Source: Chitinophaga oryzae
GTDB taxonomy: Bacteria; Bacteroidota; Bacteroidia; Chitinophagales; Chitinophagaceae
DNA length: 64,000 nt
Reading direction: 5' to 3'
Assembly: GCF_012516375.2 (NCBI RefSeq)
Contig: NZ_CP051204.2
Location: 5,456,001 to 5,520,000 of the forward strand
Shown here: one piece after another, positions 1-64,000 of the stretch
Position numbering within the stretch: position 1 is the stretch's first letter
How the letters are laid out: each line of letters begins with the position of its first letter
The notes under the pieces: generated by a model
Seen by the model: the letters and a program-made list of their open reading frames with translations, nothing else
Told to the model about the DNA's origin: nothing
The model's database searches: none
Program-made: the position numbers and the translations under genes

Positions 1-342
1 ATAGGCGCCTTGCAGTCCGGCATGTTGCAGGTATTTATCCAGCACACCTCCGCCGGCCTGACGATCAACGAAAATGCAGACCCTACGGTACGGGTGGATT
101 TCGAAACGTATTTCAACAAGGCCGTTCCGGAAAACGATCCGGATTATAAGCACAATGACGAAGGGCCGGATGATATGCCTGCTCATCTGAAGTCGTCCCT
201 GCTGGGCTGTTCCGTGATGATACCTATCCACAACGGCCGGCTGGCGCTGGGCACCTGGCAGGGCATTTACCTCTGCGAGCACCGGGATTACGGCGGTCCC
301 CGCAACCTTGTGCTGACCGCATGGGGCAAGCCCATGTCCTGA
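1..342 (+). CDS. YjbQ/UPF0047 family protein (5' end outside window)
   Basis: The frame is open from the first base of the window, so the true start lies upstream; a TTG at base 10 is not needed as a start. The visible part covers most of a YjbQ-type protein, which is normally about 135-140 residues. It has the family signature of a histidine-containing core (QHTSAGLTINENAD), an acidic middle and the C-terminal GTWQGIYLCEHRD segment. Members of this family have been linked to thiamine phosphate synthase side activity, but the physiological role is unsettled. It ends 59 bases before a convergent gene. Family assignment is confident, function is not. Confidence 0.85.
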   Translation: MGALQSGMLQVFIQHTSAGLTINENADPTVRVDFETYFNKAVPENDPDYKHNDEGPDDMPAHLKSSLLGCSVMIPIHNGRLALGTWQGIYLCEHRDYGGPRNLVLTAWGKPMS

Positions 343-401
343 TTTAACGACACCGGTAAGCAGGCCTGGCGGCTTCGATCGCCGGAAAGAAGGAAGACAT
401 G

Positions 402-908
402 TTATTTCCCCTGCGGGAAACGATCGCCTACCAGGTTGAGCTCAATATGATGTTCGAGATAAGCTTTTAATCCGGCTAACACCCAGCAGAAGCCGCCGGT
501 GGAGTCCAGCGCTTTCTGTTGTACTGTCTGCACATCACCGGAGAAACCGTCATTCACTACTTCCACGAAAGTAGCGTCGTTGCCATGCGGCGTAAACGTC
601 CACACCACGCGGGTAGCGTTCTCCGGCGCGTTCCGGTGACCACCTTTCAGGTCATAGCTGTCGTACCAGCGGATTTCGATCCGCCTGTTGGGTTCAATAG
701 CGATGGTGTCCACAGCGGTGCTTACATTGTACATTTCCCAGGACCAGACCACTTCTTTACCGACCTCCAGTTTACCCGTGCTTTTGGTAAACCAGAACCG
801 GGTGGTGACAGCCGGGTCAATAAATGCGTTAAACACTTCCGCTGCCGGTTTCCGGATCAGCATGCCGCTTTGTGCGATCGCTGGTTGAGGTGTGTTTGCC
901 ATAGTCAT
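402..908 (-). CDS. SRPBCC / AHSA1-like domain protein
   Basis: A 168-residue soluble protein with the hydrophobic-ligand-binding START/SRPBCC fold expected from an N-terminal strand followed by AAEVFNAFIDPAVTTRFWF, a central beta-rich part (WYDSYDLKGG, RVVWTFTPHGND) and a long C-terminal helix with a GFCWVLAGLKAYLEH segment. These are the usual marks of AHSA1-like proteins of Bacteroidota, many of which are stress or regulator-linked genes of unknown ligand. ATG codons at 908 and 902 are both possible. The upstream gap holds a large double palindrome (924-986) that may be its operator. No membrane segment or signal peptide. Confidence 0.85.
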   Translation of the reverse strand: MTMANTPQPAIAQSGMLIRKPAAEVFNAFIDPAVTTRFWFTKSTGKLEVGKEVVWSWEMYNVSTAVDTIAIEPNRRIEIRWYDSYDLKGGHRNAPENATRVVWTFTPHGNDATFVEVVNDGFSGDVQTVQQKALDSTGGFCWVLAGLKAYLEHHIELNLVGDRFPQGK

Positions 909-923
909 GGTTTTTAAACAATA

Positions 924-986
924 AAAAAATGCGTAATCGATCGGTTACAAATATAAATTATTAAACCGATCGGTTACGCATTTTTT
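924..986. promoter_or_regulatory. Double palindrome, TetR-like operator pair or hairpin terminator
   Basis: A 23-base inverted repeat (924-946 and 964-986) with a single mismatch and a 17-base AT-rich loop. Each arm contains a smaller palindrome: AACCGATCGGTT is perfect in the right arm, and the left arm has the same core with one change. Such 12-base ACCGATCGGT cores are typical of TetR-family operators. The element lies 15 bases upstream of the SRPBCC start and 13 bases downstream of the stop of the next minus-strand gene, and ends in A/T runs on both sides. It could therefore also work as a terminator of the gene at 999-1445. No TetR gene is nearby. Confidence 0.6.
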
Positions 987-998
987 TTTACAGGTTAA

Positions 999-1445
999 TT
1001 AATGGAAGTAGATATCAACGTAGTCTACCACATTATTGCCTTCACAGTTGTCCATTTCCTGCAGCCTCCAGTATTTTCTGGCGCCTTTGGCCAGGAAATG
1101 GTAGGTACCGGTTTTTTCGCAGACCTTACCGCCGTTTACATTGCTGTATTGCGTGCGGATGGTACCGTTAAAAGTCAGCTCTTTGGGGGAGTCCACGGTA
1201 AGCGTTCCGTCGATGGTCACAAAGTCGCCGGTCTTCTCGTCCCGTTGTTCTCCTTTTACCGTATAGGTAGCGTCTTTTTGTTTTTCGATCATCACTTCAC
1301 CGGGGTGGTCCCAGCTGATCCACTGCAGGGTGAAGCTATGTTTTCCTTCGCGGATGGTGTTGCCCGCCCGCTGCTGGGCATAGGCCGTGTATCCGGTGAA
1401 AAGGGTGGCGGTCAACAGGCATGCAGTGATTAATTTCTTCATCAT
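999..1445 (-). CDS. Small secreted protein of unknown function
   Basis: A 148-residue protein starting with a clear signal peptide (MMKKLITACLLTATLF, then cleavage near TAYAQQ). The mature part is beta-rich, with alternating polar and aromatic residues and two cysteines (KVCEKTG and MDNCEG) that could form a disulphide in the periplasm. I do not recognise a family. It has no obvious operon partner: the downstream gene is separated by the long hairpin at 924-986. The double ATG at the start (1445 and 1442) is unambiguous. Confidence 0.7.
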   Translation of the reverse strand: MMKKLITACLLTATLFTGYTAYAQQRAGNTIREGKHSFTLQWISWDHPGEVMIEKQKDATYTVKGEQRDEKTGDFVTIDGTLTVDSPKELTFNGTIRTQYSNVNGGKVCEKTGTYHFLAKGARKYWRLQEMDNCEGNNVVDYVDIYFH

Positions 1446-1514
1446 ACGTACAATGTATTGGTTAAAAACAGTGTATCAAATATAAGTGCATTACCGTCTT
1501 TCGCCAAACCATTG

Positions 1515-2294
1515 CTAACGGCTTAATGTTACCAGCAAGTCGGCCAGTTCTTTCGGCTGGGTGACCATGGCGTCATGCCCCGTTTTCATTTCGTAATATT
1601 TCCATTGGGGAGATTGTTTTGCCTGCGCGGCAAACACTCCGAGCACCGGCAGCTGTGGCTGCGTGCAGGCGATGTAGGCCATCGGCAGGCCGTTGCCGTA
1701 TGGATGATGTAAGGCCAGTGGCTGGGCGAAAGTACGATAGGGTTGTAACGTAAGGCGGGCATCCACCCATTGCCGGTCCTGTGCATTGCTGACGCCAAAC
1801 AGGCTGGAAGGCCGTATGGACAGGCTATGCATCCCGTGTTGCGCCGCGTCTTTTTCAAATTCCTTTTGAAGCGATGCCGGATGTACGGAAATACAACTCT
1901 CCCCATTCCCCGCGATAACGGCATCCAGGAAAACCAGTTGACGGATTCTCTCCGGCATACGGTCAGCCACCCCGGCGATCACCACGCCCGCATAACTGTG
2001 CCCGACCAGTACCACGTCATGCAGGTCTTCCATATAGAGCAGGTTCACAATATCCGTGATATGGGTATTGAGATCGATACTGTCATGCGGTTGATTCCTA
2101 TGTTCACCCAGACCGCTGAGCGAAGGCGCATACACGATATTACCTTCCGCCCGCAGCTGTTCACTGACCCGTTGCCAGCTCCAGCCCCCGTGCCAGGCGC
2201 CGTGCACCAATACAAATACTTTCCGCGACTGCGCTATGAGAGACACCTGCACCAACAGGAATACGATGATTAATTTGATAACTTTTGATTGCAT
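1515..2294 (-). CDS. Secreted alpha/beta-fold hydrolase
   Basis: An exported alpha/beta hydrolase of the esterase type. The oxyanion-hole region reads VLVHGAWHGGWSW, the nucleophile elbow is GHSYAG, an acid lies in the FLDAV strand region, and the C-terminal histidine is in KTGHDAM. This is the layout of the salicylate-esterase/methylesterase-like hydrolases. The N-terminus from the ATG at 2294 is a signal peptide (KVIKLIIVFLLVQVSLIAQ). An in-frame TTG seven codons upstream is less likely because it would place charged residues before the signal. Substrate unknown. Confidence 0.85.
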   Translation of the reverse strand: MQSKVIKLIIVFLLVQVSLIAQSRKVFVLVHGAWHGGWSWQRVSEQLRAEGNIVYAPSLSGLGEHRNQPHDSIDLNTHITDIVNLLYMEDLHDVVLVGHSYAGVVIAGVADRMPERIRQLVFLDAVIAGNGESCISVHPASLQKEFEKDAAQHGMHSLSIRPSSLFGVSNAQDRQWVDARLTLQPYRTFAQPLALHHPYGNGLPMAYIACTQPQLPVLGVFAAQAKQSPQWKYYEMKTGHDAMVTQPKELADLLVTLSR

Positions 2295-2395
2295 GGAAAA
2301 ATAATTTTCCTGCAATGTTAGAAAGACCTGTTATCAACATCAATAACTCACCCGAAAGTGAGTACACGAAACCTAACGCATGGCCGCCCTGCGGG

Positions 2396-2722
2396 TTAAC
2401 GCAGATACCGCAGTTCAAAGTTCTCCGTAAAAAAGAGCATCATACTAATGGCCGGCTGCTGTTTCTCCGGATGATCGATCTGACAATGAAGGATATCAGT
2501 ATCCTCGTCGTCACGGCACATCCGCAGCACTATCGTTTGCTCCCCTATCAGGGAGTAATCAAACCAGAGATTATTGTCGAGGGAAGTCCGGGTTAACCCA
2601 AAGGAGATGGCTTCCTGATCGGACGCGTCCAAAACATAATGACAGATGTGGGACAAGGCCAATAACAAAGCCGGCAAACGGTCTTTCCAAATCCAGGTAC
2701 AAGTGGTCATACGGCAACGCAT
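2396..2722 (-). CDS. Hypothetical protein
   Basis: A 108-codon frame with amino-acid composition and hydrophobic periodicity of a folded small protein (DNNLWFDYSLIGEQTIVLRM, then an acidic patch DDEDTD). No signal peptide or membrane segment and no family that I recognise. It lies on the same strand as the sigma-54 regulator upstream of it (61-base gap) and the hydrolase downstream. ATG codons at 2722 and 2710 are both possible. An overlapping frame on the other strand is less protein-like. Probably real but unproven. Confidence 0.5.
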   Translation of the reverse strand: MRCRMTTCTWIWKDRLPALLLALSHICHYVLDASDQEAISFGLTRTSLDNNLWFDYSLIGEQTIVLRMCRDDEDTDILHCQIDHPEKQQPAISMMLFFTENFELRYLR

Positions 2723-2783
2723 ATATTTACGGGGTAAATATACAGTTATGACAGGTAATACTTTGGGAGAAAAGAGCTTAGTG

Positions 2784-3773
2784 TTAATTATCTTTCGTGT
2801 GCTGCCGGGTGATGCCCAGCTTTTTCATTCTTGCTTCCAGGGTGGTTGGCTTTATCTGTAAAATGGCCGCAGCGCCGTTTTCTCCGCGTACACGTCCATT
2901 GCAGTGTTTCAGTACGCGGATGATCAGTTGTCTTTCAGCTTCCGCGAGGCTGGTGATAGGTGGACTGGAGCCGGCGGCTCTGGCCTTTTCCGGCGGGGGT
3001 AGTTCCACGTAAATCACCGGCGCGCTGCCGATAATGACGGCTCTTTCCACCAGGTGTTGCAGTTCACGGATGTTGCCCGGCCAGTCGTAGCGTAGCATCG
3101 CTTCCATGGAGCGCTGGCTGATGGCGGCTACCGGTTTGCGGAAATGTTGGGAAGCATTTTCCACAAAATATTTCGCCAGCAGGGGGATGTCTTCTTTCCG
3201 TTCCCGCAGGGGTGGCAGGTGAATCGGAAACACATTGAGCCGGTAGTAGAGATCGTAGCGGAAGCGGCCGGACTGGCATTCTGCTTCCAGTATGCGGTTG
3301 GTGGCGGCCACTACCCTCACGTCAGTTTTAACGGTGCTGCCGCCTATTCTTTCAACTTCTTTTTCCTGTATTACTCTCAGTAGTTTCGGCTGTTGTTCCA
3401 GCGGCAGTTCTCCTATTTCATCGAGGAAGATGGTGCTCTGATGCGCCAGTTCAAATTTACCGGCGCGGCGTTGCAGTGCGCCGGTAAAGGCGCCTTTCTC
3501 ATGACCAAACAATTCAGATTCTATCAGCTGCGGCGGTAATGCGGCGCAATTGACTTTTACCATCGGACGTGTACTGCGGGCAGACCATTCATGGATGGCC
3601 TGTGCAATAACTTCCTTGCCGGTACCCGTTTCCCCGGTAAGCAATACAGTGGCATCGGTATCGGCCACCTGCTGCACCTGTTGTATCACAGCCTGCAGCG
3701 CAGGACCTCCTATCAGCGGTCCGTATGACGTTGATAAATAAACGGCATCCTTTCGGTTATGTTCACTCTTCAT
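2784..3773 (-). CDS. Sigma-54-dependent transcriptional activator without sensor domain
   Basis: An AAA+ bacterial enhancer-binding protein of only 329 residues. Walker A is GETGTGK (about 47-53), the sigma-54 contact loop GAFTGA is intact (about 94-99), Walker B is FLDEI (about 116-120), and arginine-finger/sensor regions follow in RYDLYYRLNVF and PLRERKEDI. The C-terminus is a Fis-type helix-turn-helix (ILQIKPTTLEARMKKLGI). Family members usually carry a receiver, GAF or PAS domain before the AAA+ core; here only about 20 residues precede it. Activity must therefore be set by expression level, by a partner protein, or through DNA binding. Target genes are not evident from the window. Confidence 0.93.
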   Translation of the reverse strand: MKSEHNRKDAVYLSTSYGPLIGGPALQAVIQQVQQVADTDATVLLTGETGTGKEVIAQAIHEWSARSTRPMVKVNCAALPPQLIESELFGHEKGAFTGALQRRAGKFELAHQSTIFLDEIGELPLEQQPKLLRVIQEKEVERIGGSTVKTDVRVVAATNRILEAECQSGRFRYDLYYRLNVFPIHLPPLRERKEDIPLLAKYFVENASQHFRKPVAAISQRSMEAMLRYDWPGNIRELQHLVERAVIIGSAPVIYVELPPPEKARAAGSSPPITSLAEAERQLIIRVLKHCNGRVRGENGAAAILQIKPTTLEARMKKLGITRQHTKDN

Positions 3774-4245
3774 TACACTATAGGGTCAATGAGTTGCTCA
3801 TCCGGCAACTCCGGTTAACAATATCCAACATTTCGTATATCCATTTGGGTAACTCCAAAATATTGGATGGGACCACGATACAATTTTCTCCGTAAGTGAT
3901 TGGTTAACAGAAACTTACTCACATGGCATAGTCATTGGATTCCGGAAGGAAATTTTTTTAACCCGGAAAAATTACAGCTCATCTGTAAAAAAAAACTGAA
4001 GCCCAAACAACCACATATGTAAATAAGCAATAGCCGATTTCAGCGATAGTAACAGGTAAAGACTTTTACATCAATAGCAGGCTGCATAATACAAAAAAAA
4101 TACCAGTTGGTGTTTGAAGAGCATGTCGTGCTACTGCTTTAAAATATCCGTACGGATTCCTGCCTTACTACATCAGCGCCGCTGAAAAAAGTGAATCGAT
4201 CAACACATAGCCATCAAAACTATATGTTTAAAAACCTCATTTGTT
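3774..4245. other. Long intergenic region, divergent promoters
   Basis: 472 bases without a credible gene on either strand. AT-rich and stop-rich. It separates the sigma-54 activator (minus) from the acyltransferase-like gene (plus), so it must hold both promoters. The one clear element is the inverted repeat at 3791-3811. A sequence TGGCATAGTCATTGG at 3924-3938 recalls a sigma-54 promoter but lacks the invariant GC at -12. Confidence 0.5.
3791..3811. promoter_or_regulatory. Inverted repeat upstream of sigma-54 activator gene
   Basis: Perfect 7-base arms GAGTTGC and GCAACTC separated by 7 bases, starting 18 bases upstream of the activator's ATG. Dyads of this size are usual for Fis-type dimeric regulators, so autoregulation by the activator is the simplest reading. 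This is inference from position and symmetry only. Confidence 0.4.
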
Positions 4246-5277
4246 ATGCCTTACTTTACAGTTGAGATCACCGAGAAAGAACAGTGGAACCAGGTTATCC
4301 ATGCAGCCCACACGCACGATTTTTACCACACCTGGTATTATCATCAGTTGTCTGCCGCCAACAGTCATCCTTTTATATTCGTCTTTGAAAAAGAAGGGCA
4401 TTTCATTGCGGTACCGCTACTGAAGCGGAATATAGAAGATACCAGTTATTTTGACTGCACGTCCGTCTACGGGTATGCTGGACCGTTATCCAGTCACGAC
4501 TTTCGTGATATGTCACCGCTGCTTTTACAGCAGTTTTCGCAGGCCTTTCTTCAGTTTCTGAAAAAGAAGAAAATAGTAAGTGTGTTTACAAGGCTGCATC
4601 CGTTGATCCATCAGCACTTTCAGCCCGGGAAAACCGGCGGCTTGTATGACAACGGGAAAACGGTGGTGATAGATCTGTCCCTTTCCGTTGCGGAACGGCG
4701 GCAGCAGTACCGCAAGGCATTCCGCTCCAAAATCAATCAGCTGAGGGATAAAGGCTACAAAGTACGGCAGGGTGTCGACGAAGAAGATATCGCATCATTT
4801 GCAGCGATCTATTTGCAGAATATGCAACGGCTGGGCGCGAGCGCCAATTATCATTTCGACAAAAATTATTTTAGCCGGTTATTACAGGCCACCGGATTCC
4901 GGAGTGACATCCTGCTGGCTTCTTATGAAGGCCGTGATACCGCAGGTGTTTTCCTTACCTGTTGCAACAACATTATGCAGTTACACCTGGCAGCCACCCA
5001 TGAGGACTTTATTCACGACTCCCCCATGCGGCTGCTGGTGGAAGAGGCCAGTATTTTCGGGCAGTCCAAAGGGATGCGGCATCTGCATCTCGGCGGCGGC
5101 GTAGGCGGGCAACAGGATTCGCTATTTAATTTCAAAGCCGGATTTTCTGACCAGCACCTGGACTTTAAAACATGGCGGCTGATTGCCGACACGGCCACTT
5201 ATAAAGCACTGACACTGAAAAAGGCGCCCACACCGGTCATGACCGACCTGCCTTTTCCGGTTTATCGTTTTCTCTAG
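4246..5277 (+). CDS. GNAT/FemAB-like acyltransferase
   Basis: A 343-residue cytoplasmic protein with the layout of GNAT_6/FemAB-like transferases: an N-terminal half-domain (HDFYHTWYYHQLS, PFIFVFEKEG, YFDCTSVYGYAGPL), a basic linker (YRKAFRSKINQLRDKGYKV), and a C-terminal half-domain ending in HLGGGVGGQQDSLFNFKAGFS. The last motif is typical of the family and probably helps bind the acyl carrier (CoA or aminoacyl-tRNA). Relatives act on peptidoglycan or on surface polysaccharides; the substrate here cannot be told. It is followed after 50 bases by a HAD-like gene on the same strand, possibly co-transcribed. Confidence 0.8.
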   Translation: MPYFTVEITEKEQWNQVIHAAHTHDFYHTWYYHQLSAANSHPFIFVFEKEGHFIAVPLLKRNIEDTSYFDCTSVYGYAGPLSSHDFRDMSPLLLQQFSQAFLQFLKKKKIVSVFTRLHPLIHQHFQPGKTGGLYDNGKTVVIDLSLSVAERRQQYRKAFRSKINQLRDKGYKVRQGVDEEDIASFAAIYLQNMQRLGASANYHFDKNYFSRLLQATGFRSDILLASYEGRDTAGVFLTCCNNIMQLHLAATHEDFIHDSPMRLLVEEASIFGQSKGMRHLHLGGGVGGQQDSLFNFKAGFSDQHLDFKTWRLIADTATYKALTLKKAPTPVMTDLPFPVYRFL

Positions 5278-5327
5278 TTATAGTTGCTAAAAAATTTTAC
5301 CATATCTTTTTTAAACCTTCATAACGT

Positions 5328-5762
5328 ATGCATTCCAATATCACCATCGCGATTGACTTTGACGGTACCTGCGCCTATCATCGCTTTCCGATGATAGGGG
5401 AAGAAATTCCACACTGCATCACTGTGTTACAAAGACTCCAACAACAAGGGGTAAAGCTTATACTCAACACCATGCGGTCCGGCAGGCATCTGAAAGATGC
5501 CGTGAAATGGCTCAACGGCAAAGGCATTACCCTCTACGGTGAAAACAGGAATCCGCAGCAGCGCCGGTGGACCGGCAGCCCCAAGGTACAGGCTGACTTT
5601 TACATTGACGATGCAGCCCTCGGCTGCCCCGTGGAAGAAGATATTTTCGGAAGAGTATCTGTCGATTGGTATAAAATGGAAACCCTTTTGGAAGCGCGGC
5701 AGGTACTGCCTGCCCGCAATCGGGCCAAAGAGAAAGTATGGCTGCTACAGCCAGCGAAGTAA
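5328..5762 (+). CDS. Short HAD-superfamily protein (BT0820-like)
   Basis: A 144-residue HAD-fold protein. Motif I is DFDGT (Asp10 and Asp12), motif II is NTMRSG, motif III lysine is in SPKVQAD (about residue 86), and motif IV is YIDDAALG (about Asp94/95). The pattern matches the capless small HAD proteins of Bacteroidota for which a Bacteroides structure is known. All catalytic residues are present, so phosphatase activity is plausible, but no substrate is suggested by context. A convergent terminator hairpin follows at once. Confidence 0.82.
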   Translation: MHSNITIAIDFDGTCAYHRFPMIGEEIPHCITVLQRLQQQGVKLILNTMRSGRHLKDAVKWLNGKGITLYGENRNPQQRRWTGSPKVQADFYIDDAALGCPVEEDIFGRVSVDWYKMETLLEARQVLPARNRAKEKVWLLQPAK

Positions 5763-5782
5763 GCATAGCTGTTCTTACATCA

Positions 5783-5810
5783 GAGAAGCCTGCGTGAACG
5801 CAGGCTTCTC
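5783..5810. terminator. Bidirectional hairpin terminator
   Basis: 13-base perfect arms (GAGAAGCCTGCGT and its complement) with a two-base spacer, placed in the 52-base gap between the convergent HAD-like and GNAT genes. The T-run is weak on both sides, so termination may be partial. Confidence 0.75.
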
Positions 5811-5814
5811 TATT

Positions 5815-6246
5815 TCAGCATTCCATATGCAATATCGGGTAGGGCTTGCCCATGCCGTCCCTCTCAGAACGGCCGCTGATCTTAAAGCCCATGCGCTCAT
5901 AAAAACCAACAGCCTGACTGTTTTGCTCGTTAACATCCACTTTACGGATATGCAGCTCCGTGAGGGCATAATGAATAAGCTGCTTACCCACGCCCTTTCC
6001 CCGCGAGGCATCCTCTACAAACAACATCTCCAGCGAATCGGCGTGTACACCGAGAAAAGCTACCGGCTGTCCCGCGTCATTCAAAAACAGGTAAGTATCT
6101 ACCTGTGGAAAAAACGCCTCCGGCAGGAGCGCCCTGATATGCTCAAAATCTTCCTGCGCTAAAAACCCATGGGTGGCCTTTACGGCGGATTCCCATATTC
6201 TTACCATTTCCGGGTAATCTGTGGCTGTTGCTCTTCTTATCTTCAT
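5815..6246 (-). CDS. GNAT family N-acetyltransferase (YjaB-like)
   Basis: A 143-residue single-domain acetyltransferase. The acetyl-CoA pyrophosphate loop is RGKGVG (about 82-87), followed by VDVNEQN and FYERMGF (about 103-121), and the C-terminus carries GRSERDGMGKPYP. The order and wording of these motifs are very close to E. coli YjaB, which binds acetyl-CoA and has no established physiological substrate. No operon partner; it converges on the HAD-like gene. Confidence 0.9.
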   Translation of the reverse strand: MKIRRATATDYPEMVRIWESAVKATHGFLAQEDFEHIRALLPEAFFPQVDTYLFLNDAGQPVAFLGVHADSLEMLFVEDASRGKGVGKQLIHYALTELHIRKVDVNEQNSQAVGFYERMGFKISGRSERDGMGKPYPILHMEC

Positions 6247-6421
6247 GTTCCTGTCTGTTTAAGGTGAATGACAATTTCGCGTTTTCTATGACTTTCTCCA
6301 AATATTCCCAGGCAGGCCATCACCTTCCTGTTTCTGTGAATTGTACTAAATATCCAACGATAAGTGTCATAAATCCCAATTACCGCCATCCTAATTTTGT
6401 ACTTAATTAATTCCAGTAATA

Positions 6422-7060
6422 ATGACTACAAGTGTAATCTTCTTCGGCATCATGGCTGCCATCGGCTATATCTTTTTACAATCCCTGTTTATACTGGGGG
6501 TACGGATAGCGGCGAAAGGCGCGGTAGAGAAACTGCCCAACGGAAAAGACAAAGACAGTGAAATGATCCTGTTCCCCATCTTCAAGTACCTCACCCGTAC
6601 CGAACGTATAAAAATTTACTACAGCGGCGAGCAGTTTGATCAGCTGGCCCGGAGGCTCGGCGTGCTGATGCCGGAATACCGTTTAAACATGGAAGACAAC
6701 AGCATCCTGCTTCCGCCGGACGATGCTTCCAGGGTCCCGGTGCTGAAAGAGCTGAATAACATGCTTCCTAAGATCGACGGGAAAATACAGGTAGAAGTAA
6801 CGGGCAACAGTATACGATTTTTTAAGATCGATGAAGTGTTCAAGGTTAATAAATACCTGCGCAAGCCGGTGATCCAGTGTCCTATCTGCATGGCCTCTTA
6901 CTGGAGCGTTTTCAGCTACTGGATCCCGGTAATCTACTTTTATGGTTTTAACTTCTGGGTAGTATATGCCGGCGTGGTCAATATCTGTGCAATAGCTTGT
7001 ATGAACTGGCTGTTGTGGATGCGGGGCTCGGCCTACGAAACACAGATCATGAAGGGATAA
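6422..7060 (+). CDS. Membrane protein of unknown function with CPIC motif
   Basis: A 212-residue protein with an N-terminal membrane segment (about 4-26), a cytoplasmic or periplasmic domain of about 120 residues rich in charge, then CPICMASYWS (Cys153 and Cys156) leading into two further membrane segments (about 163-200). A Cys-x-x-Cys directly before a membrane helix resembles small membrane families such as DUF1360, but I cannot assign it. A TAATTTTG element at 6392-6399 fits the Bacteroidota -7 promoter box. Its 3' end overlaps the convergent radical-SAM gene by 14 bases. Confidence 0.75.
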   Translation: MTTSVIFFGIMAAIGYIFLQSLFILGVRIAAKGAVEKLPNGKDKDSEMILFPIFKYLTRTERIKIYYSGEQFDQLARRLGVLMPEYRLNMEDNSILLPPDDASRVPVLKELNNMLPKIDGKIQVEVTGNSIRFFKIDEVFKVNKYLRKPVIQCPICMASYWSVFSYWIPVIYFYGFNFWVVYAGVVNICAIACMNWLLWMRGSAYETQIMKG

Positions 7061-7940
7061 GGCTGTTTCGCAGCCCGTATTGCCGGCACAGCTCCTCCAT
7101 TTTCTGCGAGAAAGCCTGCCGGTAATATGCCGGCATTTGCGGACCATCCGCAAAGAACCGTTGGTACTTTTCCATCAGATGAGGATAGTGTTTGGCGACG
7201 GCGTTCATCACCAGTGTTTTGCTGTCTGCCGGCCCCGATCCGAATAATGTCAGCGTAGCCGGGAATATATAAGCCGCACCGGCAGTTTTAAAGGCCTGAA
7301 ACATTTCATCCAGGTGTGTGGCCGTATCCGTGATAAAAGGCAACAACGGCATCAGGCTCACGCCACTGTGAAAGCCATGCTGTATGGCTGTTTTTAACGT
7401 CCCGAGGCGCAGCGAAGGCGGGGTGGCGCCGGGCTCAAAAATATGCGCAATGGTATCGGAGATGGTGGAGAAGGAGAACGTAATAAAAACCTTATGGGAT
7501 AGTTTATCCTGAAGATCGCCGGGAAGAATAGCGGTTTGATCGATGGCCTGCAGCAGATCAAAATCGCGGCCGACCAGGTCCGATTTGGTGATCACATGCA
7601 CGGGGAAGCGGTAATGCAGAATCACCTCCAGCAGGCGCCGGGTAAGCTGTTGCGTTTTTTCAATTTGCAGGTAAGGATCAGTGGCGGAAGACAGCACGAT
7701 AATGCCGTACTGTTTTTTCCGGGCGCGGAGCGACAGCTGCCGCTCCAGCAGCCCCACCGCATTACTCTTCACACTCAGCTTTTCCTCCATATTGATCCCG
7801 TACTTACTGCCCCTGATGTAACAGTACTGGCAGTTGAAAGAGCAGCCGCTGTAGGGATTGAGCGTATAGTCGTCCAGGAACCAGGGATCCCGGCGCTTTG
7901 TCTTGTTCAGTATGGATTTAACAACGACGGTACGTATCAT
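7047..7940 (-). CDS. SPL-family radical SAM protein
   Basis: A 297-residue radical SAM enzyme. The N-terminus reads LNPYSGC followed by CSFNCQYC, giving the Cys33-x3-Cys37-x2-Cys40 cluster-binding set. This is the motif of the spore photoproduct lyase-like (SPL, Rv2578c-type) family. Downstream regions include LSSATDPYLQIEK and HVITKSDLVGRD, typical of this family. It lacks evidence of being a true spore photoproduct lyase, and the organism is unlikely to form spores. The start codon overlaps the stop of the AlkD-like gene by four bases, so the two are translationally coupled, which suggests a shared role in nucleic-acid repair or modification. Confidence 0.88.
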   Translation of the reverse strand: MIRTVVVKSILNKTKRRDPWFLDDYTLNPYSGCSFNCQYCYIRGSKYGINMEEKLSVKSNAVGLLERQLSLRARKKQYGIIVLSSATDPYLQIEKTQQLTRRLLEVILHYRFPVHVITKSDLVGRDFDLLQAIDQTAILPGDLQDKLSHKVFITFSFSTISDTIAHIFEPGATPPSLRLGTLKTAIQHGFHSGVSLMPLLPFITDTATHLDEMFQAFKTAGAAYIFPATLTLFGSGPADSKTLVMNAVAKHYPHLMEKYQRFFADGPQMPAYYRQAFSQKMEELCRQYGLRNSLIPS

Positions 7941-8647
7941 TTTTTCCTGCTGTAATGAAGACCCATATTAATTTTTGTTCTGAACCATTGTCTTGTGGCG
8001 GCAGATTCGATACGCGGATGATAACGGGCGATGAGTTCCGGATGAAACTTCGCGACTGTTTTGGCGCCCCATCCGATTCCTTTCCTGGTATGAAAATCTG
8101 TTGCGTCCGACAGCGATAGCAGCATATTGAACACCGGCTCAACAAATACCGGTGATAATCCTTTCTTTACTGCGTAATGCGCAGCCACTCCTACGGTCCT
8201 GACCATCCATTTATTCTCGTGCGCGGATAGCTGCTGTAATAAGGGAATCGTTTCTTCGGGCCTTGTCAGCAGGGCGTGTCCTAACACCCGTTCTCCGATG
8301 ATGTCGCATACATACCACTGGTCGCCGTACTGAATATAAGCGCAGGCCTTATCGATCGACGCTGCGAAGTGCCGGTCCAGGCGCAGCTGCAGGACCGTGC
8401 CTGCCAGCACCTGGCTGCCGGTTTCCCGCAGGCATATAATATCGTCCAGGATGCTGGTCTGTTCTTCATCCGGGACCGCCGCCGCTATTTCCCTGGCGGC
8501 ATATTCCAGCAGCGGAAACTTCACTTTCTTCTTCAGCAGGGTGTCATGCAGCGAGGTGACAAATATCTCCCGGCCACTATGCTGCAGGGCATGCAGGGCT
8601 GCTGCCACCAGTTGTTTGATCGTTGCCTTGCTACTGATCGTTTCCAT
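7937..8647 (-). CDS. DNA alkylation repair (AlkD-like) HEAT-repeat protein
   Basis: An all-helical protein of about 236 residues with the AlkD pattern: QYGDQWYVCDIIGERVLG, then NKWMVRTVGVAAHYAV, then TRKGIGWGAKTVAKFHPELI. AlkD glycosylases use a HEAT-like superhelix and a catalytic aspartate to remove bulky cationic lesions; the Trp and Asp in DQWYVCD occupy the expected positions. I chose the ATG at 8647. A longer form from a TTG at 8689 would add 14 residues and has AGGAG only three bases before it. The gene runs directly (ATGA overlap) into the radical-SAM gene. Confidence 0.8.
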   Translation of the reverse strand: METISSKATIKQLVAAALHALQHSGREIFVTSLHDTLLKKKVKFPLLEYAAREIAAAVPDEEQTSILDDIICLRETGSQVLAGTVLQLRLDRHFAASIDKACAYIQYGDQWYVCDIIGERVLGHALLTRPEETIPLLQQLSAHENKWMVRTVGVAAHYAVKKGLSPVFVEPVFNMLLSLSDATDFHTRKGIGWGAKTVAKFHPELIARYHPRIESAATRQWFRTKINMGLHYSRKK

Positions 8648-8706
8648 ACGTGATATTTGCTCCGGCGATAAAGGTATAAAATATACCAACGTCTCCTGTA
8701 AACCAG

Positions 8707-8734
8707 GAGGCCGTCTCCTGGGGGAGACGGCCTC
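8707..8734 (-). terminator. Hairpin terminator of the permease gene
   Basis: 12-base perfect stem GAGGCCGTCTCC with a four-base loop, 27 bases after the stop of the minus-strand permease gene. It also lies just upstream of the AlkD-like gene. The following bases on the minus strand are only moderately T-rich. Confidence 0.7.
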
Positions 8735-8761
8735 GCTGTTATCGGGTAAATGGAGCGCGGT

Positions 8762-11185
8762 TTATTGTGCCCGGAGGCTGTTCACCGGGTTGGCCATCGC
8801 TGCGCGGATAGCCTGGAAGCTGATGGTGGCCAGGGCAATGCCGGCAGCCATAAAGCCGGCCGCTGCAAAGACCTCCCAGCCAATACTGATCCGGTAGGCG
8901 AAGTCCAGCAACCAGCGGTGCATGGCCCACCAGCCCAGCGGGAAGGCAAACAGGATGGCGATCATCACCAGTTTCAGAAAATCTTTGGACAGCAGGTGGA
9001 CGATATTGGTCATGGTAGCGCCCAGCACTTTGCGGATACCTATTTCGCGGGTCCGTTGTTCTGCAGCGTAGGCCGCCAGTCCGAACAGTCCGAGGCTGGC
9101 AATGAAGATAGCCAGTATGGCGAAGGACAGGGATATTTTACCCATCCTGCTTTCAGATTGATACAGGCTGTTAAAATCATCGTCCATGAAAGAGTAGGTG
9201 AATGGCTGATTCGGCACCATCGTTTTCCATTTCTCTTCCACCTGTGCCACGAGGGCCGGGATATCGCTGCTGCGTACCCGGAAAGCCATGCTTCCCCTGT
9301 CTTCCCGGAGAAACAGCGCCAGCGGCGTCACCTGTTCGCGCAGCGAGTTGAAGTTAAAGTCTTTCACCACGCCAATGATAGTATAGCTGTTACCGCTTTT
9401 GCCGCCTTCGTCCCGCCACTCGTATATTTTCCGGTTGAGCGGATCTTTCAGTCCGATCAGCCGCGCGGCTGCCTCGTTGATAACGACAGCCTGCGAGTCT
9501 GTGGCAAAGGCGGCGGAGAAATTCCTGCCGGTTTTCATGTGCATGCCCATAGCGGGGATATACTGATCATCCACCGACCACATTTGCATGGTCACTGCAT
9601 TTTTGGGATCCGGCACCGGTGTGAGGAACATCGGTCCGTCGTTACGGCTATCGCCGGTGGGCAGATAAGCAGTCATCGTGCCGGCCTGTACGCCATTGAG
9701 TCCCAGCACCTCCTGCCGGAAAGCTTTCGCCTGGCTGCCCAGCGTGGCAGTATTTTGCAGTACCAGTACCTGCTCGCGGTTGAAGCCCAGTTGTTTATTG
9801 CGGATAAAGCGGAGCTGATTGTAAATCACCATGGTGCCTACCATCAGGATGATAGAGATGCTGAACTGGAACACTACGAGGCCGTTGCGCAACATGCTGT
9901 TGCGGAAGCCGGAGGCGATAGTGCCTTTCAGTACCAGTACGGGCCGGAAGGCGGAGAGGAAAAAGGCAGGGTAACTACCCGCCAGCAGTCCCACCAGCAA
10001 CACCAGTCCCACCAGGACAAGGCCCAGCCAGGGTCTGCTGAACAGGCCCAGGGTTATGTGTTTTCCTGCTACATCGTTAAATAAGGGCAACATCAATGAG
10101 GCGATACCCAGCGCCAGCAACATGGCGATGGCGCTTACCAGCATCGATTCTGTCAGAAACTGCGCCACCAGTTGGGCACGCTGGGAGCCCATTACCTTGC
10201 GGATGCCTACTTCCTTCGCCCTGTTGGCCGAGCGTGCGGTAGACAGGTTCATGAAGTTTACGCAGGCGATCAGCAGGATAAACAAGGCGATGGCGGAGAA
10301 AATATACACATATTGAATGGAGCCGTTAGGACTCAGCTCAAAGCTTTTGTTGCTGTGCAGGTGAACGGCTGTGAGCGGCATCAGGGAGTAGCGGATATAA
10401 CCACCGCTGCGCTCCAGTTCTTCCCTGGAGGTATTCACCATCGCCAGCAGCTGTGGGGCGATGTATTTGGCGGTAGCCGGTCCCAGCTTGGCTTCCAGCT
10501 TCTTCGGATCTGCTCCTTTGCGCAGCACCACGTAGGTATTGAAGTTATTACTTAACCAGAGGTCGTTCCGGCTTTCCGGCGCGCCGGAGAGCGAAGCGAA
10601 GAAATCGAAGTCCACCTGTGTGAGGCCGGGAAATGGTTTCAGTACGCCCGTTATCTTATACGGCACGCTGTCATTAATCAGGAGATCGCGGCCGATAACA
10701 TCAGTGGTGTTAAAATACTTAAAGGCCGTTTTCTCCGTGATCACCACAGTGCGCGGTTCCCGTAGCGCCGTTCGCTGATCGCCCTCCAGTAGCGGAAGGG
10801 AGAAAACGCGGAACAGTGTCGAGTCTGCGAAAATCACTTTCTCTTCCCTGATGTTCTGGCTTCCTTTGCGTACGAGCCAGCCGTCGTACTTACGAAAGCG
10901 GGTTTCTTCCTCTATCTCCGGCAGGTCATTTTTCAGGGCCGGCCCCAGTGGCGCCGGCGCGCTGGCGATCACATAATGGGTACCGCCGAATTTGATGTCG
11001 GCATCTACCCGGTAGGTCCTTTCAGCAGCAGCATGAAAACGGTCGTAGCTCAGTTCATCGAGGACATATAGTATGATCAGCAGGCTGGTAGCCAGGCCTA
11101 TGGCCAGTCCCAGCACGTTGATAGCAGAAAAGGCTTTGTTCTTCCAAAGGTTACGTATCGCTACGCTGAAATAATTCTTTAGCAT
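8762..11185 (-). CDS. MacB/FtsX-type ABC transporter permease
   Basis: An 807-residue inner-membrane permease typical of Bacteroidota. It has an N-terminal membrane helix (NVLGLAIGLATSLLIILYVL), a large periplasmic MacB-PCD domain, three membrane helices around residues 285-430, a second periplasmic domain, and a final FtsX block with EQRTREIGIRKVLG before the last helices. The repeated motif (KEVGIRKVMG in the first half, REIGIRKVLG in the second) shows an internal duplication. Such proteins export peptides or signal stress together with a separate ATPase; none is encoded next to it. A hairpin terminator follows. Confidence 0.93.
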   Translation of the reverse strand: MLKNYFSVAIRNLWKNKAFSAINVLGLAIGLATSLLIILYVLDELSYDRFHAAAERTYRVDADIKFGGTHYVIASAPAPLGPALKNDLPEIEEETRFRKYDGWLVRKGSQNIREEKVIFADSTLFRVFSLPLLEGDQRTALREPRTVVITEKTAFKYFNTTDVIGRDLLINDSVPYKITGVLKPFPGLTQVDFDFFASLSGAPESRNDLWLSNNFNTYVVLRKGADPKKLEAKLGPATAKYIAPQLLAMVNTSREELERSGGYIRYSLMPLTAVHLHSNKSFELSPNGSIQYVYIFSAIALFILLIACVNFMNLSTARSANRAKEVGIRKVMGSQRAQLVAQFLTESMLVSAIAMLLALGIASLMLPLFNDVAGKHITLGLFSRPWLGLVLVGLVLLVGLLAGSYPAFFLSAFRPVLVLKGTIASGFRNSMLRNGLVVFQFSISIILMVGTMVIYNQLRFIRNKQLGFNREQVLVLQNTATLGSQAKAFRQEVLGLNGVQAGTMTAYLPTGDSRNDGPMFLTPVPDPKNAVTMQMWSVDDQYIPAMGMHMKTGRNFSAAFATDSQAVVINEAAARLIGLKDPLNRKIYEWRDEGGKSGNSYTIIGVVKDFNFNSLREQVTPLALFLREDRGSMAFRVRSSDIPALVAQVEEKWKTMVPNQPFTYSFMDDDFNSLYQSESRMGKISLSFAILAIFIASLGLFGLAAYAAEQRTREIGIRKVLGATMTNIVHLLSKDFLKLVMIAILFAFPLGWWAMHRWLLDFAYRISIGWEVFAAAGFMAAGIALATISFQAIRAAMANPVNSLRAQ

Positions 11186-11318
11186 GACAGGGAAATTTAT
11201 ACCTAAAAACGATACAGGCCTACCAAAAAGGAAACCACGAACATATTAGGTTAAATATCAACTTAATACGAATAATTATTATCAATATAACGTTCAGATT
11301 CGAACAATGCCTGTTCGG

Positions 11319-12950
11319 TTATGACAGCAGTTCTGCCAGCGGCAGCCGGGTGGCGTTGTTACCTCTCCAGGCCACGAAACCGTCCGGCCGTACCAGCAAT
11401 GCCTCGCCGGGAGCTGCGCCCGTAGCCTCCTCCCATGGCGCCAGCCTGTTACCGGGCAACGGGCACACCTGAACGAAAACAGGCTGTTCGTTCACCGCTG
11501 CCTGCCAGGGCGCAGGACCGCCATGAACGAAGAGCGTAAAGCGCCCTTTCAGCAAATCGAGGGTAGACAGCTGACGGTCGTCGTCCAGCCACAGATGCGG
11601 CACACGGGTGCCGGGAAGGCCATACAGCACTTTATCGGCCGGCACCGGCGGGCAATGGGAGGCAACCTTCACCGGGTAGCGATAGTCGGGAATACCGATC
11701 AGCGTCCGCACATTTTGCGTCAGTGTCATTTCTGCCGGCGATGCCTGTTCACCTGCCTTCGGCGGCGCTATCACCTGTCGTTGCATGATCTCCTGGTCTT
11801 TCAGGATGCCATTTTCATCTGCCAGCGTGGCCGAGCGCAAGGCATTGGCCAGTCCTATGGGTTGCCTTTCGGGCGAATAAGAGTCCAGCAGTGATGATGC
11901 GGCATGTCCTTTCAGCACCGCTGCTATCTTCCATGCCAGGTTCTGGGCGTCCTGTATGCCGGTGTTAGCGCCTTTTCCGCCGTAAGGCGTCATTACGTGC
12001 GCGGCGTCACCGGCAAGGAAAATGCGGCCGCTTTGCATGGTGTCTGCCACCCGCACGGTCATCTCCCAGGGCAGCACGCTGAGAATGCGGACCGGCAGCT
12101 CCGGCATCCCCAGGGCTGCATGGAGGACCGTTTGCAGCCTTTCTTCCGTATAGTCTTCCACGCGCTCACCTTTATCAGGATAGTAACGCAGCTGATACAC
12201 CCATCGGTCGCTGTTATTGATAGCCGTCACAAAACCGGTGATGCCCGGCGTGTCGATGATACAGATGCTGAACTCCCGGTTCAGTACCAGTTCCGCCATA
12301 TCTGCTTCAAAGTAAATGTTGAGAAAATCTGCCAGTACGCCCGGACCGGTGACCGGCAACTGCAGTTGCTGTCTGACACGGCTGCCGGCGCCATCGGCCG
12401 CAACCAGATAGTCTGCCGTTACGATGGTCGTGGCCCCCGTTTCCCGGTCACGTAATTCCGCCCTTACCCCGTCTTCTTCCTGAGAGAAAGAAATCATCTC
12501 CGTATAAAACAACAGTTGGGCGCCTCTCTCCTCCGCGGCGGCCCGCAGTACCGGTTCGGCGAGGTCCTGCGTACAGCGGGCGCCGCTTTCCGGCGTGAGC
12601 GCCGCCAGGCTCTCCAGCCCTTTCAGCTGGCTGGGATAGGTGATGCGTTCCCCCTCCCGCGGCCTGATGTCTGCCAGTACCGCCGCCAGCGTATCGCCCC
12701 GCAGCACGCCCCAGGCCGGTCCCAATGCTTTACCGGCTTCCCGTACCGCCTCGCCTACGCCCAGTTCGCGGAACAGCTCCATCGTACGGATATCGAAACC
12801 TCTCGCCCTCGGATGAATAGAGGTACCGCGATGCCGTTCTACCAGCAAAGGCCGGATACCCTGTTGCAAAAGAAATAATGCAGCTGAAAGCCCGGTAATA
12901 CCGCCGCCGGCGATCAGTACCGGCACATGCAACGGTTGTTGTGTTGTCAT
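11319..12950 (-). CDS. FAD-dependent aromatic-type monooxygenase
   Basis: A 543-residue group A flavin monooxygenase. The N-terminal dinucleotide fold is VLIAGGGITGLSAALFLL with the trailing acid in LLVERH, the middle motif YLVAADGAGSRVR corresponds to the DG motif, and the second FAD motif is FLAGDAAHVMTPYGGKGANTGIQDA. The C-terminal thioredoxin-like domain fits the PheA/TfdB and polyketide-hydroxylase subfamily. I chose the ATG at 12950; a TTG at 13004 would add an unlikely leader, and AGGA lies 12 bases before the ATG. It is transcribed divergently from an AraC regulator that may control it. Confidence 0.9.
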   Translation of the reverse strand: MTTQQPLHVPVLIAGGGITGLSAALFLLQQGIRPLLVERHRGTSIHPRARGFDIRTMELFRELGVGEAVREAGKALGPAWGVLRGDTLAAVLADIRPREGERITYPSQLKGLESLAALTPESGARCTQDLAEPVLRAAAEERGAQLLFYTEMISFSQEEDGVRAELRDRETGATTIVTADYLVAADGAGSRVRQQLQLPVTGPGVLADFLNIYFEADMAELVLNREFSICIIDTPGITGFVTAINNSDRWVYQLRYYPDKGERVEDYTEERLQTVLHAALGMPELPVRILSVLPWEMTVRVADTMQSGRIFLAGDAAHVMTPYGGKGANTGIQDAQNLAWKIAAVLKGHAASSLLDSYSPERQPIGLANALRSATLADENGILKDQEIMQRQVIAPPKAGEQASPAEMTLTQNVRTLIGIPDYRYPVKVASHCPPVPADKVLYGLPGTRVPHLWLDDDRQLSTLDLLKGRFTLFVHGGPAPWQAAVNEQPVFVQVCPLPGNRLAPWEEATGAAPGEALLVRPDGFVAWRGNNATRLPLAELLS

Positions 12951-13056
12951 AAGTAAATTATTTCCTGCAAAATTGCCTGTCTGCAGAAAGGGTTTAGTGC
13001 ACAAAACGGATAAATAAGTACCATTTTTGTAGTGGTTTCACCCTACATTTGTCACC

Positions 13057-14019
13057 ATGGAAACATCCGTAGCTCATACGACCGCTTTCAGAGACGCTTT
13101 CCTGATCCCGCAAGCAGAGATCCATCACTACCGCCTCCCCATGCCGGATGTAGACGGCAGCGGCAAATTCATCCTCTGCGACGACATGGCCATCGCCGAC
13201 GGGCATGTGGTGTCAGGCCCGGCGGACTTCTCCTGGGAGCATTACAATGAGAAGACTTTCGTGGAACTTAATTTTGTGATGTCGGGACAGCTGTACCAGA
13301 CCCACGAAGGCTTGATCCACCGGGAGCTGTTCAGACAGGGAAGCGCCAATATGCTGTTCAACCCCTCCTCGTGGGAAAAGAATGAACTGGCCGACACCAA
13401 AGGCTTCCGTAACCTGGGGGTGCATATCCAACCGGAAAAAATGATGGCGCTGCTGAACAGCTACGCGCCGGAGCTGCATCAGCTGACAGACAAAATAGCG
13501 AAGGGCATTCCTTTCGTTGCGCACGCACCAGCGGCTTATTTCAGTCCGCGGCTGCAGCATACGCTGGACCATATCTGGGACAGCCCCGCGCCGAAGGGCC
13601 TCAGGCGTCTTCATTTTGAGACACAGATACTGCAGTTGCTGGCGTTGCAATGCGAGGCGTTGCTGCCTTCGCCCAAACGTGCCGGCGCAGACATCCTCCG
13701 CCCCGCTGACCGTGAGCGCCTGCATCATGCGCGGCAGTACCTGCAGGAACATCTTGCCTTCCCGCCCACCCTGGCAGAGCTGTCACGCCACTGTGGACTG
13801 AATGAGTTCAAGCTGAAGAAAGGATTCCGGTCGTTGTTCGGACAAAGCGTATTTGCTTTTGTGAACAACGAGAGACTGGAAGCTGCGCGGCAGCAGATCT
13901 TACAGGGAGACCGGAATATATCAGAAATTGCCTACGGCCTCGGCTATACGCACCCGCAGCATTTTCACCGGGCATTTAAAAAGAAATTCGGGATAACACC
14001 GATGGGGCTGTTGAAATGA
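13057..14019 (+). CDS. AraC-family transcriptional regulator (PchR-like)
   Basis: A 320-residue regulator with an N-terminal cupin-like sensing domain and a C-terminal double helix-turn-helix (about 215-320): LAELSRHCGLNEFKLKKGFRS and ISEIAYGLGYTHPQHFHRAFKK. A TACATTTG at 13044-13051 matches the Bacteroidota -7 box but lies only six bases before the ATG. Divergent to the FAD monooxygenase gene with about 100 bases between them, so this pair is the obvious regulatory unit. The stop codon is followed, with no gap and in the same frame, by the remnant of another gene. Confidence 0.92.
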   Translation: METSVAHTTAFRDAFLIPQAEIHHYRLPMPDVDGSGKFILCDDMAIADGHVVSGPADFSWEHYNEKTFVELNFVMSGQLYQTHEGLIHRELFRQGSANMLFNPSSWEKNELADTKGFRNLGVHIQPEKMMALLNSYAPELHQLTDKIAKGIPFVAHAPAAYFSPRLQHTLDHIWDSPAPKGLRRLHFETQILQLLALQCEALLPSPKRAGADILRPADRERLHHARQYLQEHLAFPPTLAELSRHCGLNEFKLKKGFRSLFGQSVFAFVNNERLEAARQQILQGDRNISEIAYGLGYTHPQHFHRAFKKKFGITPMGLLK

Positions 14020-14229
14020 TATCAGCTGGGCTGGATCACGGAGGAGAAAGATGACCTCACGCTGTTAAAAGATGGCTTTGATAAGTTTGAAATGGAAGTA
14101 GCCACAAGGATATTTAATCAGCATAAAGACAAGATACACTTTAACCGCTGCCCTGAATGCCATGGCCTGGCCAAAACGCCGCGGGCAGAGCAGTGCAGGC
14201 ACTGCGGGCATAGCTGGCGGAATAAGTAA
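14020..14229 (+). pseudogene. 3' remnant of a zinc-ribbon protein gene
   Basis: Directly after the AraC stop codon, and in the same frame, 69 sense codons stay open to a TAA at 14227-14229. The translation looks strongly protein-like: YQLGWITEEKDDLTLLKDG, a helix-rich middle, then a zinc ribbon with CPEC and CRHCGHSW pairs. No start codon or upstream half exists, because the preceding codon belongs to the regulator. An internal ATG could give only a 45-residue peptide. The family is a small Bacteroidota protein of unknown role that I know only by its ending. I read it as the tail left by a deletion that removed the 5' part. Confidence 0.65.
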
Positions 14230-14230
14230 A

Positions 14231-14292
14231 TTGCCCCTTTTGCCCCTTTATTGCCCCTTTATCGCCTGTTTTGCCCCTTTATCGCCCCTTTA
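14231..14292. repeat. Short tandem repeat at the 3' end of the AlbA_2 gene
   Basis: The nonamer TGCCCCTTT occurs four times exactly (from 14232, 14241, 14252 and 14272) and once more with one change (14283), mostly at spacings of 9 or 11 bases. On the minus strand this reads GGGGCAATAAA-type units. The array spans the stop codon (14259-14261) of the neighbouring minus-strand gene and continues to the zinc-ribbon remnant. Gain or loss of an 11-base unit would shift the frame. Confidence 0.8.
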
Positions 14293-15638
14293 GGCGTATT
14301 AATTGCCCCATTAGGTTTTGATAAAATATAAAAGGTCCCTCTGCCTGTTGACCCTACCTTCTCAATCAACTGTTTCAATAGCAATATTTGCAGATCGGAT
14401 GTTGCAGTTCGTTTAGAAACTGAAAAATAACCCTGATATTGTTTATTACTTATTTGTCCATGTTCTTTAATGAACAGAAGCGCCTTTATCTGTCGTTCTT
14501 CTAAATTGAATTTTCTAAGATTTTCCAGGGAATAGGCGTCTTTATAAAACACAATACTAAACCCTCCCTGTTCTTCTACCATCCTGGGTTCAGGTAGTCC
14601 CGCCTCCACACAGGCCTCCACGATTTTATTAATCCCCCTGCCCCAGGATTCAATATACCCTGCTTTATAAAAAACGTTGGCGATATTTCTGTTTCTGGGG
14701 TACGACGAGTGATTCTCCTTTAATGCCTCGACTTTTAGCTCCTCGGGAAGATTGCCGGGGTTCCATATATGCAGTCTATCGTCAAATACCCGGAGAAAAG
14801 TGTATGTGCTTGCGTAATCCCTGTGTATAATCGCATTACAGATAGCCTCCCGCAGTGCCATTTCCGGGTATTCCAGCGGCTCCAGCCGCTGTAGGCCCTC
14901 ATAGGATATTGGCCGGATGAGATATTTTCGTTTCAACAGCTCCAGTACGCTATCTGCCATGCTGAAGATATTGGTCTCGATCATATCATGAAACAAAAGA
15001 TCGTGATTCGATTTCCCGAACCGGCCAATTTTAAAGCTGGCCGTAATAGATACTCTGCCTAAACTCTTCCCGAATAATAACAGCGCAGCATGGGAAAATT
15101 CTCCCGAGGACGTTGCCAGTTCCAGTTTTTGCAACAGCGACATTGTATCCAATGTCACGGCATCTGCCGGTATTCGCTCTTTGACCCGGGCTTTCTGCAG
15201 GAAGGCATCAATCGTCTCCCGATCGAAGTCCTCTAAGGTAGCGCCTTCCACCGGCAGCTCCTCCCATTTTTTGCCGATCTTTTTCAGCAACAGGTTTTGC
15301 AGCGCAATACCTTTCAGCTCCTGTTTGGTGCTCCCGCTCCGATAGTGATACACGCCGTGATAGGCAATTGGCACAGTACTAACGGGCACAATAATTTCGA
15401 TATAATAGTGCTGCTCCCGTTCGCGGAGATTAACGTCTACCACCAGCCCCAGATGGTTGACTGTCTTATTGGGAATTTCATCCATCAACTTGCGATAGTC
15501 CTCCACCCCAACCACTGCACCAGTATCGTCAAGACCAATAAAAATCCTGCCTCCCTGTGCGTTGGCGAAGCCACAGATCCATTTGAGATATTCATCCCGC
15601 CACGATGTTTTGTATTCAATATTTTGTTGTTCAGGCAT
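14259..15638 (-). CDS. AlbA_2 (Schlafen-like) and HATPase regulator-type protein
   Basis: A 459-residue protein. The N-terminal AlbA_2 domain (about 5-115) has the hallmark FANAQGGRIFIGLDDTG; the middle is variable; a GHKL-type ATPase-like part holds EAICNAIIHRDY (about 264-275), IWNPGNLPEEL and GRGINKIVEAC; a winged helix follows (ISNKQYQGYFSVSKRTATSDLQ). Proteins of this type are described as ATP-binding transcriptional regulators or RecG-like proteins, and some act in phage defence, so the role is open. The C-terminal tail GAINTPKGAIKGQNRR is encoded by the tandem repeat and may vary in length. It has no operon partner. Confidence 0.85.
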   Translation of the reverse strand: MPEQQNIEYKTSWRDEYLKWICGFANAQGGRIFIGLDDTGAVVGVEDYRKLMDEIPNKTVNHLGLVVDVNLREREQHYYIEIIVPVSTVPIAYHGVYHYRSGSTKQELKGIALQNLLLKKIGKKWEELPVEGATLEDFDRETIDAFLQKARVKERIPADAVTLDTMSLLQKLELATSSGEFSHAALLLFGKSLGRVSITASFKIGRFGKSNHDLLFHDMIETNIFSMADSVLELLKRKYLIRPISYEGLQRLEPLEYPEMALREAICNAIIHRDYASTYTFLRVFDDRLHIWNPGNLPEELKVEALKENHSSYPRNRNIANVFYKAGYIESWGRGINKIVEACVEAGLPEPRMVEEQGGFSIVFYKDAYSLENLRKFNLEERQIKALLFIKEHGQISNKQYQGYFSVSKRTATSDLQILLLKQLIEKVGSTGRGTFYILSKPNGAINTPKGAIKGQNRR

Positions 15639-15788
15639 AACAATTCCGGATAAGCCGCGAAAGTATAGTGTCCCCTGGCTACAAATCCCGTATTCCCGTT
15701 AACGGATCTGTATTAACAAAAAAATTTCCTCCGCTTGTCCTATTTACCGCTTCTCATGCATCATTCCAATACAACAAACACATTTCAC

Positions 15789-16190
15789 ATGCAAGCAACT
15801 ACCAAAGGCCGTAAGGCCGCCTACTGGACCACCACTGGTTTACTCGCCGCCGGCATGCTTTCAGGAGGCATCGCTCAACTGCTACGCACGCCGTCTACCA
15901 CGCAGGGTATCGTGCATCTGGGATATCCGGTTTATATCATGACGATACTGGCCAGCTGGAAGATACTGGGCGTCGCGGTACTACTGCTGCCGCGGCTGAC
16001 GCTGGTCAAAGAATGGGCTTATGCCGGTTTCTTTTTCCTGATGACCGGCGCCACCATCTCTCACCTGGCCAGCGGCGACAAGCCCGGCGATGTTACCGCA
16101 CAGGTCATTTTCGTGGTACTCATCATGCTTTCCTGGTATCTGAGGCCTGCTAACAGAAGGCTTGCAGCCGTAACAAAGCTGCCGGATTAA
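15789..16190 (+). CDS. DoxX-like membrane protein
   Basis: A 133-residue protein with four predicted membrane helices (WTTTGLLAAGML, HLGYPVYIMTILASWKILGVAVLLL, WAYAGFFFLMTGATISHL, QVIFVVLIMLSW). The pattern fits DoxX-like family members, which are small quinone- or redox-linked membrane proteins. I chose the ATG at 15789, which gives the usual family start (MQATTKGRKAAYW); an ATG at 15756 would add 11 residues. The following YciI and sigma-factor genes run the same way, so the three may be one unit. Confidence 0.85.
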   Translation: MQATTKGRKAAYWTTTGLLAAGMLSGGIAQLLRTPSTTQGIVHLGYPVYIMTILASWKILGVAVLLLPRLTLVKEWAYAGFFFLMTGATISHLASGDKPGDVTAQVIFVVLIMLSWYLRPANRRLAAVTKLPD

Positions 16191-16298
16191 TTGTATGTTT
16201 ATCTGCCGGAAAATTATTTTGGAAAGATGTCCTGTTTTTTATTTTCCGGTCATCCTATGTATGTTATCTTTTTACCGTCACCTTAATTGAATGTTCCG

Positions 16299-16637
16299 AT
16301 GAAAGAGTTTATGTTATTATTCCGTCAGCCCAGCTATGATTACAGTAATGCATCCCCGGCTGAGATGCAGGCGCTTGCCCAGAAGTGGCAGGACTGGGTC
16401 AGCGGTATCGTAGCGCAGGACAAGCTGTCCAGCCATGGCCCCCGGCTGTCGCTCGAAGGCAGGGTATTAAAATCAGGCGGCGTGGTGACAGACGGACCTT
16501 TTGTGGAAGTCCGGGAAATACTGGGCAGTTTTATTATCGTAAAAGCGGAAGACCTGGAGTCCGCCACTACGCTGGCGCATGGTTGTCCGGCTGTGGACAT
16601 GGGCGGCAGCGTGGAAATCAGACCGTTATATGTATAA
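16299..16637 (+). CDS. YciI/DGPF-domain protein
   Basis: A 112-residue single-domain protein with the YCII fold and the eponymous motif VTDGPFVEVREILGSF, following MLLFRQPSYDY. DGPF proteins of this type are almost always encoded next to ECF42 sigma factors, as here; the biochemical role is not known. The ATG at 16299 begins the conserved MKEFMLLF; an upstream TTG is not needed. It is separated from the sigma-factor gene by 46 bases. Confidence 0.9.
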   Translation: MKEFMLLFRQPSYDYSNASPAEMQALAQKWQDWVSGIVAQDKLSSHGPRLSLEGRVLKSGGVVTDGPFVEVREILGSFIIVKAEDLESATTLAHGCPAVDMGGSVEIRPLYV

Positions 16638-16683
16638 TTGTCAATAAACTTTACCGCCACCTGTCCCGCGGGACGGGTGGTAT

Positions 16684-17910
16684 ATGATCATGGACGCAGC
16701 ACTCTCTTTAAAACAATTATTCCAGCAGGAATTCTCCCGTATGGTGGCCGTTATCAGCCGCCGTTTCGGGTTGCAGCATATCGAAATGGCGGAAGACATC
16801 GTGAGCGAGACCTTCCTGGTGGCTGCGGAAACATGGGGACTGAAAGGCATACCTGAAAACCCCGCCGCATGGCTCTATGCTGTAGCAAGGCAGAAAACCC
16901 TGTATCACTTCCGGCGGAATAAAATCTACGAAGAAAAAGTAATGCCGGCCCTGAAAGCAGGTCAGGCGGAGCAGGATGCACTAGACTTCTCCGACCAGCA
17001 TATCCGTGACAGCCAGCTGCAGATGATTTTTGCGGTATGCGACCCGGCTATCGCCAGCGAAAGCCAGATTGGGCTGGCCCTGCGCGTGCTTTGCGGATTT
17101 GGTATCGATGAAATCGCAGAGGCCTTTCTGACCAGCAAGGAGACTATCAACAAAAGGCTGTTCAGGGCAAAAGAAAAGCTGCGCGCTGCGGGGATAAAGC
17201 TGGAGATGCCGCCGGAAAACATGCTGGCAGCGCGGCTCGACAATGTCCTGCATGTTATCTACCTGCTGTTCAATGAAGGATATTATTCCGGTACGCAAAG
17301 CCGCGTCCTGCAAAAGGAGCTGTGCCTGGAAGCCCTTCGGCTCGGACTGATGCTGGCCGGTTACGAGAAGACCAACGTACCTGCTACCAATGCGCTGATC
17401 GCACTGATGTGTTTCCATGCCTCCCGGTTTGAAGCGAGACAAAACAATGGAACTTCTTTTGTGCTCTACGAGGAACAGGACAACTCCCGGTGGGACCAGG
17501 TACTGATTCATCAGGGTGTCCGTTACCTCGAACGCTCCGCCCAGGGCGGGCAGCTGACGTCCTATCACCTGGAAGCAGGTATCGCCTACCGGCATTGCCA
17601 GCAACAGGACACCCCTGAAAAATGGCAGGACATCCTGCGGCTGTATGATCAGTTGTTACAGGTGAACTTCTCTCCCTCTGTGGCACTTAACCGCGCCTAC
17701 GCCGTGTATAAAGTTCACGGCGCACAAACTGCGATCACGGAAGCGGAAAAAATCCCGCTGACCAACAACCACTTCTATTTTGTACTGTTAGGCGAACTAT
17801 ACAAAGACATTCAGCCTGAAAAGGCTGCCGCTTGCCTCCGCCAGGCATTGTCGCTGGCGCGCTCTTCCGTTGAAAAGCAACAGGTGATGCGTAAGATAGC
17901 ATTGTTATAA
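16684..17910 (+). CDS. ECF42-type RNA polymerase sigma factor
   Basis: A 408-residue sigma-70 family protein. Region 2 is FSRMVAVISRRFGLQHIEMAEDIVSETFLVAAETW, followed by a linker and region 4 (LRVLCGFGIDEIAEAFLTSKETINKRLFRAKEKLR). A C-terminal extension of about 200 residues contains repeat-like helices (YDQLLQVNFSPSVALNRAYAVYKV, FYFVLLGELYKD). This DUF6596-type extension marks ECF42, a group not controlled by anti-sigma factors, in which the extension itself is thought to set activity. The linked DGPF gene fits ECF42 exactly. Confidence 0.92.
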   Translation: MIMDAALSLKQLFQQEFSRMVAVISRRFGLQHIEMAEDIVSETFLVAAETWGLKGIPENPAAWLYAVARQKTLYHFRRNKIYEEKVMPALKAGQAEQDALDFSDQHIRDSQLQMIFAVCDPAIASESQIGLALRVLCGFGIDEIAEAFLTSKETINKRLFRAKEKLRAAGIKLEMPPENMLAARLDNVLHVIYLLFNEGYYSGTQSRVLQKELCLEALRLGLMLAGYEKTNVPATNALIALMCFHASRFEARQNNGTSFVLYEEQDNSRWDQVLIHQGVRYLERSAQGGQLTSYHLEAGIAYRHCQQQDTPEKWQDILRLYDQLLQVNFSPSVALNRAYAVYKVHGAQTAITEAEKIPLTNNHFYFVLLGELYKDIQPEKAAACLRQALSLARSSVEKQQVMRKIALL

Positions 17911-18000
17911 ACATGTCGGTTTCCCACCCCTATAAAGTCGCATTGACACAGCATTTAGGCCAGCCGTCTCCTGTATTTTTGTAATACAAAATCAGACGTT

Positions 18001-18669
18001 ATGCGAAAAATCATCACCGTTAACTTTATTACTTTAGATGGCGTTATACAGGCGCCAGGCGGGCCGCAGGAAGACACTTCCGGTGGCTTTCAATGGGGTG
18101 GCTGGGTAGCCCCTTTCAGCGATGAAATAATGAACCAAAAGATAATCGCCGTTATGGACCAACCGTTCGACCTGCTCCTGGGCAGGCGCACCTATGATAT
18201 ATTCGCCGCACACTGGCCTCATTATAATGATGGCATCGGCAAAAAATTCAACCAGGCGGAAAAGTTCATGGTCTCTCATAACGCTATCCCCCTGCCATGG
18301 CAACACGCTACCCTGATCACCGGCGATGTGGTGGAAGCGCTGCAGGCACTGAAAAATACAGACGGCCCCAACCTCCTGGTTTATGGCAGCAGTCAGCTAA
18401 TGCAGACATTACTGGCTCACAGGCTGGCAGACATCGTTCACATGTGGCTCTTCCCTGTTACCATCGGATCGGGAAAGCGTCAGTTTGCGGACGGTACGCT
18501 TCCCGGCAGCTGGAAACTGACAGACGCTACGCCCACTTCCACAGGGGTGATCATGACGACCTACGAACCGGCGGGAGCCTTGCAAACACGTGCGATTGAA
18601 TCAAAACCGCCGTCAGCAGCGGAGCTGGAGAGAAGGCAAAAAGTCCTGGCGGAAGATGCCGGATTATAA
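18001..18669 (+). CDS. Dihydrofolate reductase-like (RibD C-terminal) protein
   Basis: A 222-residue protein of the RibD C-terminal/DHFR-like fold. It has the N-terminal VNFITLDGVIQAPGG, the LLLGRRTYDIFAAHWP motif for the nicotinamide cofactor, and a C-terminal LLVYGSSQLMQTLL and FPVTIGSGKRQF. These small reductase-like proteins are widespread in Bacteroidota and their substrates are unknown. A TATTTTTG box at 17974-17981 fits the -7 promoter element, 20 bases before the ATG. The last six bases overlap the convergent AraC gene. Confidence 0.85.
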   Translation: MRKIITVNFITLDGVIQAPGGPQEDTSGGFQWGGWVAPFSDEIMNQKIIAVMDQPFDLLLGRRTYDIFAAHWPHYNDGIGKKFNQAEKFMVSHNAIPLPWQHATLITGDVVEALQALKNTDGPNLLVYGSSQLMQTLLAHRLADIVHMWLFPVTIGSGKRQFADGTLPGSWKLTDATPTSTGVIMTTYEPAGALQTRAIESKPPSAAELERRQKVLAEDAGL

Positions 18670-19617
18670 CGTACTTGTTCCCGCTTTGAGGGACTGGCGG
18701 TAAGCCAGCGGAGATAAACCTGTTTTGCTTTTAAACAGGCGGTTAAAAGATTGCGGTTGCTCAAACCCCAGCCTGTAGGCGATATCGGCAACGCTCCATT
18801 CACCGGCGCCCAGCAGGTCTTTCGCTATTTCGAGCAGCTTCCGGTGAATATGTTGCTGTGTGTTTAAGCCGGTATTGGCGCGCAACAGATCGCTTAGATA
18901 ATCCGGTGAAAAATGCAGCTGCTCTGAAACATACTGTACGCTTGGCAATCCCGACCGGGACGGCTCATCGCTGTCAAAATAACGGAGCAGGACTGCATCA
19001 AGACGGCTCAGCAGTCCGTTATCATCTTCCCGCTGTGTCGCAAACTGCCGGTGATAGAAACGGTTGCTGTAATCCAGCAGCAGCTCCAGCCCCGATGCCA
19101 GCAGGTCCTGGCTGAACCGGTCTGCCGGCGTGTCCAGCTCCATAGCTATCTGTTCAAATAACTTCAGGATAATATCCCGCTCTTTCTCTGTAAGATGTAA
19201 GGCTTCAGACACTGTGTAGGAAAAGAAACCGTACTGGCGGATTTTCTTTCCCAACGGATGATGCCTGATCAGGTCCGGATGGAAAAAAATGATCACGCCT
19301 GACAGGCTCTTTTCCGGTGAAACACCGGAGATCAGTTGGCCCGGAGCCACAAAAGCCAATCCCCCTTCCTTAAAATCATAATAGTGCTGTCCATAGCGGA
19401 CCATCCCGTTCGTTTTATGAATGAAAGATAGCTTGTAAAAATTGAGCATGATCCGCGAAGAAAACGCATGCCGCTGAAACTGTATACCATCATAGCTGAC
19501 ATAACTGATCAAAGGATGTTGCGGCGCAGGCAATCCCAGTTCTTCATGAAAAGATGCGATGTCCGGATATATCGCGGGTGATGGCATTGTTTTCTTCATG
19601 CCATAAAAATAAGACAT
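18664..19617 (-). CDS. AraC-family transcriptional regulator
   Basis: A 317-residue regulator with an N-terminal cupin-like domain (FKEGGLAFVAPGQLISGV) and a C-terminal AraC DNA-binding domain (VQYVSEQLHFSPDYLSDLLRANTGLNTQQHIH, then WSVADIAYRLGFEQPQSFNRLFKSKTGLSPLAYR). It lies eight bases downstream of the aldo/keto reductase stop on the same strand, so the two are probably one transcript. Confidence 0.9.
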   Translation of the reverse strand: MSYFYGMKKTMPSPAIYPDIASFHEELGLPAPQHPLISYVSYDGIQFQRHAFSSRIMLNFYKLSFIHKTNGMVRYGQHYYDFKEGGLAFVAPGQLISGVSPEKSLSGVIIFFHPDLIRHHPLGKKIRQYGFFSYTVSEALHLTEKERDIILKLFEQIAMELDTPADRFSQDLLASGLELLLDYSNRFYHRQFATQREDDNGLLSRLDAVLLRYFDSDEPSRSGLPSVQYVSEQLHFSPDYLSDLLRANTGLNTQQHIHRKLLEIAKDLLGAGEWSVADIAYRLGFEQPQSFNRLFKSKTGLSPLAYRQSLKAGTSTL

Positions 19618-19624
19618 ATCCGCG

Positions 19625-20704
19625 TCAATAATGATCGTTCTGCGTTTGCGGAAGGATGGCTGGGAGTACAGACGGCTGCCCGTTGATGGTAGCGCCTCCC
19701 TGTGCTATATGCCGTGCGTTTGCCAGCAAAGTGTACGGAAAAACCGGTTCGGGCGCAGACAATGCATCCAGTTCGGCAATCGTCTGCGGTGAGAGCACGA
19801 CTGTCAATGCCTGCAGGTTTTGTTGCAATTGTTCCGGCGTGCGGGCGCCGATGATGGTCGATGTTACACCCTCCCTTGCTATCACCCATGCCAGCGCGAT
19901 AGCGGCTGCCGGCACGCGGTAATCCGCCGCGATGCCGTTGAGCGCGTCTGTCAGCAGGTAGGCCTTTTCACTGAGCGCACTATCGGCGGTCCGTTTGCTA
20001 AGGGTTTGCCCCCGCTGTTCCCGCGTGTATTTTCCGGAGAGAACGCCCTGCTTCAGGGGAGACCAGGGCATTACCCCCAGTTGCATTTCCTGCGCCATCG
20101 GTATCAGCTCCGCTTCGACCGTTCTTTCCAGCAGGGAGTATTCTATCTGCAGACCGATAAAAGCCGGCCAGCCCCGGAAATGGGCGATGGTCTGCGCCTG
20201 CGCTATTTTCCACGCCGGCGTATCAGACACACCAATATACCGTACCTTGCCTGACCGCACCAGCTGTTCCAGCGTATACAGCGTTTCTTCTACGGGCGTA
20301 TGCGGGTCAAAGGCATGCATCCAGTAGAGGTCTATGTAGTCGGTTTGCAGGCGGCGCAGCGACGCCTCCACAGACTGCAGGATGGTTTTCCTTCCGGTGC
20401 CGCCGCTATTGGGGTCTCCCGGCCGCATACTGCCGAAAAATTTAGTGGCGATCACCAACCGGTCCCTGTTAATATGGCTTTCCTTCAGATAATCCCCGAT
20501 GATTTTTTCCGAATGCCCTTTGGTGTAGATATTGGCCGTATCAATCATGTTGCCGCCCTGTTGCAGGTAAGCAGCCAGGATTTCTTTCGATACTTCCGGC
20601 GTAGCGCCATAGTGCCAGTCCATTCCGAAAGTCATGGCGCCCAGGGTAAGCGGAGATACTTTCAGCCCAGACTTTCCCAGGGTGCGATAATGCGTTAATT
20701 CCAT
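19625..20704 (-). CDS. Aldo/keto reductase
   Basis: A 359-residue NADPH-dependent oxidoreductase with a TIM-barrel fold. The catalytic Asp and Tyr are in DTANIYTKGHSEKIIG, the Lys in LVIATKF, and the His in LYWMHAFD. The cofactor-binding end is STIIGARTPEQLQQN. The start ATG at 20704 gives the usual MELTHYRTLGKSGLKVSPLTLGAM beginning; a TTG at 20737 is not needed. The following AraC gene is the likely regulator. Substrate unknown. Confidence 0.93.
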   Translation of the reverse strand: MELTHYRTLGKSGLKVSPLTLGAMTFGMDWHYGATPEVSKEILAAYLQQGGNMIDTANIYTKGHSEKIIGDYLKESHINRDRLVIATKFFGSMRPGDPNSGGTGRKTILQSVEASLRRLQTDYIDLYWMHAFDPHTPVEETLYTLEQLVRSGKVRYIGVSDTPAWKIAQAQTIAHFRGWPAFIGLQIEYSLLERTVEAELIPMAQEMQLGVMPWSPLKQGVLSGKYTREQRGQTLSKRTADSALSEKAYLLTDALNGIAADYRVPAAAIALAWVIAREGVTSTIIGARTPEQLQQNLQALTVVLSPQTIAELDALSAPEPVFPYTLLANARHIAQGGATINGQPSVLPAILPQTQNDHY

Positions 20705-20821
20705 CTGTTCTTTACTTTGACAGCAAAATTCTGTCAACTGCCATAGGCTGAAGTAACCGGATCAGGGAAGAATGTAACCGGAAACGGGAATTGTTATATA
20801 CTCCCGGGAGCAGGAAACGGG

Positions 20822-21289
20822 TTATGTTCCTTTGATTATTTTTTTGATGATGGTGATCTGTCCGAGATGGTAATGGGTGTGTTCAATGATCCCTGCCAGG
20901 TTGCGGTACCAGGTGCCGTATTTCCCGTCGGTGAAGTCTTCCGCCAGCTGTTTGTCCTCCAGCTGTTCCATGGCATCGGCAAAGGTGGCCGCTTCGGCCA
21001 GCGTTTTGGTCACCAGCTGCTGCCATTCTTCTTCCGACGTAATGGGCGGCAGGTCAAAACTGAATTTATCGCTGGCCTGGAGCTGTCCGCCCTGCAGCAC
21101 TTTCAGCACCGCGCTCACATAGTAGTTGACATGAAATACCAGCACGGCAATAGTATTAAGCGAATGCACCGGCGTGGTGGCCATCTGCCAGTCCACATCC
21201 GCCAGGGTATCTTTCAGGTTCACCGATGTCCAGTTACCACCAAAATGTACGTCGCGGAAATGTTTGGCCATCTGCTGCAGGGTCGTCAT
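20822..21289 (-). CDS. DinB-family protein
   Basis: A 155-residue four-helix-bundle protein. Candidate metal ligands are the His in VFHVNYYV and the pair in EHTHYHLGQ near the C-terminus, the typical DinB three-histidine arrangement. The family includes metal-dependent thiol transferases and many of unknown role. It is divergent to the acyltransferase gene, with 74 bases between. Confidence 0.85.
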   Translation of the reverse strand: MTTLQQMAKHFRDVHFGGNWTSVNLKDTLADVDWQMATTPVHSLNTIAVLVFHVNYYVSAVLKVLQGGQLQASDKFSFDLPPITSEEEWQQLVTKTLAEAATFADAMEQLEDKQLAEDFTDGKYGTWYRNLAGIIEHTHYHLGQITIIKKIIKGT

Positions 21290-21363
21290 CTTTTTTTCGA
21301 AAAAGATACAAATAAATCCGGTTTGCAGTTACGCCACCTCCGTGTTATCTTGCGCAGACAGAT

Positions 21364-22467
21364 ATGGAAACAGGAACAATGACAACGGGAGCGGCGCAGC
21401 GGCTGCAGGCGTCCGCCGGCAAACAACATTTTGCGATACTGGACGGACTGCGGGGCGTAGCCGCCATCGTCGTAGTGTTTTTCCACTTTATGGAAGTGGT
21501 ATTTACCGATTACAATAAAAACTTTGCAGGGCATGGCTTCCTGGCAGTGGATTTTTTCTTCTGCCTGTCGGGCTTTGTGATAGCCTATGCTTACGACGAC
21601 CGCATGCCGCAGCTGCGGCTGCAGGATTTTTTCCGGGCGAGGCTGATACGGCTGCATCCGCTGGTGGCGCTGGGCGCCGTGCTGGGACTGCTCACCTATC
21701 TTTTTGATCCGCTGGCAGGGCCACCTGCCGGTTGTGGCTTCGGTAAGACCGCTTTGCTGTTTATCACCACCCTCCTGCTCATTCCGTTTCCTGTTATATC
21801 GGAACGCTACTTTAATCTCTTCTGCCTGAATGCGCCCGCCTGGTCCCTGTTCTGGGAGTATATCGCCAATATTTTTTATGCGCTGGTATTATGGCGCCTG
21901 CGCCGCAACCTGTTGCTGGTACTGGCAGCGGTAGCGGCGGTGATATTGGGCGTGGTGGCTTACCGTACCGGTAACCTCATGGGCGGCTGGAGCAAGGATA
22001 ACTTCTGGCATGGCGGCGCCCGGCTATTTTATTCTTTCACCGCCGGCATGCTGGTTTACCGCTTCCGGCTGATCATCCCCAACCGCCTGGGTTTCCCCGG
22101 TGTGGCGCTGTTACTGCTGCTGGCGCTGTTCATGCCTTTCTATGGACAGAACTGGCTGGTGGAAATGGCCATCGTCGTGTTTTACTTCCCGGCGCTGGTG
22201 GCGCTGGGCGCCGGCGCCCGCCTCGTACCCTGGCTGGAAAAGCCCTGCCGGTTTTCCGGCCAGGTGTCGTATCCATTATATATGACCCACTACGGGTTTA
22301 TCTGGATCTTCGCACATTACCTGGAAATATACAAACCGAATATGTCCCGCCTGGCGGTAGTGGTCCCGGCGGGAGTTACCGCCCTGGTACTGCTGGGATG
22401 GGTGGCGCTGGTGGCGTACGACCAGCCGGTGAGGAATTATCTGAACCGCGTTTGGAAAAAACGTTGA
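21364..22467 (+). CDS. Membrane acyltransferase (OafA/YrhL-like)
   Basis: A 367-residue integral membrane protein of the acyltransferase-3 family. The diagnostic start is FAILDGLRGVAAIVVVFFHFMEVVF, followed by FFCLSGFVIAYAY and RARLIRLHPL. At least eight more hydrophobic helices follow. Relatives acylate surface sugars such as O-antigen or exported polysaccharide. It is alone, with a hairpin 54 bases after its stop. Confidence 0.92.
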   Translation: METGTMTTGAAQRLQASAGKQHFAILDGLRGVAAIVVVFFHFMEVVFTDYNKNFAGHGFLAVDFFFCLSGFVIAYAYDDRMPQLRLQDFFRARLIRLHPLVALGAVLGLLTYLFDPLAGPPAGCGFGKTALLFITTLLLIPFPVISERYFNLFCLNAPAWSLFWEYIANIFYALVLWRLRRNLLLVLAAVAAVILGVVAYRTGNLMGGWSKDNFWHGGARLFYSFTAGMLVYRFRLIIPNRLGFPGVALLLLLALFMPFYGQNWLVEMAIVVFYFPALVALGAGARLVPWLEKPCRFSGQVSYPLYMTHYGFIWIFAHYLEIYKPNMSRLAVVVPAGVTALVLLGWVALVAYDQPVRNYLNRVWKKR

Positions 22468-22521
22468 ACGCTCGCGGCAGCAACACATCATACACCTCCT
22501 TCGGTGACCTGTCACTGCCAT

Positions 22522-22547
22522 CAGGATGTATCAGGCGATACATCCTG
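22522..22547 (+). terminator. Hairpin, probable terminator
   Basis: 11-base perfect stem CAGGATGTATC with loop AGGC, 54 bases after the acyltransferase stop. The downstream strand has only a modest pyrimidine run (CCACTTCTTTCCC), so it is a weak intrinsic terminator. Confidence 0.55.
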
Positions 22548-22566
22548 CCACTTCTTTCCCGGGTAT

Positions 22567-22806
22567 TCAGGGAGGCTTCCGTAACATTTCTGACCTCGTG
22601 ACCCTAAGCCGTTCCGGTATAACTTTTTGTGCTTCGCTTTTTGCCTTTTCTATTCCTTCTGTGAACCTGTTCAGGGTGCGTGCTGGTATGCCACCCGTCG
22701 CACCAGGAGAACAGTGGTAAAACCCGCCCTTATACCGCACCCGGAAAGCAGGTGGCAGGTCTATCCATGTCCGGCCTGCAGATGAGGAGCCCGCAAGTCC
22801 TTCCAT
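22567..22806 (-). other. Doubtful small open frame, possible repeat element or remnant
   Basis: A minus-strand frame stays open for more than 130 codons here; from the ATG at 22806 it gives 79 residues. The text (YKGGFYHCSPGATGG, then ARTLNRFTEGIEKAKSEA) is not obviously random, but there is no family that I recognise, no ribosome binding site, and the frame runs into the promoter of the divergent operon. It could be a short gene, a fragment, or an intergenic repeat that happens to be open. Confidence 0.25.
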
Positions 22807-22835
22807 TTTCAGTTTTTGCTGTTCCCCCAAATTAA

Positions 22836-22867
22836 TTGGGCTACTCCAAAAACTTTTATTATGTTTG
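22836..22867 (+). promoter_or_regulatory. Probable promoter of the sugar operon
   Basis: A TATGTTTG box (22860-22867) matches the Bacteroidota -7 consensus TAnnTTTG, with TTG (22836-22838) 21 bases upstream as the -33 element. The -7 box lies inside the operator, so a bound repressor would cover it. Confidence 0.5.
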
Positions 22868-22872
22868 AACAT
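22861..22872. promoter_or_regulatory. GntR-type operator (ATGT-N4-ACAT)
   Basis: ATGTTTGAACAT, a dyad with arms ATGT and ACAT and a four-base centre, 17 bases before the kinase-isomerase start. The same form occurs in front of both GntR genes of this window. The adjoining ATGAACAT (22873-22880) adds a further half-site. Confidence 0.6.
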
Positions 22873-22889
22873 ATGAACATTAAAAAATA

Positions 22890-25514
22890 ATGGGAACCGG
22901 GAAAAAAATAGCGATAGACATTGGCGGCAGTCATGTATCTGCCTGTATAGTAGACACGAACAACACCGGATCAGCACCGGGCAACGTTATGACAAAGCCT
23001 TTACAGGCAGACAGCAGCGCGGCGGAGATCATTTCCGTTATTGCCGGCTGCATCACGGCATTGAAAGACACGACGATCGACGGCATCGGCATAGCCATGC
23101 CCGGCCCGTTTGACTATCAGAACGGCATCAGCGCCATCACCAAAGTAGGGGGTAAATTCGGCCGCCTGTTCGGCCTTCATGTCCGGCAGGCCTTACAGGA
23201 TGCATCCTGCACAGAAGACCTGCCCATGCACTTTTGTAATGACGCTCATGCTTTTGCGATGGGTGCACGGCAGGTACTGGGGCTCGACGGCCCTAAAACC
23301 GTGTTGCTGACGCTGGGCACCGGCTTCGGCTCTGCCTTCCTGGAAAACGGGGCGCTGGCAGCGGCACCTGAAGGACTGCCTTCCGCGGCGTTTTTTGACT
23401 GCCCCTTCCAGGACGGCATAGCAGACGATTACTTCTCTACCCGCTGGCTGCTGGAAGCCTTCCGGCAGCAGACCGGTGTGGTGGCCTCCTCCGTTAAAGC
23501 CATGGCTGAAGAACATGAAACCATTGCCCGGCCGGTATTTCAGGCCTTCGGCCGAAACCTGGGCGCTTTCCTGCGGCCCTGGCTTTCTCAATACGGCTGT
23601 ACGGCACTCGTGATCGGCGGCAATATCGCCCGCGCTTATACGTTGTTTTCCGCTCCGCTGGAAGAACAGCTGCATGGCCTCCCGGTAAAAATCACCTGGT
23701 GCCAGGAAACAGAACACTGTATCCTCACCGGCGCGGCCATGACGCCACATCAGGCGGACAACACCGCTGTACGCCGCACCACCCAGCCACTACTGCCCGT
23801 GACAGCTGATAATACCGGCGAAGCCGCATATACCGTCTTTCCCTCCTTTCATACCGGTCATCCGGTGGAAGAAGGTTACGCCTCCCTGGCAGCCGCTGTT
23901 AAAGATGACAGCTATCTCATCATAGACGGTTACGACGGCGTGCTGTGGGAACCGTTCAGGGCTGCCCTTCACCAGGCGCTGCGGGCATATAACCGCCCCG
24001 TATACTGGTACCATACCGGCGTATGCCTGCAAACGCCTGCTGCTATTACGGCCATGCTGGAAGCCTATTCCGGCACACCGGACGCCGTATTCGGCAAACG
24101 GTACGAGGGCAGCCTGGCCGACTTCTTCGATCCGGAGAAATTATTTTCTATCCACCCGGACGATGCGCCCGGCCTGCATATCATCTATGGCACCGGCGCG
24201 GCGCTCACCGCCATCAAAGGCAGAACACTGTATATAGACATCCCTAAAAACGAGATCCAGTACCGCCTGCGGGCCGGCAGCATCACCAACATCGGCACGC
24301 CTACGTATGCGTATAAACGCTGCTACTTTGCCGACTGGCCCGTTTTAAATAAACACAAACAATCTTTACTGCCGCATATCGATGTGATCATCGATGGTCA
24401 GCGTCCCGATACCATCACCTGGATGCCCGGCGCTCAGCTGCGTGCAGCCCTCGACGTGATGCTCCGTCAGCCTTTCCGCGCCCGGCCGTGGTTTGAAGCC
24501 GGCGTATGGGGCGGCGACTGGATGAAAAAACATCTCCCCGGCCTGAACACCGACGAAGTGAACTATGCCTGGTCCTTCGAACTTATCACACCGGAAAACG
24601 GTATTGTGCTGGAAGGCAACGGCCGCCTGCTGGAGGTATCCTTCGATATGCTGGCCTTCCACAACAACCGCCAGCTGCTTGGCAAAGCCGCACAGCGCTT
24701 CGGTACCAGCTTCCCTATCCGTTTCGATTTCCTCGACACGTTCGACGGCGGCAATCTGTCCATCCAGTGCCATCCGCGGCCAGCCTATACCCTGCAACAT
24801 TTCGGAGAAGATTTTACGCAGGACGAAACCTATTATATCCTCGACTGTAAGCCGGACGCACAGGTGTACCTCGGCTTCCGGGAAGACATACAGCCGGCCG
24901 CTTTCAGAGAAGCGCTGGAAGCAGCTATCAGCGATAACGTACCGCTACCCGTGGAAAAATATGTGCAGCAGTTCACCGCCAAGAAACATGAACTGTACCT
25001 GATACCCAACGGTACCATACACGCTTCCGGTAAAAACAATATGGTGCTGGAGATCAGCAGCACGCCCTACATCTTTACATTTAAAATGTACGACTGGCTG
25101 CGCACAGACCTCAATGGCCGTCCGCGGCCCATCCACCTGGACAGGGCTTTTGACAACCTGTACTTCGACCGGAAAGGTAAAACCGTACCTGACACGCTGA
25201 TCTCAAAGCCGCAACTGCAGGAAGAATGGCCCTCCGGAAAAAAATGGCAGCTGCCCACGCATGCCGAACACTTCTACACCGTGGACCGTTATGAGTTCTC
25301 CGGTGAAGTGAACATACCCACCAACGGGCAGTGTCATATCTGTATGCTGGTAGAAGGCCGTCAGCTGGACGTTACCGCCGGTGGCGGCACACAACGTTTT
25401 CAGTATGCCGAAACGTTCGTCATCCCCGCAGGGGCTGGTCATTACGCCTGCCGTTATACCGGCGAAGGCAAAGCCATGCTGGTGGTAGCCTATGTAAAAG
25501 ACAACTATTGCTGA
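22890..25514 (+). CDS. Fused ROK sugar kinase and class I mannose-6-phosphate isomerase
   Basis: An 874-residue fusion. Residues 1-290 are a ROK kinase: phosphate motif DIGGSH (10-15), catalytic Asp118 in CNDAHAFA, and LTLGTGFGSAF; the zinc-binding CxCG motif of most ROK kinases is missing. Residues 310-530 are an unassigned linker domain like that seen in long Bacteroidota isomerases. Residues 530-874 are a class I phosphomannose isomerase with the zinc set Gln626 and His628 (SIQCHP), Glu646 (DETYYI) and His711 (TIHASG). Inferred role: phosphorylate mannose (or fructose) and convert mannose-6-phosphate to fructose-6-phosphate in one polypeptide. First gene of an operon with a porter and an alpha-mannosidase. 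Confidence 0.88.
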   Translation: MGTGKKIAIDIGGSHVSACIVDTNNTGSAPGNVMTKPLQADSSAAEIISVIAGCITALKDTTIDGIGIAMPGPFDYQNGISAITKVGGKFGRLFGLHVRQALQDASCTEDLPMHFCNDAHAFAMGARQVLGLDGPKTVLLTLGTGFGSAFLENGALAAAPEGLPSAAFFDCPFQDGIADDYFSTRWLLEAFRQQTGVVASSVKAMAEEHETIARPVFQAFGRNLGAFLRPWLSQYGCTALVIGGNIARAYTLFSAPLEEQLHGLPVKITWCQETEHCILTGAAMTPHQADNTAVRRTTQPLLPVTADNTGEAAYTVFPSFHTGHPVEEGYASLAAAVKDDSYLIIDGYDGVLWEPFRAALHQALRAYNRPVYWYHTGVCLQTPAAITAMLEAYSGTPDAVFGKRYEGSLADFFDPEKLFSIHPDDAPGLHIIYGTGAALTAIKGRTLYIDIPKNEIQYRLRAGSITNIGTPTYAYKRCYFADWPVLNKHKQSLLPHIDVIIDGQRPDTITWMPGAQLRAALDVMLRQPFRARPWFEAGVWGGDWMKKHLPGLNTDEVNYAWSFELITPENGIVLEGNGRLLEVSFDMLAFHNNRQLLGKAAQRFGTSFPIRFDFLDTFDGGNLSIQCHPRPAYTLQHFGEDFTQDETYYILDCKPDAQVYLGFREDIQPAAFREALEAAISDNVPLPVEKYVQQFTAKKHELYLIPNGTIHASGKNNMVLEISSTPYIFTFKMYDWLRTDLNGRPRPIHLDRAFDNLYFDRKGKTVPDTLISKPQLQEEWPSGKKWQLPTHAEHFYTVDRYEFSGEVNIPTNGQCHICMLVEGRQLDVTAGGGTQRFQYAETFVIPAGAGHYACRYTGEGKAMLVVAYVKDNYC

Positions 25515-25531
25515 TTTAAATATTTCACGTC

Positions 25532-26929
25532 ATGGGAAACAGTAACACACGCCTGTTCATCACCACCGTCACCCTGATCGCTGCATTGGGAGGCCTGCTT
25601 TTTGGCTTCGATGTAGCCGTTGTCAGCGGTATCATTCTTCCCGTAAAAACACAGTTCCAGCTCACCGCATCGCAGGAGGGCTGGTTCGTTTCCTGTGCCC
25701 TGCTGGGATGTATCGCAGGCGTAGCTTTTTCCGGCACCCTGAGCGACCGTATCGGCCGTAAAAAAGTGCTGGCCCTGGCCGCCTTCCTCTTCCTGGTCAG
25801 CGCCGTCGGATTTGCCGTCTCCACCACCTGGTCGCTCCTGATATTTTTCAGGCTGCTGGCAGGCATGGGCGTAGGGGTGGCCTCCAATATATCCCCCCTT
25901 TACATCTCGGAGCTGGCGCCGGCTTCGCGGCGGGGACGGCTGGTCACTTTCTACCAGCTGGCCATCACCATCGGCATCCTTGTAGCTTACTGCTCCAACC
26001 TGGCCATTCAACGTTATGCGGCAGCTGCCGGCGATACTTCCGGCGGATGGCTGCACTGGCTGTTTGTAACAGAATACTGGCGTGGCATGTTCCTCGTGGG
26101 CGTCATCCCTGCCGTCGCTTTCTTCGCGCTGCTGGCCATCGTTCCGGAAAGCCCCCGGTGGCTGGCCCGCTTCGGCCGGCAAACGGAAGCGCTGCATATC
26201 CTGGAAAAAATCAATCCTGACAAAAAAGAAGCCGCTGCAGAACTGCAGGCGATCCTGGCTGTATCCGCGGACGCCTCCAAGGGCGGGCTGCGCGCGCTGC
26301 TGCAACCGCCGCTGCGGCATCTGCTCGTGATGGCCTGCGTATTGACAGCCTTCTCACAGTTCAGCGGCATCAATGCGGTGATCTACTACGGTCCTACCAT
26401 TCTGCGTTCTTCCGGCGTAGTGGCCAACGATACGCTGCTGTACCAGGTGATGCTGGGCGCCGCCAATATGCTCTTCACGTTTGTGGCCATCTGGAAAGTG
26501 GACAGCCTGGGACGCCGCCCGCTGTATCTTGCCGGCTCCATCTGCGCTGCCGCCGCACTAACGCTCACGGGCATATTTTTCCTGTTGCAGATCAACGGAT
26601 GGCCGTTACTGATACCGATCACTTTTTTCCTGCTGTTCTTCGCTTTTTCACTGGGACCATTGAAGTTTGTCATCGCCACGGAGATATTTCCGACACCGGT
26701 AAGAGGACTGGCGCTGTCTGTCTGCATCCTCGTAATGTGGGTGTCTGACTGGCTGTTGAACCTGCTCTTCCCCATCATGCGGGAAGGCATGGGCATCGCC
26801 ACCACCTTCTTCCTGTTTGCCGGCTGTTGCCTTTTCTCTTTTTTCTATGCGAAAAAATACCTGTTCGAAACCAAGGGTCAGTCGCTGGAAAACATCACCA
26901 TGAAAGAAAAAACGATCATCCACCATTAA
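25532..26929 (+). CDS. MFS sugar porter
   Basis: A 465-residue 12-helix transporter of the sugar porter family. Diagnostic motifs are LLFGFDVAVVSGI in helix 1, SDRIGRKK in loop 2-3, VPESPRWLA before the central loop, DSLGRRPLYL in loop 8-9, and the C-terminal FETKGQSLENI (the PETKG motif of the family). It probably imports the monosaccharide, presumably mannose, by proton symport. It starts 17 bases after the kinase-isomerase stop and ends 9 bases before the alpha-mannosidase, so the three are clearly co-transcribed. Confidence 0.93.
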   Translation: MGNSNTRLFITTVTLIAALGGLLFGFDVAVVSGIILPVKTQFQLTASQEGWFVSCALLGCIAGVAFSGTLSDRIGRKKVLALAAFLFLVSAVGFAVSTTWSLLIFFRLLAGMGVGVASNISPLYISELAPASRRGRLVTFYQLAITIGILVAYCSNLAIQRYAAAAGDTSGGWLHWLFVTEYWRGMFLVGVIPAVAFFALLAIVPESPRWLARFGRQTEALHILEKINPDKKEAAAELQAILAVSADASKGGLRALLQPPLRHLLVMACVLTAFSQFSGINAVIYYGPTILRSSGVVANDTLLYQVMLGAANMLFTFVAIWKVDSLGRRPLYLAGSICAAAALTLTGIFFLLQINGWPLLIPITFFLLFFAFSLGPLKFVIATEIFPTPVRGLALSVCILVMWVSDWLLNLLFPIMREGMGIATTFFLFAGCCLFSFFYAKKYLFETKGQSLENITMKEKTIIHH

Positions 26930-26938
26930 TCACCTGTT

Positions 26939-29900
26939 ATGATGAGAATATTCTGTTGTATCACTGCTTTAATAGCCTGCGCCCTGAACGGGACCGCCCA
27001 GAAAACGGTCCCCTATCTCGGTAAGGTAGACTGGATCAACGGTTACGACCATGAAACGGAAGGCGAGAACATCCGCTACTACTCCGCATTTCCAGACTAC
27101 GCTACTACCGCGCTGCTCACACGCGCAACCGACGGTCATAAAACGATCGCCTGGCAAACCGCTGCCGTGCCCGCACGCGTCAAAGGACCTTATGTTTATT
27201 TCAGCTGGGTAGCCGGCCACTCTTCCGCCACCAACAGCGGCGACCGTCACTTCGATTTATATGTGGATGATGTAAAACTGCTGACGTTCACCACTAAACG
27301 CGGTAACCAAACGCCGGACTGGACGTTCGCCGCGCCCGACAGCAGCCGCCTCGTCTTCCAGCAACTCCGGAAAGACGGCGCCAACGACGCGCACGGACTG
27401 ATGTTCCTGCGGCTGCCCCTCAGCCGCGTAACACCGGGCAAGCCGGTCCGCCTGAAAATCATAGGTCACGCACAGCAGAGCAACGACTGGTTCATGACCT
27501 TTAAATTTTCCTTCCAGGAAAAAGTGGACATCCTCCCCCAACCCTTTATCCTGAAAAACGGGCAGCAGCCTGTAACACTGACGGCGCTGCATTTTGGCAC
27601 GCTCCGTACTTTCAAGGTAACGGTAGACGGCAAAAAAGTATATTCCTTCCCGGTAGAAGACGGCGTCAACACTTTCGACATCCCCGTCAATGCCGTGAAA
27701 CAGCCCGACAGTATTCATGTAGTCGTTAGCGATGCCGGCAAAGTAGTGACGGAGCGGGTTATCACCCTTACACCGGTCACCTACCGGGAACTGCATTTCA
27801 TCCATCACTCCCATACCGACATCGGTTACTCACACCTGCAGCCGGAAGTACTAAAAATACACCTCCGCAATATCAACGACGCGCTGGACATGATCGCCGC
27901 TACCCGCGACTATCCCGAAGAAGCGAAGTTCAAATGGAACATCGAATCCCTGTGGGCGGTGGAACACTTCCTGCAACAGGCCACACCGGAGAGAAAAGCT
28001 GCATTCATACAGGCCGTGAAAGACGGCAACATCTGCCTCTCTGCCCTGTACGCCAATATCCTCACGGGCCTTACCCTGCCGGAAGAAACGTTCCATTACA
28101 CCGACTTCGCCGCGCAGCTGCAGAAGACTTACGGTCTCCGCATCCCCAGCGCCATGATCTCCGACGTGCCGGGGTATACCTGGAGCACGGTGACAGCACT
28201 GGCCAAAGGCGGCGTTAAATACTTCTCCAGCGGGCCTAATTACCTGGGCGAAAGTCATCCTTACCTCGGTGACCGCGTAGGCCATTTTGTGCGCAGCTGG
28301 GGCGATAAGCCCGTATGGTGGGAATCTCCTTCCGGACAGGAGAAAATACTGTTCTGGACAGGCGGCAAAGGATACTCCTCCTGGCATGGCACCGCCCCCG
28401 GCGCTGTCTTTGAAAGAGGACCACAGAAAATAGCGGGTTACCTGAACGAGCTGGACGAAAAACACTACCCTTATGACATCGTTCAGTGGAGGTACAACGT
28501 GGTAGCCGATAACGGGCCGATAGACACCGCTGTCTCCCGTTTCGTTAAGCAGTGGAATGAAAAGTATGCATCTCCCAAAATTGTACTCAACACCACCGAT
28601 AAACTGTTTGAAACTTTTGAACAGAAATATGGAAAAGACCTGCCCGTCGTGAAAGGGGACATCACCCCTTACTGGGAAGACGGCGCCGGTTCTACCGCCA
28701 AAGAAGAAGGCCAAAACCGTGTCAACAGTCTCCGGTTGTCTCAACTCACCAATGCCTATGCTATGCTGGCGCCGGGACGGTTTAACGCGCAGCAGTTTTA
28801 CAATGCGTGGACCAACATCCTTATGTTCCATGAGCATACCTGGGGAGCGCATAACAGCATCTCGCAGCCGGACGTATCGTTTGTGACAGCGCAGTGGCGC
28901 ATCAAAAAGCAGTTCATGCTGGATGCCGATAGTATCATCCAGACCCTCAGCGGACAGCTGTTCCAGCCGTTGACAGACGAAAAATCGCGCAGCATTGCCG
29001 TCGTTAATACGCTATCCTGGCCCCGCAGCGGACCGGTAAAAATAAGCATCGCCGGCAAGTCCGTGAAGGACGCCCGCGGCCGGAAATACCCGCTGCAGCG
29101 CCTTTCCGACGGCAGCTTCGTATTCCTCGCCAGGGAGGTGCCGGCCTTTGGCACCGCGGTATATACCGTCACGGACGAAGTCGTTAAGGCCACCGCCAGC
29201 TTTAAACAAAGCGGCAACGCACTCTCCAATGGCAACATCAGCGTTACCTGGGACAATAACGGCAGCATCACCCAACTCTCCGCGCAAGACGGTCACAACT
29301 ACGCCGGTACTTTCCGCGGACAGGGACTGAACAGCTACTGGTACGTGCCAGGCCAGAACCCCGCCGATGCAGAGACCAATCAGCCCGTACAGGCGCAGGT
29401 ATTGGAAAGCGGTCCGGTAGTGACCACCATCGCGCTTCGGGCGCAGGCGCCTGGCGCCAATGCCCTGGAGAAAAGGCTTACGCTTTATGCCAACAGCAAC
29501 ATGGTATTGATTGAGAACACGGTTGACAAAAAGCCTGTCAGGCAAAAAGAAGCGCTGCATTTCGGGTTCCCGTTTGAAGTGCCCTCCGGACAGGTGACGC
29601 TGGACGCGGGCTACGGCACGCTGCAATACCTGAAAGATCAGCTGCCGGGGTCCAATATGGATTTTCTCTTCGGCCGCCGGTGGATGGATATCTCCAACAC
29701 CGCCAACGGCGTACAGTGGATGCTGCTGGAAACGCCGATGGTAGAGCCGGACAGCATGATCAACGAGCGCCTTCAGATTGCGCAAAGCCATAAAGCGTGG
29801 AGAACGAAAGGGCAACCCACCAGCCGTTGGTTCTCCTATGTCATGAATAACTACTGGCACACTAACTATAAGGCAGACCAGGACGGCAGCAGCAGCTATC

Positions 29901-30253
29901 ACTATGCCTTACAGCCGCATGGCGCTGCCGACGGCGCAGCGCTGGAAACAGCAGCAGCGGACTTTACACAACCGCTCCTGAGTTTTCCTATGAAGAAAGG
30001 CGCTGCTTTACCGGCGGGGCTTTTCCGGCCGACCAACGCCGCCGTAGTGGCTACCGCCGTGGTACCACAGGAAAATGGCCAGTACCTGGTGCGGCTCTTT
30101 AATCCCGGTAAAACAAGCCAAAGCACCGGGTTTGAATGGGGCACGCTGAAGCCTGCACGCATTACCGTGGTAAGAAACGGAGAAACGAAAGACGCAAAGG
30201 CAACCTTTACCCTGCCCTCTATGGGCGTAGAGGAGTACCTGCTTATTCCATAA
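26939..30253 (+). CDS. Secreted GH38-type alpha-mannosidase
   Basis: A 1104-residue exported enzyme. The signal peptide is MMRIFCCITALIACALNGTA. Residues 25-280 form one or two beta domains, likely carbohydrate-binding. The GH38 catalytic domain starts at HHSHTDIGYSH (zinc ligands His292 and Asp294), and the probable nucleophile is Asp409 in SDVPGYTW. A further metal ligand lies in FHEHTWGAHNS, where classic GH38 enzymes have HHDAxSGT. The C-terminal third holds beta-sandwich domains (LEKRLTLYANSNMVLIENTV). Family level is well supported; linkage preference is not. It supplies mannose to the porter and kinase-isomerase of the same operon. Confidence 0.85.
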   Translation: MMRIFCCITALIACALNGTAQKTVPYLGKVDWINGYDHETEGENIRYYSAFPDYATTALLTRATDGHKTIAWQTAAVPARVKGPYVYFSWVAGHSSATNSGDRHFDLYVDDVKLLTFTTKRGNQTPDWTFAAPDSSRLVFQQLRKDGANDAHGLMFLRLPLSRVTPGKPVRLKIIGHAQQSNDWFMTFKFSFQEKVDILPQPFILKNGQQPVTLTALHFGTLRTFKVTVDGKKVYSFPVEDGVNTFDIPVNAVKQPDSIHVVVSDAGKVVTERVITLTPVTYRELHFIHHSHTDIGYSHLQPEVLKIHLRNINDALDMIAATRDYPEEAKFKWNIESLWAVEHFLQQATPERKAAFIQAVKDGNICLSALYANILTGLTLPEETFHYTDFAAQLQKTYGLRIPSAMISDVPGYTWSTVTALAKGGVKYFSSGPNYLGESHPYLGDRVGHFVRSWGDKPVWWESPSGQEKILFWTGGKGYSSWHGTAPGAVFERGPQKIAGYLNELDEKHYPYDIVQWRYNVVADNGPIDTAVSRFVKQWNEKYASPKIVLNTTDKLFETFEQKYGKDLPVVKGDITPYWEDGAGSTAKEEGQNRVNSLRLSQLTNAYAMLAPGRFNAQQFYNAWTNILMFHEHTWGAHNSISQPDVSFVTAQWRIKKQFMLDADSIIQTLSGQLFQPLTDEKSRSIAVVNTLSWPRSGPVKISIAGKSVKDARGRKYPLQRLSDGSFVFLAREVPAFGTAVYTVTDEVVKATASFKQSGNALSNGNISVTWDNNGSITQLSAQDGHNYAGTFRGQGLNSYWYVPGQNPADAETNQPVQAQVLESGPVVTTIALRAQAPGANALEKRLTLYANSNMVLIENTVDKKPVRQKEALHFGFPFEVPSGQVTLDAGYGTLQYLKDQLPGSNMDFLFGRRWMDISNTANGVQWMLLETPMVEPDSMINERLQIAQSHKAWRTKGQPTSRWFSYVMNNYWHTNYKADQDGSSSYHYALQPHGAADGAALETAAADFTQPLLSFPMKKGAALPAGLFRPTNAAVVATAVVPQENGQYLVRLFNPGKTSQSTGFEWGTLKPARITVVRNGETKDAKATFTLPSMGVEEYLLIP

Positions 30254-30270
30254 GCAACAGGTTATAAATG

Positions 30271-30302
30271 AAAATGCCGGATGAAAAATCATCCGGCATT
30301 TT
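30271..30302. terminator. Bidirectional rho-independent terminator
   Basis: 14-base perfect stem AAAATGCCGGATGA with an AAAA loop and a T-run of seven bases on the plus strand; the A-run at the other end serves the minus strand. It sits in the 54-base gap between the convergent alpha-mannosidase and GntR genes. Confidence 0.92.
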
Positions 30303-30307
30303 TTTAT

Positions 30308-31051
30308 CTATAAGTGAGGTCGTTTTAGTTCGATACTATAGGTAAAACAATCGCTCCTGTACCAGCAGATGTTAAACTCCAGCGGCTTCCGGCTGGCGTC
30401 CAGCACTATTCTGCGCCTTTCCAGCACCGGCGATCCCTTTTTGACTTTCAGCAGGCCGGCGATCTTTTCATCGGCGCCAATAGCTTTGATTTCTTCCTGG
30501 GAATATACCGGCACCACGTGAAAGTCCGCGTCCAGCATCTCATACAGCGGCCGGTCGAAATTCTCTTTGCCGGTAAGCCCTATCCTGGGATGGAAAAAAG
30601 ATTCGAAATACACCATCGGGCTTTTCTCAGTGCTCCGGATACGCTCCAGGCATACCACCGGTTGCTCCGGCTCTGTCTGCAGCATCTTCGCCACTTCCTC
30701 CCCTGCTTTCGCCACCGATACCTTGTTCTTCAGGGTTTTGAACGGGATGCCCTTGTCCTCCATTTCATGGGTGAAGCTGTACCAGTTGTCCAGGTTGGTG
30801 GTGATCTTTTTCTTTTTCACCACCGTGCCATACCGCTTCTTTCGCTCCAGCAGGCCGTCTTTCACCAGGTTGGCGATGGCCATCCTTAACGTGTTGCGGG
30901 AAATGCTCCAGCGTTTGGCCAGGTCTGTTTCTTTTGGAAAAATGTCTCCCTCCCGGAAAAAATCCTCCCGGATCAGCTTCCGTAATAGCTCCTCCGCCTG
31001 CTGATGCAGGGGGATTTTACTATCGTGGTCCAATAAAGGTATCTTCGTCAT
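30308..31051 (-). CDS. GntR-family (HutC/UTRA) transcriptional regulator
   Basis: A 247-residue repressor-type protein. The N-terminal winged helix (about 10-75) reads PLHQQAEELLRKLIRE, then FPKETDLAKRWSISRNTLRMAIANLVKDGLLERKK. The UTRA effector domain follows, with VYFESFFHPRIGLTG and PLYEMLDADF. It is clearly paralogous to the GntR gene at 49378 (both have the FHPRIGLTG and PLYEMLE-like motifs). It converges on the mannosidase operon. A dyad operator begins two bases before its start codon, which suggests autorepression. The effector is presumably a phosphosugar such as mannose-6-phosphate. Confidence 0.93.
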   Translation of the reverse strand: MTKIPLLDHDSKIPLHQQAEELLRKLIREDFFREGDIFPKETDLAKRWSISRNTLRMAIANLVKDGLLERKKRYGTVVKKKKITTNLDNWYSFTHEMEDKGIPFKTLKNKVSVAKAGEEVAKMLQTEPEQPVVCLERIRSTEKSPMVYFESFFHPRIGLTGKENFDRPLYEMLDADFHVVPVYSQEEIKAIGADEKIAGLLKVKKGSPVLERRRIVLDASRKPLEFNICWYRSDCFTYSIELKRPHL

Positions 31052-31053
31052 AT

Positions 31054-31065
31054 ATGTACGAACAT
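31054..31065. promoter_or_regulatory. GntR-type operator in front of the GntR gene
   Basis: ATGTACGAACAT, extended on both sides to ATATGT and ACATAT (31052-31067). It lies two bases upstream of the start codon, so a bound dimer would block transcription or translation start. Same form as the sites at 22861 and 49362. Confidence 0.65.
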
Positions 31066-31138
31066 ATCGATTTTTTGCGACGGGGAAAAATTTTTATGCT
31101 GAAAAGCTGGCGGGACGTAACATTTGGAGGGAGCCCGT

Positions 31139-32320
31139 TTACTGCGGCAGCCATTCTTTCAGTGCTTCTTTTGCTGCAGGCAGTCCCATATAGCTATGCA
31201 GATAAGTGAATATTCCTGTTTCGCAGGACAGCTCCCGGAAGATATATTGCTGCGTATCATTCAGGGAAGCCCATGGTACTTTCACCGGGCTTGCCCAATG
31301 CTCCGCGAAGAAGCGGACCATCAGGTATTCCGCCATGATCTCATGTGGCAACCATTGCGCTCCTTCTGCAGGATGTTTTTTACTGTGATTTCTTTGAAAC
31401 CGGACCGCCTGCAGGACCGCATCGATCTCTTCTTTACCACCCTTTGTATGAGAGAGAATCCCCGCACAGGCGATAGCGGCGATATAACCATCTGCCCAGG
31501 GATGCATGTCGTACTTCCATTCATGTGATTGCAACAGGATGTGCCCTTCCGCCACATCCTCCGTAGTGGGCGTATTAAACAAACGTGCGACGCTCAGATA
31601 AGGGCCCGGGGTTACGCTTGCGATCAGGCTTTCCGGCAGCTGCTCTACCCGCTGCTGTAGAACGATCGCCGCACCGATCAACAGATTTTCCTGCGCGGCT
31701 TCGTTCCTGGCGGCTATCAGTTCCCTGATAGCAGTCATCTTCTCAACGGCTGTTCCGGGTGATTCCACATACAATGTCAGCAAATACAGCTTTACTGCCA
31801 GTGTGCTCACAACAGGATCTTCATCGGCAATAACTTCCTGAATAAGGCTGGTATGTCTCCTGGTTTCGTCGTAGTAAGCTTTCCGTTTGTTGATGCCGGC
31901 ATCTGCTGCTACGGTGGTCGTATATACGTCGCCGGTAAAAGCCAGTCTCATAGGTTTTAGCCCCAACAGCCGATAGCGGAGATATAAGTGCTTTTCTGCT
32001 ATATCGGTCATAAAGGCCATCACCGCTGCACGGTCATACAGCTTACCGGTTTTGCATAATACCAGCAACGGATAGATCAGTTTTACCATCACCGGCAGCA
32101 CATCGCCCTGGTGATAGGTCCTGCTCAGCAGTTCGCCCAGCAACTTCCTTTCTTCATCCTTTGAAGCCCCTGCTGCCAGGGCCTGAAATGCATCTCCGAT
32201 ATATTCACAGGTACCAAAATGATCTTCTTCCGCCGCCCAGTCAACCGAGGCAGTGTAATCTTTTAAAGCCTGCAGCAGCGCCGTATTATTATCTGCATTT
32301 GCCATAAGGAGTAAAGACAT
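31139..32320 (-). CDS. Hypothetical HEAT-like helical protein
   Basis: A 393-residue soluble protein, almost wholly helical by composition, with alternating leucine and alanine patterns suggesting HEAT- or ARM-type repeats (LLGELLSRTYHQGDVLPVMVKLIYPLL, LGLKPMRLAFTGDVYTTTVAADAG). No signal peptide or catalytic motif. I do not recognise a family. The start ATG at 32320 gives MSLLLMANADNN; ATG at 32305 is equally possible. It is not in an operon with the GntR gene, which lies 87 bases downstream of its stop on the same strand. Confidence 0.7.
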   Translation of the reverse strand: MSLLLMANADNNTALLQALKDYTASVDWAAEEDHFGTCEYIGDAFQALAAGASKDEERKLLGELLSRTYHQGDVLPVMVKLIYPLLVLCKTGKLYDRAAVMAFMTDIAEKHLYLRYRLLGLKPMRLAFTGDVYTTTVAADAGINKRKAYYDETRRHTSLIQEVIADEDPVVSTLAVKLYLLTLYVESPGTAVEKMTAIRELIAARNEAAQENLLIGAAIVLQQRVEQLPESLIASVTPGPYLSVARLFNTPTTEDVAEGHILLQSHEWKYDMHPWADGYIAAIACAGILSHTKGGKEEIDAVLQAVRFQRNHSKKHPAEGAQWLPHEIMAEYLMVRFFAEHWASPVKVPWASLNDTQQYIFRELSCETGIFTYLHSYMGLPAAKEALKEWLPQ

Positions 32321-32464
32321 GGGTTTCTACTTATAAATATAAGCAAGTATATCCGATTTACCGGCGGTAAAATCTCCATGGAGGCGGAAGACTGCCAACC
32401 GGCATTTCTTACCCAATGGTAATTGTCAGCCGGCCGGACAAGAGGAATTTTGTGTCAAAAGATC

Positions 32465-32620
32465 ATGAACAGCAAACGCGTTTTATTGACCGGCGCTACC
32501 GGTTTCCTGGGCTCACATACCATCATCCGGTTACTGGAGAAGGGCTATGAGGTGACAGGCACCCTGCGGGATACAGGGGAATTTATTATAGGTACAAACA
32601 CAAGCCCACCATCTGCTTAG
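32465..32620 (+). pseudogene. Truncated NAD-dependent epimerase/reductase gene
   Basis: Starts as a normal extended short-chain dehydrogenase: MNSKRVLLTGATGFLGSHT holds the full NAD-binding motif GATGFLG, followed by LLEKGYEVTGTLRD. After about 36 residues the similarity ends, 15 unrelated codons follow and the frame stops at 32620. The full family length is about 330-345 residues. A deletion has removed roughly 90% of the gene. The 5' part including the start codon looks intact, so a short peptide may still be made. Confidence 0.75.
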
Positions 32621-32646
32621 GCTGACAGTAGGCTTTTCTTATCGTG

Positions 32647-33417
32647 TTAAGGACGACTGCGTCTTTCCATCAGCAAGCGTGCATACCCGAAGAAAGCGGC
32701 TGCCAGTACAAGGCAAAAGAACAGGCATATCGCCACCGCCCAGATGGGCATATCGGGCTTAAGCCCCATGAAATAAAGGACAAGGGCATATCCCATCCCA
32801 CAGAACAGGAACAGCATAGCCAGCGGGAAAATGAAGTACAACAACAAGTTCATTCCAAATCCCATGTACCGCTTCATCTTGTATCCCATCGCATACAAAA
32901 CACCGCCCACAGCAAAGTATCCTATTATCAGCAACATCACGGAAGCTCCGCCCATCAGCAGGAACTTGCTCCAGGAAAGCTCTTCCACCCGCTCCATGTC
33001 CGGTTTATATCCAACAGTGATGATCTCGCCTACTTCAGGTTTACCCGAAGACGCCACATCGGACTCCATGGTTACCGGCGTGCCATCGGCCGTATTAAAG
33101 GTAACGGTGGCGCGGTACATGATCCTGTGCCTGTTCTTGCTGTCTTTACTTTCAAAGCTGGTGTAGCTCACCACCCTGGCCTGATAACGGGGCAACGTCA
33201 CCGCTTTATATATAAACCCGCCTAACACGCCCCCGAGGCTAACAGTGAAGGTAAGCAGGCAGAATACCACCAATGACACATACCCAATGCCCAGGCACCC
33301 TGGCCGGCCCTGCCGGTTGCTCCGCTTCAATATCTTTACCGCTATAAGAACGGATAAAATTATAATTGCAATGCCGGTCCAACCATAGCCGGTTATTTGT
33401 AACAAAACAATGCCCAT
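32647..33417 (-). CDS. DUF3592-type membrane protein
   Basis: A 256-residue membrane protein. Helices lie at about 5-28 and 42-66. They are followed by an exposed beta domain (RYQARVVSYTSFESKD, YRATVTFNTADGTPVTMESDVASSGKPEVGEIITVGYKPDMERVEE) and then by at least three more helices. The beta domain fits the DUF3592 pattern, whose function is not known. I chose the ATG at 33417; a TTG at 33444 would add an unlikely leader. Confidence 0.75.
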   Translation of the reverse strand: MGIVLLQITGYGWTGIAIIILSVLIAVKILKRSNRQGRPGCLGIGYVSLVVFCLLTFTVSLGGVLGGFIYKAVTLPRYQARVVSYTSFESKDSKNRHRIMYRATVTFNTADGTPVTMESDVASSGKPEVGEIITVGYKPDMERVEELSWSKFLLMGGASVMLLIIGYFAVGGVLYAMGYKMKRYMGFGMNLLLYFIFPLAMLFLFCGMGYALVLYFMGLKPDMPIWAVAICLFFCLVLAAAFFGYARLLMERRSRP

Positions 33418-33509
33418 AGGTACTTTTATTATCGCTGCGGGCAAACATACAATAATAAATACTTATTTACCCAACAACGAATTTGATATAGCGTACATTT
33501 ACGGCAAGT

Positions 33510-33923
33510 ATGAAACAACGAATAGCCCATATTACACTAGTTGTGAAAGACTATGATGAAGCCATCAGCTTCTACACCGAAAAACTACATTTCCGCCTGA
33601 TCGAAGACACGCAGTTGAGCGATGAAAAACGTTGGGTGCTGGTAGCGCCTCCCGGTGACAGCGCCTGTTGCCTGCTATTGGCCCGTGCCGCTAATGAAGA
33701 ACAACTGGCCAGTATTGGTAACCAGACCGGCGGCCGGGTGTTTCTCTTCCTGTATACCGATGATTTCTGGCGGGATTACCACCACATGTTGGCTGTAGGT
33801 ATCCGGTTTATCCGGCCGCCGAAAGAAGAGGACTATGGGATAGTAGCCGTGTTTGAAGACTTGTATGGAAATAAGTGGGATTTGCTGCAACCGAAACCTG
33901 ACAATGTGCACCGTTTCATTTAG
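33510..33923 (+). CDS. VOC-superfamily (glyoxalase-like) protein
   Basis: A 137-residue protein with one pair of beta-alpha-beta-beta-beta modules. The first module is IAHITLVVKDYDEAISFYTEKLHFRL and the second ends in GIVAVFEDLYGNKWDLLQP. His7 and the Glu in VFEDLYG are candidate metal ligands. The family covers glyoxalases, dioxygenases and resistance proteins; no substrate is evident. Its last eight bases overlap the convergent PQQ dehydrogenase gene. Confidence 0.9.
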   Translation: MKQRIAHITLVVKDYDEAISFYTEKLHFRLIEDTQLSDEKRWVLVAPPGDSACCLLLARAANEEQLASIGNQTGGRVFLFLYTDDFWRDYHHMLAVGIRFIRPPKEEDYGIVAVFEDLYGNKWDLLQPKPDNVHRFI

Positions 33924-36105
33924 CAGGAAGCGCAAAGGCCACATAGGCATCAGATGATTTCCCTCCCCATTTGGAACCTCCGCAGGCAATCACTACATAC
34001 TGTTTCCCGTTGACCGCATACACCGCCGGGGTAGCAACGCCCGGGGCGGGAAGTTTTGTTTTCCACAGCAAAGCGCCGGTCCTTTTATTGTATGCCCGCA
34101 TATAGCCATCCGCCGAAGCCCCGATAAACAAAACGCCTCCGGCCGTTGTAACCGGGCCTCCATAATTTTCCCTTCCCGTTTCCGGAATACCTTTTTTGGT
34201 CAGTTCCTCAAATTCCCCAAACGGAATTTTCCACAGGTACTTGCCGGAATTCAGGTCAATAGCGTTTAAAGTGCCCCAGGGCGGGCTGATAGCCGGATAA
34301 CCTTCTTTTGTCAGGAATTTATTGTACCCTGTAAATCCATAAAGCAAATGTGGCGGTGCGTCCTGTTTGTCCTTCTTTCCCTTGTACTCCTGTGGCTGCA
34401 GTTGTTTCAAATCAAGAATAAAAGCAGCCAAAGCATCTTTCTCCAAAGTATCAAGATGATTAAATCCAGGCATCATCCTTCTTCCGGTTGACAGTAATTC
34501 GACGAACCGGGAATAGTTATATTTCTTTTCAACCCCCACAATAGACGGATAGTCGCCCCCTCCCAGCCGTTCGGGCCCATGGCATCCCATACAATTCTGG
34601 TTGTAGATGGCTGCACCGGCCTCCAGCTTAGTCCTCTGCTGTTCCTTTGGAGGGTTGTTGTCAACAATATTTAATACCCATGCCATTTCGTTGGCATTAA
34701 CATACAGTACATTGGTTTCAGGATCTACAGACGGCCCGCCCCATTCGCCACCGCCGTCATACCCGGGAAACACGACTGTTCCTTCCTTGGAGGGAGGCGT
34801 GTAAATGGATCCGGCACGGTAACTTCTGAAACGTTTCAGTACATCCTGGTAGGAGGAGTCGTCCACCAGTTGGTTGAGGTCCGCTTCTGTCAGCGTATGC
34901 CGGGCAAAAGGTTTCGGCAATACAGGAAAAGGCTGCGTTGGCCACAATTTCTCCGCTATCAGTGTTGTCGTGGTGTCTACGGGTCTTTCTTCTATGGGAT
35001 AAACGGGCTTGCCCGTTTCCCGGTCCAGTATAAAGAGCAACCCTGTTTTGGTTGATTGCACCACGGCATCTATTGCTTTCCCGTCTTTTTTGATGGTCAC
35101 TAAAACAGGTGGGGAAGAGAGGTCCATATCCCAAACATCGTGGTGCACTGTCTGAAAATGCCACAGCAACTTTCCCGTAGCTGCATCAAGCGCCAGTATA
35201 CAATTTCCGTACAATCCCGCTCCTCTTCGCTGCCCTCCATAAAAATCGCTGGAAGGATTGCCTGTGGGAGCAAACAGTATCCCTCGTTTTTCATCCAGGC
35301 TGAAGCCTGACCAGCTATTGGTAGACCCCATATGTTTGTAGGCTGCCGGGTCTTCCCAGGTGTCATACCCCGGTTCACCGGGATAGGGTATGGTATGAAA
35401 AATCCATTGCTGCTTTCCTGTTCTTACATCAAATGCTCTTATATGCCCGGGCGTTTCCTCTCCAACAAGCCCGCTCAGGAAGAAGAGGTCTTTGTAAACC
35501 ATCACCGGCGATGTAGGCGCAACAAACACTTTCGACGAATCTCTGTCCAGCCCGTTTCTCAGGTCAATTCCCCCATCGCGCCCGAAGGATGTCACCAGTT
35601 TACCTGTTTGTGCATTTACACAGAAAGCCACAGGTCCCACGGTATAAATAATTCTTTTATCATCGCCGTCAGCCCAGTAGGCCACGCCGCGGTTCATGTT
35701 AACGCTGTTCCGGTGCCAGGTTTTATTGGCGATCGAATCGGCAGGGTCAAATGACCATTTCTCTTTTCCGGTAGCCGCATCTACGGCAAACAGCTTCAAT
35801 TTCGGAGATACGCCGTACAGCACATCATCTACAATAACCGGGTTACATTGCATGGAGCCATATCGGTTGCTATCCTGTTTTTCCGAATAGTATGTCCATG
35901 CCACTTCCAATTGCCCCACATTACTGGTATCAATTTCATTTAAAGAGGAATACCGGATATTACCCTTGCTTCCCCCGGTAACTTTCCAGTCGGCATATTT
36001 TTTTTCGCTGCTCAAATTACATGCACAGTAAAGGGCGGTGAAAAAAATGGCCTGTAACAGTTTAGCATTGCTGATAATGTTGGTCAATTTTACCGATTTA
36101 TGCAT
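33916..36105 (-). CDS. PQQ-dependent dehydrogenase lipoprotein with inserted cytochrome c domain
   Basis: A 729-residue exported quinoprotein. The N-terminus has a lipobox (LYCAC, Cys27 or Cys29), so it is probably anchored to a membrane. The eight-bladed propeller starts with WKVTGGSKGNIRYSSLNEID. Tryptophan-docking blade repeats recur as LFAVDAATGKEKWSF, IRAFDVRTGKQQWIF and ILALDAATGKLLWHF. A c-type haem site CMGCH (505-509) lies in a domain inserted at about residues 495-575, before the last blades resume. This matches PQQ sugar/alcohol dehydrogenases of Bacteroidota. It would pass electrons from a periplasmic substrate to the haem. No PQQ synthesis genes occur in the window. Confidence 0.9.
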   Translation of the reverse strand: MHKSVKLTNIISNAKLLQAIFFTALYCACNLSSEKKYADWKVTGGSKGNIRYSSLNEIDTSNVGQLEVAWTYYSEKQDSNRYGSMQCNPVIVDDVLYGVSPKLKLFAVDAATGKEKWSFDPADSIANKTWHRNSVNMNRGVAYWADGDDKRIIYTVGPVAFCVNAQTGKLVTSFGRDGGIDLRNGLDRDSSKVFVAPTSPVMVYKDLFFLSGLVGEETPGHIRAFDVRTGKQQWIFHTIPYPGEPGYDTWEDPAAYKHMGSTNSWSGFSLDEKRGILFAPTGNPSSDFYGGQRRGAGLYGNCILALDAATGKLLWHFQTVHHDVWDMDLSSPPVLVTIKKDGKAIDAVVQSTKTGLLFILDRETGKPVYPIEERPVDTTTTLIAEKLWPTQPFPVLPKPFARHTLTEADLNQLVDDSSYQDVLKRFRSYRAGSIYTPPSKEGTVVFPGYDGGGEWGGPSVDPETNVLYVNANEMAWVLNIVDNNPPKEQQRTKLEAGAAIYNQNCMGCHGPERLGGGDYPSIVGVEKKYNYSRFVELLSTGRRMMPGFNHLDTLEKDALAAFILDLKQLQPQEYKGKKDKQDAPPHLLYGFTGYNKFLTKEGYPAISPPWGTLNAIDLNSGKYLWKIPFGEFEELTKKGIPETGRENYGGPVTTAGGVLFIGASADGYMRAYNKRTGALLWKTKLPAPGVATPAVYAVNGKQYVVIACGGSKWGGKSSDAYVAFALPAK

Positions 36106-36296
36106 AGCTATAAGAATTCACATTTTACGTGAAAATAAAGTCCGGGTAAACATAAAAATATCAAAATATTAACTTGTAATGCAGCATTATTGACATACAG
36201 CTGTTCGTGTTGAAGTCAATTGGCAAAACAATCGGACCAGGTTATGAAGACGCTGATCCTGGGGTTGCTCCTTTGGGAAAACATTCGGGAACATGA

Positions 36297-37187
36297 TCAC
36301 CGGTGTTCGTTTGCCGAAGTTTTATACCGGAAAGGACTGACCCCGGTATACTCCTTGAACACCTTGCAGAAATGGGAGGCCGATCCGTAGCCGCATTGGC
36401 TGGCTATCTCCTCTATGGCATTATCACTCCGGACCAACAGATGGCAGGCATGAACGACCCGCAGGTCACTCAGAAAACGGGTAAAATTCTTTTGCGTCCT
36501 TTTCTTAAAAAAACGGCAAAAGCTCTGTTCTGTCATACAGGCAATATCAGCTACCTGGCGCAGGGTAATCGGCTCATGCAGGTTATCCTTCAGAAATTTA
36601 ATAACATCCACCAGCCTGTCGGGATATAAATCATCATAATGATCTGTTTCATAATTGTTAACGATAAACTCCTTTTCATCCGACACAGAAATCAAATTCA
36701 TCACCTGTAAAAGTCCGTTCACTTTTTCAAATCCTTCGACCGCTGAAAGAGAGAGGAGCTTTTCGGCGATGATTTCCCTGGTTTCTCCAAAAATCCTGAT
36801 CCCCTTGGATGACTGCCGGATCATTTCCCTTATACCTTCAAACTCTTTTATCAGATCGAATACCTGGTTAAAGATTTTGGGATGGATATAGGTAACGATC
36901 ACCTTTGATCTCAGGCTGGAGCCTTCTTCGTAAAACACCGGATCGCTCAGCCACAGATGTGGCACGTTCGAACCAACGAAAACCATATCTCCCGCCTCAA
37001 AAGGCTCCATCTTATTACCAATGATCCGCTTTCCAAATCCCTCCAGGACAAATACAAGTTCTAACTCGGGATGCGCGTGAAAGGAAGGCTGCGTATGGTA
37101 CGGCGACCACAAAAACACCTGGTCTCTCACGTCAATATGCAACACATCATTAATTAAGGGAGTAATTTCTGTTTTTAATAACCTCAT
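36297..37187 (-). CDS. AraC-family transcriptional regulator
   Basis: A 296-residue regulator with an N-terminal cupin domain (FHAHPELELVFVLEGFGKRIIGN, FEAGDMVFVGSNVPHLW) and a C-terminal AraC domain (ITLRQVADIACMTEQSFCRFFKKRTQKNF, then IEEIASQCGYGSASHFCKVFKEYTGVSPFRY). The start ATG at 37187 is chosen over a TTG at 37196. It is divergent to the TIM-barrel lipoprotein gene and lies 191 bases downstream of the start of the PQQ dehydrogenase gene, so it could control either side. Confidence 0.92.
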   Translation of the reverse strand: MRLLKTEITPLINDVLHIDVRDQVFLWSPYHTQPSFHAHPELELVFVLEGFGKRIIGNKMEPFEAGDMVFVGSNVPHLWLSDPVFYEEGSSLRSKVIVTYIHPKIFNQVFDLIKEFEGIREMIRQSSKGIRIFGETREIIAEKLLSLSAVEGFEKVNGLLQVMNLISVSDEKEFIVNNYETDHYDDLYPDRLVDVIKFLKDNLHEPITLRQVADIACMTEQSFCRFFKKRTQKNFTRFLSDLRVVHACHLLVRSDNAIEEIASQCGYGSASHFCKVFKEYTGVSPFRYKTSANEHR

Positions 37188-37420
37188 GCTACACAATATT
37201 GGTAAAAAATGGGCTTTTTGATTGAAACCGAGGTCGCCTTAATGGTTTGGGGATGCTTGTTACCGAAGATACTAAATTTTTTTTCTCCGCATTCCCCGAT
37301 TTTATGGTCCTGCACCGGGGTAATTCCGGGAAAAAAAAGGATAAGAACACGATATTTTAGCTGCCGGACTCCTTTTATTTTAGGCCTTGTAGTTAACAAT
37401 GAATAAAACCAACATCATCA

Positions 37421-38323
37421 ATGCAAATTTCGTTGAAATCCAGGCTTTTAGCCGCAGGCCGCGCCCTCCCGGCCGCTCTTATGTTACTGAGCGGCGCCCT
37501 GTTCCAGCTGGCCTGCAACGGCTCTCCGGCTACAAACGCCCATACCGACAGTACCACCAGCAGTCGAAACACCGCCCCTCCTCCCAAATGGGAAACGGGG
37601 ATCGCCTTGTACTCCTTCAACCGGCATTCATTTACCGCCGCTCTTGATAAAGTGGACAGCGCCGGCGTCAGGTATGTTGAAGGGTTTTCCTTTTATATGC
37701 TGGGAAAAGCATTTAATGATTCCACGATGGCTGCCCTGTCCCCGGCAGGCATTTCCAGGATGCGAAAGATGCTGGAGGACAAAGGTATTTCCATGGCATC
37801 GATTTATGCAGACGCCCACAATATGGAGGAGTGGAGGAAATATTTCGATATGGCGAAGGCATTGGGCGCGCAGTATCTTACCTGCGAGCCGGCAAAGGAC
37901 CAGTGGGACGTGGCCGATAGCCTGGCAGGCGTTTACGGCATCCGCATAGCCATCCATGAACACGCCCGGGGAAGCAGCGCGTATTGGCATCCCGACTCCG
38001 TGCTGGCAGCCCTGGAGGGCCATCCGAACTTCGGCGTTTGCGCCGATCTGGGGCATTGGGCAAGAAGTGGACTGAAACCTGAGGACTGTCTGAAAAAATT
38101 AAAGGGACATATCCTGGGGGTCCACCTCAAAGACATCGATTCATTCAACAACTTAAATGCCGAAGATGTAATGGTAGGTACCGGCGTGATCAATTTCGCC
38201 GCCGTGGTACACGAGCTGAAAAGCCAGGGATTCAACGGAATGATCTATGTGGAATGTGAACATAAAATGGAGAACAACCTGGAAGACGTGATACAATCGA
38301 TCAACTATTTTAACAAACTATAA
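37421..38323 (+). CDS. Exported sugar phosphate isomerase/epimerase-like TIM-barrel lipoprotein
   Basis: A 300-residue protein with a lipoprotein signal peptide (LSGALFQLACN, lipid at Cys32) and a TIM barrel of the xylose isomerase-like superfamily. Metal-site candidates appear in IHEHARG, VCADLGHW, VHLKDID and YVECEHK, which are the four acid/His clusters typical of this fold. Such exported members often act on keto or amino sugars in Bacteroidota glycan loci. Spacing to the POT transporter gene is 105 bases, with a hairpin between. Confidence 0.87.
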   Translation: MQISLKSRLLAAGRALPAALMLLSGALFQLACNGSPATNAHTDSTTSSRNTAPPPKWETGIALYSFNRHSFTAALDKVDSAGVRYVEGFSFYMLGKAFNDSTMAALSPAGISRMRKMLEDKGISMASIYADAHNMEEWRKYFDMAKALGAQYLTCEPAKDQWDVADSLAGVYGIRIAIHEHARGSSAYWHPDSVLAALEGHPNFGVCADLGHWARSGLKPEDCLKKLKGHILGVHLKDIDSFNNLNAEDVMVGTGVINFAAVVHELKSQGFNGMIYVECEHKMENNLEDVIQSINYFNKL

Positions 38324-38383
38324 GGGTTAAAATAAAAGCACATCCCGTCAATTATTGCAAAGCTATATCGGGCAAAGTAGTGC

Positions 38384-38417
38384 ATATTTGAGGGAGGACG
38401 CAACCTCCTTCAAATAT
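38384..38417 (+). promoter_or_regulatory. Long hairpin in the leader of the POT transporter gene
   Basis: 14-base arms ATATTTGAGGGAGG and its complement with one mismatch and a six-base loop. It ends 11 bases before the ATG and is 60 bases after the preceding stop. It lacks a terminal T-run, so a leader control hairpin is as likely as a terminator. Confidence 0.5.
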
Positions 38418-38428
38418 AAAACAGCACT

Positions 38429-40186
38429 ATGCCCAACACTTCCCGGCCGGCAGCGCATCCCAAAGGTCTTTATATCCTGTTTGCCACCGAGATGTGGGAG
38501 CGCTTCAACTACTACGGCATGCGCGCCGTACTGATCCTGTTCATGACCAAGGCCCTGCTATTCAGCAAAGTGTTTGCGGCCAATCTCTACGGCAGCTATA
38601 CCGGCCTTATCTACCTCACGCCTTTGCTTGGAGGGTACATCGCCGACCGCTACTGGGGCAACAAACGCTCCATCATCACCGGCGGCATCGTGATGGCGGC
38701 AGGAGAAATGATCCTGTTTATCAGCGCTTCGCTGTTTCATAGCTATGCCTCCGCCTCGTTGTCATTGTTTTTTTGCGGCCTCGGCTGCATGATCGCCGGC
38801 AATGGGTTCTTTAAACCGAATATATCCTCCCTGGTAGGACAACTGTATCCCGACGGCGACAAACGTAAAGACACGGCCTATACCATTTTCTACATGGGCA
38901 TCAATACCGGCGGAGCGCTCGGGCCGATCATATGCGGACTGGCAGGCGATACCGGCAGCCCGGCAGACTTTAAATGGGCGTTTCTGGCGGGAGGCATCAG
39001 CATGATCATCAGCGTCATTGTACAGGTGGTTTTCCATCACCGGTACGTGACATCGCCGGAAGGCAACGTGCTGGGACTGACACCGGAGCAGGCACCTGTG
39101 AAAGCGCTGCAGCCGGCCGTCATCATAGGCGGACTGGCACTCTTCACCCTGCTGATGATCGGCCTCCTATACCTCGATGCAAAAGTGATCGGTTACCTCT
39201 CCTGGCTGATGCTGGCAGCCGTCATATTCATTGCCGTCACGATCTTCGGGGACCGGACGCTCTCCTACATGGAAAAACAGCGGATCAAAGTCATTTTTAT
39301 CGTGTCGTTTTTTGTGATCTTTTTCTGGGCGGCGTTCGAACAAACCGGCGCCTCGCTGACCTTTTTTACCGATGAACAAACCGACAGACAACTGCATCTG
39401 CAGATACCGGTATGGAGCCTGCAGCTGCTGTCCGCCGGGCTCCTGTATATACTGTACCGCCTTTTCCGGAAGACACGGAGACAGTTGCCGCAACCGGCAG
39501 ACCGCCTGCTGCGCGGCACCGTATACGCGCTACTATCGCTCTTCGCGGCAGGGATTGCCGGCGTGAACGCCTGGCTGCTGCTGCAACATAAAAGCGCGCT
39601 GCTGCTGGAAGAGATACCGCCCAGCCTCTTTCTGTCACTCGGCTCCATCTACATCGTTTTGTTCGCCCCATTCTTCGCCTGGCTGTGGCCGCGGCTGGGG
39701 AAATACGAACCGGCCGCGCCGGTTAAGATGGCGATAGGGCTGTTATTACTGTCACTGGGCTATTTATGGATCGCCATGGGCGTGAGGGACATAGCACCCG
39801 GCACTAAAGTAAGTATCGCCTGGATCACAGTAACATACGCACTGCATGCGTTTGGCGAGTTTTGCCTGTCGCCGATAGGACTTTCGCTGGTCAATAAGCT
39901 ATCTCCTCTTAAATTCTCGTCGCTGCTGATGGCCGTCTGGTTTTTGTCTACTGCAGCGGCCAACAAGTTCGCGGGCGTGTTAAGTACTTTATACCCTGAA
40001 AAGGGGGAAACCGTTAGTTTCCTGGGGTATAACATACAGACCTCCTACGACTTCTTCCTGCTTTTTGTGGTGATGGCCGGCGTAGCGGCGCTCGTCCTGC
40101 TGATGATGTCTAAATGGTTGTCCGCTATGATGGCGGCCCCGGATAAAACCAACTGCCAGAGTAAGATTACAACGGCATTATCATAA
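38429..40186 (+). CDS. POT/PTR family peptide transporter
   Basis: A 585-residue inner-membrane protein with about 12-14 helices. Family signatures are EMWERFNYYGMRAVL in helix 1 (the ExxERFxYY proton-coupling motif), GGYIADRYWGNKR, and FYMGINTGGALGP. It imports di- and tripeptides by proton symport. It is not obviously part of either polysaccharide locus and converges on the glycosidase gene. Confidence 0.95.
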   Translation: MPNTSRPAAHPKGLYILFATEMWERFNYYGMRAVLILFMTKALLFSKVFAANLYGSYTGLIYLTPLLGGYIADRYWGNKRSIITGGIVMAAGEMILFISASLFHSYASASLSLFFCGLGCMIAGNGFFKPNISSLVGQLYPDGDKRKDTAYTIFYMGINTGGALGPIICGLAGDTGSPADFKWAFLAGGISMIISVIVQVVFHHRYVTSPEGNVLGLTPEQAPVKALQPAVIIGGLALFTLLMIGLLYLDAKVIGYLSWLMLAAVIFIAVTIFGDRTLSYMEKQRIKVIFIVSFFVIFFWAAFEQTGASLTFFTDEQTDRQLHLQIPVWSLQLLSAGLLYILYRLFRKTRRQLPQPADRLLRGTVYALLSLFAAGIAGVNAWLLLQHKSALLLEEIPPSLFLSLGSIYIVLFAPFFAWLWPRLGKYEPAAPVKMAIGLLLLSLGYLWIAMGVRDIAPGTKVSIAWITVTYALHAFGEFCLSPIGLSLVNKLSPLKFSSLLMAVWFLSTAAANKFAGVLSTLYPEKGETVSFLGYNIQTSYDFFLLFVVMAGVAALVLLMMSKWLSAMMAAPDKTNCQSKITTALS

Positions 40187-40242
40187 AAGTGCACTGAGTC
40201 GTTAGGGCACTAAAGGGTATTTACACATCATTTTTGCGTACA

Positions 40243-41580
40243 TTATTTCGCCTGTTGCGCCCATTTTTTCAGCGCGGCAACGGCATCATACAATACCCCC
40301 GCTTCTCCCCGGAAATCGCCGGAACCAGAGGCTTTACCATTCTGAACATCGTACCATTCGTAAAAACCATTGTTTTTAATCACCCGGTCGAGCATGGGAA
40401 TGATTTCAGCATATGCTTCCGCCGGCATGTCGGCATTTATTAAAGCAGGGATCATACGGCCACCGAACCAGGTCCAGTCTCCGGCATTCTGGTAAACATA
40501 GGCCGCCATATTAGGAAACACTTCCACCGGGTAGGGAGGATATACCGTCATCCCTATGGTAGCGAATTTCTCTTTTTCCGCTGCGTCCAGAAACTGGTTG
40601 TTGATGCGGCGGATTTCTTTTTTATCATGCAGCCCGGCCAGGATAGCGCAGGTGGTACCTCCGGTATACAGTATCTTGTTTTCGTCGAATGTTTCAGGGA
40701 ACGGGCTTCCATCCAGATAGATATGCGGGATGTATTTTCCGGCAACGTTATCCCAGAGATGTTTACGGACATTCTTCCTGATACCTTTTGCTATTTCTTT
40801 CCAGTTCTTCTTTACGTTGACAGCGGCAGGCTTCAGCGCCATAAAATCGTCAATGGCAGACAGGAACATGGCGTTGTCGTAAATATCGATCGCCCATTTG
40901 GTTTCTTTGTTGAGCGCTACGCCCCATCCTTTCTCCGGCTGCACATCGCCCCAGTCGATGGTAGTAGCGCCCTTCACAAGACCGTATTTAGCGGACCACC
41001 GTTCTGCCAACACAAAATCCAGCGCCGCTTCCATACGCTGGAACACTGTCTGATCACCGATCTTCTCACCGAGTACAGCACGGTCGCCGGTAGCTTCAAT
41101 GTACTTTCTCACCGCCTGTATCAGCGACGATTCCTGGTCCGTTTCTACCGTGTTCTTATGGCTGGCCCATCCCGGGGCCAGGTTGGAGTAAGCGTATTGA
41201 TAGCCGATATTGGCCTGCTTTTCCTTGATAACACCGTCCGGTATATTACCGTCTGCTCCCTGTACTTTGAAGAAAAGCAGCAGCGCCTCTTTCACATCCT
41301 CCGGCTTGCGTACTTTCAGGGAACCGTTGATGAACGTATTAAAATCTCTTATCCATATCTCCCCGTACCCGGTGCCGGCGTTAAAACCAGTCAGTATTCT
41401 CAATGCTCTTTCCTGCACGGTGTCCAGGCGGTGGTCTGCCAGTATCTGCCTGGCCAGCGCGGCTTTGCCCGGTACTGTCGCCGATATCCTGCCGGGATAG
41501 GACAACAGTTCCATTTTTTCTGTCTGTGCCTGCGCCATGGTGCCCATGAGCAAACATGTTGCTACGAATAGTCGTTTCAT
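40243..41580 (-). CDS. Secreted six-hairpin (alpha/alpha)6 glycoside hydrolase
   Basis: A 445-residue enzyme with signal peptide MKRLFVATCLLMGTMAQAQ. The body is helical, with motifs IWIRDFNTFI, QGADGNIPDGV, ETDQESSLIQAVRKYI, TTIDWGD, IDIYDNAMFLSAID and AGDWTWFGGRMIPALI, all in keeping with an (alpha/alpha)6 barrel glycosidase. The exact GH family is not clear; trehalase/glucosidase-type and GH100/GH125-like relatives are possible. Candidate catalytic acids are in RDF and TDQES. It is the last gene of polysaccharide locus 1 and the only hydrolase in it. Confidence 0.75.
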   Translation of the reverse strand: MKRLFVATCLLMGTMAQAQTEKMELLSYPGRISATVPGKAALARQILADHRLDTVQERALRILTGFNAGTGYGEIWIRDFNTFINGSLKVRKPEDVKEALLLFFKVQGADGNIPDGVIKEKQANIGYQYAYSNLAPGWASHKNTVETDQESSLIQAVRKYIEATGDRAVLGEKIGDQTVFQRMEAALDFVLAERWSAKYGLVKGATTIDWGDVQPEKGWGVALNKETKWAIDIYDNAMFLSAIDDFMALKPAAVNVKKNWKEIAKGIRKNVRKHLWDNVAGKYIPHIYLDGSPFPETFDENKILYTGGTTCAILAGLHDKKEIRRINNQFLDAAEKEKFATIGMTVYPPYPVEVFPNMAAYVYQNAGDWTWFGGRMIPALINADMPAEAYAEIIPMLDRVIKNNGFYEWYDVQNGKASGSGDFRGEAGVLYDAVAALKKWAQQAK

Positions 41581-41598
41581 CCTCTGTTATTTTTGAAT

Positions 41599-42801
41599 TT
41601 ATTTTTTACTGTGCGTATAAAAAGTGCATTCTCCCATCGTCATAAAAGGAGCGCTGCCCCAATTGGTCAACAGCCTGAACCGGTAATAGCGGAAAGCCGT
41701 AGTTCCCGGAGGCACTGAAAATGGTTCTCCGTTTTTGGCGAAAGTGATATCATCATCGGTCAGCTGTCCAACCGGCAGGCCGGAAGGCTTCACCGATTCA
41801 TACGTCCCTATCATGGTCCAGCTGTTCCAGCTACCGTCCGGCGCAGGGCTGTTACTGCCATATAGTTCAAACGTTTTTACATTCTCCTGGTTGTACAACC
41901 TGTCGGCTGCCTGCCATACTTTAAAACGGCTGAGCGGAGCGGCAGTTCCCACATCTATCGTAAACCAGCAGGGGATGACCGATTGTGTGGCAAAACCGGG
42001 CACGTCGTAGTTGTTGTCCCAAAGGTAATCTATCAGCCACCCATAGCCACCGTCCTTTACGTCAGTGGGCAGTGGCAGCACCTTAAAATCAGCTTTGGAC
42101 AGTTCCCGTTCAAATGCGGGAAGCGTGACTGCCGACAGCTCCGGGTAAAAAAATTCGAAGGCGGTCGTATCCGGTTTATACATGGAACGGTAGGTCAACG
42201 GTGAACGCTCTGCATAATCCGGAAGCACCGTACGGTTGTCACCGGCATGGGCAATTATTTTCTGCGTTGTTCCGCCGGCGCTGACATAAGTCACTTCAAT
42301 CCCCTGTTCTCCCGCGGCGGGCTCTCCCCAGTTCAGGAAGATCTGCTGGCCGTCAGGCGACTGTGTGACCGACTTCAGCGTGCGGTTGACCAGCGTACCC
42401 GCATAACTTTTTCCATACGCCGTTCCGAAGACATGAACGATCACCGACCTGTTGTTGTCCTTGTCGTAGGAGTAAACGGTAAAATTATAATTGCCTTCAG
42501 GCAGGCCGGATATGAGCACCGGCAATGTGTCCTTGCCGCTGTGTTGTTTTGCCGGCACCTCCACGGAGTCCTTATTGCTGTTCCAGAAGATCCTGAATTT
42601 CGTTACCAGCGGATCGTTACCAGGTACCAGCAGCAACTGTATGCGCCCATAACCCGGTTGCGCCAGCACGGTGTCCACGCGGCCGGGATAGGTGATCTCC
42701 CCTCCTTCCATATATTTCTTAAAGGCGTCTCCTTTGGTACAGGATGTTAACCATACCGAAATGCCCAGCAGCCATAAGAAGATGAAACAGGTATATTTCA
42801 T
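41599..42801 (-). CDS. DUF4998 lipoprotein with C-terminal discoidin-like domain
   Basis: A 400-residue surface lipoprotein (signal LLGISVWLTSCT, lipid at Cys21). The N-terminal part (YPGRVDTVLAQPGYGRIQLLLVPGNDPLVTKFRIFWNSNKDS, then GLPEGNYNFTVYSYDKDNN) is the DUF4998 pattern, with two fibronectin-like modules. The C-terminal part (WFTIDVGTAAPLSRFKVW, YGSNSPAPDGSW, FRYYRFRLLTNWG) is an F5/8-type carbohydrate-binding fold. It presumably helps SusD bind glycan. It is 18 bases upstream of the glycosidase gene. Confidence 0.8.
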   Translation of the reverse strand: MKYTCFIFLWLLGISVWLTSCTKGDAFKKYMEGGEITYPGRVDTVLAQPGYGRIQLLLVPGNDPLVTKFRIFWNSNKDSVEVPAKQHSGKDTLPVLISGLPEGNYNFTVYSYDKDNNRSVIVHVFGTAYGKSYAGTLVNRTLKSVTQSPDGQQIFLNWGEPAAGEQGIEVTYVSAGGTTQKIIAHAGDNRTVLPDYAERSPLTYRSMYKPDTTAFEFFYPELSAVTLPAFERELSKADFKVLPLPTDVKDGGYGWLIDYLWDNNYDVPGFATQSVIPCWFTIDVGTAAPLSRFKVWQAADRLYNQENVKTFELYGSNSPAPDGSWNSWTMIGTYESVKPSGLPVGQLTDDDITFAKNGEPFSVPPGTTAFRYYRFRLLTNWGSAPFMTMGECTFYTHSKK

Positions 42802-42826
42802 GTATTGTTTTTTTTAGGTGGATGTA

Positions 42827-44002
42827 TTACTTGGTGTCGCCCCACATTGCGATCTCGTAAAAGTTCACATAGGTCCCGTTCGACCAGTTCTTCAGTGTCT
42901 TAAACCGGATATAACGCACTTTGGGCGTATTTAAAGGGAAGGTCACCGTTTGCCCCGCCAGCGCCGCATCGGTATCTGCCTGCGAAAGCTGTCCTTCCGG
43001 CAGGCCGGAAGGTTTGATCTGCGTCACCGTTGCCAGCAAAGTCCAGCTGGCGTCGAAGCTGCCATCGGGATTGGGATTGTCAGAACCCCATATTTCCACT
43101 ACGCGGGGATTGTGCAGCGAGTAATAGAATCCCGGTCTCATATGCCATACCAGGCGGCTCAGTTTAGCACGCTGGCCCATGTCATAGGTAAACCATTGGG
43201 GCATTCTCGCCGCATCGGAGGAGTGATAAAAACCATCGGTGGTGCTGCCGTCGAAAAGGCCGGCAATAGAACCGCCATATCCTATTGGCGCATCGCCGGG
43301 CAGTACCAGGCCTTTCATCTTGAGGCGGTCCAGCCGTTGTTCAAACAGCGGCGTCAGCACCACATGCAGGGTGTCGGACAGGTTGCCCCATCTGTCGCGC
43401 ACATACACGCCAAATTTTGTAGAAACATCGGGCATATTCCTGGTTGAAAAATCGCCTTCCCTGAGGTTCGTATACTGTGTAGCCACCGGGGAGAACCTGC
43501 CCAGTGAATCGTCCGAAAGCACAACGATCGCCAGGTCATCTTCTTCCGGGTTGGTGTATTTTACGTTGATGCCCCCGAAATCGGCGCTGGTGGCCAGCCC
43601 TTTTCTGACAATCCATACAGGTGGTATCAGCGGACGGACGGTGACGGTCACCGGCGCGGAAACATTTTCGCTTTTATCTACCGCATACACCGTGACTTTA
43701 TATTCGCTGGTATCGCCAAAACCGGCTACGGTCAGGTCCCTGTTGTAGCGGCTTACTTTTGTTTCACGGACCGTGCCGTTGCGGGCTGTGTAAAGGGCTT
43801 TTACATATAACAGGTCTGCATCTGCAGGAACGGCGTAACTTATTTTTGCTGCGCCGTGCAGGCTTTGTACCACTACGTTGCTCACAGGTCCCGGGGCTGT
43901 CTTGTCTTTCAGCACAGGCCCGTTCCCATCCTGCTTACAGGCGCCGGCCATGAAGAGTATGATAAAGAGGTGCAGGTAATAAATTCTTTTTTTCATCTCC
44001 AT
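42827..44002 (-). CDS. DUF4959/DUF5126/DUF5000-type surface lipoprotein
   Basis: A 391-residue lipoprotein (FIILFMAGACK, lipid at the Cys). Domain order by pattern: DUF4959-like (PGPVSNVVVQSLHGAAKISYAVPADADLLYVKALY), a second fibronectin-like module (DFGGINVKYTNPEEDDLAIVV), then a discoidin-like domain (WFTYDMGQRAKLSRLVWHM, EIWGSDNPNPDG). The start ATG at 44002 was chosen because the long upstream frame is not protein-like. It closely parallels the protein at 54588. Together with the DUF4998 protein it likely forms the glycan-binding surface layer of locus 1. Confidence 0.82.
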   Translation of the reverse strand: MEMKKRIYYLHLFIILFMAGACKQDGNGPVLKDKTAPGPVSNVVVQSLHGAAKISYAVPADADLLYVKALYTARNGTVRETKVSRYNRDLTVAGFGDTSEYKVTVYAVDKSENVSAPVTVTVRPLIPPVWIVRKGLATSADFGGINVKYTNPEEDDLAIVVLSDDSLGRFSPVATQYTNLREGDFSTRNMPDVSTKFGVYVRDRWGNLSDTLHVVLTPLFEQRLDRLKMKGLVLPGDAPIGYGGSIAGLFDGSTTDGFYHSSDAARMPQWFTYDMGQRAKLSRLVWHMRPGFYYSLHNPRVVEIWGSDNPNPDGSFDASWTLLATVTQIKPSGLPEGQLSQADTDAALAGQTVTFPLNTPKVRYIRFKTLKNWSNGTYVNFYEIAMWGDTK

Positions 44003-44033
44003 CTGTTTACATCGATATATTGATAAATGATCG

Positions 44034-45950
44034 TTACCAACCGGTATTTTGCACGAGGTTGGGATTGATTTGCAGGTTGCTCTCGCGGATCGGCCAGAAG
44101 TAGTCCCTGGGCGCCACGAAGCGGGGACTGTACAAAAACACCCTGCGGTTGTAGTCTTCATAGGTTGATTGGAGGATATCCCAACCGAAGACAGGCTGGT
44201 TCAATACCTGCGGCGCCGTTTTCCATCGGCGGAGGTCCCAGAAGCGGCTGCCTTCAAAAGCCATTTCAATCGTTCTTTCCTGCCGGATGATGTCCCGCAA
44301 TCCTTCCTGCGTGGAATATTTCGTTGGCTTTGCAGAATACGTGCTCCACGAATATTCAATAGTAGCCAGTCCTGCCCTGGCCCGCAGCTGATTGAGATAA
44401 AACAGCGCGTCGGCCGGCTTGCCTGTTTCGTTGGACGCCTCCGCATACAGCAGGTAAAGGTCGCCCAGGCGTATTATCGGCCAGGGATAAGCCTCTACTT
44501 CCAGCGAGGTGTTGTTGTACACGAGGTTCCAGTTGACAATTTTTTTGATGTAGTAGCCTGTGACAGAATACAGGCGGCTTTGTTTTTTCCCCGAATGTTG
44601 TTCCAGTTTACTCTGGATATTGTAATTCCCGTTTTTCATAAACCAGGTAGACCCGTCAAAGGCCATATCGGCATAGAACCGGGGCTCTCTTTCAAAATGC
44701 AGCCCGATGGTGCGGTATCCTTCCTGGATACCCGTGTCTTTTGCCGTAGCTGTGCGCAGCTGGTAGCGGGCGGCGTAATTCCAGGTCCTGTCTTCTTCCA
44801 CGGGAACGCCGTTACGCGTATAAAAAAGTTCTGCCATCTTCAGCGGAGGCGCCAGTTTTCCTTTCAGGTTCAGGTTAAACACGTTCGGGTCCAGCTGCGG
44901 GCAGGCGTAGGTCTGCAGCCAGTAGGTGGGCGTACCTGCGGATGTTTGTCCCCATATCAGTTCGCTGTTCCATTTTTCGCAAACGGCGTTGCGGATATTC
45001 ATTTCAATCTTCGTGGCCGGGTCCACCGTACCTACGGTGGGATTGAAGTAATACAGTTTACTGCCGGCCGCCTGCGCCACATCGATGGCCTGTTTACAGG
45101 CGATGCGCGCTTTCTCCCATTTAGTGGCGTCATACTGTGGATTAAAGAGCGGCTGACCGTTTTTATTTTTCATGCCGGCGAAATCACTGTTGCCATTAAA
45201 CAGAGGGCTGGCGGCTGTTACCAGCACCCGCGCCTTTATGGCCAGTGCCGCGGCCCTGGTGATACGGCCCAGCTCAGTCGTTGTGTTGGTGATTTTTGCA
45301 GGAAGGGCGCTGTTTTCACTGCCGGCCACCGCATCGATCAGCCCGGCGATGTAACTCACTACCGTATCCACCGGCTGCCGGTGTACTTTTACTTCTTCCG
45401 GAGAGGCGGTGATGGGCAGGTTTTTATCTGCAATGGGGATGGGGCCGTACATTCTCAACAGGTACCAGTGGAAGTAGGCTTTTAAAAAGGTGGCTTCCGC
45501 GGTCCATCTGTCTCTTTCATAGGGCTGCAGGTCCCGCACATTACCGATATTCTCCAGGAAGATGTTACAGGCCCTGATACCCTGCCAGAGCGACTCTCCG
45601 TCATAACCATCCCAGTAGTTCATGTAGGGTTGCGCCACGTTTTGGTTTCCCCGCGCGATGTTGTACGGGTCCAGGAAGAAAAAATCTTCCGTCATGGGCC
45701 AGTAGGTCCATGCTTCATCTCCGCCGCTGAAGGCAGGATTTTTATCCGGGTGGTCATCCTGTGGCAGGTAAGCGTAGCAGGTAAATAAATACTTCTCCGC
45801 TTCCAGCCGGTTGGAGAAGGCATGGTCCAGCGTGGGTACGTTGTCAGGAACGATATCCAGGTATTTATTGCAGGCAAACAGCGTGGAGCAGGCAAGGCAT
45901 AACAGCCAGCGTGAGAGATATGATAAATTGTTGGTTGATAAATGTTTCAT
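44034..45950 (-). CDS. susD: RagB/SusD family nutrient-binding lipoprotein
   Basis: A 638-residue outer-membrane lipoprotein. The signal ends in CSTLFACNKYLD (lipid at Cys27), and the start of the mature protein (NKYLDIVPDNVPTLDHAFSNRLEAEKYLFTCYAYLP) is classic SusD. TPR-type helices follow, with RAAALAIKARVLVTAASPLFNG, and the C-terminal RDIIRQERTIEMAFEGSRFWDLRRW motif is diagnostic. It caps the SusC barrel encoded 20 bases upstream. Confidence 0.96.
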   Translation of the reverse strand: MKHLSTNNLSYLSRWLLCLACSTLFACNKYLDIVPDNVPTLDHAFSNRLEAEKYLFTCYAYLPQDDHPDKNPAFSGGDEAWTYWPMTEDFFFLDPYNIARGNQNVAQPYMNYWDGYDGESLWQGIRACNIFLENIGNVRDLQPYERDRWTAEATFLKAYFHWYLLRMYGPIPIADKNLPITASPEEVKVHRQPVDTVVSYIAGLIDAVAGSENSALPAKITNTTTELGRITRAAALAIKARVLVTAASPLFNGNSDFAGMKNKNGQPLFNPQYDATKWEKARIACKQAIDVAQAAGSKLYYFNPTVGTVDPATKIEMNIRNAVCEKWNSELIWGQTSAGTPTYWLQTYACPQLDPNVFNLNLKGKLAPPLKMAELFYTRNGVPVEEDRTWNYAARYQLRTATAKDTGIQEGYRTIGLHFEREPRFYADMAFDGSTWFMKNGNYNIQSKLEQHSGKKQSRLYSVTGYYIKKIVNWNLVYNNTSLEVEAYPWPIIRLGDLYLLYAEASNETGKPADALFYLNQLRARAGLATIEYSWSTYSAKPTKYSTQEGLRDIIRQERTIEMAFEGSRFWDLRRWKTAPQVLNQPVFGWDILQSTYEDYNRRVFLYSPRFVAPRDYFWPIRESNLQINPNLVQNTGW

Positions 45951-45970
45951 GACATATGATTTAGCCGGCG

Positions 45971-48900
45971 TTATAACTGAACGTTGACCCCTATATTAAA
46001 AACACGTTGCACGGGGTATCCCAGGCCGTTTCCTCCCTGCTCGGGGTCCCACAGTTTAAAGGCGCTGACGAGGAACAGGTTGGTGCCGTTGGCATAAATG
46101 CGCAGGCCTGCGATGTGATATTTTTTCAGGCCTTTGTCGCCGATGTTATACCCGATCTCTGCGCTTTTCATTCTCAGGAAAGCGCCGTTGCGTATCCACC
46201 AGCTGGATGGCTGGTTGTTGTTCTGATTTTGGGTAAGCCCGAGCCTGGGCCAGAAAGCATAGAGGTTGCGGTTATCTTCGGACCAGTGATCGTTGGCGAT
46301 CACGTCCAGCAGGCCGTGCTGGTTGGGGCCATCGGCCACGAACGGGGAAATGGCTTCGGGGCTGATGGCGATAGAAGATCTTGCCGATCCCTGGAAGAAA
46401 GTGCTGATGTCGAAATTTTTATAGCCGAAGGAGAAGCCGAAGCCGTAGATCACTTCCGGCGTAACGGGATGCGCAAGCCCGTTGACCATGTCCAGCGTGG
46501 TGATCTGTCCGTCGCCGTTCATGTCACGGTATTTGATATCTCCTCCCCTTACTTCCCCAAAATTCTGCCTGGGAGCGTTTTTCACGTCCTCATCATCTAC
46601 AAACAGGCGCTCTGCTATCAGGCCATACACCTGCCCGAGGGAGTGCCCTACGCGGGAGAGGTACTGCATGTTGGCGGGATACTCCGGTTCTTCGTTGACC
46701 AGCAGTTTGCTGGCGGCATAGGTGAATGTTCCCCGCATCTGCAGCCAGGCCTTGTTGAATGTTTTGTTGTAGTCCATCGATACGTCTACGCCGCGGCCCT
46801 GCGCTACGCCCACGTTAGCGGATACCGGCGCTGTGAGCCCGAGGGTGGTGGGAATATAGGCGCGCGCCATCAGGATGTTGCTGCGGCGCTCCTGGTAGGC
46901 ATCGATGGTAATATTCAGTGCATTCCACAGACCGAGGTCCATACCGACGTTGATCTTTTTCGATTTCTCCCAGGTGATGCCTTCGTTCGGATAGCGGGCA
47001 ACGGAGACGCCGGGGCGGCTGTATGCGAAGTTTTCCCCGAAGGCCGCGGCAAAAAGATCGTCGCTGAGCTTCACGTTGGACAGGTAGAAGAAACGGTCAT
47101 TGGCATTGCCTATCTGATCGTTACCTACGAGGCCCCAGGTAGCGCGCACTTTCAGCTTCGACACCACATTGTTCCATTGCCGGAAGAACTTTTCATTGCC
47201 CGCATTCCAGGCGAGGCCGATGGAAGGGAAAAATCCGAACCGGTTTTTCTTTGCAAACCTTTCAGAGCCGTTGTAGCCGAAGTTGCCTTCAAACAGGTAG
47301 CGGTTATCGTAGGCATAGGTAAACCTGCCGGATATGCCCTGGTTGCGGAAAGGCAGGGATGCCTGCAGATCTCCGGCGTTGCCGTTGAGATAGTTGCGGC
47401 GGATGCCGATGAGCAGCCCGCCGACATTATGCAGTTCATTGAAGGTCCTGTTGTAGTTGATGGCCGCTTCCGCATAGGTGGTGGTGTTCACCGTTTTGTC
47501 GCCGGGCTTGTAGTTCAGGTATTCCGTTCCGGTACTTTCATTGAGCAGCGACAGCGTATAGCCGCCGGATTTGTCCGCGACAGGATTGGCTGCATAAAAG
47601 AACGGGGTATACTGCCTGCTGACGCTGAAATAGGAATAGCGCTTGGTATATGCCATCGCCCTGGCCGAGAGGCCGGGGAGGATGAAGTCCAGGTCCTGCT
47701 TTATTTCCACCTGAACGTTTAAGACCGAGGTGTTGTATTGCTGGAAACCCGACACCATAGACGCGTACGGGTTCGTATATATTTCACCGTTAGATCCGCG
47801 CGAAGCGTTGCCAAACAGCGGGTGCCGGGCGGTTGGCAGCGCGGTGGCCGGGAAAATGGCGGGGAATAAAACGGGATTGGCGTTCAGCGTACTTTTAAAG
47901 ACTTCCGCGCCGCCGCCGATCGGCCCGGTATAATCGTCGAAATTGCCGGTCGTTCTGATGATGGCTTCCGTAGTATTGGTCAGCTTCAGGTTGACGTTGG
48001 AGCGCACTTCGTAACTTCTCAGCCGGATGTTGTTATTCACCGCGGTGCCGCGCTGTGTTTTCAGTATGCCTTTGTCCTGGTTGACGGTAGCGCCTACATA
48101 ATACTGCGCTTTGTTACCGCCACCGGTAAGGTTGATGTTAAAGCGCTGATTGTTGGTGTACTTTTTTATCAGGGCGTCTATCCAGTTGTTATCAGGATAG
48201 AGATACGGATTGCCGCCGGCGATGGTGCCATCGATTTTATGCTGGCTGTAAGGCAGTGGCGCCAGCGGGTTGCGGGTGAGGGCTGCTTCGTTTGCCAGCT
48301 GCATGTAGGTGATGTTGTCGGCCAGGCGGAAGTTCCTTGTGTTGGAGGAGATGGAATTCTCCAGCCTGATATTCATTTTGGTATTGCCGGCTTTGCCTGT
48401 TTTGGTGGTGACGAGGATGACGCCGTTGGCCCCGCGTGCGCCATACAAGGAGGCGGCGGCAGCGTCTTTCAATACCGAAAACCCGGCGATATCGTCCGGC
48501 TGTAGGCGCGCCAGCTCGTTGGAGGCAGACTCCATCCCGTCTATCAGGATCAGCGGGTCCAGCTTTCCGGAGCCGAAGGAAGTGATGCCCCTGATAAAGA
48601 AAGAGGCGTTATCCGCACCGGGCTCTCCGCTCCGCTGATAGGAAACAAGGCCCGATATCCGTCCTGCCAGCATGGTGGTCAGGTTGCTGGTAGGACCTTT
48701 GATTTCTTTCGGATTCACGCTGGTGATAGCGCTGACCATGCTTCCTTTCTTTTGTTGTCCGTAGGCCACCACCACTACGTCGTTCAGGTCGTTTTTATTT
48801 TCCAGCATCGTCACCTGGATGGTATGCCGGCCCGCCAGCGGTATGAGCTGCCGCTGGTAACCAACATAGGAAAACAGGAGCGTATCGGTGGCGCCTCCCG

Positions 48901-49117
48901 CGGTGATGACATAGTCCCCGCCGGCCGTTGTGGTGGTGCCGGTAGCGGTGTTCTTTATCATGACCGTTACGCCGGGCATCGCCTGGCCTTTGCTGTCCAG
49001 TACCTTCCCCGTGACTTTAAAGACGGTTTGGCCTGGCGAGATTTTGGTTGTCAGCAGTAACAGGAGGCAATACAGGTACCTCCGCTGCCTTAAAAAGGTC
49101 AGGGCACATTTTTTCAT
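45971..49117 (-). CDS. susC: SusC/RagA family TonB-dependent outer-membrane receptor
   Basis: A 1048-residue barrel protein. The signal peptide runs from the ATG at 49117 (MKKCALTFLRQRRYLYCLLLLLTT). A carboxypeptidase-regulatory-like beta domain follows (FKVTGKVLDSKGQAMPGVTV), then the TonB box and plug (VVVAYGQQKKGSMVSAIT, SFFIRGITSFG, YGARGANGVILVTTK) and the 22-strand barrel with the typical FNIGVNVQL end. No STN domain precedes the plug, so this receptor does not signal to an ECF/FecR pair; control is presumably by the divergent GntR protein. A frame extension to 49168 is not needed. Confidence 0.96.
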   Translation of the reverse strand: MKKCALTFLRQRRYLYCLLLLLTTKISPGQTVFKVTGKVLDSKGQAMPGVTVMIKNTATGTTTTAGGDYVITAGGATDTLLFSYVGYQRQLIPLAGRHTIQVTMLENKNDLNDVVVVAYGQQKKGSMVSAITSVNPKEIKGPTSNLTTMLAGRISGLVSYQRSGEPGADNASFFIRGITSFGSGKLDPLILIDGMESASNELARLQPDDIAGFSVLKDAAAASLYGARGANGVILVTTKTGKAGNTKMNIRLENSISSNTRNFRLADNITYMQLANEAALTRNPLAPLPYSQHKIDGTIAGGNPYLYPDNNWIDALIKKYTNNQRFNINLTGGGNKAQYYVGATVNQDKGILKTQRGTAVNNNIRLRSYEVRSNVNLKLTNTTEAIIRTTGNFDDYTGPIGGGAEVFKSTLNANPVLFPAIFPATALPTARHPLFGNASRGSNGEIYTNPYASMVSGFQQYNTSVLNVQVEIKQDLDFILPGLSARAMAYTKRYSYFSVSRQYTPFFYAANPVADKSGGYTLSLLNESTGTEYLNYKPGDKTVNTTTYAEAAINYNRTFNELHNVGGLLIGIRRNYLNGNAGDLQASLPFRNQGISGRFTYAYDNRYLFEGNFGYNGSERFAKKNRFGFFPSIGLAWNAGNEKFFRQWNNVVSKLKVRATWGLVGNDQIGNANDRFFYLSNVKLSDDLFAAAFGENFAYSRPGVSVARYPNEGITWEKSKKINVGMDLGLWNALNITIDAYQERRSNILMARAYIPTTLGLTAPVSANVGVAQGRGVDVSMDYNKTFNKAWLQMRGTFTYAASKLLVNEEPEYPANMQYLSRVGHSLGQVYGLIAERLFVDDEDVKNAPRQNFGEVRGGDIKYRDMNGDGQITTLDMVNGLAHPVTPEVIYGFGFSFGYKNFDISTFFQGSARSSIAISPEAISPFVADGPNQHGLLDVIANDHWSEDNRNLYAFWPRLGLTQNQNNNQPSSWWIRNGAFLRMKSAEIGYNIGDKGLKKYHIAGLRIYANGTNLFLVSAFKLWDPEQGGNGLGYPVQRVFNIGVNVQL

Positions 49118-49156
49118 AACAATGACTAACAGTATAAAGTAAAGCGAGCAGTTATA

Positions 49157-49168
49157 TTGTACATACAT
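49157..49168. promoter_or_regulatory. GntR-type operator upstream of susC
   Basis: TTGTACATACAT, the same dyad as the other sites with one arm base changed. It lies 40 bases upstream of the susC start, where it would interfere with transcription towards susC. Confidence 0.4.
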
Positions 49169-49310
49169 AATTACATATTAAGTTTGAAAAAAGCAAACAT
49201 CCCCGGAAAAAAAATTTGCCCACTCGATGCCTTTAAGGGGAAAAACCGGAGTGAAAAATGGGAGCATTATTTCATCCGGATCTTGCTGCATAAAGGTTTT
49301 CAAGGGTACT

Positions 49311-49320
49311 CCCCCGGGGG
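49311..49320. promoter_or_regulatory. GC palindrome in the susC-gntR intergenic region
   Basis: Ten-base perfect palindrome CCCCCGGGGG in an otherwise AT-rich region between the divergent susC and gntR genes. It is far richer in GC than its surroundings. Its function is unknown. Confidence 0.4.
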
Positions 49321-49361
49321 TGGCCATTGTTGATTAATTATGCTAACTTGCATACTTAATT

Positions 49362-49373
49362 ATGTTCCTACAT
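49362..49373. promoter_or_regulatory. GntR-type operator in front of the second GntR gene
   Basis: ATGTTCCTACAT, with arms ATGT and ACAT and a four-base centre, ending four bases before the gntR start codon. It repeats the arrangement seen at 31054, so autorepression is likely. Confidence 0.6.
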
Positions 49374-49377
49374 TTTT

Positions 49378-50112
49378 ATGAAAATTGAGATAGATCATCA
49401 GAGTGCTGTTCCCCTGCATATCCAGGTGGAAAATCTGTTACGGGAATTGATTAAACAACCGGAGTACCAGGCGGGAAAATTATTGCCCAACGAACTGGAA
49501 CTGGCCAAAAAACTGGCCGTGTCCCGCACCACGCTGCGGCAGGCGATCAACAAACTGGTATACGAGGAACTGCTGGTACGGAAAAAGCGGCTGGGGACAA
49601 AAGTGGCGCAACCGAAGATGAGCTCCAAATCCATGAACTGGCTGAGCTTCACACAGGAAATGCTGGCACGGGGCATCACCATCAAAAATTATGAACTGCA
49701 TATCAGCTGGGTCTATCCTGACGAACAGATCGCAGCTTTCTTCGATATCCGGACCGACCGGAAAATCATGAAGCTGGAACGCCTGCGCGGTAACACACAG
49801 GAGCCCTTCGTCTATTTTATTTCTTATTTCCACCCAAGAATTGGTCTCACAGGGGATGAAGATTTCAAGAAACCCCTGTATGAAATGCTGGAGCAGGAAC
49901 ATTACTTCGTGGCCACCCTGTCTAAAGAAGAAATCAGCTCCAGGACCGCCGATAAAATGATTGCCTCCAAACTGGAGATCGACCTGGGCAGCGCCATCCT
50001 CTTCCGGAAAAGGTTTGTCTACGACCAGGCCGAACGCCCCATGGAATACAATCTCGGCTACTATAAGGCGGAAAGTTTTGTTTATACCGTTGAAAGCAGA
50101 CGCACGCCCTGA
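49378..50112 (+). CDS. GntR-family (HutC/UTRA) transcriptional regulator, paralogue
   Basis: A 244-residue regulator with the winged helix LPNELELAKKLAVSRTTLRQAINKLVYEELLVRKKRLGT and a UTRA domain (VYFISYFHPRIGLTG, KPLYEMLEQEHYFV). It is divergent to the susC operon of locus 1 and clearly paralogous to the GntR protein at 30308. Both proteins probably recognise ATGT-N4-ACAT sites. A sugar phosphate is the likely ligand. Confidence 0.93.
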   Translation: MKIEIDHQSAVPLHIQVENLLRELIKQPEYQAGKLLPNELELAKKLAVSRTTLRQAINKLVYEELLVRKKRLGTKVAQPKMSSKSMNWLSFTQEMLARGITIKNYELHISWVYPDEQIAAFFDIRTDRKIMKLERLRGNTQEPFVYFISYFHPRIGLTGDEDFKKPLYEMLEQEHYFVATLSKEEISSRTADKMIASKLEIDLGSAILFRKRFVYDQAERPMEYNLGYYKAESFVYTVESRRTP

Positions 50113-50189
50113 CCGTGCGCTCCCTCAAAAAATCATGCATGCACTCTTCAATATTATGTCACTACATTATAACAATAAGGCACATCCGG

Positions 50190-52100
50190 TCAGAGAATAT
50201 CCGCCACCTTTTTTAAATCTTTCGTCCTCGCCGCCAATTGCCTGACCGCCGCAACGATCGCCTTTTTATCATAGCCATATAAAGCATGCAGCTCCTGTTG
50301 CGTACCCTGCTCCGCAAATGTATCCGGCAACCCAAGCCGCTTTACCACAGCATGATAGCCATGCTCCGCCATAAACTCCAGTACTGCGCTTCCCATCCCG
50401 CCGGCAAGGCAACCGTCTTCTATCGTGATCACGGCGGAGAAACGGCGGAATACTTCATGCAATAATGTTTCATCCAGTGGTTTAAAAAAACGGAGGTCAT
50501 AATGGGCAACATCCAGTTCCCCCTCCAGCCCGGCACAGGCATCAACTACAGATAGTCCCACCGGGCCCAGTGAAAGCACCGCGATATCCTTTCCGGGCCT
50601 GAGCTTTCTTCCCTTTCCTATCACCAGTTTTTTGAAACGGGAAGACGCCGGCGCCGGCCCCCCCGCTCCCCGGGGATAACGAATAGCCCAAGGTCCGCTT
50701 TCCCTGTCCGCCTGCGCAGTAAAAAGCAGGTCCCGGAAGTCTTCCAGGTCCATCGGAGACGCGCCGGTTATACCCGGCACACATCGCAGGAAGGAAATAT
50801 CAAAAGCGCCGTGGTGCGTTGGCCCATCCTGCCCCACCACGCCTGCCCTGTCGATACAGAACACAACATGCAGCTTTTGTAATGCTACATCGTGAATAAC
50901 CTGGTCGTAGGCGCGTTGTAAAAAAGTGGAGTAAATCGTGCAGAAAGGCAGCAGGCCATCGGCGGCGAGACCGGCAGCAAAAGTAACAGCGTGTTGTTCG
51001 GTGATACCTACGTCAAACACACGTTCCGGCATTTCTTTTTTCATCGTGGTAAGCGCACTGCCGGATAACATCGCAGGCGTTATTGCCATGATCCCCGGAT
51101 TCTTACGGGCCAGTTCCATCAGGGTCCTGCCAAACACAGACTGGAAAGTGACCGCAGACGTCTTTTCCAATGTGGCGCCCGTCGACTTGTCGAATGTTTT
51201 AGGGGCATGCCATTTGGCCTGATCGGTCATTGCCGGGGCGAAACCTTTTCCTTTGGTGGTCACACAATGCAACAACTTAGGTCCGGGTATATGCTTCAGT
51301 TTTTCCAGCACATGGACCAGCTTATCAAGATCGTGCCCGTCAACAGGACCGAAATACCGGATATTCAGCGCTTCGAAAAGATTGCTATAGCGCAGCAAGC
51401 CGCCTTTCACAGCATTCCGGAGTTTCCCCAGCACCTCCGCCGGCCACTTGTCCGGTTGTCCCGGATACGACAATAATGTCCGGACATGCGACTTCAACGC
51501 GTTATAATACCTGCCGGTCGTCAGTGCTGTCAGGTAGTCCTGCAAAGCGCCGGTATTGGCGTCTATCGACATGTTGTTGTCATTCAGTATCACCAGCATA
51601 TCGGGTTGCTCATATCCCGCGTTGTTCAACGCTTCAAACGCCATCCCGGCCGTCATGGCGCCGTCGCCGATAACGGCGATGTGCTGCCGCGTATGATCGC
51701 CGCGGTATCTGGCGGCACAGGCCATGCCCAGTATCGCCGAAACAGAAGTGGAAGAATGCCCGGTGCCAAAAGCGTCGTATTCACTTTCCTCCCTGGATGG
51801 GAAACCGCTGATACCACCCCGCAAACGATTCGTATAAAAACGGCCCTTCCTGCCCGTCAGTAATTTATGCGGATACGCCTGATGGCCTACGTCCCATATC
51901 AGTTTATCTTCCGGCGTATTAAACACGTAATGCAGCGCCACCGTCAGTTCCACAACACCAAGACTGGAGCTGAAGTGACCGCCGTTGGAGGCGACGTGAT
52001 CTATCAGAAAAGATCTCAGTTCTTCGCAAAGACCGGGCAGAGAAGAAACGGGCAGCTTTCGCAGCGCGGCAGGACTGTCGATGTGAAAGTTTTCGGGCAT
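50190..52100 (-). CDS. dxs: 1-deoxy-D-xylulose-5-phosphate synthase
   Basis: A 636-residue thiamine diphosphate enzyme that joins pyruvate and glyceraldehyde-3-phosphate in the first step of the MEP isoprenoid pathway; also a precursor source for thiamine and pyridoxal. The cofactor motif is GDGAMTAGMAFEALNNAG ending in NDNNMSID; the N-terminal GGHFSSSLGVVELTVALHYVF and the transketolase-like motif VFDVGITEQHAVTFAAGLA are present. Length fits the family. It lies 84 bases downstream of the NamZ gene on the same strand. Nothing else of the pathway is in the window, so whether this is the only copy cannot be told. Confidence 0.94.
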   Translation of the reverse strand: MPENFHIDSPAALRKLPVSSLPGLCEELRSFLIDHVASNGGHFSSSLGVVELTVALHYVFNTPEDKLIWDVGHQAYPHKLLTGRKGRFYTNRLRGGISGFPSREESEYDAFGTGHSSTSVSAILGMACAARYRGDHTRQHIAVIGDGAMTAGMAFEALNNAGYEQPDMLVILNDNNMSIDANTGALQDYLTALTTGRYYNALKSHVRTLLSYPGQPDKWPAEVLGKLRNAVKGGLLRYSNLFEALNIRYFGPVDGHDLDKLVHVLEKLKHIPGPKLLHCVTTKGKGFAPAMTDQAKWHAPKTFDKSTGATLEKTSAVTFQSVFGRTLMELARKNPGIMAITPAMLSGSALTTMKKEMPERVFDVGITEQHAVTFAAGLAADGLLPFCTIYSTFLQRAYDQVIHDVALQKLHVVFCIDRAGVVGQDGPTHHGAFDISFLRCVPGITGASPMDLEDFRDLLFTAQADRESGPWAIRYPRGAGGPAPASSRFKKLVIGKGRKLRPGKDIAVLSLGPVGLSVVDACAGLEGELDVAHYDLRFFKPLDETLLHEVFRRFSAVITIEDGCLAGGMGSAVLEFMAEHGYHAVVKRLGLPDTFAEQGTQQELHALYGYDKKAIVAAVRQLAARTKDLKKVADIL

Positions 52101-52184
52101 GGCAATGTTTTTTCCCGCAAATTAAATCGCCTGTATTTACGGCACCGGTACAGCGCGTGTATAAATGAGCGGTACAGATAGCCA

Positions 52185-53366
52185 TCAATACAATAAATAC
52201 GGCGCTACCCTCTCCCGCCAGTCTCCGGTATCGGTATACCGGTCAATATCGTCTTCTGTCCCGCCTACTATTGATTCAGCACCCGGCAGTCCTGTCAGCA
52301 AATCGAGATGCCGCGCCCCGCTATGGTTAACATAGGTGGGATAGGAAGCCCATGCAAAATGCCCGGGATGATGCTCCTTGATGAGCCGGACCAGCCGCCA
52401 CCCGTATGTCACTGGTCTGAACACCGCTGGATCATTTACATGAAACATCATACCGTGGCATCTTTGGCCCGCGTATTTTCCTTCGGTGGGAGTAAAACCC
52501 ACAGGTCGTGCCACGACGCCACTGATATCCAATGCATTCATGCGCTGAGCGATACCCGCGCCATCCATCCAGGGAGCGCCGGCTACGCGGAAGGGCGTGG
52601 CCGTTCCTCTCCCCTCGCTGATGTTGGTCGCCTCCAGCAGACCCAGTCCGGGATACAATAAGGCCGCTTCAAAACAAGGTATGGCTGGCGACGTCGGTAC
52701 AAACGAGCGGCTCCACTGCGGGTAAAACATCGTCCGCTGCCAGTGCTGGCAACGAATGACGTCCAGCGTTAGCGGGTGCACCTGCAAGATCTTACTGCAG
52801 CCTGCCGATTTAAAATAAAGCGCCAGTTCCCCCGGCGTACAGCTATGTCTGACGGGGATATTCCACCGCCCGATAAAGCTGCTGCAGCGGCGCTCGTCCA
52901 GCATCGGCCCTTCTGCCAGCGTCATGGCGCCGGACAAAGGATTGGGCCTGTCAGCGATCACGAGGGGTTTGCCATGCAGCGCACAAGCTTCCATCACATG
53001 GGTCATCGTCCACAGGTAGGTATAAAAACGGCAGCCAATGTCCGGGATATCAAACAACACCAGGTCAATGTCAGCGAGATCCTGTTGACCGGGCGCTAAC
53101 TTACTACCGTACAGGCTCGTCACCGGAAGTCCTGTCAACGGGTCCATGCCATCATGCATTTCCGCGCCGTCTACACCGGTGGTATCCAGCCCGTGCTCCG
53201 GAGAAAATAACCGGGCGATCTTAAACCCAGCCTCCAGCAAGGCCTGGCGGGCAGGTTTAAAATTTATCGTACAGGCGGCATGGTTAGTAACCAGGCCAAT
53301 CCGCCGGTCTTTCCAAACGGGCGGGTGCGCCAATAACATATCGATACCGGACAACAGCAAATTCAT
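52185..53366 (-). CDS. NamZ-type exo-beta-N-acetylmuramidase (DUF1343)
   Basis: A 393-residue GH171/DUF1343 family protein. Motifs include RIGLVTNHAA, LFSPEHGLDTTGVDGAEM, LVLFDIPDIGCRFYTYLWTM, VIADRPNPLSGA and ATNISEGRGTATPFRV, which are strongly conserved in NamZ enzymes that release N-acetylmuramic acid from peptidoglycan fragments. There is no signal peptide, unlike many relatives, so the enzyme would act in the cytoplasm on imported muropeptides. It may form a unit with dxs, and a terminator separates it from polysaccharide locus 2 upstream. Confidence 0.88.
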   Translation of the reverse strand: MNLLLSGIDMLLAHPPVWKDRRIGLVTNHAACTINFKPARQALLEAGFKIARLFSPEHGLDTTGVDGAEMHDGMDPLTGLPVTSLYGSKLAPGQQDLADIDLVLFDIPDIGCRFYTYLWTMTHVMEACALHGKPLVIADRPNPLSGAMTLAEGPMLDERRCSSFIGRWNIPVRHSCTPGELALYFKSAGCSKILQVHPLTLDVIRCQHWQRTMFYPQWSRSFVPTSPAIPCFEAALLYPGLGLLEATNISEGRGTATPFRVAGAPWMDGAGIAQRMNALDISGVVARPVGFTPTEGKYAGQRCHGMMFHVNDPAVFRPVTYGWRLVRLIKEHHPGHFAWASYPTYVNHSGARHLDLLTGLPGAESIVGGTEDDIDRYTDTGDWRERVAPYLLY

Positions 53367-53422
53367 GGCTAAATAAATGATGTCTTGCTACCAATGTACT
53401 AAAGTTGGCTGAAAAAAGATAA

Positions 53423-53450
53423 GCCGCATAAACGATAGTGTTTATGCGGC
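53423..53450 (-). terminator. Rho-independent terminator of polysaccharide locus 2
   Basis: 11-base perfect stem GCCGCATAAAC with a six-base loop, followed on the minus strand by TTATCTTTTTTC. It lies 33 bases after the stop of the last gene of locus 2. Confidence 0.9.
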
Positions 53451-53482
53451 CTTACCCTGTATCCGGCAATCAGGGAAATCGC

Positions 53483-54556
53483 CTACTTCATGGTAAACGT
53501 CTCGTCAAAAGAAGTGCGATGGGTGCTGCCCGGCTGGTTCATCCAGTATTTCACCCGTAATATCCGCGTCGCCGGATCAAATTTATTGACGCCCGACGGG
53601 TCCAGCTCGGCCGATCTTCCGTTCGAAGATGGTTGTCCGTATTTATTCACGACGCTGATCACCCTGTATTGGTTGTCAAGGTTAAAGACCACTCCGAACG
53701 ATCCATAGTAGGAACCGTTGCCGTCGTTCAGGATTTTATGATATACATCGTTTGTCTGGTCATCGTCTACCAATTCCACCTGGGTGGCCGTTACCGGTCG
53801 CAACGTCACGTTCCACGGGTAAGGACCCGTCAGCGAAGCGGTGGTATTGTCGGTCATCTGCCCGGTACAGACATATTTACCGGCCAGCAGGTTTACCGCC
53901 AGCTCCTGCCTGGCATAAAAAGTATCGATACCGGAAGGTGGCACATAAGCCGTTTTCAGCTGAATCGCGGAGAGCTGTAAGGACGCGTCTTTCAGGGTAT
54001 CGCGGAACGCCTCGCGGGTGGTGTACGTCATCGATCCGGCTGCTCCCGACAAAGTGGTATAACCTACCGTCGTGTACCGGCATACGGTGTCTACCGAAGC
54101 GAAGTCCAGCAGAATGCCCGACTGGCTGTTGGCCACATTCACCCGTCTGGTCTGCAGGTTGCTTTCGTATTGCTGGCCCAGGCTGGCGCCGCTGATAATG
54201 GCTGCTCCCGGGGTCGACGGGTTACCGGCTTTATCATAAGCCACAATTTCAAACGCATACTCACCTTCCCGGAGGTCCGGTATGATCACTTTTTGAACCG
54301 CGACGTCCACCGCCGGGATTTCCAGGTGTTTGCTGCGGTTGCTCCAGTAAATAACAAAGCGGGTGACGTTGGGATCTTTCGGGCGGGTGAACTGCAGCTC
54401 CACCCTGCCCCTTCCGGGATGCGCTTCCAGGCGGGTGGGCACGCCGGTATAAAAGATCTCACCATTTGACAGGTAAGGGGCGTATTCGTGGTCCATTTTC
54501 GTACACGCGGTCAACCCCGTGGCCACCAACAACAGTGTATAAATGATATGTTTCAT
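53483..54556 (-). CDS. DUF4998 lipoprotein with SusE-like C-terminal domain
   Basis: A 357-residue surface lipoprotein (LLLVATGLTACTK, lipid at Cys18). The N-terminal DUF4998 part (YTGVPTRLEAHPGRGRVELQF, FVIYWSNRSKHLEIP) matches the protein at 41599. The C-terminal part is different: it starts with LLAGKYVCTGQMTD and contains GSYYGSFGVVFNLDNQYRVISV and AELDPSGVNKFDPATRILRVKY, which recall the last domain of some SusE-like glycan-binding lipoproteins. The ATG at 54556 is chosen from the signal peptide. It is the last gene of locus 2. Confidence 0.8.
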   Translation of the reverse strand: MKHIIYTLLLVATGLTACTKMDHEYAPYLSNGEIFYTGVPTRLEAHPGRGRVELQFTRPKDPNVTRFVIYWSNRSKHLEIPAVDVAVQKVIIPDLREGEYAFEIVAYDKAGNPSTPGAAIISGASLGQQYESNLQTRRVNVANSQSGILLDFASVDTVCRYTTVGYTTLSGAAGSMTYTTREAFRDTLKDASLQLSAIQLKTAYVPPSGIDTFYARQELAVNLLAGKYVCTGQMTDNTTASLTGPYPWNVTLRPVTATQVELVDDDQTNDVYHKILNDGNGSYYGSFGVVFNLDNQYRVISVVNKYGQPSSNGRSAELDPSGVNKFDPATRILRVKYWMNQPGSTHRTSFDETFTMK

Positions 54557-54587
54557 AATAACCTTTTTTAAATGCTGCCGGAAATGA

Positions 54588-55784
54588 TTACTGATAGTCT
54601 CCCATAAACCGGAGGGAAGATATTTCCACACCGCCACCACCGGAGTAGTTTTGCAGGATGACAAGCCGGAAGTAACGCATCGTGACTGCCGGCAACGGGA
54701 AAATGAACTCCGATCCGTTGTTCACCACCTCATAGTCGGCGCTGTTTAACTGCCCGTAAGGAAGACCGGAGGGTTTTACCAGTTCATATACGCCGCCCAG
54801 CTGCGTCCACGAACCGTCGAGCGCCCCGCTGGGATTGGGATTCATGCTGCCATACACTTTAAAGAAACGCAGGGTACCGTTCCTGAACTCCGCTCCTCCG
54901 TTTTGCCGCATCCAGTATCTGAAGCGGCTGAGTACCACGGGGCGGCCGAAATCGATGGTCACCCGCGCAGGAACGGAATCATTCGGACCAGAGACACCGT
55001 AAAAGGCGTAGTCGCCCGATTTGTACGGATTGGTGAGCGGCACATTAAGATCTGTACCGCAGCATGCCGTCTGATCACCCGGCAACACCAACGCTTTCAT
55101 CCTGGTACGATCAAGCTCGGTTTCCGTCATCGAGTTCACTTTCGTCCAAACAGTGTCCGATACGTTTCCCCACCGGTCCCGCACGAAAGCGCCGAATTTC
55201 CGCTCCTTTGCGGAGAAGCCTCTCACCGAGAAATTGCCGGAGGTATCCTTCGTGTAATTCGTATAGATGTATTCCGCCTTGCCGATCGTATCTACCAGCG
55301 CCACCACGGCGATGTCGCTGCCGGTAACATTCCGGAAGGAGATATTGGCCCCGCCGAAATCACCCACGATCTGCAGGGAAGACTTCACGTCCAGATAAGG
55401 GGGTGTTTGCGGATGGACCGTCACTTCAACAGGGTCTGATTTTATTTCGCTGCGGCTCACGGCATATAGCGTCACTTTATACTCGCCCGCCTTTTCAAAG
55501 CCCATGACCTTTAAAGTATCTGTATAGTACGATGCTTTTACCTGTTGCCCTGTTTTTGGGTTGATCTTAAAATCCGCCTGCACATACAGTATTTCCGGGT
55601 CTGCCGGGATATCATATACAATGAAAGCGCCGCCCGGGAAATTATTTACCCGCACATGCGTGACCACCGGAGGCTTTCTGTCACTTTTATAAATCGGCTC
55701 CATATTGGTGCCTGTTTGTTTCTGGCAGGAATGAGCGACTATCATTGCCAGCGTCAGTATATTTAACAATAAGTGTTTTTTCAT
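54588..55784 (-). CDS. DUF4959/DUF5126/DUF5000-type surface lipoprotein
   Basis: A 398-residue lipoprotein (LAMIVAHSCQ, lipid at Cys20) parallel to the one at 42827. Matching segments are PPVVTHVRVNNFPGGAFIVYDIPADPEILYVQADF (DUF4959-like), DFGGANISFRNVTGSDIAVVALV, FGAFVRDRWGNVSDTV, and a discoidin-like end (VTIDFGRPVVLSRFRYWM, YGSMNPNPSGALDGSW). Two adjacent cysteines (TACCGTD) in the middle may bond. It probably binds the glycan on the cell surface. Confidence 0.83.
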   Translation of the reverse strand: MKKHLLLNILTLAMIVAHSCQKQTGTNMEPIYKSDRKPPVVTHVRVNNFPGGAFIVYDIPADPEILYVQADFKINPKTGQQVKASYYTDTLKVMGFEKAGEYKVTLYAVSRSEIKSDPVEVTVHPQTPPYLDVKSSLQIVGDFGGANISFRNVTGSDIAVVALVDTIGKAEYIYTNYTKDTSGNFSVRGFSAKERKFGAFVRDRWGNVSDTVWTKVNSMTETELDRTRMKALVLPGDQTACCGTDLNVPLTNPYKSGDYAFYGVSGPNDSVPARVTIDFGRPVVLSRFRYWMRQNGGAEFRNGTLRFFKVYGSMNPNPSGALDGSWTQLGGVYELVKPSGLPYGQLNSADYEVVNNGSEFIFPLPAVTMRYFRLVILQNYSGGGGVEISSLRFMGDYQ

Positions 55785-55835
55785 TTTTTTCTATTTTGAC
55801 AGATAACAGAGCTGTTGCCGATCCCCTTCCGCACT

Positions 55836-57734
55836 TTACCACAGCGGGTTCTGCACCAGGTTACCGTTCACATAAAGATTGTATTGCCGGATAGGCGCCA
55901 GGAAATCCTTATAGGTATTGCGTGGCTGATAGATGGACCTTACTTTGTAAAAGGCAGCGGGCGTACGCTGCATCACATCCCATCCTGTGATGGGCCTGTT
56001 CATCAGGTCCAACCGTTTCCACCGGCGCATATTCCAGTAGTTCTCTCCTTCGAAAATGAACTCAATCATTGTTTCCTGCTGAATGATGCTTCTCAGTCCT
56101 TCTACGGTAGAAGGCTTGGCCGCGTTCCGTGAGTGTGCCGCCCATGACTGTACCACTCCATCCAGGCCGGCGCGGCGACGGACCTCATCAATGTATTGGT
56201 ACGCCCTGGCTGATGGCCCTTCTGATTCATTGAGCGCCTCTGCGTACATCAGGTACAGCGCACTCAAACGAATAGCCGGCCACAGGTAGGCATCCGCGGT
56301 ATAGGAACCGCCGTCGCCGGAGGTTTTCCAGCTGACCAGCTTTTTGGGCCAGTAGCCGGTAAACGAATACCTTGACAGAGAGTTGGCGGAAGAAGAGCCC
56401 CACATGGTATTTATGTACAACAGGTTGTCTTCATTAGGTCTTTGTTTGATAAAATAAGAAGAGCCGTCAAAGGCCAGGTCTGCATAAAAACGGTACTCCC
56501 TGTTCATATTGAAATACGACGTGGTGTAGTTCGGCTTTAAAATACTCCGCATCGTGGCTGGCACCGTCACCAGCTTCGTATATCTGTTGGCGTAGTCCCA
56601 GTGAATGTCTTCTTCAATAGGTACGCCGTTCGCCGTATAAAATATTTCACAGGCGTTCATGTTCGCCGCCCACAAGGCATAGGTATAGGAATACACGTCG
56701 TTCCGGGGAGCGCATTCCCGCTGAAGCTCCGTTGTGGTGGAGTGTGCGAAGCCCCAGATACACTCCTGGTTCCAGTCTTCTGTGACAGCACACCGGATGT
56801 CCATACATTTCTTCGTAGTATCGCTGATGTTATTCAGATCGAAAGGCTTTTGGAAATAATACAGCTGAAAGCCGGCGTTATTGGCTGCTACGATAGCATC
56901 ATGACAGGCCAGGACCGCCTTCTGCCATTTCGATTTATCGAACGTGGTGTTCACCAAAACCTGGCCGTCTTTATTCTGTAGTCCTGCATAGTCGGCATTT
57001 CCATTGAAAAGCGGACTCGCATTCAGCACCAGGGCATACGCCTTGACTGCCAGCGCTATGGGTACTGTGATCCGTCCCAGTTCCTCCCGCTGGTTATTAA
57101 TGACGGAAGGTAAATCCGGAACGGCTTCATCTGTCAGCTGTACAATATAGGCCGCCACTTCATCTACAGGATCTCGTTTTACCTTTACGGCTTCTACATC
57201 AGCGGAGACAGGGATATTGTTTTTCATGATGGGAACCGGGCCATACATCCGTAGCATCAGGAAATGGTAATACGCCTTCAGCACTTTCACTTCCGCTATC
57301 CATCTTTTTCTTTCCGCCTCCTGTATATCCGGCACTTTGCCAATATTTTCCAGGAAGATATTACAGGTGCGCATGGCGGTGAACATGGCCACCCCGCCGT
57401 TATCGCCGTCCCAATAGTTGGCAATTGGCTTTACGATATTCTGGTAGTCGTAACAGAGCTGCATGATGGCATCCGGTATGCCCGGCGCCTGCGAACCCGG
57501 ATATGGTGATGCTATCTCGCGTGATCCCAGGAAAGTATAATTATCGCTGACACTACCTAACGGCGGCAGGTAGGAATAGCAGGTAAACAAATATTTTTTG
57601 GCGGTGGCTCGCATCTGGAATGCCTGGTCTACTGTGGGCACATTGTCCGGTATGATATCCAGGAATTTCGAGCAGGCGCTGCTACAGGTGATCACCATTC
57701 CCAGCAGTATTATCTTAATGATCTTCATACTCAT
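55836..57734 (-). CDS. susD: RagB/SusD family nutrient-binding lipoprotein
   Basis: A 632-residue SusD. The signal ends in ITCSSACSKFLD (lipid at the second Cys), followed by IIPDNVPTVDQAFQMRATAKKYLFTCYSYLP. The C-terminal IIQQETMIEFIFEGENYWNMRRWKRLDLM is diagnostic. It shares the same start pattern and many motifs with the SusD of locus 1, so the two arose by duplication and probably bind related glycans. Confidence 0.96.
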   Translation of the reverse strand: MSMKIIKIILLGMVITCSSACSKFLDIIPDNVPTVDQAFQMRATAKKYLFTCYSYLPPLGSVSDNYTFLGSREIASPYPGSQAPGIPDAIMQLCYDYQNIVKPIANYWDGDNGGVAMFTAMRTCNIFLENIGKVPDIQEAERKRWIAEVKVLKAYYHFLMLRMYGPVPIMKNNIPVSADVEAVKVKRDPVDEVAAYIVQLTDEAVPDLPSVINNQREELGRITVPIALAVKAYALVLNASPLFNGNADYAGLQNKDGQVLVNTTFDKSKWQKAVLACHDAIVAANNAGFQLYYFQKPFDLNNISDTTKKCMDIRCAVTEDWNQECIWGFAHSTTTELQRECAPRNDVYSYTYALWAANMNACEIFYTANGVPIEEDIHWDYANRYTKLVTVPATMRSILKPNYTTSYFNMNREYRFYADLAFDGSSYFIKQRPNEDNLLYINTMWGSSSANSLSRYSFTGYWPKKLVSWKTSGDGGSYTADAYLWPAIRLSALYLMYAEALNESEGPSARAYQYIDEVRRRAGLDGVVQSWAAHSRNAAKPSTVEGLRSIIQQETMIEFIFEGENYWNMRRWKRLDLMNRPITGWDVMQRTPAAFYKVRSIYQPRNTYKDFLAPIRQYNLYVNGNLVQNPLW

Positions 57735-57751
57735 TTTTTTTTCGCTGTTAG

Positions 57752-60700
57752 TTATTTAAATGAACAGGTCACGCCTGCGTTAAATATCCGTTGAATGGGA
57801 TATCCCAGGCCGTTACCGCCCATTTCCACGTCCCACAGGTTAAACTTGCTGAATGTAAACAGGTTGGTGCCGTTCAGGTAAAGCCTGGCATTGGCCAGCC
57901 GCAGTCTCTTCATCAGCGTGGCGGGCAGCGTATACCCGATTTCTACCGACTTGATACGCAGCAATGCACCGTTGCGCATAAACCAGGTACTGGGCTGGTT
58001 ATTGTTATCAATAGCGCTGGTGCTCAACCTGGGCCACAGCGCGTAGATGTTCTGGTTATCTTCGCTCCAGTGATTGTCGGCCCATACTTTCAGCAGCTGA
58101 CGCTGGTCTTTGATAAACGGGGATGTGGCCTCGGCATCGATCCAGAACGACTCGCGTGCCAGACCCTGAAAGAAAATATTAAAATCAAAACGGTCATAGC
58201 CAGAGGACAACCCGAAGCCATATACGATTTCCGGGGTGGTGGGGAAACCTATGGGACACATATCCATCTCCGTGATCTGGCCGTCGCCGTTCACATCGCG
58301 GTATTTGATGTCACCGCCGCCATATACGCCGAAACTTTGTTTGGGGGAGTTCTTCGCATCCAGGTCGTCCACAAACAGTCTTTCCGCTATATATCCCCAC
58401 TGTTGCGACAGGGAATGCCCCAGGTGCGATTTATTTTTTTCCGGGTACGCCGGTTCTTCATATACCTCAAACCGGCTGGTGGCATAGGTGAAATTGGCCA
58501 TCGCCTTGGCCCACCATTGATGGGTGATCTGGTGCGTATAGTCCATCGCCAGGTCCACGCCACGCGCGGAAGCTTTACCAACGTTGGCGCTCAGACCGGC
58601 CGACAGGCCCATAGTAGTAGGGATAGAAGAACGGGGCATCAGGATGTTGGACCGTTTTTCGGTATATACATCTACCTCCAGGTTCAACCGGTCGAAGAAA
58701 GAGGCTTCAAAGCCGACGTTGGTTTTCGCGGCTTTTTCCCAGGTAATATCGAAGTTGGCATACCGCGAGATATCAACACCGCTAAGGTTGTAGTTTTTCA
58801 GCGTTCCAAATGACATCCCTCTTTTGCTGCTGTTCATGTCCACGTTGGACAGGTAGAAGAACCGGTCGTCCGGGCTGCCGATGGCATCGTTGCCTACCAG
58901 GCCGTAAGTGGCCCTTAACTTCAGCTTGCTGACCACCCGCTTCCACCGCTCCCAATACGCTTCGTTAGACACGGTATAGGCGATACCGGCAGATGGGAAG
59001 AAGCCAAAACGATGCGTCTTGTAGAACCGCTCCGAGCCGTTGTAGCCGAAGTTAAACTCGACGGCGTACCTGTTGTCATACAGGTAGGTAGCGCGTCCGG
59101 ACAATCCCAGGTTCCTGAAGGGAAGGGAATTCTGAAGGCTGCCGGCGTTGCCTGTCAGGCTGTTCTTGGCGATGCCCACCAGCGTTCCGCTGAGACCATG
59201 CACCTTGTTAAAGGTCCTGCGGTAGTCAACGGCCAGCTCGCCGTAAAAATCAGACGACAACGTTTTGTCGCCCTCCGTGTAATTGAGATATTCAGTACCG
59301 GCAGGAGCTTCCGATTGTCCGGCTTCCTGGTTAATAGCTTTCAGCGAATACCCTTTGCTCACATAGTCATAGTTGTAGGCAACGTAAAAGAACGGACTAT
59401 AGGCACGTGACACAGAGAAATAAGCGTTGCGCTGTATGTTGAGCAAGCCGCGGACCGACAGCCCTTCGGTAATAAAAGACAGCTTTTGGTTCAACGCCAG
59501 CTGCGCATTGATGGCAGACCTGTTGAACTGCCTGTACCCTTTCTGCAGATCGGCATACGGGTTATTGTACTTACCGTCCGCAGCGTTGCCAAACATGATG
59601 TGCCGCACATATTTTGTTTCCTCCGTAGGTTCGTAGTAGGCCGGGAACAGTACCGGGTTGGACTGCATGATCTGCTTATAGATCTCCTCTCCTCCTTTGA
59701 TGGGGCCGGAATAATCATCGAAACTGCCGGAGATACGTACGATCATTTCCGTAGACGGCGTCAGATTGACGTTAACATTACTTCGGATGGAATACGATTT
59801 TAGTTTGGAATTGCTGTTAAAATTGCTTTTCCGATCTGTTTTTAATATCCCGTTGTCCATATTCATAGCGCCTGAAACATAGTACCGGGCTATTTTTCCG
59901 CCACCGTTTACGGACAGGTTGTAACGCTGGTTGATCGCAGCGTTGCGCAACAGCATCTGTTGCCAGTCAGTAGCAGGAAATACCACAGGGTCGATACCAT
60001 TGCGGGTGTTCTCTATCTTATCTTTAGAATACAGGAGGCCGCCCAGCGGGTTTCTGGTCAGCACAGCTTCATTGGCCAGCTCCATATAGGTGACCGGATC
60101 TGCCAGCTGCACGTTCCGGGTGGAGCGGGACATGGAAGTTTCCGCCCGGAAGGACAGATTGGCGCTGCCTTCCTTTCCTTCTTTGGTGGTGATGAGGATA
60201 ACGCCGTTGGCGCCTTTGGAGCCGTACAACGCGGTAGCCGTAGCGTCTTTCATAATGGAAAAGCTCGCGATGTCATCCACCTGCAGGCGCGCCAGGTCTG
60301 TTGTGGACGCCTGAATATTATCGATGAGGATCAGGGGTGACTTCCGGTAGCCAAAGGTGGTAACGCCCCTTACAAAAAAATCCGCGTTATCGAAACCGGG
60401 TTCACCACTGCGCTGAAAGGCGATCACGCCGGCCAGCTTACCCGCCAGCGCATTCGTCAGGTTGCTGCTCGGGATCTTCAGTTCGGCAGGTTTAATGGAC
60501 GTCACTGCACCTACCACTTCTGTCTTTTTTTGTTTCCCGTGGGCTACCACTACCACCTCTTCTACTTTCGACTGCTGACGTTTAAGCACGATCCGCATAG
60601 GCCCGGCAGCCTGCACGATGACCTCCAGCGGTTCATACCCGATAAATGACACCGTGAGCACCACACCGGCGCGCGGCACCTGGATAGAAAAATGACCGAT

Positions 60701-61216
60701 AGCATCCGTCGTCACGCCTTTGGAAGTGCCTTTCAGTTTTACGGTCGCACCCGGCAGCGGTGTACCATCTTCCCCTACTACCATACCGGTCACATCGACC
60801 GCCAGCCGAGCGGTGGCCGCTGTCGAATCCCTTCCTTCCGATGCCGTTGCCGTAATCATAATTCTGTTTTTCGAGATGGCATAGGTCAACGGCAGGTCTT
60901 TTAGACAGGCTTTCAGCGCATCTGCCAGTGGGGTATTACGCAAGTCAACGCTGATACCGCCGGCGTTGTTCAGCAGGGCATCCTCATAAAAAAAACGGTA
61001 CCCCGTTTGCCGGTTGATCTCCTTCAACACTGTCTTCAGCGACACATTTTTCTCCGACAGCGTAATGGTCTGGCTAAAGCCCGTGGCGCTGGTCTGCATA
61101 CAAAAACAGAGCAGGCTGAAAGCGGCAAACTTCATCCGCAACAAATGCCTGGTAAATGTTTTACATCGTGGATGGGTAAGGAAATGTCCTCTTAGGTTCA
61201 TACATACGTTTTTCAT
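57752..61216 (-). CDS. susC: SusC/RagA TonB-dependent receptor with N-terminal STN domain
   Basis: A 1154-residue receptor. An ATG at 61216 is chosen over a TTG at 61219. After the signal (MKFAAFSLLCFCMQTSATGFSQ) comes an STN domain (LSEKNVSLKTVLKEINRQTGYRFFYED to AISKNRIMIT), which is the relay to a FecR anti-sigma factor. Then follow a carboxypeptidase-like beta domain (VDVTGMVVGEDGTPLPGATVKL), the plug (DFFVRGVTTFGYRKSPLILIDNIQ, LYGSKGANGVILITTKEG) and the barrel. Its STN-FecR-ECF arrangement marks cell-surface signalling: substrate binding outside induces the locus. Confidence 0.95.
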   Translation of the reverse strand: MKNVCMNLRGHFLTHPRCKTFTRHLLRMKFAAFSLLCFCMQTSATGFSQTITLSEKNVSLKTVLKEINRQTGYRFFYEDALLNNAGGISVDLRNTPLADALKACLKDLPLTYAISKNRIMITATASEGRDSTAATARLAVDVTGMVVGEDGTPLPGATVKLKGTSKGVTTDAIGHFSIQVPRAGVVLTVSFIGYEPLEVIVQAAGPMRIVLKRQQSKVEEVVVVAHGKQKKTEVVGAVTSIKPAELKIPSSNLTNALAGKLAGVIAFQRSGEPGFDNADFFVRGVTTFGYRKSPLILIDNIQASTTDLARLQVDDIASFSIMKDATATALYGSKGANGVILITTKEGKEGSANLSFRAETSMSRSTRNVQLADPVTYMELANEAVLTRNPLGGLLYSKDKIENTRNGIDPVVFPATDWQQMLLRNAAINQRYNLSVNGGGKIARYYVSGAMNMDNGILKTDRKSNFNSNSKLKSYSIRSNVNVNLTPSTEMIVRISGSFDDYSGPIKGGEEIYKQIMQSNPVLFPAYYEPTEETKYVRHIMFGNAADGKYNNPYADLQKGYRQFNRSAINAQLALNQKLSFITEGLSVRGLLNIQRNAYFSVSRAYSPFFYVAYNYDYVSKGYSLKAINQEAGQSEAPAGTEYLNYTEGDKTLSSDFYGELAVDYRRTFNKVHGLSGTLVGIAKNSLTGNAGSLQNSLPFRNLGLSGRATYLYDNRYAVEFNFGYNGSERFYKTHRFGFFPSAGIAYTVSNEAYWERWKRVVSKLKLRATYGLVGNDAIGSPDDRFFYLSNVDMNSSKRGMSFGTLKNYNLSGVDISRYANFDITWEKAAKTNVGFEASFFDRLNLEVDVYTEKRSNILMPRSSIPTTMGLSAGLSANVGKASARGVDLAMDYTHQITHQWWAKAMANFTYATSRFEVYEEPAYPEKNKSHLGHSLSQQWGYIAERLFVDDLDAKNSPKQSFGVYGGGDIKYRDVNGDGQITEMDMCPIGFPTTPEIVYGFGLSSGYDRFDFNIFFQGLARESFWIDAEATSPFIKDQRQLLKVWADNHWSEDNQNIYALWPRLSTSAIDNNNQPSTWFMRNGALLRIKSVEIGYTLPATLMKRLRLANARLYLNGTNLFTFSKFNLWDVEMGGNGLGYPIQRIFNAGVTCSFK

Positions 61217-61236
61217 CAACTCATTTTTTTGAGTTG
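61217..61236 (-). promoter_or_regulatory. Stem-loop abutting the susC start codon
   Basis: 7-base perfect arms CAACTCA and TGAGTTG with an A/T loop of six bases; the ATG of susC follows at once on the minus strand. No Shine-Dalgarno is visible, so a hairpin here could affect ribosome access. Confidence 0.45.
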
Positions 61237-61276
61237 CTTAGGGTAAAAGAATCGCGGTTTAGCGCATATAATTCCG

Positions 61277-61298
61277 CATCCGGCTGACGATCCGGATG
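61277..61298 (-). promoter_or_regulatory. GC-rich hairpin in the fecR-susC gap
   Basis: Arms CATCCGG and CCGGATG with an eight-base loop, inside the 151-base gap between fecR and susC. A second small hairpin (CTCCG to CGGAG) is near 61320. The element lacks a T-run, so attenuation or RNA processing is more likely than termination. Confidence 0.4.
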
Positions 61299-61367
61299 GT
61301 TGGCCCGCATACGGTCACTCCGGCTGACACACGGAGCACCGGTAAGGGTGGATTTTGGTGATATTGA

Positions 61368-62477
61368 TTATTGTATTACGACTATTTTCCGATCGTTTAG
61401 CTTATACCTGACGCCGGCTGCCTGCATAAAGTCCAGGATTTCTGTTATACTTTCATTTCGGTTGATAATTCCTGTAAAACGTTTGGCGCTTACCGGGCCT
61501 TCATAGGAGACTTCCACATCATACCAACGGCAGACCTGGCGCATAATTTCAGGCAGAGTAAGGCTGTTGAAAACAAAGTTTCCGTCTTTCCATGCCATCA
61601 CCTCTTCCAGGTCTGCCTGGCGGCTGACGGTAGCCTTTCCGGCTGTCAGGACTGCCTGCTGGCCGGGGCGCAACAGCACGCTGTCCGCCCGGGCGGCCAC
61701 TTTTACCGCTCCTTCCAGCAAGGTGACGCGCAGCCCATTATTATCCGTATAACCGTTTACGTTAAATTTTGTACCGAGAACGCTGATCTCCGATTCCGGT
61801 GCTTTTACGCGGAAAGGCGTCCTGTCCTTTTGTATCTCAAAATACACTTCCCCGGTTACTTCCACCTGCCTGCCCTCTTTTGGGAAGGCCACCGGAAAAC
61901 GGATGGAAGATTCCGCATTCAACAGCGCCGTGCTGCCGTCCGGCAGTGTAAGCAGGAATGTTTCCCCTTTGGGGGTGGTTATTTTATGCCAGGGCATTTT
62001 ATTGCTTTCGTTTACCAGCGCGTTGTACACCAGGTTACCATTGCCCTGTTTCATGCTCACGGTGTTTCCCTGCAGGGTAACAACGCCCTTCCCGGAGCTG
62101 TCCAGTTCTATACTGGCGCCGTCTGACAACGTAAGGAGCACCTTATTTTTTTTCAGGCCGGCAGCAGCGTGTTGCACCGGCTTTTCCTGGTAGCCATCGT
62201 ACCACCACCCTCCCGCTAACATGATGGGAAGCAGGATGGCTGCCGCCGCCCTCCACCATTTGTGAAGAGCCGCACTGCGCTGCTCCTGCTGCTTCACCCG
62301 TTCCGTGATACGCCGGTACATTGCCTCGCGGCCCGACGGGGAACTGAGGTTGTCAAAAACGCCGGATGACAGGTGCCCCTCTATCTCTGTATGCAGCATG
62401 TCGTCATGAGCAGACGGCAAACTACCAGGCAGCCTGGCCTTTAGCCATCTCCTTGCTTTACGCTGAAATTGATGCAT
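61368..62477 (-). CDS. FecR-family anti-sigma factor
   Basis: A 369-residue membrane regulator. The cytoplasmic N-terminus (about 1-72) binds sigma; a single membrane helix follows (WWRAAAAILLPIMLAGGWW). The periplasmic FecR domain has the core TPKGETFLLTLPDGSTALLNAESSIRFP, then VTGEVYFEIQKDRTPFRVKAPESEISVLGTKFNVNGY. The C-terminal DUF4974-like part (LPEIMRQVCRWYDVEVSYEGP) contacts the STN domain of the receptor. It is encoded between the sigma gene and susC, the standard order. Confidence 0.95.
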   Translation of the reverse strand: MHQFQRKARRWLKARLPGSLPSAHDDMLHTEIEGHLSSGVFDNLSSPSGREAMYRRITERVKQQEQRSAALHKWWRAAAAILLPIMLAGGWWYDGYQEKPVQHAAAGLKKNKVLLTLSDGASIELDSSGKGVVTLQGNTVSMKQGNGNLVYNALVNESNKMPWHKITTPKGETFLLTLPDGSTALLNAESSIRFPVAFPKEGRQVEVTGEVYFEIQKDRTPFRVKAPESEISVLGTKFNVNGYTDNNGLRVTLLEGAVKVAARADSVLLRPGQQAVLTAGKATVSRQADLEEVMAWKDGNFVFNSLTLPEIMRQVCRWYDVEVSYEGPVSAKRFTGIINRNESITEILDFMQAAGVRYKLNDRKIVVIQ

Positions 62478-62556
62478 ATGTTGTGGTGACCAGTACTGTT
62501 GTAGCTGATTCAGTATATAAAGACACGCGACAAAAAAAAATGTACCAGTGGGGAGA

Positions 62557-63162
62557 TTACTGTAAGGCGAGAAATATTATCACAAAAAGCAAGGTTTGTT
62601 CATCGGCATGGTCATGGAGGTATTCCCGAACGGATTGTACCGCCCTGGACAGGTGGTTTCTAACGGTATTCCTGGACAGTCCCAGTTGTATGGCCACTTC
62701 ACCCAACCGCATGCCCTGTAGCTGGTTGAGCTGATATACTTCCCGCTGCCGGGGCGGCAGGCTATCGATGGCATGTAAAACAAGGCTGCGGGATTCTTTA
62801 AGCACATATTCGCTTTCCGGCGAACGGAGATTCTCGGTTTCTGCTGAAAAAAGTTGCTGAAGATATTTTTTTTCCGTTTTGAGGCGCCGCAGCTCATTGA
62901 TGATCCGGTTCCGGGAGATAATAAAGATATAGTCTGCGATGCTCTTCAACGCAGGCAGTGAAGCTCTTTTAAGCCATATCTTCACAAATACGTCCTGTAC
63001 TATTTCTTCAGACAGATGGGGAGATTTTGTGTAGGTGTAGGCAACACCGTAGATCCTGTCGGCAAAGGTATCAAACAGCTGGCGGAAGGCATGCTCGTTA
63101 CCACCAGCCACCTGTTCTAAAAGCAGCGTACTGCAAACGGGCATTGTGTTTGAGGACATCAT
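62557..63162 (-). CDS. ECF RNA polymerase sigma factor (FecI-like)
   Basis: A 201-residue sigma-70 family protein. Region 2 is FRQLFDTFADRIYGVAYTYTKSPHLSEEIVQDVFVKIWLKR, and region 4 is IDSLPPRQREVYQLNQLQGMRLGEVAIQLGLSRNTVRNHLSRAV. The start ATG at 63162 is chosen over further upstream codons because region 2 begins soon after. An unusual hydrophobic tail (EQTLLFVIIFLALQ) closes the protein, a feature of several Bacteroidota FecI-type sigma factors. It drives locus 2 once FecR is relieved by SusC. Confidence 0.93.
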   Translation of the reverse strand: MMSSNTMPVCSTLLLEQVAGGNEHAFRQLFDTFADRIYGVAYTYTKSPHLSEEIVQDVFVKIWLKRASLPALKSIADYIFIISRNRIINELRRLKTEKKYLQQLFSAETENLRSPESEYVLKESRSLVLHAIDSLPPRQREVYQLNQLQGMRLGEVAIQLGLSRNTVRNHLSRAVQSVREYLHDHADEQTLLFVIIFLALQ

Positions 63163-63503
63163 ACTAAACGAGGAATTGTGTAAAAAAAGAGATCTGTCTA
63201 AAAGTAAAGAAACAATGCAGATGTGTACCCGGACGATCAAAAAAGCATCGTAATTAGACAATATCGCGGTACAATTACGCGTATAGAAAATATTAAAAGA
63301 CCAGTCCGCTCATATAATTCCCGTTAACCTGTTAAACAATGCACTGAACACCTGTTTTGCCACGTTGTTTGGCAACAGGAGCGCCTAGGCTGATGAATAT
63401 TGAACCCCTGGCGTATAGGATACAGGGGAACTAAAAAGGTTACACCACACGATAGCCGTGGTGTAACCTTTCCTTTTTTCATGCATGGTAGTTGATCGAC
63501 GGA
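63163..63503. other. Intergenic region upstream of the ECF sigma gene
   Basis: 341 bases between the HEIGH peptidase stop and the sigma-factor start, both on the minus strand. It holds the hairpin at 63436-63470 and otherwise no gene or repeat that I can support. Confidence 0.6.
63436..63470. terminator. Bidirectional hairpin terminator
   Basis: 13-base perfect arms AAGGTTACACCAC and its complement with a nine-base loop. It is followed by TCCTTTTTTC on the plus strand and by TTTTTAG on the minus strand, 34 bases after the peptidase stop. Confidence 0.88.
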
Positions 63504-64000
63504 TTAATGATACAGGTAATTTAATGCAATGATATCATTGGCATTAAAGGTACGGTTACCACCGTTGGAGCAGGACAGCATCCAGGAGTTGGCATCCGGA
63601 TAGCTGGGAGTGCCCGGCAGGTATACAGCGCCTACCCCGCCATCGCCTTCGTCTATCGGGTCGCCGCCGCAGCTGTAGGAACGGTCCATATAGTCCGTAT
63701 GGCGCATGCCGATGCAGTGTCCTATTTCATGCTGGATCACAGAGCCTACGTACTGTACGTTCGGGTTGCTGCCGTAGGCATACGGGTGGGTGTTCATCTC
63801 TATAAGGTCAAAAGGATCGCCGGCATCGGTAGGGAAACCGGATGACCCCAAAGTAATATAACCACCAACAGGCCCTTCATAGAAACCCTGGATGGTGATA
63901 TCTGCGCTACCGCTGGTAACACGCTGAAACCGGAGGCTCAGGTTTAACGCGTTGTAACGCTGGATGGCCAGATCGGTGCCTTGTACAAAGGCGGTGCCTA
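63504..64000 (-). CDS. HEIGH-type metallopeptidase (M57-like), N-terminus outside window
   Basis: The frame is open to the window edge, so the 5' part is missing; at least 165 residues are visible. The zinc motif HEIGHCIGMRH (the extended HExxHxxGxxH form) is intact. Before it come QRYNALNLSLRFQRV and DITIQGFYEGPVGG, and after it YSCGGDPIDEGDGG and the C-terminal ANDIIALNYLYH. This matches the secreted dual-action HEIGH metallopeptidases of Bacteroidota. Signal peptide and propeptide would lie beyond base 64000. Confidence 0.87.
   Translation of the reverse strand, partial: GTAFVQGTDLAIQRYNALNLSLRFQRVTSGSADITIQGFYEGPVGGYITLGSSGFPTDAGDPFDLIEMNTHPYAYGSNPNVQYVGSVIQHEIGHCIGMRHTDYMDRSYSCGGDPIDEGDGGVGAVYLPGTPSYPDANSWMLSCSNGGNRTFNANDIIALNYLYH

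Follow-up and report, generated by a model that had tools for sequence, protein, structure and literature searches.

A predicted mannoside regulon in Chitinophaga with two HutC-type repressors that probably recognize the same operator half-site

The 64,000-nucleotide stretch of Chitinophaga oryzae DNA analysed here (the window; positions are counted within it) contains two distant loci that share a short dyad, ATGT-N4-ACAT, and two genes for related GntR proteins. This raises the question of whether the loci belong to one sugar-responsive regulon running from glycan capture to mannose catabolism, as a sequence-only reading had proposed, and whether the two regulators act on each other's targets. 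The exact dyads which that reading placed at 22861–22872, 31054–31065 and 49362–49373 were all confirmed; they precede the called starts of the kinase-isomerase gene, gntR1 and gntR2 by 17, 2 and 4 bp respectively. The one-mismatch copy before susC (49157–49168, TTGTACATACAT) was likewise found, inside a 20-bp site (TTGTACATACATAATTACAT on the plus strand).

The regulator genes gntR1 (30308–31051, minus strand) and gntR2 (49378–50112, plus strand) were assigned by Pfam and by phylogeny. Both proteins exceeded the Pfam cut-offs for PF00392 and PF07702, both have the N-terminal GntR winged helix and C-terminal UTRA domain of the HutC subfamily, and they were the genome's only UTRA matches at E <= 0.001. 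Their description as clear paralogues holds in that they are 43% identical over 238 amino acids, but not in the sense of a local duplication; in a midpoint-rooted tree a single split with 100/100 support parts GntR1 from GntR2, placing them as members of two separate clades and ruling out a recent tandem duplication of gntR. In the window each gene has a predicted operator of two half-sites only, called from the exact dyad and its conservation: 31054–31065 for gntR1 (minus strand; ATGTTCGTACAT on the gene's strand) and 49362–49373 for gntR2 (plus strand; ATGTTCCTACAT).

Homologues were clustered and grouped as GntR1, GntR2 or others by ungapped identity; this measure placed L149 (at 7275), a member of the GntR1 clade, among the 'others', and it too carries the dyad. 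Upstream of gntR, ATGT-N4-ACAT was the commonest of 3,328 4-mer dyads, occurring in 46 of 61 non-redundant Bacteroidota homologues (0–2 in 15 shuffles), and in the same 80 loci it lay upstream of 60 of 79 gntR genes versus 50 of 766 other ORFs, the latter including 14 kinase/isomerase, nine MFS and five SusC genes. With the window included, 31/31 GntR1-type and 9/10 close GntR2-type genes carried a dyad of their own, in agreement with the proposed autoregulation, which is predicted for both genes. The exact dyad was absent within -150..+12 in 43 of 153 homologues; among the 112 homologues of the outer group, 37 had no exact dyad and 21 had not even WTGT-N4-ACAW within -200. Next to gntR the dyad is conserved phylum-wide while its flanks have diverged, and its four-base spacers differ among sites (TTGA, TCGT, TCCT, ACAT).

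Six exact dyads were present in the window rather than three (0.93 expected from shuffles; six reached in 0/100 shuffles), the additional copies being at 51476 (within dxs), 56797 (within susD) and 50156 (intergenic). Those at 51476 and 56797 were dropped as regulon parts, both being coding. The whole genome holds 61 exact copies, against 117 for the reversed pattern used as a control. Outside the window lie 55 of the 61: 34 overlap called ORFs (115031 only across the start of its ORF), and nine, 115031 included, are at most 60 bp before a called start; ORF calling was mechanical, and some 'coding' calls among ORFs of 115–163 amino acids may be wrong. The bare 12-mer is therefore not specific alone and was rejected as a genome-wide predictor. 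Both UTRA genes carry a copy (chance of a dyad within 60 bp of both, P about 2e-7). A Pfam scan around the outside dyads covered 20 neighbouring proteins at 16 of the 55 sites; most had no mannose link by Pfam (2OG oxygenase, SusC-like, GNAT, DUF4290/SDR, ComEC-like, response regulator, ECF sigma, GH43 and others), the exceptions being a GH38/DUF5054 gene at 4511675 and, weakly, a PSCyt gene at 4261957.

The kinase-isomerase operon lies on the plus strand and encodes a ROK kinase (residues about 7–261) fused to a type I mannose-6-phosphate isomerase (523–852; gene at 22890–25514), followed by two proteins assigned by domain match, an MFS sugar porter (25532–26929) and a GH38 family, alpha-mannosidase-like protein (26939–30253). 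From this gene content, the prediction that the operon is mannose-related is well supported. A promoter is predicted on the plus strand at 22836–22867 (TTG, a 21-bp spacer and the -7 box TATGTTTG), based on the -7/-33 consensus. The predicted kinase operator, ATGTTTGAACATATGAACAT (22861–22880, plus strand), was called from the dyad and its conservation and was identical in 9/9 loci of the same gene order (window included). All 18 kinase/isomerase promoters read had the form TTG-N19-21-TATGTTTG with the dyad beginning one base inside the -7 box, an overlap pointing to repression by occlusion of that box. The strict -7/-33 pattern is missing from the gntR1 promoter of the window and from 14 of the 30 further GntR1-type promoters.

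Both the kinase-isomerase and the susC sites are larger than first noted, with three half-sites in 8-bp steps (WTGT-N4-ACAT-N4-ACAW). This pattern has seven matches in the 8.36 Mb genome, three of them inside the window (P about 1.5e-5). In the genome and ten relatives, 32 of 54 matches were at kinase/isomerase, SusC, GH38 or gntR/GH94-like genes or at the site 3' of gntR2; raw counts barely exceed those of a mirrored control (54 versus 45 in these 11 genomes, 27 versus 19 in five more), so only the position of the pattern is informative. The fused kinase-isomerase gene was found in 13 of 16 genomes searched (six GntR1-only, four GntR2-only and three with both types), and it carried the three-half-site operator in 13/13, whichever the regulator type. 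In all four genomes whose sole UTRA protein is GntR2-type, the operator of the unlinked kinase gene reads ATGTTTGTACATATGWACAA and is 17–18/20 identical to that of the window; since it is nearly unchanged there, we infer that cross-action of GntR1 and GntR2, earlier raised as a possibility, is likely.

Beside gntR2, the SusC/D locus is encoded on the minus strand and comprises a SusC-like TonB-dependent transporter (45971–49117), a SusD-like protein (44034–45950, by domain match), a SusE-like protein with DUF4959, DUF5126 and DUF5000 (42827–44161), a DUF4998 and DUF5000 protein (41599–42801, by Pfam) and, by fold search, a GH94/GH63/invertase-like (alpha/alpha)6-barrel protein (40243–41580). 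The last is the sole enzyme-like protein found in the locus, and the fold search gave no substrate. The called start of the SusE-like protein, which overlaps susD, may lie too far upstream. For susC, a start at 49117 is more plausible than one at 49168 (judged by eye; the called lengths of two orthologues are 1048 and 1046 amino acids), which places the predicted three-half-site operator (49157–49176, minus strand) 39 bp upstream of the start. The dyad of this promoter was kept in 11/11 loci read (window included). Seven of 10 close GntR2 loci place one gntR2 between a SusC/D locus and an isomerase gene, directly linking capture to catabolism; five of these seven also have an MFS gene.

The conserved kinase and susC sites, the mannose-related genes and these seven loci make it probable that a single mannoside regulon, from capture to catabolism, is controlled by two HutC-type repressors recognizing the same half-site; the original description of the operator as a dyad does not hold at two of the promoters, which have three half-sites. 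A repressor dimer would occupy ATGT-N4-ACAT, and at structural operons the third half-site 8 bp further on may strengthen the site. On the kinase operator the repressor would cover the -7 box and so exclude RNA polymerase. The inducer would be a phosphorylated sugar formed on mannose entry, most likely mannose-6-phosphate via the ROK kinase, whose binding to the UTRA domain would release the repressor. Besides repressing its own gene, each regulator would hold one further locus in check, GntR1 the kinase-MFS-GH38 operon and GntR2 the SusC/D locus; both probably act on the kinase operon, because the genome has one isomerase domain copy and the operator is near-unchanged in GntR2-only genomes. 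A single copy is also usual in GntR1-only genomes, so copy number alone is no argument for sharing.

This would be a ManR-like regulon of a known kind, here in Chitinophaga. According to PMC3878776, ManR (BT2103) of Bacteroides thetaiotaomicron is a GntR-family regulator predicted in 2013 to control mannose uptake and conversion to fructose-6-phosphate, its regulon also holding a SusC/SusD operon with oligo-alpha-mannosidases. As in that account, a GntR-family regulator would span capture to central metabolism in one regulon; judged by site presence alone, predicted operators precede the uptake, phosphorylation and isomerization genes and also SusC/D. Chitinophaga differs in having two regulators rather than one, a fused kinase and isomerase, and a SusC/D locus whose enzyme-like protein is of the above fold with no clear mannosidase; the likening is drawn from the published description of ManR. 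With its concrete operator and set of predicted targets, the regulon extends the Bacteroides prediction on mannoside use to Chitinophaga and many other Bacteroidota, and it is apparently a natural example of one operator code serving two repressors that separated long ago.

Among sequences of solved structure, GntR2, the only query used, matched NagR/YvoA of Bacillus subtilis best (phmmer 4.8e-25; PDB 4u0v, 4u0w). By the structural details taken from PMC4333415, the two share the domain pair and the four bases between inner GT and AC, and differ in half-site (ATGT versus GTGG in NagR) and sugar. In an alignment to NagR, the equivalent of its Arg48, which reads G-4, was kept in 63/63 homologues and that of Arg38, which reads G-5, was non-Arg in 63/63, which fits ATGT with G at -4 and T at -5. 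Of the phosphate ligands, Arg133 and Arg135 were Arg in 60/63 and 57/63, and Ser165 was Pro in 54/63; together with Glu145, which was Phe in 63/63, the Ser165 change indicates an effector pocket that differs from NagR's. Gly69 is replaced in both window proteins and kept as Gly in 41/63.

HutC groups, as described in PMC4494728, bind a GT-N4-AC palindrome with a weaker half-site 7–12 nt from its centre. The dyad itself has this GT/AC spacing, and the third half-site is centred 12 nt off; in contrast to those boxes, structural operons have it as a complete ACAT, and both gntR2 and the gntR1 of the window lack it. The central TA of the consensus NyGTMTAKACNy is absent from the four spacers listed above; it is a consensus feature, and the same paper names regulators that depart from the consensus, so HutC membership stands on domains and spacing.

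The sites could also belong to two insulated regulons, with each regulator confined to its own gene plus one neighbour, the kinase operon for GntR1 and SusC/D for GntR2, and the dyad a subfamily half-site whose spacers keep them separate. The regulators do fall into two clades, every operator adjoins its own regulator, GT-N4-AC is common to most HutC-subfamily sites (PMC4494728), and the differing spacers could encode separate specificities. Spacer variation within one regulator's sites nevertheless equals that between both, both regulators have the base-reading Arg48 and lack Arg38, and the kinase operator is retained in 4/4 GntR2-only genomes, and we regard such insulation as unlikely.

That the GntR proteins are activators or dual regulators at some sites, not plain repressors, would suit the susC site, which stands 39 bp before the likely start with no promoter assigned to it, and the site at 50156, beside which the promoter pattern had no match; given that in 18/18 kinase/isomerase promoters read the dyad runs into the -7 box and that NagR and DasR, the closest relatives with solved structures, are designated repressors, we consider it very improbable. 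Less credible by far is that the dyads arose by chance or serve an unrelated regulator: the 61 genomic copies could be read that way, as could the overlap of 34 of the 55 outside copies with called ORFs, but not the phylum-wide conservation beside gntR despite diverged flanks, nor that of the target sites.

Within the single regulon that we favour, the dyad at 50156, missed by the sequence-only reading, belongs to an orphan candidate operator with three half-sites (ATGTCACTACATTATAACAA; 50156–50175, plus strand), intergenic and 43 bp past the gntR2 stop. At the matching place, relatives carry a second isomerase operon with its operator. The operator has been kept in the window genome and in two further species, one of them C. 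eiseniae (each 19/20 like the window), while its flanks drifted and the -7 TTTG was lost. It is conceivable, if rather doubtful, that this site still functions as an operator with no promoter beside it, retained after loss of the isomerase operon in an auxiliary or titrating role, for instance bridging to the gntR2 and susC operators 0.8–1 kb away, with two long-separated repressor clades now sharing one kinase operon. A lineage that lacks the operon and keeps the operator lets one ask whether operators outlive promoters for a reason.

The genome encodes two UTRA proteins, both within the window: GntR1 (30308..31051, minus strand), next to the kinase-isomerase operon, and GntR2 (49378..50112, plus strand), next to a SusC/D locus. 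Each consists of a GntR and a UTRA domain, the two are 43% identical, and GntR1 is 99% identical to GntR1 of Chitinophaga eiseniae DSM 22224. A midpoint-rooted tree was built from the two window proteins and 61 non-redundant homologues (63 rows in all); in it a single split of 15 versus 48 rows, with support of 100/100, parted GntR1 from GntR2. Because several families fall on each side, we read this split as probably old, and local duplication is not favoured. Both genes carry the dyad ATGT-N4-ACAT directly 5' of the start codon.

The association of this dyad with gntR was analysed in the best 80 of at least 326 confirmed named loci plus 75 further stretches from same-genus genomes, a sample containing 158 gntR homologues (153 unique), of which 110 of the 153 had the exact dyad within -150 to +12. 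Clustering at an identity ceiling of 85% left 61 homologues; when every 4-mer dyad with spacers of 0-12 was counted in these, ATGT-N4-ACAT ranked top upstream of gntR (46/61, against 0-2 in 15 shuffles); the runner-up, TATG-N6 (31/61), is a shifted form of it. With the region extended to -200 to +12 and the window included, the dyad was present at 31/31 GntR1-type genes and 9/10 close GntR2 orthologues, the tenth having ATATTGCTACAT at the same position, and at 75/112 other homologues, or 91/112 for WTGT-N4-ACAW. Comparison by eye showed Chitinophaga and Flavobacterium flanks to be unlike, with the dyad still abutting the gntR start codon. In seven loci (L014, L024, L031, L033, L038, L045 and L048) the ATG called as the gntR start belongs to the first half-site, placing the operator inside the coding start. 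Among the best 80 of the at least 326 named loci, the dyad lay upstream of 60/79 gntR genes versus 50/766 other ORFs, these 50 comprising 14/73 kinase/isomerase, 9/47 MFS, 5/20 SusC and 1/31 GH94-like genes, one gntR and 20/551 unlabelled ORFs. Eight of these 20 are Sphingobacterium genes of 776-781 aa, and all three that were scanned encode GH92 alpha-mannosidases.

The window holds six exact dyads against 0.93 expected; the three listed in the sequence-only reading stand, and the other three comprise two coding copies (51476 in dxs and 56797 in susD) and one intergenic copy (50156). Over the single 8.36 Mb contig, of which the window covers bases 5,456,001-5,520,000, the dyad was rarer than its mirrored control (61 versus 117). 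Of the 55 copies outside the window, 34 overlap a called ORF, one of these only across its start, and nine, including that one, are at most 60 bp ahead of a called start. The sequence-only reading would have been undermined by a common motif with no promoter bias, and for the bare 12-mer this was half borne out, as it is neither rare nor promoter-bound; its meaning comes from its location and not from its occurrence as such.

At the target genes the dyad forms part of a longer predicted operator, WTGT-N4-ACAT-N4-ACAW, which reads ATGT-TTGA-ACAT-ATGA-ACAT at the kinase gene (22861..22880) and TTGT-ACAT-ACAT-AATT-ACAT at susC (49157..49176). Only seven matches to this three-half-site form occur in the 8.36 Mb, three of them in the window (kinase, susC and 50156; P ~1.5e-5 if random); a fourth precedes a GH38/DUF5054 gene at 4,511,667 and the last three fall within called ORFs, one a GH92 gene. 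The N-terminal reading frame of that GH38/DUF5054 gene (L240:6993-9795) looks disturbed by comparison with L248. Ten relatives added 47 matches, and the context of all 54 was read: 14 precede kinase/isomerase genes, seven lie at susC of the window's locus type, five precede GH38 or GH38/DUF5054 genes, three adjoin gntR (two of them between gntR and a GH94-like gene) and three are at the place of the 50156 site, together 32/54; the remainder are three before a PSCyt/DUF1549/DUF1553 gene, three other intergenic sites (one across a start) and 16 inside called ORFs. In the same 11 genomes 45 matches were obtained with the mirrored control, so that the raw number is barely raised and it is the positions that are informative. 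Five further genomes gave 27 matches versus 19 for the control, eight of the 27 fitting kinase, isomerase or susC by position, these eight being those read in context. Extra half-sites next to HutC-type palindromes have already been described (PMC4494728, section 17).

The kinase protein joins a ROK domain (about 7-261) to a mannose-6-phosphate isomerase of type I (523-852; 1qwr, 1.1e-16), and the next two genes encode an MFS sugar porter and a protein of family GH38; the operator is identical in all nine loci with this gene order. Every kinase or isomerase promoter that was read (18/18) has the dyad starting one base into TATGTTTG and a TTG lying 19-21 bp upstream, which we take to be the Bacteroidota promoter pattern; a repressor bound here would cover the -7 box. 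At susC beside gntR2, WTGT-N4-ACAW is kept in 11/11 loci and the three-half-site form in 9/11. The sole enzyme-like protein of this SusC/D locus is an (alpha/alpha)6 barrel closest to GH94 phosphorylases, neutral invertases and mannosylglycerate hydrolase, at 14-18% identity among the matches listed. The DUF4998/DUF4959 pair recurs in a second SusC/D locus (52185-63261), together with a NamZ-like protein and an upstream FecR/ECF sigma pair. Two proteins (31139-32320 and 32647-33444) had no Pfam match at E <= 0.001; in L004 and L169, homologues of the former are encoded upstream of gntR1.

In seven of ten close GntR2 loci, gntR2 has a divergent SusC/D locus on one side and, on the other, an isomerase gene carrying the operator ATGTTTGTACAT-N4-ACAT, five of the seven also having MFS; with these flanks, the GntR2 locus is itself predicted to be tied to mannose. 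All three genomes found to combine GntR1 with a close GntR2 (this one, C. eiseniae G013 and G050) lack the gntR2-side isomerase operon, and the single isomerase domain copy found in each is within the GntR1-linked operon. In four genomes (G006, G011, G035 and G042) the only UTRA protein is of GntR2 type, and the fused kinase-isomerase gene is unlinked to gntR2: the distance is 716 kb in G006 and 2.6 Mb in G035, and in G011 and G042 the two genes are on different contigs. MFS and GH38 come after the fused gene in both cases read (G006 and G011). The kinase operator of these four genomes, located 108-128 bp before the matched start, is ATGTTTGTACATATGTACAA or ATGTTTGTACATATGAACAA, sharing 17 and 18 of 20 bases with that of the window, whose exact 20-mer is present in six GntR1-only genomes; overall, the fused gene was present in 13 of the 16 genomes searched, and the operator in 13/13 of these. 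The predicted kinase operator is thus hardly changed despite a different regulator clade, and this near-constancy speaks most strongly for both clades being able to read the same site, short of proving cross-action within a single cell.

The intergenic site at 50156..50175, ATGTCACTACATTATAACAA, lies 43 bp past the gntR2 stop, at the place of the relatives' isomerase operator. Its counterparts, ATGTTACTACATTATAACAA in C. eiseniae and ATGTCACTACATTATAACAT in G050, each match it at 19/20 bases with drifted flanks, gntR2 coding DNA being 94% and 85% identical to the window respectively; all three sites are without the TTTG of the -7 box. The site could be either a relic or a kept auxiliary site, three related genomes being few. 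Here a dxs gene lies between gntR2 and a NamZ gene (50190-52100), and no dxs was matched at that place in C. eiseniae L113.

Residues of the 63 homologues were mapped by hand from alignments onto NagR (YvoA) of Bacillus subtilis (PMC4333415). All 63 have Arg at the position of Arg48, the NagR residue that recognises G-4, and none has Arg at that of Arg38, which recognises G-5 (V 41, T 14, I 5, L 3); in ATGT-N4-ACAT, -4 is G and -5 is T. Of the phosphate ligands, Arg133 is kept in 60/63 and Arg135 in 57/63 (Lys otherwise), Tyr167 is Tyr in 63/63 and Thr90 is Thr in 37 and Ser in 26. In contrast to NagR, Ser165 is replaced by Pro in 54/63 and the sugar contact Glu145 by Phe in 63/63. This pattern fits a phosphosugar effector other than GlcNAc-6-P, and we infer mannose-6-P. 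The predicted circuit is of the same kind as the regulon predicted in 2013 for the GntR-family protein ManR (BT2103) of Bacteroides thetaiotaomicron (PMC3878776), which spans the uptake of mannose, its conversion to fructose-6-P and a SusC/D operon for oligo-mannosidases; no earlier report of such a circuit in Chitinophaga was found among open-licence PMC papers. C. pinensis is reportedly active on D-mannose and poor on alpha-mannan (PMC11497827), and therefore oligomannosides may fit better than mannan as substrate.

A PSCyt1/PSCyt2/PSD1 (DUF1549/DUF1553) gene is a candidate for an unexpected regulon member: the dyad (this genome, 4,261,957 = L249:6001) or the three-half-site operator (relatives L260, L263 and L266) lies 135-195 bp before it, in upstream DNA otherwise largely unlike among the four, and here a DUF1501 gene follows. 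In the GntR1-only relatives G019 (C2:1172356 and 1172509) and G077 (C3:764659 and 764813), three-half-site matches occur in pairs about 150 bp apart.
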